Assembly (NCBI GenBank): GCA_903813345.2
Contig: CAIIXF020000001.1
Span: 9,647,598 to 9,711,597 of the forward strand
DNA: 64,000 nt
Direction: 5' to 3'
Origin: Owenia fusiformis
Lineage: Eukaryota; Annelida; Polychaeta; Sabellida; Oweniidae
Positions 1 through 64,000 of the stretch are shown here, piece after piece. The number at the start of each line of letters is the position of its first letter. Positions within the stretch are counted from its first letter, which is position 1. The position numbers were made by a program, and so were the translations under genes. A model generated the notes under the pieces. The model was not told the DNA's origin and did no database searches. It saw only the letters and a program-made list of their open reading frames with translations.

Positions 1-1064
1 TGAACTACCACACTGGCATATTTACTCAAATGCCTACAAAAGAACTCACTGAACTACCACACAGGCATATATACTCAAATGCCTACAAAAGAACTCACTG
101 AACTACCACACTGCCATATATACTCAAATGCCTACAAAATAACTCATTAAACTACCACACATATATACTCAAATGTCACAAATGCAAGAATTTATTGAGC
201 TATTATATTACCATACATATTCAAATGTCACCAATGCAGGCATTTGAGTATATAAGCCAGTGTAGTAATTTATTGAGCTACTTCACTGGAATATATACTC
301 AACTGTCACTAATCCAAGAATTTATTGAGCTACTACATTTGCATATATACTCAACTGTCACCAATGCAAGAATTTATTGAGCTACTACATTTGCATATAT
401 AATCAATTGTTACTAATGCAAGAATTTATTGAGCTACTACATTTGCATATACTCAAATGACACTAATGCAAGAATTTATTGAGCTACCACATTTGCATAT
501 ATACTCAACTGTCACCAATGCAATAATTTATTGAGCTACTACATTTGCATATATAATCAACTGTCACTAATGCAAGAATTTATTGAGCTACTACATTTGC
601 ATATATACTCAACTGTCACTAATGCAAGAATTTATTGAGCTACTACATTTGCATATATACTCAACTGTCACCAATGCAATAATTTATTGAGCTACTACAT
701 TTGCATATATACTCAACTGTCACCAATGCAATAATTTATTGAGCTACTACATTTGCATATATACTCAACTGTCACCAATGCAATAATTTATTGAGCTACT
801 ACATTTGCATATATACTCAACTGTCACCAATGCAATAATTTATTGAGCTACTACATTTGCATATATACTCAACTGTCACTAATGCAATAATTTATTGAGC
901 TACTACATTTGCATATATACTCAACTGTCACCAATGCAATAATTTATTGAGCTACTACATTTGCATATATACTCAACTGTCACCAATGCAATAATTTATT
1001 GAGCTACTACATTTGCATATATACTCAACTGTCACCAATGCAAGAATTTATTAAGCTTCTACGA
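1..1064. repeat. 52-bp tandem satellite (49-bp variants at left edge)
   Basis: From about 290 the unit is 52 bp and reads roughly TTGAGCTACTACATTTGCAT plus a stretch containing ATACTCAACTGTCACCAATG. The first 150 bases hold a diverged 49-bp form. The octamer ATTTGCAT starts at 337, 389, 441, 491, 543, 595, 647, 699, 751, 803, 855, 907, 959 and 1011, so the spacing is 52 except for one step of 50. The array begins before the window and ends near 1064. It lies in a TAF2 intron, downstream of the exon at 1207-1309. Reading frames across it come from the repeat and are not genes. Confidence 0.95.
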
Positions 1065-1206
1065 CACGGACACTATATATACATAAATTCAATTACCTTT
1101 CAAAAACTGAAGATGTATCATCATCATTTAAGGTGTATTAACATATATTTAAATGTTCAAAAAAGACACACAGTTTGTAAATACATTGAGAGACAAAATT
1201 CCATAC

Positions 1207-1309
1207 CTCGTGTAGAAATGCTGTGGTGTGCTGCAGTAAGGGTTTCAAGTGAGGCAGACAGAAATGAGTCACTTCATGCATATTTGGGTCAACTAGTACC
1301 TCAAATGGT
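1207..1309 (-). CDS. TAF2: TAF2 exon (seventh seen): PFEVLVDPNMHEV segment
   Basis: Transcription initiation factor TFIID subunit 2; TAF2 helps TFIID contact initiator DNA and has an M1-aminopeptidase-like fold without peptidase function. On the minus strand an acceptor (TTTGCAG) precedes A-CCA-TTT-GAG and a donor GTATGG follows CAC-GAG. The exon encodes PFEVLVDPNMHEVTHF and then CLPHLKPLLQHTTAFLHE, very close to vertebrate TAF2 (PFEILVDPYMHEVTHF, CLPQLLPLLKHTTSYLHE, from memory). The first base completes a Gly codon begun in the exon at 1632-1826, and the exon ends in phase 0. The next exon (VFEFYEE in vertebrates) was not found before the left edge, so the intron holding the 52-bp satellite continues out of the window. 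Confidence 0.95.
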
Positions 1310-1631
1310 CTGCAAATATAAGATGACAAGGCATAAACATGCAAAATGTCACCACCTGCCATTTGTTACAGATGCTATGTTACAGACACTGAACACCAAC
1401 CGCTGTCCACAAAAAAGTTGGGAGTCTTGTGGTGGTGATATTAGAAACATAGTATATATCAAGCAATATCATAAGCATTTGAGCAATAGGGCACTACACC
1501 CTGTTCAAAATCAGAAAATGATGCACCGTCCTATTGAAAATCTCTACTTACTTAAAATCTGCAATAGAGCATGATAATATACATCAAGGCCTTATCTACA
1601 CAGCAATTGAACACATTTATCAGTTACTCAC

Positions 1632-1826
1632 CCAACTGCAAATGCAATATTGAAAGCAGAGGTTGGAGTAGACAGGTAGTAATGGTATGTCTTCTTACGC
1701 ATATCTTGTGTATAAACAGTATCTACCAGATCCCCACAAGATACAGCTATCATATCACAGTCAACCGTAAACTCCAATTTCCATGTACAAGGCTCGGCAA
1801 AACTATCGATACATGGGAAACACAAC
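1632..1826 (-). CDS. TAF2: TAF2 exon (sixth seen): [19 protein letters not shown] segment
   Basis: The acceptor is CTTTTCAG and the donor GTGAGT, both on the minus strand. The 195-bp exon encodes [19 protein letters not shown], then a stretch with [20 protein letters not shown] and ending [10 protein letters not shown]. Vertebrate TAF2 has [36 protein letters not shown] and LAIG at the matching places (from memory). The leading G completes an Arg codon started in the exon at 7052-7193; the trailing GG joins A of the next exon to give Gly. This is the most conserved part of the gene in the window. A 5.2-kb intron with a fold-back element separates it from the exon upstream. Confidence 0.96.
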
Positions 1827-2389
1827 CTGAAAAGAGAATTTACATTATTTATATGGTCCGATCGAACACATATGCAAAAGTGCTAAAGGGTTGAAGAAGA
1901 GGGACTGATTTAATTTTGAGCTCATCTTCCTCATGTTCGTTATCCAATCAGAGTGCCAAATCAATTCGTTATGCATCATTTATATTAAAGTTTTATTAGG
2001 TAGATCATTTTGATATATGTACAAATTAGAAGTACATGTGTAACTTAAAACTGTTGATAAAATATTTTAACTATGAAATCATTTATTGTTTATACTGTAG
2101 TGAAGTTTATCTTTAGTAGGCTTTATTTCATGCTTTGTTGAGCAGATATGTTTTTAGTCTGAAAAATATGTTTTGATTTTAGACTGTGTAACAGTTTACA
2201 CTTGTCTGATTCTAAAACACGTAATTTACCCCTTTATTCTATTTATTGAATAAACTAATATTGTGTACCAGTTTAACAGTAACATGGATTTTCTGTTCCA
2301 CTTTTTAATATGTGACAAGGAGCGTAATATTAAAGCCTCAGCCATATTTGCTCGCAGCGGAAGTATGGTGGCTGTAGCTTCACAAAATC
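1827..2389. other. TAF2 intron sequence, nothing recognised
   Basis: AT-rich intron sequence between the TAF2 exon at 1632-1826 and the left end of the fold-back element. No conserved coding segment, hairpin or tandem repeat was seen. Confidence 0.6.
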
Positions 2390-3167
2390 CACGGGTAATA
2401 TCTAAAGCCCCGCTATGATTGAAAAATCGCGAGCAAGTCCCCGCTGAAATCGCGAGCATAGTCCTGTTTATTTGTATCACTTTGGAAAATGAACCAAAAG
2501 GATGAAAATACTTATTACCGTTCTTTGATACTCCAGCAAAACTTTGAAAACAGATATATTTGACAAAAAATGACATGAAAAATGATTATTTTGTACTTGC
2601 ATGAAGGAAAGGGGCGTCAACATGCACGTTTGCATAATTTACTGTTCATATATTACCTTTATCGTTAAAATAAAGGCAATAAATACGATTTACATACTCC
2701 ATAATAAATATCGGATCAAGATGGTCTGTATTGATAAGTTACTGGACAATGACACCTGCCATGGGGGTCGTAATACATCATTAAAGGTGTTCCAGTGGCC
2801 CCGCTGAAAAAATGAGGAGGCCCCACTGAAAACATGAGGAGACCCCGCTGAAAACACGAGCAAATTTCACGACTACCCGCTTCGATCACGAGGAAAGCTT
2901 CATCATTATTCCATGAATATAGTGAGCTTCTTTATATGAACGTACACGAATGTGCAAATAACGTATTAATGACAATCACTTAACATATCATTCTATGGCA
3001 ACATCAAAAATATTTCTTCTTCAACTTCAGGCAGTCTACTCCATCTGTCAGCGGCATGATCAATGTAAATAGACTTTGTGCATTTCGGAGTTAAATGTAC
3101 ATTCTACATAATTAACTATTCCAAGGATTATACTTCTGAGGACAAATATATTTCATTGGTTTCTTTG

Positions 3168-3750
3168 TCCGACCGTTCATTTGTGCGTGCATTCGACCGA
3201 CCGTTCGTTCGTGCGTGCGTTCGTCCGACGGTCCGTTCGTTCATGCGTACGTTCATCCGACAGATTGATCGTTCGTGCGTGCATGCATCGCCCAATCATG
3301 CGTTCGTGACAGCGTTCGTCCGACCGTCCATTCGTTCGTTCGTGCGTGCATCCGTGAGATTGTCCGTCCGTTTGTGTGCGCATGCGTTCGTCTGACCGTC
3401 CGTTTGTGCTTGCTTTCGTCTGACTGCCCTTTCGTTCGTGGGTTCGTCCGTCTAGCCGTCCGTTCGTCCGTGCGTGCTTTCGTTCAACCGTCCATTCATG
3501 CGTGCGTTCGTCTGTTCGTTCTTTTTGCGTTCGTTTGTGTGTTCGTTCGTTCGTGCGTTCATTCGTGCGTTCGTTTGTAACTACGTTCTTGCGTGCGTGG
3601 GTTCGATCTTTTGTAAATTGTTTACTTCTATCTTTCCTTCATGCGTTCTTTTGGCCGCCTATCCGTCCGTTTGTTCATTTATTGTTTTTTCGGCTGTTCT
3701 TCTGTCCATCCTTGCGTTCTTTCCTCGTTCGTTTGTTCGTTTGCAGGTTT
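3168..3750. repeat. Degenerate CGTTCGTGCG-type microsatellite
   Basis: The segment is built of short words such as CGTTCGT, GTGCGTGCG and CGTCCGACCGTC in irregular order. It is rich in CpG compared with the rest of the window. It translates on both strands as monotonous Arg/Val/Phe or Arg/Thr/Asp strings that come from the repeat, so no gene is called. It lies directly left of the purine-rich tract inside the fold-back element. Confidence 0.9.
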
Positions 3751-3796
3751 TCATCAAAATTTGTCTTTCCACTGCCATATGAAAGAATGTAAATAA

Positions 3797-5812
3797 TCAA
3801 GAAAGCAAGCAAGGATGTGAGGAAGTAAACAAGCAACGAAGTAAGTAATTGAGTTAGCAAGCAAGTAAAGAAGGGATGGAGGAAGTAAATCGAAGAAGTG
3901 AAGGTGGGAGTAATATAAGTAAGCAAGGTAGGAAAAAAGGAAGGAAGGAGGGAAGGAAAGAAGCAATGAAGCAAGGAAGGAAGAAAGGAAGGAAGTGAGG
4001 AAGAAATTTGTGAAGGAAGCGAGGAAGCAAAGAAGGGGGAAAGAAGGGAGCGAGGAAGGAAAAAAGCAAGGAAGGAAAGAGGGAAACGAGGAAAGAAGGA
4101 AGCGAGGAAGCAAGGTAGGAAGTGAGGAAGGAAAGATTCCGAGGAAGGAAGGACGCAAGGAAGCAAAGAAGGAAGGAAGGAAGCAAGGAAGCAAGGAAAC
4201 GAGAAAGCGAGGAGGGAAGAAAGTGAGGAAGCAAGGAAGGAAGGAACTGAGGAAGAAAGAAAGGACGGAAGCGAGGGAACAAGGAAGGAACGATGCGAGG
4301 AAGGAAGGAACTGAGGAAGCAAGGAAGGGAACGAGGAAGAAAGGAAGCCAGGAAGCAAAGAAGGAAGGAAACGATGAATCAAGGAAGGAAGGAAGCAAGC
4401 AAAGACCCAAGAAAGGAAGGAAGGAAAAAAGCAGGGAAGGAAGTAAGTAAGGAAAGAAGGCGAGAAAGCAAGGAGGGAAGGAAGCAAGGAAGGAATGAAG
4501 CGACAAAAGAACAACGCGAGGAAAGAATGAAGGGAACGAGGAAGCAAGGAAGGAGGAAAGAAGGAAGTGAGGAAGGGAGGAAGCAAGGAATGAAGGAGGG
4601 AAGTGAGGAAGGAAGGAAGCGAGGAAGGAAGGAAGCGAGGAAGGAAGGAAAGAAGGAAGCGAGGAAGCTAGGAAGAAAGCAAGCGAGGAAGCATGGAAGG
4701 AAGGAATAAAGCAAGGAAGGAAGGAGGAGAGGAAGTGAGGACGAAATTTATGAAGAAAGCGAGGAAACAAAGGAGGAAAGAAGGGAGCGAGGAAGGAAAA
4801 AAGCATGGAAGGAAAGATGCGAGGAAGGAAGGAAGCGAGGAAGGAAGGAAGCGAGGAAGCAAGGTAGGAAGGAAGCGAGGAAGGAAAGATGCGAGGACGG
4901 GAGGAAGCGAGGAAGTAAGGAAGGAAGGAAGCAAGAAAAGAAGGGGCGAGGAAGGAAGGAATGAATGAAGCAAGAAGGGAAGGAAGGAAGTGATGAAAGA
5001 GAGAGGCGAGGAAGCAAGGAAGGAATGAAGCGAGGGAGGAAGGAAGCGAAGAAGCAAGATGGGAAGCAAGCGAGGAAGGAAAGATGCGAGGAAGGAAGGA
5101 AGCAAAGAAGGAAGGAAGCAAGAAAAGAAGAGGCGAGGAAGAAAGGAAGGTAGGAAGCGAGGAAGGAAAGAAGCAAGGAAGGAAGGAAGCGAGGAAGGAA
5201 AGAAGCGAGGAAGCAAGGAAGGAAGGAAGGAAGTCAGGAAGGAAGGAAGCGAGGAAGCAAGGAGGGAAAGAAGCAAGGAAGGGAGGAAGCAAGGAAAGGA
5301 GGAAGCAAGGAAGCAAGGATGCGAGGAAGGAAGTAAGCGAGGAAGCAATGAAGGAAGGAAGCAAGGAAGGAACGAAGCGAGGAAGGAAGGATGCAAGGAA
5401 GCGAAGAAGGAAGGAAGTGAGGAAGCAAGGAAGGGAGGATGCAAGAAAGGAAGGAAGGAAGCAAGGATGGAAGGAAGGAAGCGAGGAAGGAAGGATGCAA
5501 GAATGCGAGGAAGAAAGGAAGGGAGGAAGTGAGGAAGGAAGCGAGGAGGGAAGCAAGGAAGGAAGCAAGAAATAAAGGAGGGAAGTGAGGAAGGAAGGAA
5601 GCAAGGAAGGGAGGAAGCGAATGAATGAAGTGAGGAAGCAAGGAAGGAATGAAGCAAGGAAGCAAAGAAGGAAGGAAGCGAGGAAGGAAGGAAGCAAGGA
5701 TGGAAGGAAGCGAGGAAGGAAGGATGTGAGGAAGCGAGGAAGGAAGCAAGGAAGGAAGGAAGCGAAGAAGCAAGGAAGGGAGGAAGCGAGCAAGCAAGTA
5801 AGCAACAGGAGA
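3797..5812. repeat. 2-kb purine-rich GGAA/GCGAGGAAGCAAGG array
   Basis: For about 2 kb the plus strand is almost only A and G, with isolated C (in GCGAGG and GCAAGG) and very few T. The words are AAGGAAGGAAGC, GAGGAAGCAAGG and variants in a tetranucleotide rhythm. Because stop codons are rare in such a sequence, frames of several hundred codons open on both strands (Lys/Glu/Arg/Gly on plus; Phe/Leu/Ser/Pro on minus). They are artefacts of composition. Polypurine-polypyrimidine DNA of this length can form triplexes and is prone to length change. Confidence 0.95.
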
Positions 5813-7051
5813 TTGATATAGGAATAATATTCATAAACATTATTCTGACTAAATCATTTTAGGTTGACCTAAACGCACGCTTATACGTGTATCTTACTGA
5901 ATATCGACTTGTACTCAAAGATGGAACAGAGGGGACAGTTGCAATACAGAGAATACAGAATATCTTATATTACTTCAAATTATGAAAATGAGGTTAAATG
6001 TTTAACATTTCGTCCGATCTAATACTCATCACATTTCTCAGATGATCTTTCTTATTCTGTAAAATGGCATGGAAATATGATACTGCAGTTTTCCATAACA
6101 ATGTATCATAATATGAACTATATTAAACAGTTGTGTTTGCTGTTATTGAGAATTGTATTGACAAATAATGTATTCATCAAACTGGGTACAATAGTGGATC
6201 AAGGTGGGTACGAAAGTGGGAAATTTCCAGGGTAAGATCGGGATTCACTCCATTTTTGAGAGACACTTGCTCCTGTTTTCAGCGGGACCTCCTCATGTTT
6301 TCAGCGGGGCCTCCTCCTGATTTCAGCGGGATCTTTGCTTAATTGCTCCTGCTAGAAGCGGGGCCTTGAGGGATATGATCAAATTTAAATATAAAATGTT
6401 CTGTAAAGCTTTAGGAAGTGAAACTCGGTACATCTTTATTTTATATCACTATCGTTATTTCAACCACAGGACAACATCGTTCTTCACCAATAACGTATAG
6501 AAATATATAGATAAAGATTCAAAAAGATACTTTCTCTCTTCAATTGACAAATAACGAACCACAGAACGACCGCTCGTGATACATTTTTTCCAGCAGTTGC
6601 TTTTTTAGTCTCAATACCATGTAATCATTGGGGAAAATTAAAAGAAAACGTTTTGTAAATCATACAATTCAAGAACACAAAAAAGAACCCATGACTTATT
6701 TTTATTCCTCGCGATTTCAGCGGGAACTTGCTCGCGATTTTTAAATCATAGCGGGGCTTTAGATACTACCCGTGAAATCTATATAGAAAATCTGCATCGT
6801 ACTGTTTTATCTCTATATTTTATGCTGCATATTTCTTTTGAATTTGGAAAGCTATGGCCGCCATACGCCCACCCTAGAACAAATGTGACTCAGACATAAT
6901 GAAATTGGGTCAACCCACCAAAAAGTATTCTGTAGATCAACAAAACCAAAGGCGATTCAAAAATTCCAGTATGCAAATCTCTACTGAATGTAATCTTTCT
7001 CTTTGTGAAAGGAAGAAATAGATCTTAAAGGAATTGTTTATAAATTGCTAC

Positions 7052-7193
7052 CTAGCTGCATTCTCCAGTCTGTAAGTGAACATATGAGCACTATTCTCAG
7101 CAAGGCTCCCTTCCCCTTCAGGAACCACCCACTGGACACCACTACTGGGTTCCTCAAGTGAAAACTCTAGGATTAGCCTAATGGGCTGCATTT
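7052..7193 (-). CDS. TAF2: TAF2 exon (fifth seen): LEFSLEEPSSGVQWVVPEG segment
   Basis: The minus-strand acceptor TTTGTTTAG precedes AA-ATG-CAG; the donor is GTAGCAAT. The 142-bp exon encodes MQPIRLILEFSLEEPSSG, then VQWVVPEGEGSLAENSAHMF and TYRLENAA. This aligns with vertebrate TAF2 (VLKIHINFSLDQPKGGLHF, VVPSVEGSMAERGAHVF; from memory). Its first two bases complete a Glu codon from the exon at 8808-8926, and its last two (AG) with G of the next exon give Arg. The frame is continuous across both joins. Confidence 0.94.
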
Positions 7194-7238
7194 CTAAACA
7201 AATAACAAAATGAAAACAAATAATATTTAGAGGTTAGG

Positions 7239-7342
7239 TCACTATCGTGGCATATATGCCCGAGGTCTCAGTGATATATGGCTCGACCTTGGGAGGGACA
7301 TTGATCTCTGAGAACCGAGGGCATATGTGCCACGATAGTGAC
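7239..7342. repeat. Palindromic MITE-like hairpin
   Basis: GTCACTATCGTGGCATATAT at the left end is matched in reverse complement by the right end (one difference in 24), and inner GGTCTCAG/CTCTGAGA words also pair, so the 104 bp can fold into one hairpin. It lies in the TAF2 intron between the exons at 7052-7193 and 8808-8926 and next to the MITE at 7352-7594. Confidence 0.8.
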
Positions 7343-7351
7343 ATCAACGAT

Positions 7352-7594
7352 TTATAACATACCTATGATGATGTAGACTGGTCAGAGAGTACCGTTTTCT
7401 TATAGAATTGACAAACAAATGGTTTGAAAATGATTGAAATGAGTTTAGAAAAATTGCTCAATCTTCGATTGATTGGTTATGATGTCAGCGCCTTGACCAA
7501 TCAGAAAGTTAGCGGGCGCGGGCTTTTCAAAACTTATATTGGCCCGCTGTCTTGTGTACACTTTGCACTATACATCATCATAGGTATGTTATAA
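7352..7594. mobile_element. MITE with perfect 24-bp inverted ends
   Basis: The first 24 bp (TTATAACATACCTATGATGA and four more) are repeated exactly in reverse complement at 7571-7594. The 243-bp core has no frame of note. It contains two CCAAT-type words (GATTGGTT and GACCAATC near 7480-7510) and a GC-rich stretch. The superfamily is not identified. Confidence 0.85.
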
Positions 7595-7814
7595 ATAACT
7601 CTATTTGACATGTTATAAAAGTGCACAAGGCACTGAAATAAACAACTACTTACTTACTTAAGATTTGATAAATAGAAAAATATATTGTAAATAAAATGTC
7701 AGGATCTTTTTCAGAATCAAAATTAGAAACTTTAAACGAAGTCAAACTTGTTTGAATTGCTATGGCACAAGATTGATGTTCATATTGAACAATGTTCTCC
7801 TATTCTAACTACAA

Positions 7815-8460
7815 AATATTTGTTCTTTGGATGTTTAGTCATCCCTGGGATATTATCATAATGATATATAAGCTATGTCATAAAAGAGAGCAACAATGAT
7901 AAATGAAACATTAAAAAAATTCAAATTTAATGAAAAAGCCATCAAATGGTTCAAACTTTTATATAAAAAATCATTCTTGAATATTAAACAAAATAGTTGG
8001 CTTTCTAAAGATGTTAATATTGAACGTTCTTGTCGTCAAAGTTGCCAGGTGTCTGCAATGGCATTTATTTTGTGTTGTGAAGTCATGAATCTAGCTTTAT
8101 ATCAAAATCAGGAAGTTAAAGGTTTAACAATAGGTAAAAGTGAATATAAAATTTCGCAATACGCAGATGATACTGCACTATTTCTAAAAGATAAAAACTC
8201 AATTACACATGCACTTTCAACAATCAAAACATTTTCTAAATTTTCAGGGTTAAGGTTAAATAAAGATAAGACTGAAGGAATTTGGCTTCATAGAAATATG
8301 ATAAATGATGAAAAATATGAAAACATTTCATTCACAAATGAACCAGTGAAATATTTGGGTGTTTATATAGGACACAAAAAAAGAGAAATCTCATAAACTG
8401 AATTGGGACGATAATGTAAATAAATTAGGGTTTACCTAGGACAGATAAATGACAATAACA
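7815..8460 (+). mobile_element. LINE reverse transcriptase fragment (L1/Tx1-like)
   Basis: An open segment at 7896-8396 (166 residues) holds the RT palm: a block resembling RGxRQGxPxSAxxFILCAE, here RSCRQSCQVSAMAFILCCEV, then ISQYADDTALFL with the YADD catalytic box, then FSKFSGLRLNKDKTEGIW and VKYLGVYIG. This spacing is like L1/Tx1-type LINEs. Upstream only a decayed trace (HPWDII near 7840) is visible, so the copy is 5'-truncated or eroded. Downstream the homology shifts frame after GHKKREI: KLNWDDNVNKLGF continues in another frame near 8395-8435. It is a dead fragment in a TAF2 intron, antisense to the gene. Confidence 0.85.
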
Positions 8461-8807
8461 TCAAAAAGATGTTATATTACATTCTTTGAAGAAGGAAATA
8501 GGTATAAGAAAAAATGTATTTTACCCACAATTTTGGAAAATATGTGACACTATCTTATTATTGTAACATTGAAAAAAAACCAATGATATTGATGATGAGT
8601 CACGGGAATGCAGAAATCCACAAATATTGAGAAACCTAATCCCCTTTCTAAAAATCATTTTTTGCAAGTATGTTGTACATTATCCCGAGCTGCTTCATCA
8701 TGAAAATACATAAGCAAAACCCTTCCATTCCTGAACCAGAGAGGATATGGTTTGTAGTTGGGGAGGCCTTATATTTAAAGCTAAGTATGCTTTATAAGAA
8801 GACGTAC

Positions 8808-8926
8808 CTGCTACAATGGGAAAGGCCTCATTTGGCAACCTGAGTGTGATCTCTCCACTCCCGACACTGGCATCAACACTACATACAGCATCATTGTATG
8901 CATTCATGTATGTGTCCAGATTACGC
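8808..8926 (-). CDS. TAF2: TAF2 exon (fourth seen): SVDASVGSGEITLRLP segment
   Basis: The minus-strand acceptor TTTATTTAG precedes G-CGT-AAT; the donor is GTACGTCT. The 119-bp exon encodes RNLDTYMNAYNDAVCSVDA, then SVGSGEITLRLPNEAFPIVA. Vertebrate TAF2 has RNLNYFSNAYAAAVSAVD and GNGELCIKVPSE here (from memory). The first G completes a Thr codon from the exon at 9207-9297; the last G joins AA of the next exon to give Glu. Confidence 0.94.
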
Positions 8927-9206
8927 CTAAATAAAAATATATTAATACAGTTTTTATTCAAAGTAAAAAATAGCAAGACACACAGGTTTAAATTATCACA
9001 CTTTTTTATTAAAAAATTCAAAACGGTCATCAAGTTATTTACCCAGCATGCCCAAGATTTTGATGACAAGATTCATGTGGCGCCCTCTGCCCACCCAATC
9101 ACACAAACATACATCCAGCAGCACAATGACAATAGAGCAATTTGTTTGAAAAAGAATTATGACGAAACTCAACATGACAAACTTTACAACAATTATGGTG
9201 ACTTAC

Positions 9207-9297
9207 GTTTTTCCTTCCCCCTGTACAGCTTCTAATGTGGGGTCATTATAGAGGAAGGGGATCTCCCATTTGTCATTGACACTAACTCTGTAGATTT
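9207..9297 (-). CDS. TAF2: TAF2 exon (third seen): IYRVSVNDKWEIPFLYNDPTLE segment
   Basis: The minus-strand acceptor TGTATCAG precedes AA-ATC-TAC; the donor is GTAAGT. The 91-bp exon encodes IYRVSVNDKWEIPFLYNDP and TLEAVQGEGK. Vertebrate TAF2 reads IYRVRINDLEAAFIYNDP, TLEV at this place (from memory). Its first two bases join the last base of the exon at 10582-10654 to give Lys; its last two join G of the next exon to give Thr. Confidence 0.95.
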
Positions 9298-9463
9298 CTG
9301 ATACAGGATAAGAAATATACTAACTGTATGTAAAGTTTAAGGGTACATGTAATAAAATGTTTCCACTTAAGGTAAGAGAAATTAAATGCAAAATCGTTCA
9401 ATATTCAAATCTATTTAGTCCAGGTACTCTTGTCAAATGTCAAGGTAATATGACAATATGTAA

Positions 9464-9930
9464 CGGCCAAACTGCCCTAATACGTCACTTCCGCTGAATA
9501 GAAAAAAGTAGTTTTAAAAAATGAATGTAGTCCCAACACAGTTGTGATCATGACAAGTCAGTAAGCTAGTATGTAGGTACAGTTGTCATCTTTTTGCAAT
9601 GACAACATGCCATTTCTTCTGAAAATGCGTTTATTTGGGTTATCTGAAGGAAAATTTTGAGTCAATTGGCGTATTAATTTTGCCATCATTTTTGTGAATT
9701 TCAATTTCTGTCAGCAGAGAGAGGGGGTAGTGTCACAATTGACCAATCATTTCAAAAAGTAAATGTTTGGCCCCTATTGAGTTTAGCGTCAAAATGTAGC
9801 TTAGACATAGCTTTAGAACCTCAGATAGGTCAGTGAGGCCACATAAATCCATAACCCGAGATAAAAAGTCAGGCTTTTGTCCTTTTGCCCATTGACTAGT
9901 ATGGTGACGTGAATTAGGGCAGTTTTGCCA
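9464..9930. mobile_element. MITE with inverted ends GGCCAAACTGCCCTAAT
   Basis: The left arm at 9465-9489 (GGCCAAACTGCCCTAATACG) is mirrored by the right arm at 9904-9930 (ending GGGCAGTTTTGCC) with a few differences. Size 467 bp, no coding content. It lies in the TAF2 intron between the exons at 9207-9297 and 10582-10654. The superfamily is not assigned. Confidence 0.65.
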
Positions 9931-10581
9931 ACCACAGATATAAAGGCCATAAAGGCAGATGGATGAGTGGGCAATTTCATGAGTCTATTCACAAAATCCA
10001 TTATATTTAAATTATTAAGAGAAGTGACCGATTGAATAAATATGTTGTGATGATACCTGACCATTTAAGCGACCATTGGGTTTCATGCCTAAAAAGTTTA
10101 AAATGCCTTATATCATAAATTCTACTTACCATGCTGCATGAAAAAGAATGAACAGCCAATTTGAAACAATTGATCTTTGAATGGCCAAATTAATAACATA
10201 TCTCAGGTTCTGAGATAATCCATGGGCTTTCTGGGACTCTCCAGCGTTTTGGGGCTAATACAGTATATGGGACATTCATTTCCAGTTGCATGACATTTCG
10301 CAGGTAGGTCAACACATTCATATTTTGTTGAAGATTTTCATGTCATGGTACACTGCAATTCCGCAGCATGTCAATATTGAACAAATATGTTTTGAAAGAT
10401 TTATGATTAAATTGACACGTCCAGGGATATCAATCCAGTATATTTATTTTGTGTCGAATATCACTTTTTAGTTTAAGTACAAACTGTAAGAGGTTTTACC
10501 TCCCGGATTTTAACTTTCATTGGGTTAAAAGGTACAACTACAAAGCACCAATTTTTTTAATTCTTATACTTTAAAGGATAC
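9931..10581. other. TAF2 intron sequence, nothing recognised
   Basis: Intron sequence with no tandem repeat, hairpin or coding homology seen. Short open frames here are unsupported. Confidence 0.5.
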
Positions 10582-10654
10582 TGCATTGTTTACAGTTGAG
10601 TTTTATTCTTCTGAGATCCTGCCTTAATGGATGGATTGTCAACTCAGTATAGCC
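10582..10654 (-). CDS. TAF2: TAF2 exon (second seen): GYTELTIHPLRQDLRRIKLN segment
   Basis: The minus-strand acceptor TTTTGTTCCAG precedes GGC-TAT-ACT; the donor is GTATCC after TGC-A. The 73-bp exon encodes GYTELTIHPLRQDLRRIKLN and then CKQC. Vertebrate TAF2 has GFVELTIFPTVANLNRIKLN, SKQC (from memory). It starts in phase 0, matching the phase-0 end of the exon at 18889-18941, and leaves one base that completes Lys with the next exon. Confidence 0.94.
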
Positions 10655-11282
10655 CTGGAACAAAAGAAAACATATATTTTCAAGACAGAATATTTCCCTC
10701 TTACCCTCTAGTTTTTGAGTTTTTGAGGACAGGAGAATATTAAAGTATTAGAACTCAATTTAGCACTAAAATTCAAAGACAGCATGTGTTATTGTAGAAA
10801 TTAATTTACCCAATATTCATTTTATCTCGTAACAATTTCTTGTTATGAAGTTTTTCTAAAAATCTTAAAAATTAAAATTTTATTCAAAGGATTTCAATAT
10901 TCATGTTCATTGCATATGGTATATTATACCATGGTCAGAGCAAAATCAAAAACAATTTTTTGCATTTTAACTGTTAAGAAGATACAACCATGCATACTTT
11001 AATATACATGTATCAGGGCTTTCAATAGCAGGGGGCGAGTGTCTGAAATCGGCGTTTGTTTTCGATAATACGCCGCTTGTTAGAAGTCAAATATTGTTTT
11101 GGGGGAAAATTAAAAGTCTTCTATAGACTATCCTTTATTTTATTTAGCGATCTTGTTTTGCACTTCCTTAGTTAGTTAGTTATTTTCCACTGGACATGCA
11201 GTTACATGTATGATTGATACAAATCTGTCCAACCAGTCACAGTGCAGTCTTTCCAATAGGTGTAAAATTGTGTTAATCAGTT
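10655..11282. other. TAF2 intron sequence, nothing recognised
   Basis: Start of the 8.2-kb TAF2 intron. AT-rich, with no repeat or coding segment that I can support. Confidence 0.5.
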
Positions 11283-11882
11283 AAAGGCCCCATATAAAGT
11301 TTAAACCACTTTGGCTTATATTGTTGTCTTATCCAATGTTATCAAAGTGTGAAATGTGAAACTTTTTATTAATTTCAAAAATGTTTTTGAAGGACTTTTT
11401 GTTCAAAATATCGTGAATTTATTTAAAACTAACTTTAAGATGACACACTTATCCTTTAAAACGATAATTCACACCGATGCATAGCAATCATCCTCACTTG
11501 TTTTTTGCCGAAAAAAATCAAGAAAATTGGTTGATAGATGAGCGAGCAATGAACTCATCCATGCATGAAAGTGGTTCAGGGAAAGATGCATTTCAAAATT
11601 TTAATTCTCATTGAAACCAATGGTAAAATAATATTGAAAACATAATATATTCATCCTTTTAACCTGGTTAGACAGTCAAAATTGGTTTATTTTTTAAGTT
11701 TAGCATATTTAGAAAAGATTGACATTGAAAGATGTTGCCACCTAAGTGATGTCACGATGTGGTCACTTAGGTTGAAAATATTTTCGATATGCTAAATCAT
11801 TGAATTGGCACATTAGATATAACATTTTATTCTTAACATAGTTTGCCCGTTGTTCAATCTTTATATTGGTGTTAAAAAGATA
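11283..11882 (+). repeat. Dispersed repeat, copy 1 (AAAGGCCCCATATAAAG end)
   Basis: About 600 bp from AAAGGCCCCATATAAAG to TTGGTGTTAAAAAGATAT match the reverse complement of 25549-26173 along the whole length with moderate divergence. Shared words include CACTTTGGCTTATATTGT, CATGAAAGTGGTTC-type and GGTTAGACAGTCAA-type stretches. No inverted ends and no frame were seen. It is an unclassified non-coding interspersed repeat. Confidence 0.75.
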
Positions 11883-12523
11883 TAGAGGTTCTTATATGAG
11901 TATCTGTGCAAGATCGTCCATTCTTGATGAGCTTTCATAATTCTTCTTTATCGAATGGCAGACGAGATAAAGAAACATTATCAAAGCGACTGTCAGATAA
12001 ATTTTGGATGTAGTTTCGCACAGGTGTCAACGGAACCAAACCGTGAACCCCGCTTTCCCAAACCCGAGTTTCCAGGATTCGCCTCGCATGCCTTCGACTC
12101 TTTCTCAAGATTTGGGCCCTATATTGTACCCCTACCTTATCATCCTGGTGTCTCGTTTATAACACCCTTGTAATTACAATGCGAAGTTACTTAAGCATGA
12201 TAAAAAGTGTATGTGTGGATGGGGGGAGGTTTGAACCTCCACTTATATACATGTATACCTTTATATACTCAACCAGCCAAGTATTAACAGTACAAAAGGG
12301 AGAAAAAATCCATCAGGTCAATAATTCTACACGTTCACATGCAAGTTTAAAAATCTTAAATGTATTTAGAACTACGCCTTTATACCAGTGACACACTTTC
12401 ACAGGTGCGTCTTTACAATGAAACACAATAACGAAAATTGCAACTTAAAGATCTTGAAAAAAGTTGCAATATCCTTCCTGGTTAGAATAGGTTTCCACGT
12501 ACAACTAAAAACATTATATAAAA
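11883..12523. other. TAF2 intron sequence, nothing recognised
   Basis: Single-copy-looking sequence between the dispersed repeat and the (ACGG)n element. Several 60-70 codon frames occur but show no family resemblance. Confidence 0.5.
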
Positions 12524-13813
12524 CCAGAACAACGGCAACGCCAAAGCGTAGCGAATCCCATCGAACAGAGATGGCTGGCATTTTTACAAACGAATAGCAA
12601 ATATCATAAAACAACACACCAGAAAGGCCACCATTTTAAAAATGGTTGCTCACTAGCCAAGGTGTCATTAGAAGAAATAATATGCTTTTAAGTAGCCACC
12701 TCTAAAACTTGTAAAAGAACACACATAAAAATGGTGGCCATTTTTCAAAATGGCCGAGTACTCCCAAAAATTTTTATTAGACAATGTGCCATGCTTACAG
12801 TATTCACATATCAAATATGAACAAAATCGCTCTACTACTTTTTGAGTTATAGTAAAATATGTTAAAATGGCGGCCATTTTACAAAATGGCCACCTTCTAC
12901 CAAAAGTGTCATTAGAAATAGACAGTGTGCCATGCTTATAGTATTCACATACCAAATATGAACAAAATCGCTCCACTACTTTTCGAGTTATAGTAAAATA
13001 CGTTAAAATGGCGGCCATTTTCAAAACATTTTTCAAAATGGCCGCCTTCTACCAAAAGTGTCATAGGACAGTGTGCCATGCTTATAGTATTCACATACCA
13101 AATATGAACAAAATCGCTCCACTACTTTTCGAGTTATAGTAAAATACGTTAAAATGGGGGCCATTTTTCAAATTTTTTTTCAAAATGGCCGCCTTTTAAC
13201 AAAAATGTCATAGGACAGTGTGCCATGCTTATAGTATTTACATACCAAATATGAACAAAATCGCTCCACTACTTTTCGAGTTATAGTAAAATACGTTAAA
13301 ATGGTGGCCATTTTTCAAAATGGCCGCCTTCTACCAAAAGTGTCTTTAGACAGTGTGCAATGCTTATAGTATTCACATACCAAATATGAACAAAATCGCT
13401 CCACTATTTTTGTGTTACAGCAAAAATCGTAAAATGACGAGTAAAGGCCGCCATTTTTCAAGATGGCTGCCATGCGCTTCTTTAATATCTACATTTGTAG
13501 CATTATTAATGTCCTTTATAATTTTTTACATTTAAAACATATTGCTATTACAGTTTTACATATTGCACCTAAATTACTGTAAAATCGGCACTAAAATGGC
13601 CGCCATTTTGAAATGAGCCGCCATTTTGAAAATCGGCTTTTGAGCAGAACTTCTACCCCCATAGGGTATATGTGTACAAAATATGAACAAAATCGGGCCA
13701 ACGGTATTTGAGTTATTGCCCGGACGGACGTACGGACGGACGTACGGACGGACGGACGTACGTATGGACGGAGGCGTTCCCTATATCCCTCCGAACTTCG
13801 TTCGATGGGATAA
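12524..13813 (+). mobile_element. Helentron/DINE-like element P1 with (ACGG)n tail
   Basis: The start CCAGA is followed by a small hairpin (CAACGC/GCGTAG, 12534-12551) and the box TCCCATCGAAC at 12556-12566. The body has about five units of roughly 140 bp, each with AAAATGGCGGCCATTTT (near 12863, 13003, 13153, 13301) and ATATGAACAAAATCGCTCC. Then come GACGGACGTACGG repeats (13717-13770). The 3' hairpin at 13786-13810 is TCCCTCCGAAC-TTC-GTTCGATGGGA, and the end is TAA before T. The 3' right arm is the exact reverse complement of the 5' box. Core repeats plus a tetranucleotide tract are known in pearl/CvA-type bivalve elements and in DINE-1/Helentron relatives. No coding part remains. Confidence 0.8.
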
Positions 13814-14146
13814 TAACTATCTATACACCATCAATGCAAATATATGCTTTCTTCCATTCTGATACTCGTAGCATCTTTCTGTTTCACCTGAATCATCTCA
13901 GGGCTGAGAAGAAATGAGATGACATGGTTTATATTATGATGGCTTTCTTCGAGAATACATAATGCGGGCCTGAGAATGTGGGATGTCACATTCATTGCAA
14001 CACACCTTGCAACAATGTCTTATAAGGGTAATTTCTTATATTGAGAAGTTTATCATCTATTGAAATTAAATACTTGTAGCTACATGCAAGTAGCAACACA
14101 TACAAGTCTTCCATGCAGATGGCGGTGCGAATTCACATTAACAAAT
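13814..14146. other. TAF2 intron spacer, nothing recognised
   Basis: About 330 bp between P1 and the long-TIR element, with no repeat or coding content recognised. Confidence 0.5.
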
Positions 14147-16364
14147 CGTCGCGTGAGAATAACTTTGTACTAACTGCCATTTTCAAAAAAATTGAGATAG
14201 ACATGGAATTTTACTATTTGAAACACAGGCTTTCATCTCAGATACATGCCCCATCTCAATTCCCTCTCATTAAGCTAGAATTCAGATTGAAATTGTACCA
14301 TCTCCAGACAAACAGCTTATTTCTAATTTCAAATTGTCATATCTGATATCAACTGTTTCAACCAATCAACTCTCTGAGAATTGGTCATGTGACTTGCAAA
14401 ACTTGGAGTTATAACAATCTTATATTAAAACGAAGTATGCCAATATGCATGTTATTGTATCTAGAATGAAATAATGTTTTGTAACACAATACCATGCCAG
14501 TTTGCATGCCTGGCCTTTCATGTTTTAGTTTTAGAACTATTACAAGTAGATCAAAAAAATAAAATGATACAGTATGTGTAATCCCATGCATATTCAAATT
14601 ATATGCCCTCAATTACTTTTTGTATTATGGATGGTCATTGGATTATTCATGGCCACATGATATGAAATAGAATTACTAATTTCCTCGAAAACCTAAATCC
14701 TTGCTACCAGGGAAGATGAAAAGTACAAATGACCAGTTAATTAGATCATGTGAGCAGTCAAAAGCACCCTTTATCTTCCCTGCTACCAGGTCTTATAGGG
14801 GTTTGAATGGCCAAATGCAATAGAAATGCATATACGAAGCTGTCATCATTAAATGTTGAAAATGAAAGACTACTTATTTGTTTCTTCAAATAGAGTACAT
14901 AATAATAGGTCATATATACTAGATATAGTAATCAAAACAAATAGTAACTGTCATATTTTGCACTACATTGCTCAAAGGCAATCACTGTCTGTATACTATT
15001 GAAATCTCTTTCAAAATGATGTTTTATAGTTTGTGGAAAAAAGCTAAATCTATTTAAACTAGCTTTAACTTTTACTGACCATACACTATATCAATAAGGA
15101 GTTATCTTTATGTTAGTATAGTCCCTTAAAACACTTATTTTATTTTCTCTTCATCTATGATTTACTTTGCGCTTTTCACTGAACATCTGGGATCTTTTTA
15201 GTTATTTTATTAAAAGTATGTTTTTCAGATTTGTCCTTTCTTTTGTATTTTTGGGATCTTTGTTTTTAGATCGTCTACATTTTATTTTGGAAAAGTAACA
15301 AATTGGTTCAATTTCTTTACAAAGAGCCACTCTTATTCTCCACTTCTACAATTGCTTCAATTCCCAATTGTACTCCACAGAGTAGCAAACAACAGAAAAT
15401 GAATGGATAATGATAGCTGCATCCCAATGAACAAAATGTGATTACCTAAATTGAGGTTTCATCACTTTCATTAATCTAAAATGAATTAGAAATTACTTTT
15501 CTATTTTCAAATTTCTTCCATGTGCATGTAATAAAAATTGATTATGTCTTAGGCCCCAAGGATCTGAAACCTGCTGGTCAAAATGGAATTACGGACCAGT
15601 TGCAATGTTATTCTCCTATACCCAGTGAAAAAATCAACTGGTCTGTATCAAAAATAACCTGATAATGACCAGCTGACCGGCCCTTAGGGGCTACATTGTA
15701 ATGTGCTGGGAGGTTTAGGCTAAAGGGTTTATACCGAGGGAAATATGTGGGGGACCGTATTAGCATCATTGGTTTCAATGCATTGTACTTCTGCCTTAGT
15801 TTCAAAGGCAATAAATTCTTTTTGAAAGGTGTCCTGAGATTCCAAAATTAAGAAATAATTGTACTTATTTGAGAAATTGATTTTAAAGTTTTATAAATTG
15901 AATTTTCTTTATTTTATTAAATAATATTCTTTGGTTTTTGAAGATTTTTTTACAAAGCAAAACATTATTTTTCATTCTAGATACAATAACATGCATATTG
16001 GCATACTTTGTTTTAATATAAGATTGTTATAACTCCAAGTTTTGCAAGTCACATGACCAATTCTTAGAGAGTTGATTGGTTGAAACAGTTGATATCAGAT
16101 ATGACAATTTGAAATTAGAAATAAGCTGTTATTCCGGTGGGAAATTGTATCAACTCCATTTCCATAGTTTTAAAAAAGGATCTTGTAAATTGTTTCAAGG
16201 TATGATATTTCATATAAGATATCTCTAGGGTGAGACCAGGTGACATACAAAAAATCAAATTTCACATAGCAATACTAAGTAAGATACAGACCTCTAAACT
16301 TTCAAACCTTGATTTCTCAGTTCCGTAAAAATGTGAGATAGTACAAAGTTATTCTCATGCGACG
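14147..16364. mobile_element. 2.2-kb element with long inverted ends (~330-370 bp)
   Basis: The segment from CGTCGCGTGAGAATAACTTT to about 14470 is repeated in reverse orientation from about 15975 to 16364, with the two arms differing mildly. Shared words include CAACTCTCTGAGAATTGGTC, AACTTGGAGTTATAAC and CATGCATATTGGCATAC-type. The 1.5-kb middle has no recognisable protein and includes a short inverted CAGGGAAGAT pair (14710 and 14773). It is a non-autonomous long-TIR DNA transposon by structure, in the TAF2 intron. No target duplication was established. Confidence 0.75.
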
Positions 16365-17173
16365 AAATTAAGATAAGATCCATAATATGTTATCAAATGG
16401 TTAAATGCGCAAAATGTGTAGATATGTTTTCCTTAATAATGTGTGAGGAGGCCTTTCAGGCAATTTTCAAAAACGTAGTGAGAACAAGTTTGGTGGAGAG
16501 GGGAGGGGGATATCTCCCACCTCGGTCTCTCGCTAATGCCTAGGCCACATATGCGCCAGGCGCTGGCCGATGAGTAGTCATCGGCCGATTTCTAAATCAG
16601 TTTCGACAAAAATTATGTAATTCGGCAATTTTAGTTACAAAACATGAAGGTACATTATGTAAAATTTTGAAGACAATTGGTGTATATTTAATAAAATACC
16701 AGCACCAGTCCTGTTACTTTTGGAACACCCTGGAGGTGGTAAAAAAACTAAAATGAATCTGATATACACCTAATCACAAGTGAATCATCTATTAATACAT
16801 CACTCTCATTTTAATAATTACAATTCTAGATTTTGATTTATATCAAAAGTGCTCAATTCAACAGTTATCTTATAAAAGGTAAATGACATTCTATATAAGT
16901 TGCCCTAGTCATTCCACAGTTCCAGGTGTTATTTTGTGGAGCCCATGTCTTGCCACATCACACGTGGAAATGACTTTGACAAACCTTGGACATCTTTCTT
17001 TCAGTCCATGGACTCTAAAATAAGAAGAATTTGCGTTGTAGGGAGCGTAAAATTGGTTATTTTGAATGCCGCCTCTTGTATTTTTCTACCCTTTGCATTC
17101 GTTTGACTTCACTTCTTAAAAGAGAGCTTCGTCTTCACTCTTTCAAACTAAAATAAACCTGTGAACTCACCGC
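16365..17173. other. TAF2 intron sequence with a small GC hairpin
   Basis: Mostly unremarkable intron DNA. GGCCGATGA at 16565-16573 and its complement at 16578-16586 form a 9-bp stem, preceded by TGCCTAGGCCACAT. That context resembles the MITE at 20139-20266 (GCCTAGGTCACAT, GGCCG words), so this may be a relic of it. Confidence 0.4.
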
Positions 17174-17394
17174 GCCAATCAGTGTTCGTCGGCCAAATTT
17201 GACCGACGTTCTTTATATGGTCATTCCTTCTGACGTCATCGTTGAGCCCGGAATTGACCAATGACATGCGCATATTTAATTAGAACGCATTTGGCATATA
17301 TGTTTCTTCAAGCTCGCTGATTGGTGGAAGGTCAGCGCGTAGGTCAAAAGTGATTTACCCAAACTGTCAACGGTACCCGTCGTGGGGGCGGGGC
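17174..17394. promoter_or_regulatory. Promoter-like motif cluster inside TAF2 intron
   Basis: Within 220 bp there are GCCAATCAG (17174), a full cAMP-response palindrome TGACGTCA (17231-17238), GACCAATGAC (about 17255), GATTGGTGG (about 17320) and a GC box GGGGCGGGGC (17385-17394). This is unusually dense for the AT-rich surroundings. It could be an alternative promoter, an enhancer, or simply a MITE with such words. Nothing downstream on either strand proves transcription. Confidence 0.3.
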
Positions 17395-17756
17395 TACTAA
17401 ACTGTAATATGGTCTCTACTAGGCAGAGTGTAGTTTAACTAGACTCTGCTCGCAGGGTAGTATTTTTCATCTGCCTCTTGTACACAAAGTTACTGAAACC
17501 ACTGTGTATATATAAGTGCAAAATCCTATATTATACAAACATATTTGGGGTGGCAATGGTAGGTTAATTGAATTCTTCACTTTTCAGTTTCTAAGGGCCA
17601 GGAATCGTGCAAATATGAACGAGAAATATTGGACATTCAACCACCTTAATTCCTTAACAAACATCATTTTTAGATTTGACTGAAAAAAATATATGGTCCA
17701 GCAAGTGTGAATAAGTGAGTGTTGTCTGAGAGTCTAATTTATGGGAAGTGTGTGGT

Positions 17757-17885
17757 TTACCTGACCTACCAGATGTTTGAAAATCAAGGATTGCGAGTCT
17801 CATACTGCACAGTTTTTCCTCAAACTTATGCCATTCAAATTAAAACAAAATTGCCTTTCTGTTGGTGCATTGCTTTCTCGTTTTA
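17757..17885 (+). repeat. Dispersed repeat, partner of 55588-55712
   Basis: The segment CCTGACCTACCAGATGTTTG through CTTTCTGTTGGTGCATTGCT recurs with roughly 80-85% identity by eye, in the same orientation, at 55588-55712. There it lies inside a MITE with AACTTTCATAGCGTATC ends. Here the MITE ends were not recognised. Confidence 0.7.
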
Positions 17886-17961
17886 GCAGCGTTTTGGTCT
17901 TATGAGAAAGGCTTCTCATAGTTGGGGACCCAAATGCCACTGAAAGTAGGGACTCTGTAAC

Positions 17962-18162
17962 ATTTCTTGGTAAAATATCCTTCTCAAATTCCTTCTCAAA
18001 ATGAGAATATTTATAGTGATACTACCACTTTAAACATTTGAAGATAAGTCAAATAAATCAAAAAATAAATCAAGTAAAATTCTTGCTATTTCTTGGTAAA
18101 ATATCATACTTAAATTCCTCTTCAAAATGAGAATATTTATAGTGATACTACCACTTTAAGCG
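17962..18162 (+). repeat. Two ~75-bp direct repeats 126 bp apart
   Basis: TTTCTTGGTAAAATATC and the following TGAGAATATTTATAGTGATACT-type stretch occur at about 17962-18036 and again at 18088-18162 with few changes, giving a short direct duplication in the intron. Confidence 0.8.
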
Positions 18163-18888
18163 TGGGAGGATGTATACTATAAAAGGTAAACATGAATTCT
18201 ATTTTGAATAAGATGTTTTTGTTTGTCCTGACCAAGACATACACACACACATGTACAAGGTAAGAGGCAACATAATATTAACATATTTATTAATCATCAA
18301 GGATGATACTATAAGAGAGAGAGAGAGGTAGGTGTGTTAGAATTGTGTTGAAATGTTCAGTCAAATGTGAAGCACTGATCACAAAAGGCTACTAAAGTTT
18401 TGCATCAAATGGGAATAATATTTCTAGTGTCTCGCCATTTTTTCCACACTATTCACTGAACAATGAACATGTGCCGCGTTGTTTAACAAATAAAATTGGA
18501 AGTGACACATTTTTTGAAACCTCACACATTTTCACAACATGAATTCACAATAAAATTAATCAATTAGAAATTCAATACAATATAATTTTCACATGAAGGT
18601 GTGGAACTAGTATACAAGGATTCAAGATAATAAATGCAAATTCAATGTTCTCAATTTTATCTCAAGTGGGTGCAGAACTCTTATTTTTCATAATTAAAAC
18701 CAACTAATATAATAAATCAAATGTCGATTTCTGATAAAAACAACTTAAGTTAAAGAGAAAAAGGTAAAAATTTATGTTGCAAACTAATGATCAATTATTC
18801 CCGTAGTTAAAGGCATAAGCTTCAAATTAACCAGTAATTCAATTATCTTTGACTTAGTTAATGAATGTTTTTGTTAAAAATAACTTAC
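18163..18888. other. TAF2 intron sequence, nothing recognised
   Basis: AT-rich intron upstream of the second visible coding exon. It holds only very short CA (18240) and GA (18315) runs. Confidence 0.5.
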
Positions 18889-18941
18889 CACATACGACTT
18901 GGTATTGAAATTGAAGCCTGTGATGCAGAGTGTCTGGTGTG
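18889..18941 (-). CDS. TAF2: TAF2 exon (first seen): HQTLCITGFNFNTKSYV segment
   Basis: The minus-strand acceptor TTTATTTCCAG precedes CA-CAC-CAG; the donor is GTAAGTTA. The 53-bp exon encodes HQTLCITGFNFNTKSYV, matching vertebrate HQVVCINNINFQRKSVV (from memory), and ends in phase 0 exactly as the next exon needs. Its first two bases (CA) fit the ACA Thr codon expected before His, so an upstream exon ending in phase 1 with A is predicted. That exon, with the start codon, was not found between here and the right edge. Confidence 0.92.
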
Positions 18942-20138
18942 CTGGAAATAAAAAAAGTGATAATGATGTTTAATCATTTTTAATGACACAAAACAAACAC
19001 TATAGTTTTTCATCATGATGATTATTATGATTTCAATAAAATTATAAATTATCAAATTAAAGACATACAGATCCTCAGATTACGTGCAGTCATGGTAGCA
19101 TCAAACTTAAAATAATAGGTAACAAAAATGATGCATGCTTTAACTGCACAGTGTTCATGCGGTTTATATTACACATTTCAGAAAGTTGTCCTGAGATGGT
19201 GGTAAAAATACAAAGAGTTATTAACATGAGGACCATTTAAGTGTGGTGCTTCACTGTGGATAAACCCATCTAACCGTAAAACTAAAAATAAATGCCATGT
19301 ATTCAGTTATGCACACGCTTCTGAAAAAAGTTTCATGTGAAAAGGTAGCACAAGTTCAACAGTAGTCAAAACAAGGATCAGAACCCACTTCTTCAACAGG
19401 ATAAAATTCAGCTGGATTCAAAATTACAGTATGTAGGATATTTATTTGTAATTACTAAAGAAATTAATTGTGAAAAGAAACAATCAAAATTACCTCTATA
19501 ATGAATATGGTCCTCTACAGTGCTGGTATATATTAATTGATCAGTCGTTTAATTGGCATATTTTCTTGAATTTTAACATTTAATGTTCCAAACTCCCACA
19601 AACTGCTGAAAAGTATACACCATAAATCATATTTACCAAAATTAGTGTCTCCAAGGCTTCACACCAGCGTATGCATTATGCATTTGTCATGAGTTTGAGC
19701 TGAAATTTCCCCAAAATGAAGTAGGCTAAGGGTGGTCTCTGCCAGGTTTGTTTATTGTGGTAAGCTTGTAAGTGCTCAGAAGCAAATAATTCATGTGCGC
19801 AAAACAATCAAATAATCTGATTGGTTTAAACTTTGCTGCACATGCGCACAATGTGTGCCATGTTTTTTTCTAGTGATTTCGTTTCGTTTCGTGGAGTTTC
19901 CGTTTCAGTGTAACTTCCGCAAAAATGGCTGACCATAGACAGAATTAACAGGTAAAATCACTTCAAAGTTTCAAGAGAACTTTTACCTATAATAGCAAAA
20001 CTTTTGTTTTATTTGTGCATTCTATCTATCAGATAAGAGTCTCAGGGGTATGTAGGCAAATTCATTTTGGTAGGAGCACTCTGTTTAGTTTGAAAACGCA
20101 CCCTTAATTATCATATATCAGCACTATACTTATGCCTA
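18942..20138. other. Upstream TAF2 intron or 5' flank, nothing firm
   Basis: No coding exon of TAF2 was recognised. Around 19850-19960 the sequence has an unusual run of TTTCGTTTCGTTTCG followed by AAAATGGCTGACC and a possible plus-strand donor (AACAG before GTAAAA near 19955). It could be a non-coding first exon, but nothing supports it further. Confidence 0.35.
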
Positions 20139-20266
20139 GGTCACATTTGCTGCGATTCAACGGCCGGCGCCCGGCCAATTGAGTATTTTGTTCAAAATTG
20201 AATACATTTCTGAACAAAATACTCAATCGGCCGGGTGCCGTAGTGAAAATCTGAGCAAATGTGACC
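20139..20266. mobile_element. 128-bp fold-back MITE
   Basis: GGTCACATTTGCTGCGATTC at the left and CTGAGCAAATGTGACC at the right are inverted, and inner GGCCAATTGAGTATTTTGTT pairs with AACAAAATACTCAATCGGCC. The whole unit can form one long hairpin. No coding content. Confidence 0.85.
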
Positions 20267-21386
20267 ATCATGACATTACAGGTTGTTCAATAAGTCTTAA
20301 TACAACTAATCTTTTATGATTCATTTATATTTCCAAATCATTTCGATATATCTAAATAAATTCAATAGATAAATGATTACTCGGCCTTAAATTTGGTTAA
20401 AAGACCTTCAAAACCAAAATGTGGTCATGATTATATTGATATTATCCCAAGATTATTGTGTTACCTGTACAATACACCCAGTGATAGTTCTCATATTATG
20501 GAGATCAGTCATCAGCGTGATATTTTTCCAAAAATCATTATCAGCCAAATGACAAAAATGGTAACCAAAATAGAAAAATAATACATTTCTGTAAAAATCT
20601 TTAGTTTCCCTGAGATAAAGTATGCAGTTTGGAGATTTTTCAGAAAATTGACAAAAATATTCTAAAATTGAAACATTTTTATTCAGCTTGCTCCCTATAT
20701 CTGATAAACTATCAAATTTAATTTCCCAAATACAAAGTCATTCACACATATCAATGCCTTGCCACTCTATGTAAGGAGAACTTGATAAACAAAGTCAAGG
20801 ACAAGCGGTCAGGGTCTGTTTCAGTCGTCATTTGTGAAGTTTTATTTCATTTCTATTATCTTATTTCCCAAATTCTAAGAATTATTTTTTTTTCAAAACA
20901 AACAAGGCACAATGTACCTTATAAGTCAAATGCAACATTAATCTTGTGGATGTATGATCCAAGTATCATGTATGCTTTGCAAAATGCAGCATTAATTTAT
21001 AACAAGAGGAGGGAAACCCCAGAGTTCCTAGATGACTTCATAATTACCTCTCTTGATTACCACCTCCCATTTGTCACAAGATTTCTACCATCTAGTATAT
21101 CTAAATGCCATACGTTGATGCAATGTTTTAATTGATGTAAACATATTCATTGTATCTTTCTTCATCTTGACATGAAATAGCAAGCTATAATATTGGTAAA
21201 TATGCCAGAAGAATTCAACATTACTACTATATATTAATTGACACAATTTTACAAAATGTTAAATCCGCCATTTTGTTTCTGTTAGCCCCCATGTTATTTG
21301 ACCAATCAGCCATGAGGCCCATCTCTACATGAAAGTCCACTGAAGCGAGGTCATCTCTGAACTCTGGGGGTTTTCCTCCTTTCATT
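20267..21386. other. No recognised feature
   Basis: An open frame of 117 codons at 20782-21135 on plus has no recognisable motif or splice context and is not called a gene. The stretch 21290-21380 (CCATTTTGTTTC to GGGTTTTCCTCC) is unclassified. Confidence 0.4.
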
Positions 21387-21885
21387 AGAGAGATTTCGCA
21401 CATAAGTGAAAGTACAACTTATACATATACGTATACTTTAAAGGGTCATGTCGAACTATTATATTTACTAAAATCAATTTTAAATTGTACTAATGGAACA
21501 TGGAACTAGAGACTGTGAATGCACTGTCATCTGCACGTGTAGATTATGCACCTTATCAGGGTTCGAACTTAACTTTTTAGACTGGTAGTGAAAATAGTTA
21601 CCTGACATTTTTTCTAGGTAACTAAATTCCAAAGTAAGGTAGTTTTTTTACCGGTTGAAAAAATTTCGATAGACACAGTTTTCCTTGACACTAAAAACAA
21701 ATCTAATGATCTGTTGATCTCAAGTTTATTATAGTTTACAAAATAAACCCTCCCCCTTTAATATGACATTAAAATAAGATATAAAAAGAACTGGATCATA
21801 CAGGACTATCCTTCTTTCCAGAATGATAGATATAGATATATTTGCCTCAAAAAATAGTATTTTTCTGACTCAAAAGTAAATAGAA

Positions 21886-23027
21886 CTAGAAAAACAGCAA
21901 CTCCACGGAGTAGCAAATCCCACCGAACAAAACATGTTTTGATAAAAAATTTGAGCCAAATTCATCGACTGGTATTTGAATTATCAAAGATTATGTTTTT
22001 ATGAAACATGGTTGCCATTTTGAAATTCAGCTGTCATCTTTAGATTTCTTCTTTAGCAGAGAATGTCAGTCCAATGGTATTTGGGTTATCAAAGATTACT
22101 TTTTTAATGGCAGCCATTTTGAAATTCAGCTAACGCCTTTAAAATTTCTTCTGAAGCAGACCTCCTTTTTCCCTAAACATCAGCATATAAAATTGGAACC
22201 AAATCCATCCACTGGTATTTGAGTTATCATTAATAACATTTTTTTACGAAAAATGGCGGCCATTTTGAAATTCAGGGGCCATCTTGAAAATTTATTTTTG
22301 CGCAGAACTTCTTTGTCTCTAGGCATCAGCATATAGAATTTGAACCAAATCCGTCAACTGGTATTTGAGTTATCAAAGGTTACGTTCTTTTATGAAAAAT
22401 GGCGGCCATTTTGAAATTTAGCTACCACCTTGAAAATCCCTTCTCGAGCAGAGCTCCTATGTTCCTAGGCATCATCATGTAAAATTTGAACTAAATCCAT
22501 TCAATGGTAATTGAGTTATCAAAGATAATGTTTTTTATGAAAAATGGCCGCCATTTTGAAATTTAACTGCCATCTTGAAAATCCTTTCTCGAGCAGAGCT
22601 CCTATGTCCCTAGGCATCAGCATCTAAAATTTTGAAATTTGATGGCCATCTTGAAAATGTCTTCTTGAGCAAGGCTCCTTTGTACCCAGGCAACAGCATA
22701 TAAAATTTGAACCAAATCCATCCACTAGTATTTGAGTTATTAAAGATTATATTTTTTCCGAAAAATGGCTGCCATTTTGAATAAAGTGGCCATATTGAAA
22801 ATTCCTTCTCGAGCAGAGGTCCTACATCCATAAGGCATAAGCCTATAAAATTTGAATGAAATCCGTCAACCGGTATTTGAGTTATTGCCCGGACACACGA
22901 ACGGACGGACGGACGAACGGACGGAAGAACGGACGGACGGACGAACGGACGGACGGACGAACGGACGGACGGACGAACGGACGGACGGCTTTTCTATATC
23001 CCCCTCGAACTTCGTTCGGTGGGATAA
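21886..23027 (+). mobile_element. Helentron/DINE-like element P2 with (ACGG)n tail
   Basis: Same build as P1. AA precedes CTAGA; then a hairpin GCAACTCCACGGAGTAGC (21898-21914) and the box TCCCACCGAAC (21918-21928). Four or more core units of about 145 bp follow, each with AAAATGGCGGCCATTTTGAA or a close variant (near 22249, 22397, 22540, 22763) and CATCAGCATATAAAATTTGA, then (ACGG)n with GACGAACGG (22890-22988). The 3' hairpin at 22999-23024 ends GTTCGGTGGGA, and TAA precedes T. The box and the 3' arm are exact reverse complements and differ from P1 at one paired position. Confidence 0.82.
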
Positions 23028-23029
23028 TT

Positions 23030-24145
23030 AGCTTTAAAAGACCTTAGAAGAATGTTTCAAGTCAATAGAGAAAAGATGTTGTCTTATGAGAACATAAACA
23101 TTGGTAGTCATGTGATCAGACCAAATTATAATAGACCAATCATGTTGTTTCAACATTCAAATTTAAATTTCCCACTATAATAAACATTCCTAAGTGGCTC
23201 AAAGTGAAAGGTCAACCTGCTTAATTTATGCAGCTGTTGCGTTTGAGAGTTTCCCTCCCCAAGATTTTATTTTTTTATTTCAAATCTACATGGTGAAATG
23301 GGAACTGCAAACTTTATTGAAGGGGGTATGCTTATTGAAAGCAATTACTAGTATTTTTCTCAATAGATGTCTCCCTCACTCACTAATCAACAGGAAGTTA
23401 GCAATCTTCAAAAAGTATCTTAATAATACGGTGATTTTACCTGAAAATTGCCGATTTTTAAGACTTTATTTTAGAAAAATAAGAAACTGTATGGTAAGTA
23501 AACACTTTATCTTATGTTTTGAGAAGTTATAGCCTAAAAGCTGAAGTGAAAGAGGACGAAAAGTGCCAAAGAAAAAATGTTTTATCACGGAAGCATATTT
23601 TCATTCTCAGCATTTTTTCAATTGAGAAGTTGAGTTGACGATCGTATAGAGATCTTCCCATAAACCAGGAAACTGTTTTCGTTACTTGGGCATGTTGCTA
23701 GGTAACGATTTGAGAAAATGAAGGAACGAATCGTTACTTCCGCAACGCTAATTTCGAACCCTGCTTATAATTAAATGCTTGCTTCCGTGTCCTTGTAGTT
23801 GTAGTGTATTATAAACACGATCCTTTAAAGTGAGTCATGATTCTTTAAAGTGAGTCATTACATAAACAAGTTGATTATTTCAATGTTTTCATGATCAGTA
23901 TAAGTTCAATGAACTTACAAAACGGTATATTTACGTAGATGATAACGTATACAGTTGGATCTCTGTATAAAGATTTGCCTACATGTGTGTGGAACAATTG
24001 ACCGCAAGCATTTTTAAAAATTAATTGGCTGAGTGGTAACAGTATCCAATCAAATACTTTAACCATCAATTTGAAACACCAATCAAACCAGTAGGTTCTA
24101 GCAATTTCTGGAAACGACCCATTCAGTAGATCAACAAATGACATA
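23030..24145. other. Inside of the nested element, nothing coding
   Basis: Right half of the 21387-24430 nest. Short frames such as 23194-23532 lack motifs. The region carries the right inner arm (about 23640-23764) and otherwise nothing recognised. Confidence 0.4.
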
Positions 24146-24366
24146 CAGGGTGTTTCATAACGAGCATCTCCAAAAAGTCAATTTGAGAAGAGATGGGTCT
24201 ATAACATATGTACTATATATGAGTCTATTTTATTCTAGACAAACACATTTGGATCAACTAAACATGCTACCATTCAAGAAAGTACAAATGGCATCCCTTT
24301 GACCTGTATTTATTACAGTCCGAGAAGATCTTTCCTGACGAAATGCCCACATTATGAAACACCTTG
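24146..24366. mobile_element. MITE with CAGGGTGTTTCATAA ends
   Basis: CAGGGTGTTTCATAA at 24146-24160 and TTATGAAACACCTTG at 24352-24366 are inverted with one mismatch. Size 221 bp, non-coding. Ends of this kind are common in small DNA transposons; the superfamily is not fixed. Confidence 0.75.
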
Positions 24367-24899
24367 TCATTTACCTATAAGTATAAGTATACGTTATAAG
24401 TTGTACTTTCACTAGGTGCGAAATCTCTCTATTGATACACAAGATTGTTTTATGGAGAGATGGGAAGTATCGTGTATGCTTCGACTTTTGTATGCGGATT
24501 TTTACAAAATAATATAAAACCCACGCTCAAGCCTGCACGTAATGAGTTATTATTCATTTCACCTCTCGTATCAACCTAGAAAGGATCATATCTGAGTTAT
24601 ACTTGAAAGTCATAAATAACTCAAGATTCCAGACTTTTTATTTAAAAAGTGATTTTATATCTGATCATCAAATAATCTACTCCAGTTATATTCCCAGCTA
24701 TGGTCAATTGCCAAGCAATATTTCAAAATGTTTTTTCAATGAAACAAAACAGATACTCATGAAGTAGATTAGTATATTTCAAGTTAAAAAATAAATTGTG
24801 TTAAATTATTCCTATTTCTGAGTAAAATTTCATGCTACAGTATTTTATTATTAAAATTATTCGATTACACCCCGTGATTCTTACCAAAATATTGAACAG

Positions 24900-26330
24900 T
24901 AATGTGGAAATTTCAAAAATTAGGAAAATGACCTTGATTTTGACCCTGACCTTTGACATTCAAAAATGTGAGTTTACTGACTTTTTTAAGTCTTAGATTG
25001 CTTAAACTTATTTTAAAGTCAAAACAAAAGATTTTGAAAAGGTGACCTTTTTCAACTTTAAAAGCTCATCAAAGGTCTCAATTTCTATTTCAGATTCTGA
25101 ATCCAGAGCAAATTTCCTATCTAACTGAAACCTATCTTGGCAGATTTGGAACACTATAAAATGCATCCTTTTTTAAATTAGTAAGAATTTTCATTGTGAC
25201 TTAGAGTAAGGCAATCATTGAAAATACTAAGAAGAATTAAAAAATTTTAGGTCTTGTTTTATTGTTTTAACTTATTTTAAAGTTGATATAAAGATTTCAA
25301 AATTTGACTTTTTTTCTTAAAAGGTCATAGAAGGTCAACCAGAATTCAGATCTCAATTTAAAGTCCCCGTCTAAAGTTTGAAAATATTATTTTATCATTC
25401 ATTTACTATTTGCCAGGACTTCAGAGTGATTTTAGAGATTTTTGAACAAAAATTTTTTTTTGAAAAAAAAGTTGTGAGCATTTCATTTCTCAAATATTCA
25501 AATTGAAATTTCTTAATCATCAAATATTTCTTAATGCATTTCAAAAAAGATTATATTTTTAACACCAATGCAAAGATTGAACAAAAGACACACTATTTCA
25601 ATAATAAAATGTCATATTTAATGGGCCACTTCAATGTTTTAGCTTATCAAAAATATTTTGAAACATTAGTGATGTCACTAAGGTAACAAAAACTTTTTGA
25701 AAAAAATTGAATTTTTTTTTTCGATGTCAATCTTTTCTAATTATGCTAGACTTTCATAAAAAACCAATGTTGATTGTCTAACCAGGTTAAAAGGAAGAAT
25801 AAATTATGTTTTAGATATCATTGTACCATTGGTTTCTATGAGAACTAAAATTTTGAAATGCATTTTTCTCAGAACCATTTTCATGCACTGACAAGTTCAT
25901 TTCTCGCTTGTTTATCAACCGATTTTCTTAATTTTTTCGGCAAAAAACATGGGAGGATGTATGCTATGCATTGGTATGAATTGTGGCTAATTAGAAGATA
26001 TGAGTGACCTCTAAAAGTTGGTTTTAAATAAATTCACAAATTTTGGAACAAAAAGTCTATCAAAAAACACTTTTTGAAATTAAAAAAAAAAGTTTCACAT
26101 ATCACACTTTGATAACATTGGGTAAGACTACAATATAAGCCAAAGTGGTTTAAACTTTACATGGGGCCTTTAAGAGAAATCAAAAAATGGATGGCACACT
26201 CTCAAAAGCTCTCTATCTGAGCTACACAATGAAAAAAAGATAATAGACAAATTGTAAATTTGACCTAGATTTTGACTACTGACCTAGATAAAAAAAATTG
26301 ACCAAATTTCCCAGTAAGCCAGGCACATAC
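24900..26330. repeat. Diverged copy of the GACCTTTGAC-rich repeat
   Basis: The words GACCTTGATTTTGACC, GACCTTTGACATT, AAGGTCATAGAAGGTCAACC and TTGACCTAGATTTTGAC repeat the vocabulary of the elements at 26.8-38.5 kb, but with more changes and no clear ends. The unrelated dispersed repeat at 25549-26173 interrupts it. It is probably an older relative of the E and F elements. Confidence 0.65.
25549..26173 (-). repeat. Dispersed repeat, copy 2 (inverted)
   Basis: Reverse-orientation copy of 11283-11882. It runs from TATATTTTTAACACCAATGC to TTACATGGGGCCTTTAA. It appears to have landed within the diverged GACCT-rich repeat. Confidence 0.75.
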
Positions 26331-26522
26331 CCTGACTGGCCATATAAATAGAATTCACAACGAAACCCTAATTAACTCATAAATAATTTGCGAACAAACT
26401 ATATCTCTATTCTTATTCAACAAGGTTTGATTCGAAAGCACATACTTAATGATCAATTAATAAAGTTAATCCATAAAAAATAATAACAGCAACGGGCGAA
26501 ACATGAATGTCATAAATGTCAT

Positions 26523-26700
26523 ATAAAGGTAACGGTGGCGCCAAGCTTACACGATTACACTACCACGGTCATGGCAAGCATTGCAATATAACGGAGCATT
26601 GTCGCGGTTATACCAGGCTTTCACGATAACACTACCACGGTCATGTCAGGAATCTTGCGCTACTAAAAAGACTGAATAACATGGTGACAGTTACGCCAGG
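26523..26700 (+). repeat. ~75-bp minisatellite, about 2.5 units
   Basis: ACACTACCACGGTCATG occurs at about 26558 and 26630, with flanking GGCGCCAAGCTTACACGATT and CCAGGCTTTCACGATAAC as matching halves. A third partial unit reads GTGACAGTTACGCCAGGC. The stretch is C/G-richer than its surroundings. Confidence 0.7.
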
Positions 26701-29297
26701 CATTAGTCTTGCAGTAGATAGGGTCTCTAGACAAGACTCAATGAACACTACAGTCTGTTAACTGTTAAAAATAACTAGAAATCGAAGATTGCAAGCAATC
26801 TTAAGGAGGCCCCGACCTTTTGACCTTTTGGAGTTCAGCAGGTCGAAGGTCACCGAAGGTCAACCAAAGGTCGGAGGTCAAAAGTAAGGACATATTTGAG
26901 TTCCTGAGATCTTGTAGATGATTTTTAAAAAAAAATCTGGTTTATTTGAAGCAAGTTGAAAAATGACCGATTTTTGCCGATTTTTGACGTCAAATATCTC
27001 AAAAACGGTAAAAAATTAACGCGTACATATAGTGAGCAATTTGTAGAGAATGCTTATATCTAGTTACATTTTAATTCATCGCAAGAAATAATGAAGTATG
27101 AGGACGAAATCTGAGAAACTTAGAAAACACAGTTTGTGATCTTGTTTGATGACCTTGACCTTTGACCTTAAAAATTTTACTTTTTTAGACCTCAATATAT
27201 CTTTTCTGATTGAATAAACTTTAATTTGAATCCAAGAAATCAATTTAAAAAATCAACTTTTTTTACCTTTCGAAGGTCACTGAAGGTCAAGTAAAGGTCA
27301 AAGGTCAAAACTAAGGTCAGATTTGAGTTCCTGAGATCTTGTAGATGCATTTTAAAAAAAAGTTTGGTCAATTTAGAGCAAGTTGAAATTTGACCTTGAA
27401 AAATTTCGAAATTTGACCTTTTTTCAGTTTTTGAGTTCTAATATCTCAAAACTGGAGCAAAATTTTAATAAATTGTCAATTGCTAATATGTGTAGAACCT
27501 TAAGATGAATATATATTCTGACTTTCAGTAAAAAAAATTGATTTGTAGTCTCCAATTTTGAGAAACTTAGAAAACACAGTTTGTGATTTCGTTTGATGAC
27601 CTTGACCTTTGACCTTGCAAATTTTACTTTTTTAGACCTCAGGAGGTCTCTTGTGAATAAATATACCTAAATTTGAATCCAGAAAATCGATTTGAAAAAT
27701 CAACTTTTTTGACCTTTCGGAGGTCACTGAAGGTCAACCAAAGGTCAAAGGTCAAAAGTAAGGTCAGATTTGGAATCCTGAGAATTTGTAGATGAGTTTT
27801 TAAAAAAAATTTGGTCAATTTGAAGCAAGTTGAAAAAAGACCTTTTTTGACCTTTTTTTGACCTTCAATATCTCAAAATCTAGGCAAAATTTCTCTAGAC
27901 GGCAAAAGGTTAAGACTAATAGAATCCTAATATCTATCTGTATGCAAAAATTCAGCCAAAAATATTGAAGTGTAGTGTCAGGATTTGAGAAACTTAAAAA
28001 AAACTTAGATTTGACCAAGATTTTGACCTTTGACCTTGACCTAGATAAAAATTCCTTTCCCGCCAAGTTCAGCCTAGGTCCCTAGTAGGGTTATGTAGTA
28101 GCTAGCTGAAAGCTAGTTGGAAGTAGGAGAAAAAGGTTTAGGAAGAATAAATAAAGAATAACTAGATGTATAAGATTGCAAGCAATCTTACGGAGGCCCC
28201 GTAGGCTTTTTGAACATTTAAAGGTCAGCCAAAGGTCAAATCTTAAATACAAGGTCATATATGAACTCCAGGCATCCTGTAGATGATTTTTAAAAAAAAG
28301 TTTGGTCAATTTGAAGCAATTGGTGCAGAATTTTAATAGATAATCAATTGTTAATACGTGTAAAACCTTTAGAGGAATATATATCCTGACTTTAATTCAA
28401 AAATATTGATTTGTAGTCACAAACTTTGAGAAACTTAGAAAACACAGTTTGTGATCTTGTTTGATGACCTTGACCTTTGACCTTGAAAATTTTACTGTTT
28501 TAGACCTCAGTATATCTTTTCTGATTGAATAAATCTAGATTTGAATCCAGAAAATCAATTTGAAAAATCAACTTTTTTGACCTTACAAAAGGTCACTGAA
28601 GGTCAACTAAAGGTCATAGGTCAAAACTAAGGTCAGATTTGAGTTCCTGAAATCTTGTAGATGCTTTTTAAAAAAAAGTTTGGTCAATTTAGAGCAAGTT
28701 GAAATTTATCCTTGAAAAATTCCGAAATTTGACCTTTTTTCAGTTTTTGAGTTCTAATATCTCACAACTGGAGCAAAATTTTAATAAATAGTCAATTGCT
28801 AATATGTGTAGAACCTTTAGAGGAATATATATTCTGACTTTCAGTAAAAAAAATTGATTTGTAGTCTCCAATTTTGAGAAACTTAGAAAACACAGTTTGT
28901 GATTTTGTTTGATGACCTTGACCTTTGACCTTGCAAATTTTACTTTTTTACACCTCAGAAGGTCTTTTGTAAATAAATGTACCTAAAGGGGACATGCCAT
29001 TAAGAGGCCATTCTCGGACTTAGTCATTTTTTCAAAAGTGTGAAAATAAAAAACCTCATGAAAAGTTCTTAAAATATCCTGAATAACAAGTTGAATATAT
29101 ATATTTAATGATGGCACAAGCAAAAGTCTGAAAATTAACATGAAATGAGGGGTTTTGACTGATGCAAAAAATGGTAGATTTGTGATGAAGAAATAGAAGT
29201 TTTTGCAGTAACAACACAATTACCTCGAAGTTATCAGTTATGAGAGGCTGAGGACTAAACTTGACATAATACTCAATCTCAGATTATCAGTAGTATC

Positions 29298-29327
29298 ATG
29301 GGCTTTCAATCTAGTTGAAAGCCCATG
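29298..29327. mobile_element. 30-bp hairpin with 8-bp direct repeats
   Basis: ATGGGCTTTCAA and TTGAAAGCCCAT form a perfect 12-bp stem around TCTAG-type loop bases. The unit is flanked on both sides by GTAGTATC (29290-29297 and 29328-29335). The same stem sequence appears as a perfect palindrome at 41160-41185 and its two tandem copies. It looks like a complete micro-insertion or the scar of a larger element. Confidence 0.75.
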
Positions 29328-30310
29328 GTAGTATCTAACTTAAGCCGGACAGCCACTCAAAATGTATATGGAGCCCATAAGATACATTTTTCTCAATTGA
29401 AATCACTATTTCTGTTTTTAGCTTCAGAGGATAGGAAGTACATGAACATGCTAAGTTTACCTAGATCACAAGCCTTACCACAAATATAAAGTATATAGGA
29501 ATAGAGTTGATATGTGTGAGAACCTTGAACTTCCCATTTTATTGGGGATGGGACTTGTGATTCATGTGTATTTCGAACTTCTTCACATGTGCATGGATCT
29601 AAAATTGTGGCAGCCATCTTGGATTTGTCATATATGTGGACATGGTTTTGGTTGTGCTGAATTTGTTTCAAAATAACATTTCTTGTATACATACGATAAG
29701 TGAGATAGGCATTTGAAATTAAATACAGATAGCATACTTGACATTTAATGCAGTAAACAGTATACAATAATTCATTCTTACATAATAAGTGAGTCCAGAC
29801 AAAAAGTTGTTATTGTGTTAGTTTAACTGGGCATAAATTACACTCATTGGGCTTGGTTTTCTTAATTGGCTTGGATAAAATGTTGTTCTATTTATTCAGA
29901 AAAGGAGTATAGTTCAATATACAAGTTCACATTCATTCCATCCTCTTGTAGAAATGAATCTCATATTACTTCATCTCGAATATGGAACACAAAAATATAA
30001 TAAAAAAACAAGTTTCTATTAATTGTAAAAGTTAGCTTCCATGTCATGACTGAGTTTGGGTTCCGCTTCTAGAGAAAAAAGATATTCCCTCTAGAAATAT
30101 CGTATTGACCATTGCTATACACTCCATATTTAATCCTCCCTGTAAATAACATTGATATACAGTATAAATATGACACCGAGGATCTGGAGTTTGGGTAATG
30201 TGAGACATGAGTTGCTACTTTTGAATCTCATATTCAATATTCTTTCTTTAAAACCTCATATTTAATATTTTTGGAGTGGTAATTCAATTATTTACCTATT
30301 TGTTATTCTT

Positions 30311-30571
30311 CATCCCATAGTTTGGCTCTGTTCCGCTATGTTAGGTAACATGAAAACATATTTATGATATTTTGCAAATGCGTGGAAAAAGTGATATCTG
30401 TGGAATACGGCAAATATTTCACAGATATCACCTTTGCCAGGGATTTGAAAACTACCACCAATATGATGTGTTTTGTTACATAGTGATTTCATGACATTAC
30501 GGGGATGAATGAATAAATAGATGTTGTTTTGATATGTTTTGTTTAGTTTTATAGGTGAACTATGGGATAAA
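30311..30571. repeat. Inverted-repeat segment with central 12-bp stem
   Basis: CATCCCATAGTT at 30311 is mirrored by AACTATGGGATAAA at 30558. Inside, GTGATATCTGTG (30391-30402) and CACAGATATCAC (30420-30431) form a perfect stem. Probably a small MITE. Just outside, TTGATATCAATATC and GATTGATATCAA (30617-30672) form another inverted pair. Confidence 0.65.
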
Positions 30572-31748
30572 TAGAACATCCTATGATTGTTCGTGATATC
30601 GTGTTAATCCACTCATTGATATCAATATCTGCGCTAATTGGCTATACTAACTTGGCAAGATTGATATCAACTCGGAGATAAAGATAAAATCATTTAAAAT
30701 CATATGATATCCTATACATATCCTTTACTGTGCCACAACTTTCTCATATGTTATATTTGGCACAGGCCATCATTAATTTTCCTTGAATTCATGCTTTTGT
30801 TCCTCGTTTTAGAAATGAGAGGAAATCTTTGATTTTCCTTGTATTTGAGTTGCTTAAATGTTGCCCTGTTATGTGATAAAAGTCAATAGTATCCACTACA
30901 GTCACAGTTGAAATGTACCCATTGCTAGCCCAGAACCTACCAAAATAGCATTTGCATTTTGCCAATATTGCCCTATGTGCTTTTCCATGAAAATAGTTTT
31001 AATCGTATCTTTTCTTCAGTATTTCATATATTGCATTTTAATATATTAAATTGGTTTATATTTATATATCATTTACTTAGACTGCAATAAATAAAGATTT
31101 TTTTGTAAAAACTCCAAAAATGGTATATGATCTTTAAATGACATCAAAGCTCAAAATTCGCTGAAATTGTAATTTTATAAAGCACAAATGATTTTTCTTC
31201 AATATGATATGCATTATTATCAGATATCTTTGGGGGCTAAAAAGGGCCCTTATTGACACCCGTCCTTTGAATCCAGAAAATCGATTTGAAAAATCAACTT
31301 TTTTGACCTTTCGGAGGTCACTGAAGGTCAACGAAAGGTCAAAGGTCAAAAGTAAGGTCAGATTTAGAATCCTGAGAACTTGTAGATGAGTTTTAAAAAA
31401 AAATTTGGTCAATTTGAAGCAAGTTGAAAAAAGACCTTTTTTGACCTTTTTTTGACCTTCAATATCTCAAAATCTAGGCAAAATTTCTCTAGACGGCAAA
31501 AGGCTAAGACTAATAGAAGACTAATATCTATCTGTACGCAAAAATTCAGCCAAAAATATTGAAGTGTAGTGTCAGGATTTGAGAAACTTGAAAAAAACTT
31601 ACATTTGACCTAGATTTTGACCTTTGACCTTGACCTAGATAAAAATTCCTTTCACGCCAAGTTTAGCCAAGGTCCCTAGTAGGTGCATATAGTACATAGT
31701 TGAAAGGTAGTTGGAAGTAGGAGAAAAAGGTTTAGGAAGAATAAATAA

Positions 31749-33218
31749 CTAGATTTTGGAAATTGAACGAAGTTCAATTTCAGACTCCAGATCTAGACTT
31801 TTTTTAGCCGAGTCATCCAGAATAAGCCGAGTCATCCAGAATAAGCTGAGTCATCTAGAAAGAGATGGATAAATAAAATAGGAAGGTAGGATAGGATAGA
31901 ATAGGAAAGAACGATAGGATAGAATAACAAAGAAGGATAGGATAGAATAGAACAGGAAGAAAGGATAGGATAGGATAGGAAGGAAAAGATATGAGGGAAG
32001 GATAGATAGGAAGGATAGGGTAGGATGAGAAAGGAAGGATGGATGAATTTTTCAATATTTTCTTCTCTACTCTTGACTTTCTATCAGGATACCATCAGAT
32101 CGATTTTTCTCGAAATTTCAAAACGCTATCACTTCCGAACCGGAAGTCGGATCGAAATTTGGTTTGCAGATTCGGATTCCTGACAAAATTCTACCCCTAA
32201 TTCATAACTCATACGTTAAATATGGAGATTTTTTATTTTGACCTACTTTTCGGACACGCCATAACTTCCGCACCGGAAGTCGGATCGAAATTTGGTTTGC
32301 AGATTCGGATTCCTGAGAAAATTCTATACTTAATTCATAACTCAAACGTCAAATTTGGAGAACTTTTTATTTTGACCTACTTTTCGGACACCATATCTCA
32401 AAAGTGGGTCAAAATACTTTCTGACGGCAAAAGGCTAACACTATTAGCATATTCTTGGCTACATGTATACACAATTTCGAAGAATATAATTAAAGTGTAG
32501 TGTCAGAATCGAAAAAATAAGGAAAACCTATGAATTTGACCTAGATTTTGACCTAGGCATTTCGGTGTCCAAATTGTGAAGCAAGTAGGCTTTTAAGGTC
32601 CCCTTCTTTTAAAGGCTTTGATTATATGAAGCTGAACTCAGTCTATATTCCGTATTTTTCACTTCAAAAAAATATTTTTTCCCATTGACTTAACATGGGC
32701 ACCAAATTTAGCGATTTTTGAGTTTTCAAAACGCCATAACTTCCGGACCGGAAGTCAGATCTAAATTTCGTTTTCAGATTCGGAATCCTGAGAAAATTTC
32801 CTATAAGAGTAATATCCTGGACATTTGATTCGGAGAACTTTTTTTTGGACCTCGTTTTCGGACACTGATATCTCGAAATCGGTTTGAGATATCAAAAAAC
32901 TAAATCGACCCTGGGTTTCCTACTTTTTTATAAGGAACACAATGAAAAAAACCCGGATAGAAAATATTGAAGGACGACCGAGAAAATCGAAAAAAGTGAC
33001 AAAGTACTGGATTTGACCTAGTTCTTGACCTTTGACCTAGATAAAAATTTGACCCAATTTCCGAGGAACTAGATTCTGGACCTAAATTGACCAAATGACT
33101 GACTTTACTAAAAACCTTATGGTTATTGAGAAAACTGGTTTAGAATAATAATAATAAGAAGAATAAGAATAAGAAAACTGGCGAAAACAATAGACTCCAG
33201 ATTTCATCTGGAGTCTAA
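31749..33218 (+). mobile_element. Helentron-like element F1
   Basis: The start is CTAGA (31749), the 5' hairpin TTGAAC-GAA-GTTCAA (core of 31760-31780) and the box AGACTCCAGAT (31782-31792). The body holds a GGATAGGATAGGAAGG-type microsatellite (31860-32045), repeated blocks with ACTTCCGAACCGGAAGTCGG (near 32130, 32265, 32740) and GACCTAGATTTTGACCT. The 3' hairpin at 33192-33216 has arms AGACTCCAGAT and ATCTGGAGTCT and is followed by AA before T. No coding content. It sits in the AAT-rich tail of E2. Confidence 0.78.
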
Positions 33219-33233
33219 TAATAATAATAATAA

Positions 33234-35223
33234 CTAGACTTTGGAAATTGAACGAAGTTCAATTTCAGACTCCAGATCTAGACTTTTTTTAAGCCCAGTC
33301 ATCTAAAATAAGCCGAGTCATCCAGAATAAGCTGAGTCATTCAGAATAAGATGGATGGATAAAATAGGAAGGTAGGATAGGATAGAATGGGAAGGAACGA
33401 TAGGATAGAATAAGAAAGAAGAATAGGATAGAACAGAATAGGAAGAAAGGATATGATAGGAGAGGATAGGAGAGGATAGGAAGGAAAGGATACGAAGGAA
33501 GGATAGATAGGAAGAATAGGATAGGATCAGATAGGAAGGATGGATGAATTTTTCAATGTTTTCTTCTCTACTCTTGACTTTCTATCAGGATACCATCAGA
33601 TCGATTTTTCCGAAATTTCAAAACGCCATAACTTCCGAATCGGAAGTCGGATCTAAATTTGATTTAAAGTTTCGGATTCCTGACAAAATTCTACCCCTTA
33701 TTCATAACTCATACGTCAAATTTGGAAACTTTTTATTTTGACCTAGTTTTTGGACACGCCATAACTTCCGAACCGGAAGTCGGATCGAAATTTTAATTGC
33801 AGATTCGGATTCCTGACAAAATTCTACACCTAATTCATAACTCATCCGTTAAATTTGGAGATTTTTCTTATTTTGACCTACTTTTCGGACACCATATCTC
33901 AAAAGTGGGTCAAAATACTTTCTGACGGCAAAAGGCTAACACTATTAGCACACTATTGGCTACATGTATACACAATTTCGAAGAATATAATTGAAGTGTA
34001 GTGTCAGAAACGCAAAAATAAGGAAAACCTTTGAATTTGACCTAGATTTTGACCTAGGCATTTTGGTGTCCAAATTTTGAAACTAACTGGCTTTTGAGGT
34101 CCCCTTCTTTTGAAGGCTTTCATTAAATTAAGCTGAACTCAGTCTATATTTCGTATTTCTCACTTCAAAAAAATCTTTTTTTCCCATTGATTTAACATAG
34201 GCACCAAATTTAGGGATTTTTGAGCTTTTAAAACGCCATAACTTCCGAACCGGAAGTCGGATCAAAATTTGTTTTGCAGATTCGGATTCCTGAAAAAATT
34301 CTACCCCTATTTGATAACTCATACCTTGAATTTGGAGAACTTTTTATTTTGACATACTTTCTGGACGCCATTTTTCAAAATCGGTAAGAGTAATCAAAAA
34401 ACGGATGGACACATATGAAAGGGCTGTTTCTAAGCTACATGATGAAAAAAGATGAAGACGTTTCGATAAATAACAACGAAGATAATAGACAGAAGGTTGA
34501 AAATGTAAGATTTGACCCAGTTCTAGGATAAGATAGGATATAGAATAGGAAGGAAGGATAGGATAGGAAGGAAGGGATAGGAAGGAAGGATAGGATAGGA
34601 AGGAAGGGATAGGAAGGAAGGATAGATAGGAAGGATATGATCAGACAGGATAGGAAGGAAGGATGGATGATTTTTTCTATATTTTCTTCGCTACTCTTCA
34701 CTTTCTATAAGGATATCATCAGATCGATTTTTCTTGAAATTTCAAAACGCCATAACTTTCGAATCGGAAGTCGAATCGAAATTTTGTTTGCAGATTCGGA
34801 TTCCTGAGTAAATTCTACCCTTAATTCATAACTCAGATGTTAAATTTGGAGAACTTTTCATTTTGACCTACTTTCTGGACGCCATATTTCAAAATCGGTA
34901 AGCGTAATCAAAAATCTAATGTCATATCTTTGCTTTGGCTTTTTTTAAGCTACATGATGAAAAAAAGATTTAGGAGTTACGATAAACAACGAAGAAGATA
35001 AATGACAGAATGTTGAAAATGTAAGATTTGACCTAGTTCTTGACCTTTGACCTAGATAAAAATTTGACCCAATTTCCGAGGAACTAGATACTGGACATAA
35101 ATTGACTGACTAATGATCTTTATTGGAAGCCTTATGGTTATGGAGAAAACTGGGAAAGAATAATAAAGAATAATAAGAATACTGACGAAAACAATAGACT
35201 CCAGATTTACATCTGGAGTCTAA
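33234..35223 (+). mobile_element. Helentron-like element F2
   Basis: Placed directly after F1 in its AATAATAATAATAA tail. CTAGA is at 33234, the same 5' hairpin at 33245-33265 and the box at 33267-33277. The body has GATAGGAAGG microsatellites (33352-33545 and 34525-34665) and ETS-type palindromes near 33630, 33763, 34240 and 34757. The 3' hairpin at 35196-35221 has arms identical to F1 with one extra loop base. Closest relative in the window is F1. Confidence 0.78.
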
Positions 35224-35287
35224 TAATAATAAGAATATCTATAAAATTAATAGGAGGCCCCCCGTTGGGGCCTCCTAATAATAATAA

Positions 35288-38200
35288 CTAGACTTTTGAA
35301 GATTGCAAGCAATCTCACGGAGGCCCTCTTAGGCATTTTTGACAATTTGAAGGTCAACTAAAGGACAAATATCAAATCTGAGGTCAGATGTGAACTCCTG
35401 AGAACTTTTAGATGACTTTCAAAAAAAGATTTTGTCAATTTGAAGCGAGTTTAAATTTGACCTTGAAAAATTTCGAAATTGACCTTTTTCAACTTTTGAA
35501 CTCTTATATCTCAAACTGGGACAAAATTCTATTAGATAGTCAATTGCTAATATGTGTACAACCCTTAGAGGAATGTGTATATTTCGACTCCGGATTAAAA
35601 ATATTGGTTTGTAGTCGAACTTTGCGTAACTTAGATAGCACAGTTTGTGACCTAATTTCATGATTTTGACCTTTGACTTTGAAACGTTTTACATTTTTAG
35701 ACCTCAGTAGGACTTTTGTAATTAAGCTCACCTAAATTTGAATCCAAAGACTCAATTTGAAAAATCAACTTTTGTTACCTTTCGAAGGTTATCGAAGGTC
35801 AATTAAAGTTCAAAGGTCAAATCTGAGGTCAGATTTGGACTCCTGGGAACTTGTAGATGAGTTATAAAAAAAGATTTGGTCAGATTGAAGCAAGTTGAAA
35901 AATGACCTTTTTTGACCGTTTTTTTACGTCAAATATCTCAAAAACGGTAAAAATTTAATGCTGACATATAGTGAACAATTTGTAGAGAATACTAAAATGT
36001 AGTTTCAGTTTAATTCATCGCAAGAAATAATGAAGTATAAGGACAAAGTTGAGAAACTTGAAAAAAATTTAGATTTGACCTAGATTTTGACCTTTGACCT
36101 AATTTGATAACCGTGACCATTGACCTTGAAAATGTTACTGTTTTAGAGCTCAGTAGGTATTTTATGATTAGGCTAACCCTAAATACTGAAATATGAATCC
36201 AAACACTCAATTTGAAAAATCAACTTTTCTGACCTTTCGAAGGTCACTGAAGGTCAACTAAAGGTCAAATGTCAAATCTGAGGTTAAATATGAACTCCTG
36301 AAAAGTTGTAGATGATTTTTAAAAAAAAGTTTGGTGAATTTGAAGCAAGTTAAAATTTGACCTTATAAACTTTGAAAAATTGACCTTTTTCAGTTTTTGA
36401 GCTCTTATATCTCAAAACTGGGAAAAAAATTTAATAAATAGTCAATGACTAATATGTGTAGAACCCTTAGAGAAATGTATATCTTGACTTTCAATTAAAA
36501 ATATTGATTTGTAGTTTTGAACTATGAGAAACTTAGATAGCACAGTTTGTGACCTAATTTAATGACATTGACCTTTGACCTTGAAATTTTTACTTTTTTA
36601 GACCTCAGTAGGCTTTTTGTAATTAGACTGACCTAAATTTGAATCCAAAAACTCAATTTGAAAAATCAACTTTTCTGACCTTTCGAAGGTCACTGAAGGT
36701 CAACGAAAGGTCAAAGGTCAAATTTGAAGTCAGATTTGGACTCCTGGGAACTAGTAGATGATTTTTAAAAAACAATTTGGTCAGATTGAAGCAAGTTGAA
36801 AAATGACCTTTTTTGACCGTTTTTTGACGTCAAATATCTCAAAAACTGTAAAAATTTAATGCTGACATATAGTGAACAATTTGTAGAGAATACTTAAATG
36901 TAGTTTCAGTTTAATTCATCGCAAGAAATAATGAAGTATAATGACAAACTTGAGAAACTTGAAAAAAATACAGATTTGACCTAGATTTTGACCTTTGACC
37001 TAATTTGATAACCGTGACCCTTGACTTTGAATATTTTACTGATTTAGAGCTCAGTGGGTCTTTTATGATTAGGCTTATCTTAAATTTGAAACCAAAAACT
37101 CAATTTGAAAAATCAACTTTTCTGACCTTTCGAAGGTCACTGAAGGTCCACTAAAGGTCAAATGTCAAATCTGAGGTTAAATATGAACTCCTGAGAAGTT
37201 GTAGATGATTTTAAAAAAAAAGTTGTGTGAATTTGAAGCAAGTTAAAATTTGACCTTATAAACTTTGAAAAATTGACCTTTTTCAGTTTTTGAGCTCTTA
37301 TATCTCAAAACTGGGACAAAATTTTAATAAATGGTCAATGACTAATATGTGTAGAACCCTTAGAGAAATGTATATCTTAACTTTCAATAAAAAATATTGA
37401 TTTGTAGTCTTGAACTATGAGAAACTTAGATAGCACAGTTTGTGATCTAATTTGATGACCTTGACCTTTGACCTTGAAATTTTTACTTTTTTAGACCTCA
37501 GTAGGCTTTTTGTAATTAGACTGACCTAAATTTGAATCCGAAGACTCAATTTGAAAAATCAACTTTTCTGACCTTTCGAAGGTCACTGAAGGTCAACTAA
37601 AGGTCAAATGTCAAATCTGAGGTTAAATATGAACTCCTGAAAAGTTGTATATGATTTTTAAAAAAAAGTTTGGTGAATTTGAAGCAAGTTTAAATTTGAC
37701 CTTATAAACTTTGAAAAATTGACCTTTTTCAGTTTTTGAGCTCTTATATCTCAAAAGTGGGAAAAAAATTTAATAAATAGTCAATGACTAATATGTGTAG
37801 AACCCTTAGAGAAATGTATATCTTGACTTTCAATTAAAAATATTGATTTGTAGTTTTGAACTATGAGAAACTTAGATAGCACAGTTTGTGACCTAATTTG
37901 ATGACTCTGACCTTTGACCTTGAAATTTTTACTTTTTTAGACCTCAGTAGGCTTTTTGTAATTAGACTGACCTAAATTTGAATCCGAAGACTCAATTTGA
38001 AAAATCAACTTTTCTGACCTTTCGAAGGTCACTGAAGGTCAAGTAAAGGTCAAAGGTCAAATCTGAGGTCAGATTTGGACTCCTGGGAACTTGTAGATGA
38101 TTTTTAAAAAAAAAATTGGTCAGATTGAAGCAAGTTGAAAAATGACCTTTTTTGACCGTTTTTTGACGTCAAATATCTCAAAAACGGTAAAAATTTAATG

Positions 38201-38524
38201 CTGACATATAGTGAACAATTTGTAGAGAATACTTAAATGTAGTTTCAGTTTAATTCATCGCAAGAAATAATGAAGTATAATGACAAACTTGAGAAACTTG
38301 AAAAAAAACTTAGATTTGACCTAGATTTTGACCTTTGACCTTGACCTAGATAAAAAATATTTTCCCCCCTATTCCAGCCCAGGTGTCTAGTAGGAGCATA
38401 TAGTAAGTAGTTGAAAGCTAGTTGGAAGTAGGAGAAAAATGCTTTGGAAGAATAATAAATAAAGAATAAAGAATAAAGAAAAGCTACAAAAGCTATAGGA
38501 GGCCCTTTCAGGAGGGCCTCCTAA
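35288..38524 (+). mobile_element. Helentron-like element E3 with ~446-bp tandem units
   Basis: The start is CTAGA (35288), the 5' hairpin AAGATTGCAAGCAATCT (35299-35315) and the box GGAGGCCCTC (35319-35328). The body is about seven units of 445-448 bp: CAACTTTTCTGACCTTTCG recurs near 36221, 36667, 37115, 37560 and 38006, and a relative is near 35766. Two unit types alternate irregularly: one has GAGGTTAAATATGAACTCCT, the other TTTGGACTCCTGGGAAC and TTTTTTGACGTCAAATATC. The 3' hairpin at 38497-38522 has right arm AGGGCCTCC, matching this copy's own box rather than that of E1/E2. Confidence 0.78.
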
Positions 38525-38586
38525 TAATAATAATAATATCTATAAAATTAATAGGAGGCCCCCCGTTGGGGCCTCCTAATAACAAC

Positions 38587-40181
38587 ATAACTTCGACATA
38601 TGAGTGTTACCTGATGAATGGGACCCTCACGTGCCTTCCAAATGGTAGTACACGAACTCTAGTGTAACTACATCAGCTTATCTTTCCGTCCGATCAACAA
38701 TAAGTACAGTTATACAAGAAATGTAAACGAAGTGAAAATATTCCCAAAGATTTTCCGAAAGGCATGGCATTCCGGAAGTTATGATACGTTATGGTGTCAC
38801 TACGGTAAATCATTGAAAAATATTGAAAAAAATCACAAAATTCAAGTTCTGGTGTGAGGTTCCATATCCATCCGCTAAAAGGTATGACACTATAAAGTCC
38901 ATTTACAAATTTGTGGTTTTGTTCTAAATAACGCCATAGTTGGCTTCTAGGGTACCTAGTATGCCACTATTTCATCGTATCAAAATAAAGAGGAGGAGTT
39001 CAACTTTCATTTGAATTACGAAAATAGCGATGTAGGTCAAAATAGTTCCGGCGTGAGCATGTTTACTACGCGTTTGCCCGTCATCTCAGAAATAAGGAAA
39101 TGGTAGCAAACGCGAGTTACAATAAATGTACGCTGATATCTCAAAAAGTAACCTGCCTCCCTATAATTTGATGTAGATCAATCGAACCCCTATATGAACA
39201 GGTACATTTTGATATATAACACTATGGGGGGGGTAAGCGTTTTATAGTTGATCACAAACGCCATATGTGCAAAGTATTGTTCTGAATTTTCGAATTTGGT
39301 GTTGGATTACAATACTCACACCTTCTGGGGTACATATTTCCATTTTTGAACGAATTAGCCCATACAATGACTATATTTTTGCAATATCCTATACATAACC
39401 TTCATCTTGACGCTATATTTAACATAAGGTTTGCGTCTCGATTTTTAAATATCACTACGCCAACATAGGGACTCATTTTTATGTAAAATCCCTGCTTCAA
39501 CGATGAAAATTAACGAATATTCTTGAGATTTTTTTCTAAAAATGGCACATTTAGAAAGTACTTGGCCTCAGCTTTACATACATACCTCAAATGGCCATAG
39601 TGCATACACTTAAACCTACTATACACACCATTGAAGTTGGCAAGAATATGGTCCCGTAAACAGGAACTACTTTATTCGTTAATTTTCATCGTTGAAGCAG
39701 GCATTTTACCTAAAAATTAGTCCCTATGATGGCGTAGTGATATTTAAAATCTAGACGCAAACCCTATGTTAAATATTTTATTTATTTTCTTTATTTTGAT
39801 ACGATGATACTAGGTACCCTAGAAGCCAACTATGGCGTTATTTAGAACAAAACCACAAATTTGTTAATGGACTTTATAGTGTCATACCTTTTAGCGGATG
39901 GATATGGAACCTCACACCAGAACTTGAATTTTGTGATTTTTTTCAATATTTTTCAATGATTTACCGTAGTGACACCATAACGTATCACAACTTCCGGAAT
40001 GACATGCCTTCGAAAAATTTTGGGGAATATTTTCACTTCGTTTACATTTCTTGTATAACTGTACTTATTGTTGATCGGACGGAAGAATAAGCTGATGTAG
40101 TTACACTAGAGTTCGTGTACTACCATTTGGAAGGCACGTGAGGGTCCCATTCATCAGGTAACACTCATATGTCGAAGTTAT
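38587..40181. mobile_element. 1.6-kb fold-back element, ~400-bp arms
   Basis: The left arm from ATAACTTCGACATATGAG (38587) to about 38995 is the near-exact reverse complement of about 39795-40181. An inner pair also matches: 39440-39515 against 39670-39775 (CATCGTTGAAGCAGGC, TGGCGTAGTGATATTTAAA). The right side lacks the equivalent of about 39000-39400. Complete only here; the tandem copies at 43397-44870 and 48086-49559 lack the first 121 bp because the duplication border cuts the left arm. No transposase was recognised. Confidence 0.8.
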
Positions 40182-40614
40182 AGTTATAGTTATTCACTGC
40201 TAGGTCATTCTGACCTGTAGCCGGTCTTACCGCAGAGCTGTCAAGTGTCCCGCGAATGGCGGGATTATCCCGCGAATTTGATCAAAATTAGGCTAATTTG
40301 CGTGTCCCGCATTGTCCCGCGAAGTCACGCAAAATGTGGCTTTGACCTCCGCGAATTTTTGAATATCTTGATTATCTTATCTTATATAAGAAGCTAAGTT
40401 TTTGCACTTTTGAGGAGTAAAGTTTACCTAATTTTAAGTACATAGCATCAAAATAAAGGGGAAGGGTTCAACTTTCATTTTAATTACGAAAATAGGGATG
40501 TAGGTCACAAATAGTTCCAACGTTGGCCTTTTTACTACCCGTGTGGCCTTCATCTCAGAACTGAGCAAATGTTAGCAAACGCGAGTTACAATAAATGTAC
40601 GCTGATATCTAGAA

Positions 40615-41101
40615 AGGGTTTGTATAAAAAACCGGGTACCGGGTAGTAAATCCTCCATGCTGGGTTCAAACTTGGTACCCGGTCAAAAAAAACAGGTACC
40701 CAAAAAACGAAAAATACGAATATATAACATAATTAGATTATGAGAAAACGTGTAAGATTTGTTTTGAATTTGCAAAAATGTATGTAACATGATTCAAAAT
40801 TGAGCTAGAAGCTTCAAATAAAAAGCATATTTTAAGGCACTTTTCTTCCTCTATCGTTATGGCCATATTTTCATTGGTTATGGGGGGGGGGTGCGATCGC
40901 ATCATCGCACCCTCTCCTGGCTACGCCTATGACATTGTAAGACATAACAATTTACAATTCAGTGGACATTTTGTCATAAATTGGGATAACTTAAATTACG
41001 ATTAATAATCAAAATCTTACACGTTGCATCATGCAAATTAACACACGTCACCTCTCTGCTAAAGCAACGATAGCTATTTACAGGTTTTTTATACAAACCC
41101 T
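40615..41101. mobile_element. hAT-type MITE with perfect 19-bp ends
   Basis: AGGGTTTGTATAAAAAACC at 40615 is exactly mirrored at 41083-41101. Flanks ATCTAGAA and ATCTATAA fit an 8-bp target duplication with one change. The related sequence at about 39135 lacks the insert, which confirms it. It includes a run of ten G and the palindrome-like GCGATCGC. Copies at 45304-45790 and 49993-50479. Confidence 0.85.
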
Positions 41102-41159
41102 ATCTATAAAATTAACCTCATTCCCTATAATTTGATGTAGATTAATCGAACCCCTATAT

Positions 41160-41185
41160 CATGGGCTTTCAATTGAAAGCCCATG
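41160..41185. repeat. 26-bp perfect palindrome insertion
   Basis: CATGGGCTTTCAA is followed directly by its own reverse complement. Compared with the uninterrupted relative at about 39190 (CCCCTATATGAACAGG), the palindrome plus CCTACAG was added between two copies of TATAT. It has the same stem as the 30-bp hairpin at 29298-29327. Copies at 45849-45874 and 50538-50563. Confidence 0.8.
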
Positions 41186-41851
41186 CCTACAGTATATGAA
41201 TAGGTACATTTTAATATATAACATTATGGGGGTAAGCGTTTCATAGTTGGTCACGACGCCAGAAGTGCAAAGTATTGTTCCGAATTTTTGAATTTCGTGT
41301 TAGATTACGGTAATCACACCTGAAGCATGGTTTTTGTTTTTGATAAATTACAATAAAGTTTAATAATATTCCTATGCGTATTTTGTGAAATTGTGTTTAC
41401 GTTTATTTAAGTTACAATGTAACGGTGCATTATATTTGATTAATCAGTATCTGAAAGTTTGATTTAAGTACTTCTACACGCTTTTACATTAGTCCCAATC
41501 ACGCAAATCCCTTGAATGTCCCGGGACATCCTGCAAATTTAGGTGGATGTCCCGCGAAATCCCGCAAATTTAGGGCACTTTGTCTAAAAAATCTGTCCCT
41601 CCATGAAGTTTTTGGTGGTACACCTGTTAACTGTCCCGCAATTAGGGTGTTTGTCCCTCGAATGGTCCCGCGAAATCCCGCGAATTAAAAAAAAAACCTC
41701 CTATTAGCGCAATCACGCAAATCCCTTAAATGTCCCGTAAAATCCCGCGAATTTAGTAGATGTCCCACAAAATCCCGCGAATTTTGGGCACTGGGTCTAA
41801 AAAATCTGTCCCGCGAGAAAATCTTTAGGGGTTGACAGTACTGTTACCGTT

Positions 41852-41892
41852 AAGTTATGTTGTTATTATTTTTAACAGTTAACAGACTGTAG
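41852..41892 (-). other. Candidate empty site of element E1
   Basis: Read on the minus strand, this 41-bp stretch equals the left flank of E1 (27 bp, 26748-26774) joined directly to its right flank (14 bp, 38580-38593). It places the E1 borders at AATAA|CTAGA and CCTAA|TAAC. The same stretch recurs at 46541-46581 and 51230-51270. Confidence 0.7.
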
Positions 41893-41990
41893 GCACTGCT
41901 TCGCCAAGCTAGATCTGTGCCCATGAATATATTATGAATTGAAACGTTATAATGGTCTTCAATGGGATTTTCCACAATCTTGACCCATAG

Positions 41991-42452
41991 TAGTGTTGTT
42001 GCGATGTGCCATAATCGTACATCGATGCATCGGCAATTTTCAGTAGTAAACAACGATGCACATCGCGATGTACATCGAGAAAAAGTTCGAGAAAAGTGCA
42101 CTGAAATACCGAACGCTAATGCACTAAAATATCGAACAGAACAAATTAATAAGAGTACGCTGGTACATCCGGGAACATAGTAACGGTGAAATGAAAGTAA
42201 AGTAATTTTTTGATGGTTCATTTCGACTAGCTAAAACAGTTTTAAAGCGAAAGAATATCAGAAAACATTTGAAAATGAAATAAGACATGAAAAAAGGTAA
42301 GCAATTTGAGTCAAAATAAGATAAGAAAGGGCGATTTTTAGCAAATTAAAATTTTTTAAAAACATCGATGTTTTGTTTCAGACATCGATGCATCGCCAGA
42401 ACCAGCTTTGGCGATGTATATCGCGATGTATCGATTAATCGCGACAACACTA
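41991..42452. mobile_element. hAT-type MITE with 8-bp duplication ACCCATAG
   Basis: The ends TAGTGTTGTTGCG and CGCGACAACACTA are inverted, with ACCCATAG on both sides (41983-41990 and 42453-42460). The 8-bp duplication and such ends fit hAT MITEs. The interior is rich in CATCGATGCATCG words. Copies at 46680-47141 and 51369-51830. Confidence 0.88.
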
Positions 42453-42460
42453 ACCCATAG

Positions 42461-43130
42461 TGGACTTCCCACAATCCGTGCATTGTTGATGTAGAATAGA
42501 AACTCAATCTTCTTTATTCTTAGGACATCACCTGATGCCTGACCAGTCAAATGAATGCTTGACAACAAAGAAATGATCCTGTTAACATTATGACAAAAAA
42601 TGTTTGCTTACCAAGTCTATACTGCCTCGTTAAATCAATTTTTGGGTCTTTACTTTTCATTTTGTTTTTCAAATCATATTATCGCCCACTCATGGCGGGA
42701 GTACGTCGCCAATTATTAGGCACTCCATTTGACGTTTAGTGAACAACTGTCTTGCTCTCATATGCTTGTAAGTCTGGTCTTGAAAATGGTGAAAATAGAG
42801 ATGTATCAATTAAACTTTTTTAAATTGTTCAATTAGAGATCTATATGTCTCTAGAGTGTGTGACTAAGAAGGGTGTCATATATAATTGACTGTTGATGTC
42901 ATAGGCCAAGGGTAAAGTAATAGTAAGCCATATATAGAAGAGACAGGTGAACAACTCTGACTTGGACTACTTGTTAAGATGGAGATTTCAACAATATTTA
43001 GTGTATTATTTTCAAAAAGCCATGGGGAGTTGATAGAAAATTGATAGTTTGTAGCTCTTACCTAAGATTGAAACTCAGTCAGATGATATAGAGTGAATAA
43101 TGCTGTCTAAAAGAGAGAATTTCTGAAAAC
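42461..43130. other. Unclassified part of the tandem unit
   Basis: No repeat end or protein family recognised. If the MITE at 41991-42452 is ignored, a minus-strand frame runs through both flanks (FYINNARIVGSPLWV, then KIVENPIEDHYNV) for about 70 codons. No homology comes to mind, so no gene is called. Confidence 0.35.
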
Positions 43131-43239
43131 CTGCAATTGCCTGGCAAGTTCATTAGTAAACAAGTGATCTGATTGGTCACTGCTGACCTCCCTGACCTCC
43201 AACAGTGACAATCAGTTTCAGCTTGCCAGGCAATTGCAG
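43131..43239. mobile_element. 109-bp hairpin MITE
   Basis: CTGCAATTGCCTGGCAAG at the left is exactly mirrored at the right, and inner CTGATTGGTCACTG pairs with CAGTGACAATCAG. Copies at 47820-47928 and 52509-52617. Confidence 0.85.
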
Positions 43240-43396
43240 ATATCCAGAGTTGTTGTTTTATATGCAGTATTATATGCAGTTTTTAGATAAAGATTTGAAA
43301 AAAACAATGATATAAGTTTGAAAAACACTTTGAAGAAGATTTTGAAGAGATTTGGGAATACAATTTGATTCCAGTAAGGAGAACTAGTGCCAAGAC

Positions 43397-46300
43397 AGTT
43401 ATACAAGAAATGTAAACGAAGTGAAAATATTCCCAAAGATTTTCCGAAAGGCATGGCATTCCGGAAGTTATGATACGTTATGGTGTCACTACGGTAAATC
43501 ATTGAAAAATATTGAAAAAAATCACAAAATTCAAGTTCTGGTGTGAGGTTCCATATCCATCCGCTAAAAGGTATGACACTATAAAGTCCATTTACAAATT
43601 TGTGGTTTTGTTCTAAATAACGCCATAGTTGGCTTCTAGGGTACCTAGTATGCCACTATTTCATCGTATCAAAATAAAGAGGAGGAGTTCAACTTTCATT
43701 TGAATTACGAAAATAGCGATGTAGGTCAAAATAGTTCCGGCGTGAGCATGTTTACTACGCGTTTGCCCGTCATCTCAGAAATAAGGAAATGGTAGCAAAC
43801 GCGAGTTACAATAAATGTACGCTGATATCTCAAAAAGTAACCTGCCTCCCTATAATTTGATGTAGATCAATCGAACCCCTATATGAACAGGTACATTTTG
43901 ATATATAACACTATGGGGGGGGTAAGCGTTTTATAGTTGATCACAAACGCCATATGTGCAAAGTATTGTTCTGAATTTTCGAATTTGGTGTTGGATTACA
44001 ATACTCACACCTTCTGGGGTACATATTTCCATTTTTGAACGAATTAGCCCATACAATGACTATATTTTTGCAATATCCTATACATAACCTTCATCTTGAC
44101 GCTATATTTAACATAAGGTTTGCGTCTCGATTTTTAAATATCACTACGCCAACATAGGGACTCATTTTTATGTAAAATCCCTGCTTCAACGATGAAAATT
44201 AACGAATATTCTTGAGATTTTTTTCTAAAAATGGCACATTTAGAAAGTACTTGGCCTCAGCTTTACATACATACCTCAAATGGCCATAGTGCATACACTT
44301 AAACCTACTATACACACCATTGAAGTTGGCAAGAATATGGTCCCGTAAACAGGAACTACTTTATTCGTTAATTTTCATCGTTGAAGCAGGCATTTTACCT
44401 AAAAATTAGTCCCTATGATGGCGTAGTGATATTTAAAATCTAGACGCAAACCCTATGTTAAATATTTTATTTATTTTCTTTATTTTGATACGATGATACT
44501 AGGTACCCTAGAAGCCAACTATGGCGTTATTTAGAACAAAACCACAAATTTGTTAATGGACTTTATAGTGTCATACCTTTTAGCGGATGGATATGGAACC
44601 TCACACCAGAACTTGAATTTTGTGATTTTTTTCAATATTTTTCAATGATTTACCGTAGTGACACCATAACGTATCACAACTTCCGGAATGACATGCCTTC
44701 GAAAAATTTTGGGGAATATTTTCACTTCGTTTACATTTCTTGTATAACTGTACTTATTGTTGATCGGACGGAAGAATAAGCTGATGTAGTTACACTAGAG
44801 TTCGTGTACTACCATTTGGAAGGCACGTGAGGGTCCCATTCATCAGGTAACACTCATATGTCGAAGTTATAGTTATAGTTATTCACTGCTAGGTCATTCT
44901 GACCTGTAGCCGGTCTTACCGCAGAGCTGTCAAGTGTCCCGCGAATGGCGGGATTATCCCGCGAATTTGATCAAAATTAGGCTAATTTGCGTGTCCCGCA
45001 TTGTCCCGCGAAGTCACGCAAAATGTGGCTTTGACCTCCGCGAATTTTTGAATATCTTGATTATCTTATCTTATATAAGAAGCTAAGTTTTTGCACTTTT
45101 GAGGAGTAAAGTTTACCTAATTTTAAGTACATAGCATCAAAATAAAGGGGAAGGGTTCAACTTTCATTTTAATTACGAAAATAGGGATGTAGGTCACAAA
45201 TAGTTCCAACGTTGGCCTTTTTACTACCCGTGTGGCCTTCATCTCAGAACTGAGCAAATGTTAGCAAACGCGAGTTACAATAAATGTACGCTGATATCTA
45301 GAAAGGGTTTGTATAAAAAACCGGGTACCGGGTAGTAAATCCTCCATGCTGGGTTCAAACTTGGTACCCGGTCAAAAAAAACAGGTACCCAAAAAACGAA
45401 AAATACGAATATATAACATAATTAGATTATGAGAAAACGTGTAAGATTTGTTTTGAATTTGCAAAAATGTATGTAACATGATTCAAAATTGAGCTAGAAG
45501 CTTCAAATAAAAAGCATATTTTAAGGCACTTTTCTTCCTCTATCGTTATGGCCATATTTTCATTGGTTATGGGGGGGGGGTGCGATCGCATCATCGCACC
45601 CTCTCCTGGCTACGCCTATGACATTGTAAGACATAACAATTTACAATTCAGTGGACATTTTGTCATAAATTGGGATAACTTAAATTACGATTAATAATCA
45701 AAATCTTACACGTTGCATCATGCAAATTAACACACGTCACCTCTCTGCTAAAGCAACGATAGCTATTTACAGGTTTTTTATACAAACCCTATCTATAAAA
45801 TTAACCTCATTCCCTATAATTTGATGTAGATTAATCGAACCCCTATATCATGGGCTTTCAATTGAAAGCCCATGCCTACAGTATATGAATAGGTACATTT
45901 TAATATATAACATTATGGGGGTAAGCGTTTCATAGTTGGTCACGACGCCAGAAGTGCAAAGTATTGTTCCGAATTTTTGAATTTCGTGTTAGATTACGGT
46001 AATCACACCTGAAGCATGGTTTTTGTTTTTGATAAATTACAATAAAGTTTAATAATATTCCTATGCGTATTTTGTGAAATTGTGTTTACGTTTATTTAAG
46101 TTACAATGTAACGGTGCATTATATTTGATTAATCAGTATCTGAAAGTTTGATTTAAGTACTTCTACACGCTTTTACATTAGTCCCAATCACGCAAATCCC
46201 TTGAATGTCCCGGGACATCCTGCAAATTTAGGTGGATGTCCCGCGAAATCCCGCAAATTTAGGGCACTTTGTCTAAAAAATCTGTCCCTCCATGAAGTTT

Positions 46301-48085
46301 TTGGTGGTACACCTGTTAACTGTCCCGCAATTAGGGTGTTTGTCCCTCGAATGGTCCCGCGAAATCCCGCGAATTAAAAAAAAAACCTCCTATTAGCGCA
46401 ATCACGCAAATCCCTTAAATGTCCCGTAAAATCCCGCGAATTTAGTAGATGTCCCACAAAATCCCGCGAATTTTGGGCACTGGGTCTAAAAAATCTGTCC
46501 CGCGAGAAAATCTTTAGGGGTTGACAGTACTGTTACCGTTAAGTTATGTTGTTATTATTTTTAACAGTTAACAGACTGTAGGCACTGCTTCGCCAAGCTA
46601 GATCTGTGCCCATGAATATATTATGAATTGAAACGTTATAATGGTCTTCAATGGGATTTTCCACAATCTTGACCCATAGTAGTGTTGTTGCGATGTGCCA
46701 TAATCGTACATCGATGCATCGGCAATTTTCAGTAGTAAACAACGATGCACATCGCGATGTACATCGAGAAAAAGTTCGAGAAAAGTGCACTGAAATACCG
46801 AACGCTAATGCACTAAAATATCGAACAGAACAAATTAATAAGAGTACGCTGGTACATCCGGGAACATAGTAACGGTGAAATGAAAGTAAAGTAATTTTTT
46901 GATGGTTCATTTCGACTAGCTAAAACAGTTTTAAAGCGAAAGAATATCAGAAAACATTTGAAAATGAAATAAGACATGAAAAAAGGTAAGCAATTTGAGT
47001 CAAAATAAGATAAGAAAGGGCGATTTTTAGCAAATTAAAATTTTTTAAAAACATCGATGTTTTGTTTCAGACATCGATGCATCGCCAGAACCAGCTTTGG
47101 CGATGTATATCGCGATGTATCGATTAATCGCGACAACACTAACCCATAGTGGACTTCCCACAATCCGTGCATTGTTGATGTAGAATAGAAACTCAATCTT
47201 CTTTATTCTTAGGACATCACCTGATGCCTGACCAGTCAAATGAATGCTTGACAACAAAGAAATGATCCTGTTAACATTATGACAAAAAATGTTTGCTTAC
47301 CAAGTCTATACTGCCTCGTTAAATCAATTTTTGGGTCTTTACTTTTCATTTTGTTTTTCAAATCATATTATCGCCCACTCATGGCGGGAGTACGTCGCCA
47401 ATTATTAGGCACTCCATTTGACGTTTAGTGAACAACTGTCTTGCTCTCATATGCTTGTAAGTCTGGTCTTGAAAATGGTGAAAATAGAGATGTATCAATT
47501 AAACTTTTTTAAATTGTTCAATTAGAGATCTATATGTCTCTAGAGTGTGTGACTAAGAAGGGTGTCATATATAATTGACTGTTGATGTCATAGGCCAAGG
47601 GTAAAGTAATAGTAAGCCATATATAGAAGAGACAGGTGAACAACTCTGACTTGGACTACTTGTTAAGATGGAGATTTCAACAATATTTAGTGTATTATTT
47701 TCAAAAAGCCATGGGGAGTTGATAGAAAATTGATAGTTTGTAGCTCTTACCTAAGATTGAAACTCAGTCAGATGATATAGAGTGAATAATGCTGTCTAAA
47801 AGAGAGAATTTCTGAAAACCTGCAATTGCCTGGCAAGTTCATTAGTAAACAAGTGATCTGATTGGTCACTGCTGACCTCCCTGACCTCCAACAGTGACAA
47901 TCAGTTTCAGCTTGCCAGGCAATTGCAGATATCCAGAGTTGTTGTTTTATATGCAGTATTATATGCAGTTTTTAGATAAAGATTTGAAAAAAACAATGAT
48001 ATAAGTTTGAAAAACACTTTGAAGAAGATTTTGAAGAGATTTGGGAATACAATTTGATTCCAGTAAGGAGAACTAGTGCCAAGAC
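43397..48085 (+). repeat. 4,689-bp tandem unit, copy 2
   Basis: Appears identical to copy 1 at every place compared, including the run of ten G (45571-45580) and all nested elements. The junction with copy 1 reads CCAAGAC|AGTTATAC. Confidence 0.95.
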
Positions 48086-51000
48086 AGTTATACAAGAAAT
48101 GTAAACGAAGTGAAAATATTCCCAAAGATTTTCCGAAAGGCATGGCATTCCGGAAGTTATGATACGTTATGGTGTCACTACGGTAAATCATTGAAAAATA
48201 TTGAAAAAAATCACAAAATTCAAGTTCTGGTGTGAGGTTCCATATCCATCCGCTAAAAGGTATGACACTATAAAGTCCATTTACAAATTTGTGGTTTTGT
48301 TCTAAATAACGCCATAGTTGGCTTCTAGGGTACCTAGTATGCCACTATTTCATCGTATCAAAATAAAGAGGAGGAGTTCAACTTTCATTTGAATTACGAA
48401 AATAGCGATGTAGGTCAAAATAGTTCCGGCGTGAGCATGTTTACTACGCGTTTGCCCGTCATCTCAGAAATAAGGAAATGGTAGCAAACGCGAGTTACAA
48501 TAAATGTACGCTGATATCTCAAAAAGTAACCTGCCTCCCTATAATTTGATGTAGATCAATCGAACCCCTATATGAACAGGTACATTTTGATATATAACAC
48601 TATGGGGGGGGTAAGCGTTTTATAGTTGATCACAAACGCCATATGTGCAAAGTATTGTTCTGAATTTTCGAATTTGGTGTTGGATTACAATACTCACACC
48701 TTCTGGGGTACATATTTCCATTTTTGAACGAATTAGCCCATACAATGACTATATTTTTGCAATATCCTATACATAACCTTCATCTTGACGCTATATTTAA
48801 CATAAGGTTTGCGTCTCGATTTTTAAATATCACTACGCCAACATAGGGACTCATTTTTATGTAAAATCCCTGCTTCAACGATGAAAATTAACGAATATTC
48901 TTGAGATTTTTTTCTAAAAATGGCACATTTAGAAAGTACTTGGCCTCAGCTTTACATACATACCTCAAATGGCCATAGTGCATACACTTAAACCTACTAT
49001 ACACACCATTGAAGTTGGCAAGAATATGGTCCCGTAAACAGGAACTACTTTATTCGTTAATTTTCATCGTTGAAGCAGGCATTTTACCTAAAAATTAGTC
49101 CCTATGATGGCGTAGTGATATTTAAAATCTAGACGCAAACCCTATGTTAAATATTTTATTTATTTTCTTTATTTTGATACGATGATACTAGGTACCCTAG
49201 AAGCCAACTATGGCGTTATTTAGAACAAAACCACAAATTTGTTAATGGACTTTATAGTGTCATACCTTTTAGCGGATGGATATGGAACCTCACACCAGAA
49301 CTTGAATTTTGTGATTTTTTTCAATATTTTTCAATGATTTACCGTAGTGACACCATAACGTATCACAACTTCCGGAATGACATGCCTTCGAAAAATTTTG
49401 GGGAATATTTTCACTTCGTTTACATTTCTTGTATAACTGTACTTATTGTTGATCGGACGGAAGAATAAGCTGATGTAGTTACACTAGAGTTCGTGTACTA
49501 CCATTTGGAAGGCACGTGAGGGTCCCATTCATCAGGTAACACTCATATGTCGAAGTTATAGTTATAGTTATTCACTGCTAGGTCATTCTGACCTGTAGCC
49601 GGTCTTACCGCAGAGCTGTCAAGTGTCCCGCGAATGGCGGGATTATCCCGCGAATTTGATCAAAATTAGGCTAATTTGCGTGTCCCGCATTGTCCCGCGA
49701 AGTCACGCAAAATGTGGCTTTGACCTCCGCGAATTTTTGAATATCTTGATTATCTTATCTTATATAAGAAGCTAAGTTTTTGCACTTTTGAGGAGTAAAG
49801 TTTACCTAATTTTAAGTACATAGCATCAAAATAAAGGGGAAGGGTTCAACTTTCATTTTAATTACGAAAATAGGGATGTAGGTCACAAATAGTTCCAACG
49901 TTGGCCTTTTTACTACCCGTGTGGCCTTCATCTCAGAACTGAGCAAATGTTAGCAAACGCGAGTTACAATAAATGTACGCTGATATCTAGAAAGGGTTTG
50001 TATAAAAAACCGGGTACCGGGTAGTAAATCCTCCATGCTGGGTTCAAACTTGGTACCCGGTCAAAAAAAACAGGTACCCAAAAAACGAAAAATACGAATA
50101 TATAACATAATTAGATTATGAGAAAACGTGTAAGATTTGTTTTGAATTTGCAAAAATGTATGTAACATGATTCAAAATTGAGCTAGAAGCTTCAAATAAA
50201 AAGCATATTTTAAGGCACTTTTCTTCCTCTATCGTTATGGCCATATTTTCATTGGTTATGGGGGGGGGGTGCGATCGCATCATCGCACCCTCTCCTGGCT
50301 ACGCCTATGACATTGTAAGACATAACAATTTACAATTCAGTGGACATTTTGTCATAAATTGGGATAACTTAAATTACGATTAATAATCAAAATCTTACAC
50401 GTTGCATCATGCAAATTAACACACGTCACCTCTCTGCTAAAGCAACGATAGCTATTTACAGGTTTTTTATACAAACCCTATCTATAAAATTAACCTCATT
50501 CCCTATAATTTGATGTAGATTAATCGAACCCCTATATCATGGGCTTTCAATTGAAAGCCCATGCCTACAGTATATGAATAGGTACATTTTAATATATAAC
50601 ATTATGGGGGTAAGCGTTTCATAGTTGGTCACGACGCCAGAAGTGCAAAGTATTGTTCCGAATTTTTGAATTTCGTGTTAGATTACGGTAATCACACCTG
50701 AAGCATGGTTTTTGTTTTTGATAAATTACAATAAAGTTTAATAATATTCCTATGCGTATTTTGTGAAATTGTGTTTACGTTTATTTAAGTTACAATGTAA
50801 CGGTGCATTATATTTGATTAATCAGTATCTGAAAGTTTGATTTAAGTACTTCTACACGCTTTTACATTAGTCCCAATCACGCAAATCCCTTGAATGTCCC
50901 GGGACATCCTGCAAATTTAGGTGGATGTCCCGCGAAATCCCGCAAATTTAGGGCACTTTGTCTAAAAAATCTGTCCCTCCATGAAGTTTTTGGTGGTACA

Positions 51001-52774
51001 CCTGTTAACTGTCCCGCAATTAGGGTGTTTGTCCCTCGAATGGTCCCGCGAAATCCCGCGAATTAAAAAAAAAACCTCCTATTAGCGCAATCACGCAAAT
51101 CCCTTAAATGTCCCGTAAAATCCCGCGAATTTAGTAGATGTCCCACAAAATCCCGCGAATTTTGGGCACTGGGTCTAAAAAATCTGTCCCGCGAGAAAAT
51201 CTTTAGGGGTTGACAGTACTGTTACCGTTAAGTTATGTTGTTATTATTTTTAACAGTTAACAGACTGTAGGCACTGCTTCGCCAAGCTAGATCTGTGCCC
51301 ATGAATATATTATGAATTGAAACGTTATAATGGTCTTCAATGGGATTTTCCACAATCTTGACCCATAGTAGTGTTGTTGCGATGTGCCATAATCGTACAT
51401 CGATGCATCGGCAATTTTCAGTAGTAAACAACGATGCACATCGCGATGTACATCGAGAAAAAGTTCGAGAAAAGTGCACTGAAATACCGAACGCTAATGC
51501 ACTAAAATATCGAACAGAACAAATTAATAAGAGTACGCTGGTACATCCGGGAACATAGTAACGGTGAAATGAAAGTAAAGTAATTTTTTGATGGTTCATT
51601 TCGACTAGCTAAAACAGTTTTAAAGCGAAAGAATATCAGAAAACATTTGAAAATGAAATAAGACATGAAAAAAGGTAAGCAATTTGAGTCAAAATAAGAT
51701 AAGAAAGGGCGATTTTTAGCAAATTAAAATTTTTTAAAAACATCGATGTTTTGTTTCAGACATCGATGCATCGCCAGAACCAGCTTTGGCGATGTATATC
51801 GCGATGTATCGATTAATCGCGACAACACTAACCCATAGTGGACTTCCCACAATCCGTGCATTGTTGATGTAGAATAGAAACTCAATCTTCTTTATTCTTA
51901 GGACATCACCTGATGCCTGACCAGTCAAATGAATGCTTGACAACAAAGAAATGATCCTGTTAACATTATGACAAAAAATGTTTGCTTACCAAGTCTATAC
52001 TGCCTCGTTAAATCAATTTTTGGGTCTTTACTTTTCATTTTGTTTTTCAAATCATATTATCGCCCACTCATGGCGGGAGTACGTCGCCAATTATTAGGCA
52101 CTCCATTTGACGTTTAGTGAACAACTGTCTTGCTCTCATATGCTTGTAAGTCTGGTCTTGAAAATGGTGAAAATAGAGATGTATCAATTAAACTTTTTTA
52201 AATTGTTCAATTAGAGATCTATATGTCTCTAGAGTGTGTGACTAAGAAGGGTGTCATATATAATTGACTGTTGATGTCATAGGCCAAGGGTAAAGTAATA
52301 GTAAGCCATATATAGAAGAGACAGGTGAACAACTCTGACTTGGACTACTTGTTAAGATGGAGATTTCAACAATATTTAGTGTATTATTTTCAAAAAGCCA
52401 TGGGGAGTTGATAGAAAATTGATAGTTTGTAGCTCTTACCTAAGATTGAAACTCAGTCAGATGATATAGAGTGAATAATGCTGTCTAAAAGAGAGAATTT
52501 CTGAAAACCTGCAATTGCCTGGCAAGTTCATTAGTAAACAAGTGATCTGATTGGTCACTGCTGACCTCCCTGACCTCCAACAGTGACAATCAGTTTCAGC
52601 TTGCCAGGCAATTGCAGATATCCAGAGTTGTTGTTTTATATGCAGTATTATATGCAGTTTTTAGATAAAGATTTGAAAAAAACAATGATATAAGTTTGAA
52701 AAACACTTTGAAGAAGATTTTGAAGAGATTTGGGAATACAATTTGATTCCAGTAAGGAGAACTAGTGCCAAGAC
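48086..52774 (+). repeat. 4,689-bp tandem unit, copy 3
   Basis: Appears identical to copies 1 and 2. After CCAAGAC it continues into TAAAAAAATTTG instead of starting another copy, so 52774 is the right border of the array. Confidence 0.95.
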
Positions 52775-52866
52775 TAAAAAAATTTGAAAAATTTTCAATC
52801 TTACTTGTGGACCTGTCTCTTCTATATTCAGCTTACTATTACTTTTCCCTTGGCCTATGGTTGATG
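52271..52866. mobile_element. ~600-bp inverted-repeat element across the array border
   Basis: The stretch at about 52271-52330 (CATAGGCCAAGGG, AAAGTAATAGTAAGC, AGAAGAGACAGGT) is mirrored at 52810-52866. Only the third unit has both arms; in copies 1 and 2 the right arm is absent because the unit border falls inside this element. Confidence 0.75.
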
Positions 52867-52962
52867 TACCATGCTCATTACCTCTGGGAATGGTTCCCGG
52901 GGAATGGTTGTGAGACTCGATTCTTTAATCAGAATCTGAAGTACACGTACACTTTGTATTCT

Positions 52963-53307
52963 CACTGGCGGATTAGGGGGGGGGGCCAGGGGCCCGGGCC
53001 CCCCCCCTTGGGTGGGCCCAGAAAAAAAAAATTGGGCCCAAAAAATTTTTTGGGCCAAAAATTTTTTGGGCCAAACAAGGCCTTCAGGCCCCAAAAAGTG
53101 GGCCTTTTTGGTCATTACTGGGCCTTTTAAGGCCTTATTTGTTAATTTCAGGCCAAATTTTGAAGAAAATGGGCCTCAAAATTTCAAAATTTGGGCCCAC
53201 TTTTGGATTTTAGGGGCCCAAAATTTTTTTCCGCGCAAGCGCGGACGTTTTTTCTCTGACCTGAAATTTGGGCCCCCCCCCTTGTTGGTTCCTGGATCCG
53301 CCCCTGA
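52963..53307. mobile_element. GC-run MITE (GGCGGAT / GGATCCGCC ends)
   Basis: Starts near CACTGGCGGATTAGG and ends GGTTCCTGGATCCGCCCCTG, imperfectly inverted. The body alternates GGGCC words with runs of A or T and long C or G runs. It has no coding content despite frames of about 100 codons. Confidence 0.65.
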
Positions 53308-54805
53308 TTCTATTGTGTTTTAGGCCTATGTTACTGTTCTAATGCGAAAGAATAAAAATGCATATTCAAGGTTCATGTTTGTCAAATGACGATATTCTGG
53401 AATTCGGGATAGTTGCTAGACTACTGCTAGCCGTTTCTCCGGGCCCCTGCCTGTTTGACTAAAAAAGTAAATGTCAAATGGAGTATACATGCCGCCAAGG
53501 GCGTGATCACCGAGCTGTTCCTATTGGTCGATGCAACTTCACATTTTCCCATAGCACGCCATTTTGTTTCTCATTTTCACATATCGTAAAGAAGAAGAAA
53601 ACGTGATAAATTACCACTGCAAATAGAACAACTTTTGATATAAGTCGACTACATACCGAATATTGACGATCACACAGTCTATAATCACAGCTATTATTCT
53701 GATAAGGCTGTTAAATTAGGTAAGATATAGGCAGACAGTTTCGTGTTTCATTCTTTGTCCAGGACTTATGATCGTCTTTTATGATCACTTTCAACTGTTC
53801 ATCCTGATGTAATCGACAAAGGGATACAGTCAGTAATGACATCGTATTCACACCTGAGTTTGGCGTGAGTTATGACAGCGTTTGCCTAAAATACGGACAG
53901 TTTGTAAGTATCGATGTGTACTGTTTATCAATTTAAATTTCTAAACATTTAAGGTATCTCCGTATGTTCAGAAATTTAATGGCTTCCTATTGGAGCACAT
54001 AATATTTTCAGGTACATATATATCATTTCATACAACGTCTTTATCTTTCAGTCTTGCACAAAGAGTACATAAATGTATGTAGAGTCCTACATTGTTAGTT
54101 ATTATGTTAATAATTTTCTATATGTATGACAATTTAGAATTTAGTGACTGATTTTCAAAATGTAGGTCACTGAGTTTTCCAGAACATTCTTCTCAAATTC
54201 AAGATGGCCGAAACAGAAAACACATTCTTTAGCATATTTTGTTCATTAAAATGTATGTCTTTCAGTTTGACATCATCTCAATTTTGTTTTTCTAACCTAT
54301 TGTTTATATGAGGAAGCTTACTATGGAATTTATAAACAGAAACACTTAACATGTTCTAATGAGAATTTGAGCCCCTCAAAATACAACAGAACAAAGGAGA
54401 AAAAGAATACCATGGGAAAGTTCCATAGACATTTTTGGAAATTTCTTAAAATCATCATTAAAATAAGCCCCCAAAACAAACAAGCTTGAGAATTTTGAGA
54501 TAGTTCTTAAAAATTGAAAAAAAGAAAAAACTGTTTTGAGAATTACACATTTTTCCTTTGTTTCCAAAAGTACAAAAAACAGGCCTGACTGAATTTTGTC
54601 ATTTTCATACATTCTATATAAAAATCTTCTTTAGACACTTTGAGATACATAAGTGCACTCTTTGTGCAAAACTGAAAAATGTAAATAATTTGGGAAAGGA
54701 GGATTGAAAAGTAACATGTGACTATGAGGATTGCATCAAAATGGCCGAAAGTATACATTCACCTTACTTGTCATTCTTTTTCATCTTCAGTCGTTTTTAA
54801 CTACT
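53308..54805. other. Low-repeat region, possible 5' flank
   Basis: Mostly single-copy-looking DNA. CCTATTGGTC (an inverted CCAAT word, about 53520) and a plus-strand donor-like ATTAG|GTAAGA at 53719 would suit a non-coding first exon of the zinc transporter at 62586, but nothing proves it. On minus, ATGAAAAAGAATGACAA before GTAAGG (about 54770) resembles the Lys-rich start of TAF2, yet its phase does not fit the exon at 18889-18941. Confidence 0.3.
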
Positions 54806-55080
54806 GTATTTGTTGGTTGGTTTGTTAATTGGTTGGTTATTTGGTTTATTGGTTGGTTGTCCGGTTAGTTTGTTGCTTGTCTGTTTGGCTGAGTATCTGA
54901 ATGTCTAGTTGCTTGATTTCCTGATTGATTATCTGATTGCTTGCTCAAGGTAAGTGGCTTGCATGGCTACCTTTTCATTTGCTTGCTTGGTTTCGTGCTT
55001 GCTTGTTGGGCTACTTTATTGGTTGCTAATTTAGTTGCTTGCTTCTTTATTCGGTTGTTTGTTTGATTTTTCTTGGTTAT
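54806..55080. repeat. Degenerate TTGG/TTGC tetranucleotide repeat
   Basis: The stretch is made of GGTTGGTTTGTT, TTGCTTGTCTG and GCTTGCTTGG words in an irregular four-base rhythm. Confidence 0.8.
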
Positions 55081-55529
55081 TTGCTTGGTTTTTTGTGAAC
55101 ATTTCCTGAACTTTCTTGAACTTAGAAACAACAGATTGAGTGTTCTCTTACCCATAATTGGAACTAAAATAGTATTTTATGGGAATTATGAAAGTACGGC
55201 AGGAACCTAATCAATTGTTGCCATAGCAACAATTTCTGAAAAACCTGTTGGTCATAAACTTTTGTTAATTATTGAATACTTTGTTTGACTGGCTTGAAAT
55301 ATTTTAGAAAAATCAGTGACCATGCAGACTCATTATCACAGTTCGTGAAAAATGGTAATTGAGTCGGGACCTCTGAAGGATTTTATCACCTACATGTGCT
55401 TTGAACTTCAAGAAATGATACACATAAATTACCTCTATTCAATCAATTTAATGATATAAAGAGACATCATAGCACTATTCAAATAAAAATTTATGTATGA
55501 ACTCAGACAATAGAGTATCACGCGGTACC

Positions 55530-55790
55530 AACTTTCATAGCGTATCGAAATCTACTACTCCATGAAAAACCGTTAATTTGAATTTTTGACCTACCAGGTG
55601 TTTGGAAATTAGGATTGTGAATCTCATACTGCACTGTTTTTCTTCAAACTCATTTTATTAAAATCAAAACAAAAATGCCTTTCTGTTGGTACATTACTCT
55701 TTTATACAGAGTCTCTCCATTTAATGGTATTCAAGTCCAAAGCTGTGAGAAACTGCAAATTTCGGTAGGTCTAGATACGCTATGAAAGTT
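55530..55790. mobile_element. 261-bp MITE, AACTTTCATAGCGTATC ends
   Basis: AACTTTCATAGCGTATC at 55530 is exactly mirrored at 55774-55790. The interior segment 55588-55712 is the partner of the dispersed repeat at 17757-17885. Confidence 0.82.
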
Positions 55791-55823
55791 TGACCTATGT
55801 GAATATTAGTATTATGGAAATAA

Positions 55824-56980
55824 GATTTGATTTGATTTGATTTGATTTGAAAACTATATTTATTCTGGGTAGCTCTATCAGTACAAAAACTGGTCTTCCT
55901 AGAGGCCCAGTAATAATTTACAATTATTTACAATGTGTACAATAAATATAGAAACATACAAATAGATATATAGGACATATAGAACAATTTGATATATATG
56001 CATCTTCAAAGTATGCATTTACATGAAACATAGAGAACAACTTATAAGAGAATTACATGAATATAAGGAACAATGTCTTTAAATAATGCATTTACATGAT
56101 TTTCATTTTCTGATCTGATACACTTGTTTATATGCTTTCTTAAAAGAGTTTACAGAATCAGACTCTTTGACAGTCTTATCAAGCTTGTTCCAAAGATGTG
56201 AACCACTGTATGATATGCTTTTCTTAAATATTTCAAGTTTTGGTTTTGGTACATAAAGTGAATTTTCCACAACTGCTCTAGTGGCATAATTATGTATGGA
56301 CTTTGTCTCTTTGAAACATTTTTGAATATATGGGGGAGAGATGCCTGAAATGGCCTGGTACATTAAAATTGATTTCCTATATCTAATCATTTCCTGAATT
56401 GGAGTCCAATTTAGGGACTGAAATAAAGTGACACTTGAAATATCAAAATTAGCTCTCAGTATAATTCGTGCTGCCATCTTTTGAAGTTTCTCTAGTCTAG
56501 TCAGATAGATTTTATTAGAACATTCTCCCCAGACAATTGAGCAGTAATTAAATTCTGGTAATATGATTGTATTATAAATTGTGATGAGTGCTTCCTTTGA
56601 AACAAATGGTTTAAGCCTTCTTAAAATACCTATCTTACAAGAAATCTTTGAACAAAGCTTTTCAATATGTACTTTGAATGCTAATTTGTCGTCCACAATA
56701 ACACCTAAATATTTATAAGTTTCAACATTTTCAATCACATTATTTGATATTGTTATGGTATCTTCATCATTTCCATACTTTGAGGTATTTCCTATTTTCA
56801 TTAATTTTGTTTTACTATAGTTTAAATTCATCTTATTACATTTCATCCATTCATCAATACAGTTAATATCATTTTGAAGTAGTGTATGAAGAGATGGTAC
56901 ATCACAAGTTGACCTAGTTAAAGTAGTATCATCTGCAAACAGTCTGATGCAATAGCTGCTAAGATTGAGTTGAGGCAAAA
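55824..56980 (-). mobile_element. LINE 3' end (CR1/L2/Jockey-type RT), 5'-truncated
   Basis: An uninterrupted frame at 56103-56978 (291 codons) starts within the RT palm: SSYCIRLFADDTTLTRST with the FADD box at residues about 14-17. Then DEWMKCNKMNLNYSKTKLM, ETYKYLGVIVDDKLAF, and a thumb/C-terminal part with LPEFNYCSIVWGE, RLEKLQKMAARIIL and GSHLWNKLDKTVKES. It then has about 250 bp of 3' UTR and ends in a five-unit (ATTTG)n tail at 55824-55850. Loss of everything upstream of the palm is typical of 5' truncation. The long open frame suggests a fairly recent insertion. Confidence 0.88.
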
Positions 56981-59965
56981 GAAAATAGGTTCATGGAAAC
57001 ATGTAAAGAAGATTTCAAAATTGAAATAAATTAGATTTGATCTCTATCGCCGAATGTCAGGTGATAAACACCTCATTTAATAGGAAAGTTCAATCAGAAA
57101 ATGTTAATTCTTTGCATAATAAATATAAATGTCTAAGTACTAAAAAATAAAATTCATATTGAGAATTCAAATTCTTCTAAAAACTATCAAAAAATATGTA
57201 ATATTTGCTAATGCTAGACTATTGGCTTCTTATAAGTAAAAATAGAAGCCATCATTATTATTCAATGTTTGATAACACCAACTAGTAGTAAGTTTGTCAA
57301 TGTAAAAATCATTGGAATCAAATTTTGAATTACTTTCACACATAACATGATGTCAAAATCCAGCCAATTAAAACATAGTAATTCAAATGATCTGCATTTT
57401 TGATTTATAACAGACAACATGACTATTTTTCAATTCAGTGAAATTGCTAATCTTGATCAATTAATTAAGTTATTATAAGGGCAATGCAGGTGCTTTTGTG
57501 GGTCAGGCTCCTTTATTATAAGTTTGATACAATTACTTTTAAACTGTATATGATTGATTGTGGTAAACATTGTAGCAAACAAATTGATAAGTAAATATTT
57601 AAAGTAAATTTTGAGTTTTGATAAATATAAGTCCACGGTGACAATTTTACACATATGCTGCGTTCACATTACAAGAATATAAAATAGGACAAGGGATTGG
57701 TTCAACCCAATGATAACATTCACATATCAGGCTTTATTTTGTGTTTATGTGAAATGCTTAGCAGCTATTCAATGTAATATCTAACTTCTGGTAAGAAAGT
57801 TTTTATATTTTTTAATTATGAACTATATGTATAATTGTAAAATATTTCTTGTTGTTTAAATGCATTGAAGGACTGTTTATTAAGGTAGATCTTTATGATA
57901 GGAATTGCTATAATTTTCATGATAATGAAATAAGTAGTGTTTTTCACATTTTTATGGACATCAGCTCTAATGACATTTTATTCTACAAATGCTTACCAAA
58001 TGGCTCTTACAAAAGTTATAGTTTACACTTCTCTTTTTATGAAAATCAATGTAACATGTACATAGGTTATAGCGGCTATGACCCCCAGGAGGAAGTATTT
58101 GGTGCCAGATAATGGTACATAAAGATTTATGATGTGTGGTAGGAAATGTACATGGAATTGTATGCAATATTTTAAGTTTGCGCCATGGTAAATAATGATC
58201 AAAACTAAGTGTTTTAAGGTCAGGATGCACTTCGAGGAAATTTCATGACCATGTGCTATAAACATCACTCCTTCCAAACATCATCTACATCTTTCATTCT
58301 TGCACAAAAGATGCATTAGTTTACCTAGACTATTAATTGAGGGTTGATAATTCTTCAGAATGTTTGAATAACTAGAATATTCAGTGGTTTACTTTTTAAA
58401 ATTGCAAAAAAATTCCTAAGTGCACTCTGGCCTTAATAGAAATGGTTGTTTGTCTCTTCTACAAAAACAGGTGCATAACAATGACATTGGTATGAGAAGT
58501 AACAGAAATATACCAATATATAATATCAAGATAACATTATAAAATATAAACGGCTAACATATGTGAGGTTTAACAGTAGTCCAAGGAACTAATCTGTCAA
58601 GTTATAGATTGAAATAAGAATATGTGTTATAAAATACATGTATCTTTGAATTAACACCTGTTTTTTCTAGATTTGGAAATGGATAGGTTTCAATAAAAAA
58701 TGAGAGAACCTCGAGTACAGGGCTGGCTGAAGGAATGTTAAGCAAGATGGCGATCTTGTTTCCTCTCTTCTTTCTCTTACTAAAATACAACCCAATCAAA
58801 ACTTGCTGCAGTATTTGCAGCAGCTGGCAATTTATAAGGAAATTGAAGCAGCATATGATAAACAGGAAATGGTAATATGCAGATGACATTGGATTTTATC
58901 TGCAGTATTACATTCAAAACCATATGCATCTGAACATCTAGTAGAGTTGTCCTGAAAAGAAAATTTACAGTTGATTTTCTTTTCATCTACTATCTGTTCC
59001 AGTGCCTCTGTTCAAACCTGTGATGTCGCTATTTGCTGAAACCACCTTCACCTAGGACCTTAGTGCTGTGTAAATATTATTAACACACATATGGAAGATT
59101 AAAAGAGTTCAAAATCCAATGAACTCCAAAATCTTGGGACTTGATATAGTTTTTGACAGTGTAGCATAAGAATACCAGTTGAGCAGATTTAACCTTCATG
59201 ATAAACCATGACATCTCATTTCTTCTCAGCCTGTAACCATGTTTCAGGTGAAATAGAAAGATGCTATGAGTATCAGAATGCAGATTACCGTACTACTATA
59301 AACTGAAGTTCGTCCAGCCCTTCTATCCCTCCTTGTGTGGTAGGTTTTATCAATAATGTCACCACCAGAAGTGTTGACATATTTTAATAGTCTCCAACTT
59401 TTTGTGGATGGTGATTGATAGTTGGCATTCAGTGGTTGGTGGTAGGTGTTTGTTAGTTGGTGGTAGGTGGTTGCAAAATGTAACAATTGGCAGGTGGTGA
59501 CATTTTGCATGTTGATGCCTTGTTTATTCTTTGAGGGAGGGTAAATGAGTAGACAATGACACTAGATCTATTTGGGCGAACAGTCTGATATGTGCAGATC
59601 ATATAAGAAGAATTAGCTATACTGTAGATCTGGAGGAGGTGATGAATATACATAAGAATATAGCAATGCTTTTGAACAGTTCTACGAGGCCATAGATAGG
59701 ACAATTTGAGAAAGCCTGCTTTCTATAACCTCAAGTAACCCCCACACACATATCCTACCATCTCTTCACCTCATAAGGTGATAGTTGAATATGTAGTATG
59801 TTCAAACATATCATTTTACAATCTAAAACAGAGAAACTGCAACTCTTTACTGAATGTTAATTCCATATCAGCTCAGCCTTACATAGAGAGTGCAAATGAC
59901 ATATTTAATTGTGTGTAGTCTTATAAAAAACAACTTGTAGAACACATATTTGTCTTGAATGTTAA
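56981..59965. other. AT-rich region, nothing supported
   Basis: No repeat ends, RNA genes or conserved exons recognised. A small plus-strand frame at about 58747 (MAILFPLFFLLL...) looks like a signal peptide followed by Cys-rich residues, 42 codons in all, but has no other support. Confidence 0.4.
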
Positions 59966-59975
59966 AGCTGGACTG

Positions 59976-60443
59976 CGCTCCGAAACGCAATCTTGGGTTG
60001 TTTCGGGGGTGAACTTTATCATTTTGAGCCTAATGAAAGATTATAGAATGATGAACAAATGGGGCAAATCTTGTGTAGAAATACTTACGATAAATGTGTA
60101 ATTTCAAAGATTATTCATTGAATTGCTTCGATCGGCGCCGACGATATGATTTTGGAAAAGTTTCTAAATGAAGAACGTGACGTCACTTCCGAATCATAGC
60201 ATTCAAAATAAGTAGCGTTTAATTACTTCTAACATTCATAAGAAGACGGTGGTCTAGGGGTACAATTCACGCTTAGCACGCCGGAGGCCCGGGTTCGAAT
60301 CCCGCACTCGCCTTTTTATTTTTTTAACTAAATGATTGTTCTTTGATATAACGCAGAAAAAAACAATTTTTATTTACATAAACTTTATATTAGAGCTTAA
60401 AAATGTAAAAACAATATATGTCAACATATTGCGTTTTGGAGCG
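59976..60443. mobile_element. MITE-like unit containing a tRNA-like sequence
   Basis: CGCTCCGAAACGCAAT at 59976-59991 is mirrored by ATTGCGTTTTGGAGCG at 60428-60443 with one difference; TTAAAGCT words occur just outside both. The interior contains TGACGTCA (60178-60185) and the tRNA-like sequence at 60245-60312. Confidence 0.6.
60245..60312 (+). tRNA. tRNA-like sequence, probably pseudogene or SINE head
   Basis: The pol III A box (TGGTCTAGGGG, 60250-60260) and a perfect B box (GGTTCGAATCC, 60292-60302) are present at tRNA spacing, followed by TTTTTATTTTTTT as a possible terminator. The T arm pairs mostly. The anticodon loop reads about CTTAGCACG, so AGC (Ala) is possible, while the D arm resembles tRNA-Pro. 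The acceptor and anticodon stems have several mismatches and the length (68) is short, so a working tRNA is unlikely. Confidence 0.5.
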
Positions 60444-62321
60444 ATGTGCAGGTTTAAGATTAAAGCTAAGATGACCAAAAACTCTATACCCACCTATGAA
60501 ATTCAAACAGTTTGCTTTTCAATTTCTTTTTTTCAATTGACATACTATAAAAGGATATCATGCAGGTTTCAGACAGGCATATAAATATTTAATAAAAATG
60601 GGGTAAACATTACAATGTGGTCTGATCAACATTTTGAGATTTTCTTTAAGCCATGTTTATACAGGATTTTCTTGAAGCCGTGTTTATACAACATGTGTGT
60701 TGGTATATCCTTTTTACTTTCCTTTTTCCTGCTTTTCATATTTGGTTTACACTCAGCTCCCCAGAATGGGATATGTCCCCATAGCATGTCTAAAGTTTTG
60801 TACATATGTATTTTATGAATTAAAGAGAGAATCAGATATAGCGAGCAGGCTAAACAAAAAATTGTTTCAATTTTAGAATATTTTTGGCTTATGTCATTCC
60901 TTGTCATGTCTATTTTCTAAAAATCACAAAAGTGCATACTTTATTTCAGGAAAACTAAAGATTTTTACAATAATGTATTATTTTTTTATAAGAATGGTTA
61001 CCATTCTTATTATTTGGGAGAATTTAAACATTTTTCACCCATTTTTGCACTTTGAATCATTAATAACTTCACCAATTTACAACATATTGTGAATCTTTTG
61101 GGAGATATTGTATTTGATATTGTAACAAATAGATTGGTAGGTCAATTATACATGTTGCTTGTAATTTTGTCACCCCTATAGATCAGATTCTGCCTTTAAG
61201 GTTAATAATATTTGTTTTTGTGCTTACCAAGTATTACCAAGTATTTATATAATGTTACAATGAGGGTGGATTGTGTTTATATTTATATAATGTTTTAGCC
61301 TAGTCACCCATTTTTAGCAAGGATTGTATATTGAATTCAGCTTTGATAGTTACACTTTTGTAATGGCGGCAACTCATGTCATGATAATTTCCCTCAATTT
61401 TTTGAAAATAATGCTCTGTGATTATCTTTCAACGGATTGCTTCTAACATTTTACAACCTTTGTCCCATCTAATTCCTTTAATGCCTTGTTTAATTATGGC
61501 TTCACATTTGATTCACATTTTCACATATCGGCCAAGCCTTGATCAATGAGGAGATTAATAATGCAACCGCTTTGTGCCTAAAAGTAAATTCCCTGCATTC
61601 CCAAATTGATTACTCTGAATACAAAAGTAATACTTGGTTAAATCTATTTATAAATACAAAGCGTTAGCAAAAGCAATTGATAAATACTTAGTAGAGTGTT
61701 CTGAATCATAAAGGTGAATAGAGAAATATGCCGAGACTTATATGACATCTGAGCTTTTGTTAAAATGCAAAGATTTCTAAAAAAATTATTTCTTTGCTTC
61801 CTTTATCAAATACATAGAAAATGTTATATTTCATCAAAGGCCTCCACATCTGTAGGTAAAGGTCCTCATAAACTGGTTACCCTGAATGTCACTCTGTCAT
61901 AGCTGTATTATTAGGTACAAAAAGTACCTTTAGAACCTTTCTTATGGAGCTGTCAAACTGAGACTGTGTGGGCTCACTGTTCGCCAAGGTGTGAATAATT
62001 TTGGACAGACATCAAACTGTATTAAGTCTAGCTACAAGCTCTTGTGACCCCCCCCCCACTGCTTGACTCCACACCTTCTCACTCAAATGTGGGTAAAGAA
62101 ACAGGCTCTTGAAGTAAGACAAGATCAGTGTTCATAGAAGAGGATCTAATGTAGGGTGAATGACTCAAAAGTTCATGACATGTTAAGCATGTATCATTAT
62201 GGTGATTTAGTGTTAATTTTAACGTGGTATTTTGGTCCAGACTGAGGTTTTATACAGCATTTTCATATTGATTTATTTCTTTTTAACCTCTTAATGTCAT
62301 TAAGACATTTAAGTATTTTAC
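60444..62321. other. Upstream region of the zinc transporter, nothing supported
   Basis: AT-rich, with a run of ten C near 62049. It is probably an intron or 5' flank of the transporter gene, since the coding exon begins after a splice acceptor. Confidence 0.45.
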
Positions 62322-62388
62322 GGCTGCCGACCATAGCGACATTTACGTCATTTACCGCTGCCCACCATAGCGACATTTATGTCGTTTT
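62322..62388 (+). repeat. Two ~32-bp tandem units
   Basis: GCTGCCGACCATAGCGACAT and GCTGCCCACCATAGCGACAT begin two adjacent units that both continue TTA(C/T)GTC. Confidence 0.85.
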
Positions 62389-62585
62389 GACACATGAAAT
62401 CATCAAAAGGAAAATAATCGTCAATAGCTTTATTCTACCAGGTTTTCCTACGTGTTTATCCAACTGGAAAACTCTGGTTCATGATGACATTTCCAATAAA
62501 TAAAGCAAACCAGTAAAAGCTAAACAGTTTAATTCATTCATTTCTTTCTATATTTGTACTTTGCAGGTAACCGCAAGACGGCAAA

Positions 62586-63641
62586 ATGTCTTTTACAATG
62601 GCATATTTTGGTCTACTTCTTCTAATTCTACAAATCCATGTCTCTAAATGTAACGTTGAAACAAATATAACTGTAACAAACACAACTGAATTTTTCCTAC
62701 AAGAACTCGTACAAAAGTATGGAGACCCAAAACGTGGTGTGATTACATTAGAAGGGTTCGAACATCTATTAGAGAGTCTTGGCCTGGGGAACATTCATAT
62801 GGATGACCATGATATTCACGATCATCATACAAGCACTGGCTTCAAAGAGTTCCATCTCTCTCATGACCATGATAATGTGGAATTTGGGGAGCATGATGAT
62901 CATGATCATGAACATGAAAAAGCATATTCCATGAAGACTTCACCTGAAGTGGAGGTTCACAATGAGCAATATCATAATGGATCCTTACATAAAGAAGATC
63001 ATGCTCATGACACTCAACATGAAACACACAAAGATACTCATCACCATGATGACACATACGATCATGATGACACACACAATCATGATGACACCCATAATCA
63101 TGATGAGCACGATGACACCCATAATCATGATGAGACTCATAATCATGATGACACCCATAATCATGATGAGAATGATGACACCCACAATCATAATGGGCAT
63201 GGTGCTACCCACAATCATGATGAACATGATGACTCCCACAATCATGATGTTACTGACCATGGTAAAACTGAAGGTGACAACTCTAAACCAGGTGAAACCT
63301 CCTTAAAGGAAACCACATCACCTAGTTCTGATGTCGATCAGTTCTTAAGTTCCCTTTCTCTTGTTCAAAATCGTGATGATGAGTTTGATGTTAAACCAAA
63401 GAGAAAAAAAGGAAAGGGAAGAAAAAAACAGCGTAAAAATAGGCGCAATAAAATGGCTACAACAGTATCACCAACAAGTAGCATCCCAATCAGGAAGAGA
63501 AGAGAAACTGCAGAACACAATCATGGGACTGATGAGCACAGCCATGGAGACGATGAACACAACCATGGGAATGAGGGACATAAACATGAAGAACATACAC
63601 ATGGACTTGAAAGGACTGATCCTAAGAAATTATTGAAAAAG
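62586..63641 (+). CDS. SLC39A6/10-like: LIV-1 zinc transporter (ZIP6/ZIP10-like), first coding exon
   Basis: ZIP6/ZIP10 proteins move zinc into the cytosol across the plasma membrane; the N-terminal ectodomain is His-rich and processed. This exon encodes the first 352 residues. Residues 1-22 (MAYFGLLLLILQIHVSKC core) form a signal peptide. Residues about 33-68 (FFLQELVQKYGD, ITLEGFEHLLESLGLG) match the ZIP6/10 ectodomain start. His/Asp repeats follow (about 75-225, DDTHNHDE words), then a very basic stretch (KPKRKKGKGRKKQRKNRRNK, about 265), RKRRE, and a second His block (EHNHGTDEHSHGDDEHNHG). A pyrimidine-rich acceptor TTTGCAG ends at 62566, so the exon probably starts at 62567. The donor is AAAAAG|GTATAT. 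The membrane domain is outside the window. Confidence 0.9.
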
Positions 63642-63897
63642 GTATATTCCATACCATACTTTATTATTAGCTGTTTAATTCACAGTAATTTAATTCATGC
63701 ATCATGTTCTATTGTAGTGTTGTTTTGTACAAAATTCAAACTTAATAAAATATATATGAATCTGAGCCACTTAACTGGTGAAGGCTTGTGAGTCTCTGAC
63801 TTGTAGCGACACCCTTGTTAGAAGGTAATGTGTCATACCGTAAGTCAATTTACATCTTATATGTTTGATCCAGAATTTTCCCTAATGTCTTTTCCAG

Positions 63898-64000
63898 TGT
63901 CTCACTGCTACAGAAATGATGGCAACCTTTAATGTCCCAGCAGAAGGTATTCATGTAGTGGAATTTCTCAGGCTCTCCCCAGCTATCATATACCAACTAG
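63898..64000 (+). CDS. SLC39A6/10-like: LIV-1 zinc transporter, second coding exon (partial)
   Basis: The acceptor TGTCTTTTCCAG precedes TGT-CTC in phase 0, matching the phase-0 donor at 63641/63642; the intron is 256 bp. It encodes CLTATEMMATFNVPAEG and IHVVEFLRLSPAIIYQL, like the CLxxxE and CPALLYQ region of ZIP6/10 ectodomains. Where the family usually has Cys before Pro-Ala (CPALLY), this copy has Ser. The exon runs off the window. Confidence 0.88.

Follow-up and report, generated by a model that had tools for sequence, protein, structure and literature searches.

Matched subterminal repeats at the two ends of Helitron2/Helentron-type elements in Owenia fusiformis

Several mobile elements lie close together, some apparently inside others, in a 64,000-nucleotide stretch of the Owenia fusiformis genome (contig CAIIXF020000001.1, positions 9,647,598 to 9,711,597 of the forward strand; here called the window). 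Their ends are built alike but differ in sequence, and the locus raises the question of whether the two ends of each element are kept matched to one another and, if so, by what. The original prediction listed seven elements with one end design, and all seven were found in the window together with the boxes and reverse-complementary arms quoted for them. In each, a hairpin and a box accompany a CTAG-type end, and the terminal arm at the other end is the reverse complement of that box. The placement is asymmetric: the reverse complement of the box lies 2-3 nt from one terminus, and the box itself lies 30-33 nt from the other.

All seven elements are on the minus strand by the convention used below. 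P1 (12524..13813), a non-autonomous Helentron (HINE), shows its conventional 3' end first on the plus strand, with CCAG, a hairpin and the box TCCCATCGAAC (12556-12566); its 5' subterminal repeat comes last as GTTCGATGGGA (13800-13810), followed by TAA. P2 (21886..23027) belongs to the same family and has the box TCCCACCGAAC (21918-21928) and the arm GTTCGGTGGGA (23014-23024). P1 holds 4.9 central repeats of 147 bp and a CGGA microsatellite, and P2 holds 3.6 central repeats of 146 bp and an ACGG microsatellite. The 3' part of E1 (26775..28161) starts with CTAG, a hairpin and the box GGAGGCCCC (26805-26813), and the 3' part of E2 (28162..31748) has the same box at 28192-28200; from about 28990 to 31265, the interior of E2 is non-E-like as judged by eye. 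Neither E1 nor E2 is closed before the next element starts. F1 (31749..33218; box AGACTCCAGAT at 31782-31792, arm ATCTGGAGTCT at 33206-33216), F2 (33234..35223; the same box at 33267-33277, the same arm at 35211-35221) and E3 (35288..38524; box GGAGGCCCT at 35319-35327, arm AGGGCCTCC at 38513-38521) each have both ends. When starts and ends are read as brackets, their order and sequence suggest a Russian-doll nesting, in which E1 would hold E2 and E3, and E2 would hold F1 and F2. Therefore, the far end of E2 is probably the segment at 35253..35278, with a hairpin and the arm GGGGCCTCC (35267-35275), and that of E1 the segment at 38554..38579, with the same arm (38568-38576), displaced by the nested E2 and E3. 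The guests of E1 and E2 would each sit in a TAA-rich stretch, directly inside the far-end hairpin of the host.

When reverse-complemented, the window elements read TTA, repeat, local partner, body, repeat, hairpin and CTAG. The 5' repeat and its local partner can fold together; the fold is fully paired by prediction in the E1, E3 and F strings and imperfect in 42 of 42 P copies. The 3' hairpin is separate from the 5' one and close to the 3' end. Published Helitron2, Helentron and HINE elements are likewise described with a 3' partner repeat 20-60 bp in from the 3' terminus and a hairpin of its own in the intervening stretch (PMC4067079, PMC3627910). In 41 of 42 P copies, an A precedes the aligned CTAG-type end, as would be expected of insertion into TT on the other strand; the opposite end is TAA in 41 of 42 copies, found with a search pattern that favoured TAA. 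By this published anatomy, the seven elements are of the non-autonomous Helitron2/Helentron (HINE, DINE-1) type, and the DINE-1/Helentron kind had been named correctly. The 5' and 3' labels given at first were swapped, because in the literature the hairpin-forming subterminal repeat marks the 5' end and the CTAG end is 3'; what had been called a 5' hairpin and box is the conventional 3' end. Helitron1, with 5' TC, 3' CTRR and neither a 5' hairpin nor inverted repeats, was ruled out by the presence of inverted repeats and a 5' hairpin. A CTAG 3' end would by itself agree with the CTRR of Helitron1.

Next, the ends were counted in the genome. The P-type 3' end, with the box left free, had 3102 matches (≤2 mismatches) against 0 for a reversed-pattern control, and therefore the P end design is not a product of chance. 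The 5' end of P had 3888 matches (34 in the control) and the box side 5950 (286 in the control). For family E, 224 hairpins, 423 5' ends and 498 box ends were found with controls of 0, and for family F, 928 hairpins (≤2 mismatches) with a control of 0. A scan that assumed no particular end sequence, covering the fetched loci and the window, gave 66 candidates against 23, 17 and 14 in three controls and was set aside as evidence: about 41 of the candidates were recognized by eye as P or F, the remaining 25 or so were near the control level, and E was missed.

A search for an autonomous element with the same ends had been suggested. Helitron_like_N matched the genome at 58 places, and at 23 of these the open frame is 3000-3377 aa long. 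DUF6570 lay ahead of Rep in all four windows scanned, and PIF1 matches were found about 2 kb downstream of Rep in frames of the same stated length. The Rep contains a PHVH motif, which we take to be a mark of HUH Reps; one Rep region compared with solved structures gave no match at E 0.01. The endonuclease domain that names a Helentron had no match in the stretches scanned, which were four windows, each about 1197 aa long, and a tail of 71 aa; the Pfam scan of that tail returned only a sub-threshold zinc-finger match. Sequence was read over 3.6 kb around Rep at 30 loci and over 5.3 kb of two copies.

E ends on the coding strand bracket the Rep-PIF1 frame at four of the 58 matches. The Rep at C1:21115714 is in a 35-kb stretch (C1:21095497-21130669), with an E start 20.2 kb upstream and an E end 15.0 kb downstream; the corresponding distances are 20.4 and 18.9 kb for the Rep at C6:36035560 (39 kb, C6:36015150-36054464), 20.0 and 9.0 kb for that at C12:19514795 (29 kb, C12:19506392-19535422), and 25.7 and 17.4 kb for that at C500:38021 (43 kb, C500:12335-55423), where an additional E start is found 35.2 kb upstream, plus further ends. 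The 4.5 kb adjoining the open frame at C1:21.11 Mb held no terminal repeats; the E ends there are 20 kb and 15 kb from Rep. These places came from 100 of 105 and 100 of 109 E matches, and the four loci were chosen after the lists had been viewed. Given 109 E starts over 498 Mb, any one 6-kb window on a given strand would hold a start with a probability of 6.6e-4, and bracketing of four of the 58 Rep matches by chance would be very unlikely, bearing in mind that window and loci were picked after the fact. The C1 and C6 copies have different sequence ahead of the CTAG end (29 and 27 bases read), evidence against their descent from one large duplication. The E-ended Rep-PIF1 stretch of 29-43 kb is therefore a likely source of E mobility, although the length and unity of each element are deduced from its ends; according to a review, maize Helitrons reach 39 kb. 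In the C1 copy, the 3' repeat is 24 nt from the 3' terminus. The Rep frame of the E-ended coding element runs on the strand first assumed for the elements, that is, reversed relative to convention, and reversed RepHel frames are on record (PMC4067079, PMC5148889, PMC3627910). Around the other 54 of the 58 Rep matches, some of them on short contigs, no bracketing E ends occurred among the matches listed. A coding partner for P or F was not seen: no P or F end among the matches listed was near either of the two Rep matches in the range that these cover (C1 and the start of C2), the listed P places reaching only into C1 and the listed F places to C2:7.2 Mb.

We then asked whether box and arm change together in family P. 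Arms were matched to boxes by place and strand, with the box within 2.5 kb, among the matches listed (100 arm places and 100 box places); 42 of the 61 arms in the range of the box list were paired and 19 were not. At position 6 of the box, the arm base was complementary in 38 of these 42 paired ends. The matched pairs had box T in 23 cases, A in 8 and C in 7, and the discordant ones (box base/arm complement) were T/A in 2, C/A in 1 and A/T in 1; two arms, of which one was discordant, shared a single box (C1:6970557), and one discordant pair was just 107 bp apart. The A/T state was absent from the window and was taken from the genome lists. Mutual information, the measure proposed at the outset, was 0.948 bit at position 6, a value reached in 0 of 5000 shuffles; at the other five positions tested (3-5, 7 and 8) it was at most 0.053 bit, with little variation there. 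The covariation is thus strong, and the two ends of P are kept matched across the sampled copies. The three matched states represent few independent events (at least two changes) inherited by many copies, a relatedness that the shuffles leave in. One copy had a matched change at position 7. Positions 7 and 8 together had 8 unmatched changes; by hand count, 6 of these were CG to TG or CA, as decay after insertion predicts. Matching therefore looks like a property of the subfamily, set before amplification and unrestored in dead copies.

What reads the matched ends was a separate part of the original prediction, which favoured a replicase that recognizes structure rather than sequence. One Rep could instead bind the same DNA sequence at both ends, with each subfamily served by its own Rep and no end-to-end pairing needed. 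This explanation is a real possibility, at somewhat worse than even odds. The 30 fetched loci contain at least two Rep-helicase groups, about 65% alike in DNA where aligned, and the matched changes run along subfamily lines; therefore, each family could have its own Rep. Other diagnostic bases also differ between the P subfamilies. On the other side, a single base of the P box takes three of the four possible values with its complement kept, which fits pairing better than sequence recognition. The match kept in P fits either pairing or a single protein that reads both repeats, with the three values at position 6 leaning towards pairing; the predicted preference for structure is a possibility that has position 6 of P as its one argument.

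The 5' repeat of P has two potential partners, the box at the far end and the local partner beside it. We compared both in a second set of 42 complete, distinct copies from the loci and the window, read letter by letter with overlapping loci counted once; this set overlaps the place-paired one. Box and arm matched perfectly in 30 copies, with one mismatch in 5, two in 5 and three in 2 (mean, 0.50), and none of 10000 shuffles reached 30 perfect matches, the highest value being 24. The local hairpin, in an ungapped comparison, was perfect in 0 of 42 copies and had a mean of 3.05 mismatches; opposite arm position 6 it mostly placed C to A (15), T to G (20) or C to T (4). Therefore, it is the end-to-end match that is kept in P. 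The predicted DNA energies of the local hairpin were -6.0, -4.9 and -4.4 kcal/mol for P1, P2 and P3, against -13.5, -14.5 and -13.7 kcal/mol for the matched end-to-end duplexes and -9.7 to -11.7 kcal/mol for mixed ones, the duplex values leaving out the cost of bringing distant ends together. Since the duplex is predicted to be stronger than the local hairpin, a switch from hairpin to duplex is plausible in P. For the E1, E3 and F strings, the predicted values were -10.0 to -11.0 kcal/mol for the hairpin and -12.3 to -12.8 kcal/mol for the duplex. The match might also be copied rather than selected, if template switching during rolling-circle replication renewed one repeat from the other. The predominance of perfect matches in P (30/42) would agree with such copying, as would frequent events at the 5' end, which the nesting and the stacked ends indicate; the hairpin partner beside the 5' repeat, however, has not been renewed along with it (0/42 perfect), and we consider this explanation improbable.

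Family E behaved differently. An E start was paired with an E end if that end came next after it and no more than 9 kb away, which gave 45 pairs from the 100 starts and 84 of the 100 ends listed; nesting can mis-pair some of them. At position 9, box/arm combinations among these listed matches were T/A in 21, C/G in 10, T/G in 11 and C/A in 3, a concordance of 31/45 (Fisher p 0.019, with no correction for relatedness). Box T with arm G, found in 11 of 45 pairs, breaks the proposed Watson-Crick pair, and the E-ended coding element on C1 itself has this T·G combination (box GGAGGCCCT, arm GGGGCCTCC). At the varying position, the local hairpin pair holds in 37 of 45 ends against 31 of 45 for the box (hand count, ungapped); the 8 of 45 ends in which it is broken are of the CTTGAAGGG and CCTGGAAGGG kinds, and the box pair is broken in 14 of 45. 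The hairpin partner in E thus follows the arm better than the box does. E supports covariation weakly, and the difference between E1/E2 and E3, real in the window, does not extend to a firm rule for the family. F1 and F2 have the same box and the same arm, and F, invariant in the window, is hence uninformative on covariation. That the pair changes in step and the two ends are kept matched was accordingly borne out for P, and does not stand as a firm rule in E, where box T with arm G is common. Accidental matching of unrelated terminal repeats, by chance or simple descent, could call on the window alone for its two one-base differences (P1/P2 and E1-E2/E3) but is extremely improbable given the copy numbers against a control of 0 and the three-state concordance in P.

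Matched ends, compensatory changes and a pairing model are already published: Bao and Jurka (2013; PMC3627910) described two related Helitron2 elements whose ends differ by compensatory changes, and put forward a model in which the two repeats pair, the 5' hairpin is thereby lost and the endpoint of replication is fixed. Among the papers searched, none reported compensatory changes under the name Helentron; the known case stands under Helitron2 (PMC3627910). The Helitron2 elements described there also share with ours a short inverted repeat at the very 5' end that forms a 5' hairpin, a partner repeat 20-30 bp from the 3' end directly before the 3' hairpin, and, in some elements, a RepHel in reverse orientation. 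In contrast to that description, the match here was measured over dozens of copies and in three states; all 42 P copies had an imperfect local hairpin, with an end-to-end match that was usually perfect. Thomas et al. (2014; PMC4067079) defined Helentron families by identical subterminal repeats of at least 11 bp. Helentron, HINE and DINE-1 elements as described there share with ours the 3' stem-loop, the central repeats and the subterminal inverted repeats, which measure 13 bp in DINE-1 and 12-15 bp in the HINE of mites, and DINE-1 also the local inverted partner near the 5' repeat; the T-rich or TT target described for them would agree with the A that precedes the P end. Unlike those Helentrons, E has repeats of only 8-9 bp, and the stretches scanned gave no endonuclease match. 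The Cg_HINE/pearl elements of bivalves (PMC7492417), likened here by their description, have the same order of 5' repeat, local partner, GTCC-type microsatellite, central repeats, 3' repeat and palindrome. Some oyster Cg_HINE combine the GTCC microsatellite with central repeats, as does P (146-147 bp), in which the microsatellite adjoining the 5' repeat is of the GGAC type (GTCC on the conventional strand). FoHeli elements of Fusarium (PMC5148889) also have asymmetric inverted repeats, and FoHeli1 and 2 have a hairpin at each end; they differ in end sequences and 3' terminus; self-insertion was proposed there as a source of composites with several 5' ends.

Altogether, we put a probability of roughly 90% on the reading that these are HINE-kind elements, in the orientation given above, mobilized in trans, a reading in which end-to-end pairing of the repeats is the proposed part. 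An HUH-type Rep-helicase, probably supplied for E by the coding element with the same ends, would mobilize them. Once replication reached the second end, the two repeats would base-pair as single strands, and the end-to-end duplex would displace the local hairpin, as in the Bao-Jurka model; the need to pair may be why the match is kept. A more specific proposal is offered tentatively, as rather unlikely in its full form: the replicase may require that the ends be paired and not any particular base at position 6, which could be T, C or A if its partner follows, and the terminal hairpin may serve mainly as a weak lock opened by the end-to-end duplex.

Beyond the published case, the present analysis contributes the scale of its test, three matched states, a contrast in P between the end-to-end match and the local one, the exception of E, and the location of a likely coding partner for E. 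In the literature accessible to us, the choice of the second end by Helitron2 and Helentron elements is still a model. With thousands of end matches, three states and an imperfect hairpin, P separates end-to-end pairing from local-hairpin pairing, and P1, P2 and P3 ends, matched or mixed, are ready-made substrates. If the more specific proposal is true, the end pair would be a self-addressing tag that prevents termination at the end of another element in nested arrays.

In the Owenia fusiformis genome, the ends of the E family of non-autonomous Helentron/Helitron2-type elements were often found close together. Among the matches listed on contig C1, 27 of the 58 E 5' ends, which carry the hairpin, lay no more than 150 bp from a second 5' end of the same strand, as at C1:20765732-20765930 and C1:43330218-43330402; the window holds an instance of its own at 35253-38579. 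Among the same C1 matches, another E start, the CTAG-type end, lay within 4 kb for 43 of 76 starts, and only 7 of the 76 followed an E 5' end at a distance of 150 bp or less. It seems that newer elements insert into older E elements at the TAA-rich sequence immediately internal to the 5' hairpin. The E copy that begins at window position 28162 was interrupted by a segment of about 2.3 kb that, as judged by eye, does not resemble E (window 28990-31265). Elsewhere in the window, positions 4001-6000 were strongly purine-rich (GC skew, 0.68; AT skew, 0.77).

In a P-family copy at C1:2382774-2383979 (fetched as loci L006 and L079), the box TCCCACTGAAC and the arm GTTCAGTGGGA were both altered at position 7, and the two changes matched. 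This matched change may represent two independent CG decays.

Tandem repeats of about 155 bp each, as estimated by eye, form an array at C1:21119800-21122000 (locus L092). It starts past the end of the Rep-helicase frame, within the putative E-ended coding element. Several Rep-helicase open frames, tens of kilobases apart, were present on each of contigs C13, C505, and C515, and a DNA comparison showed that the two C505 loci compared were 99.9% alike over 3.6 kb. The Rep-helicase frames of these three contigs are a young expansion.
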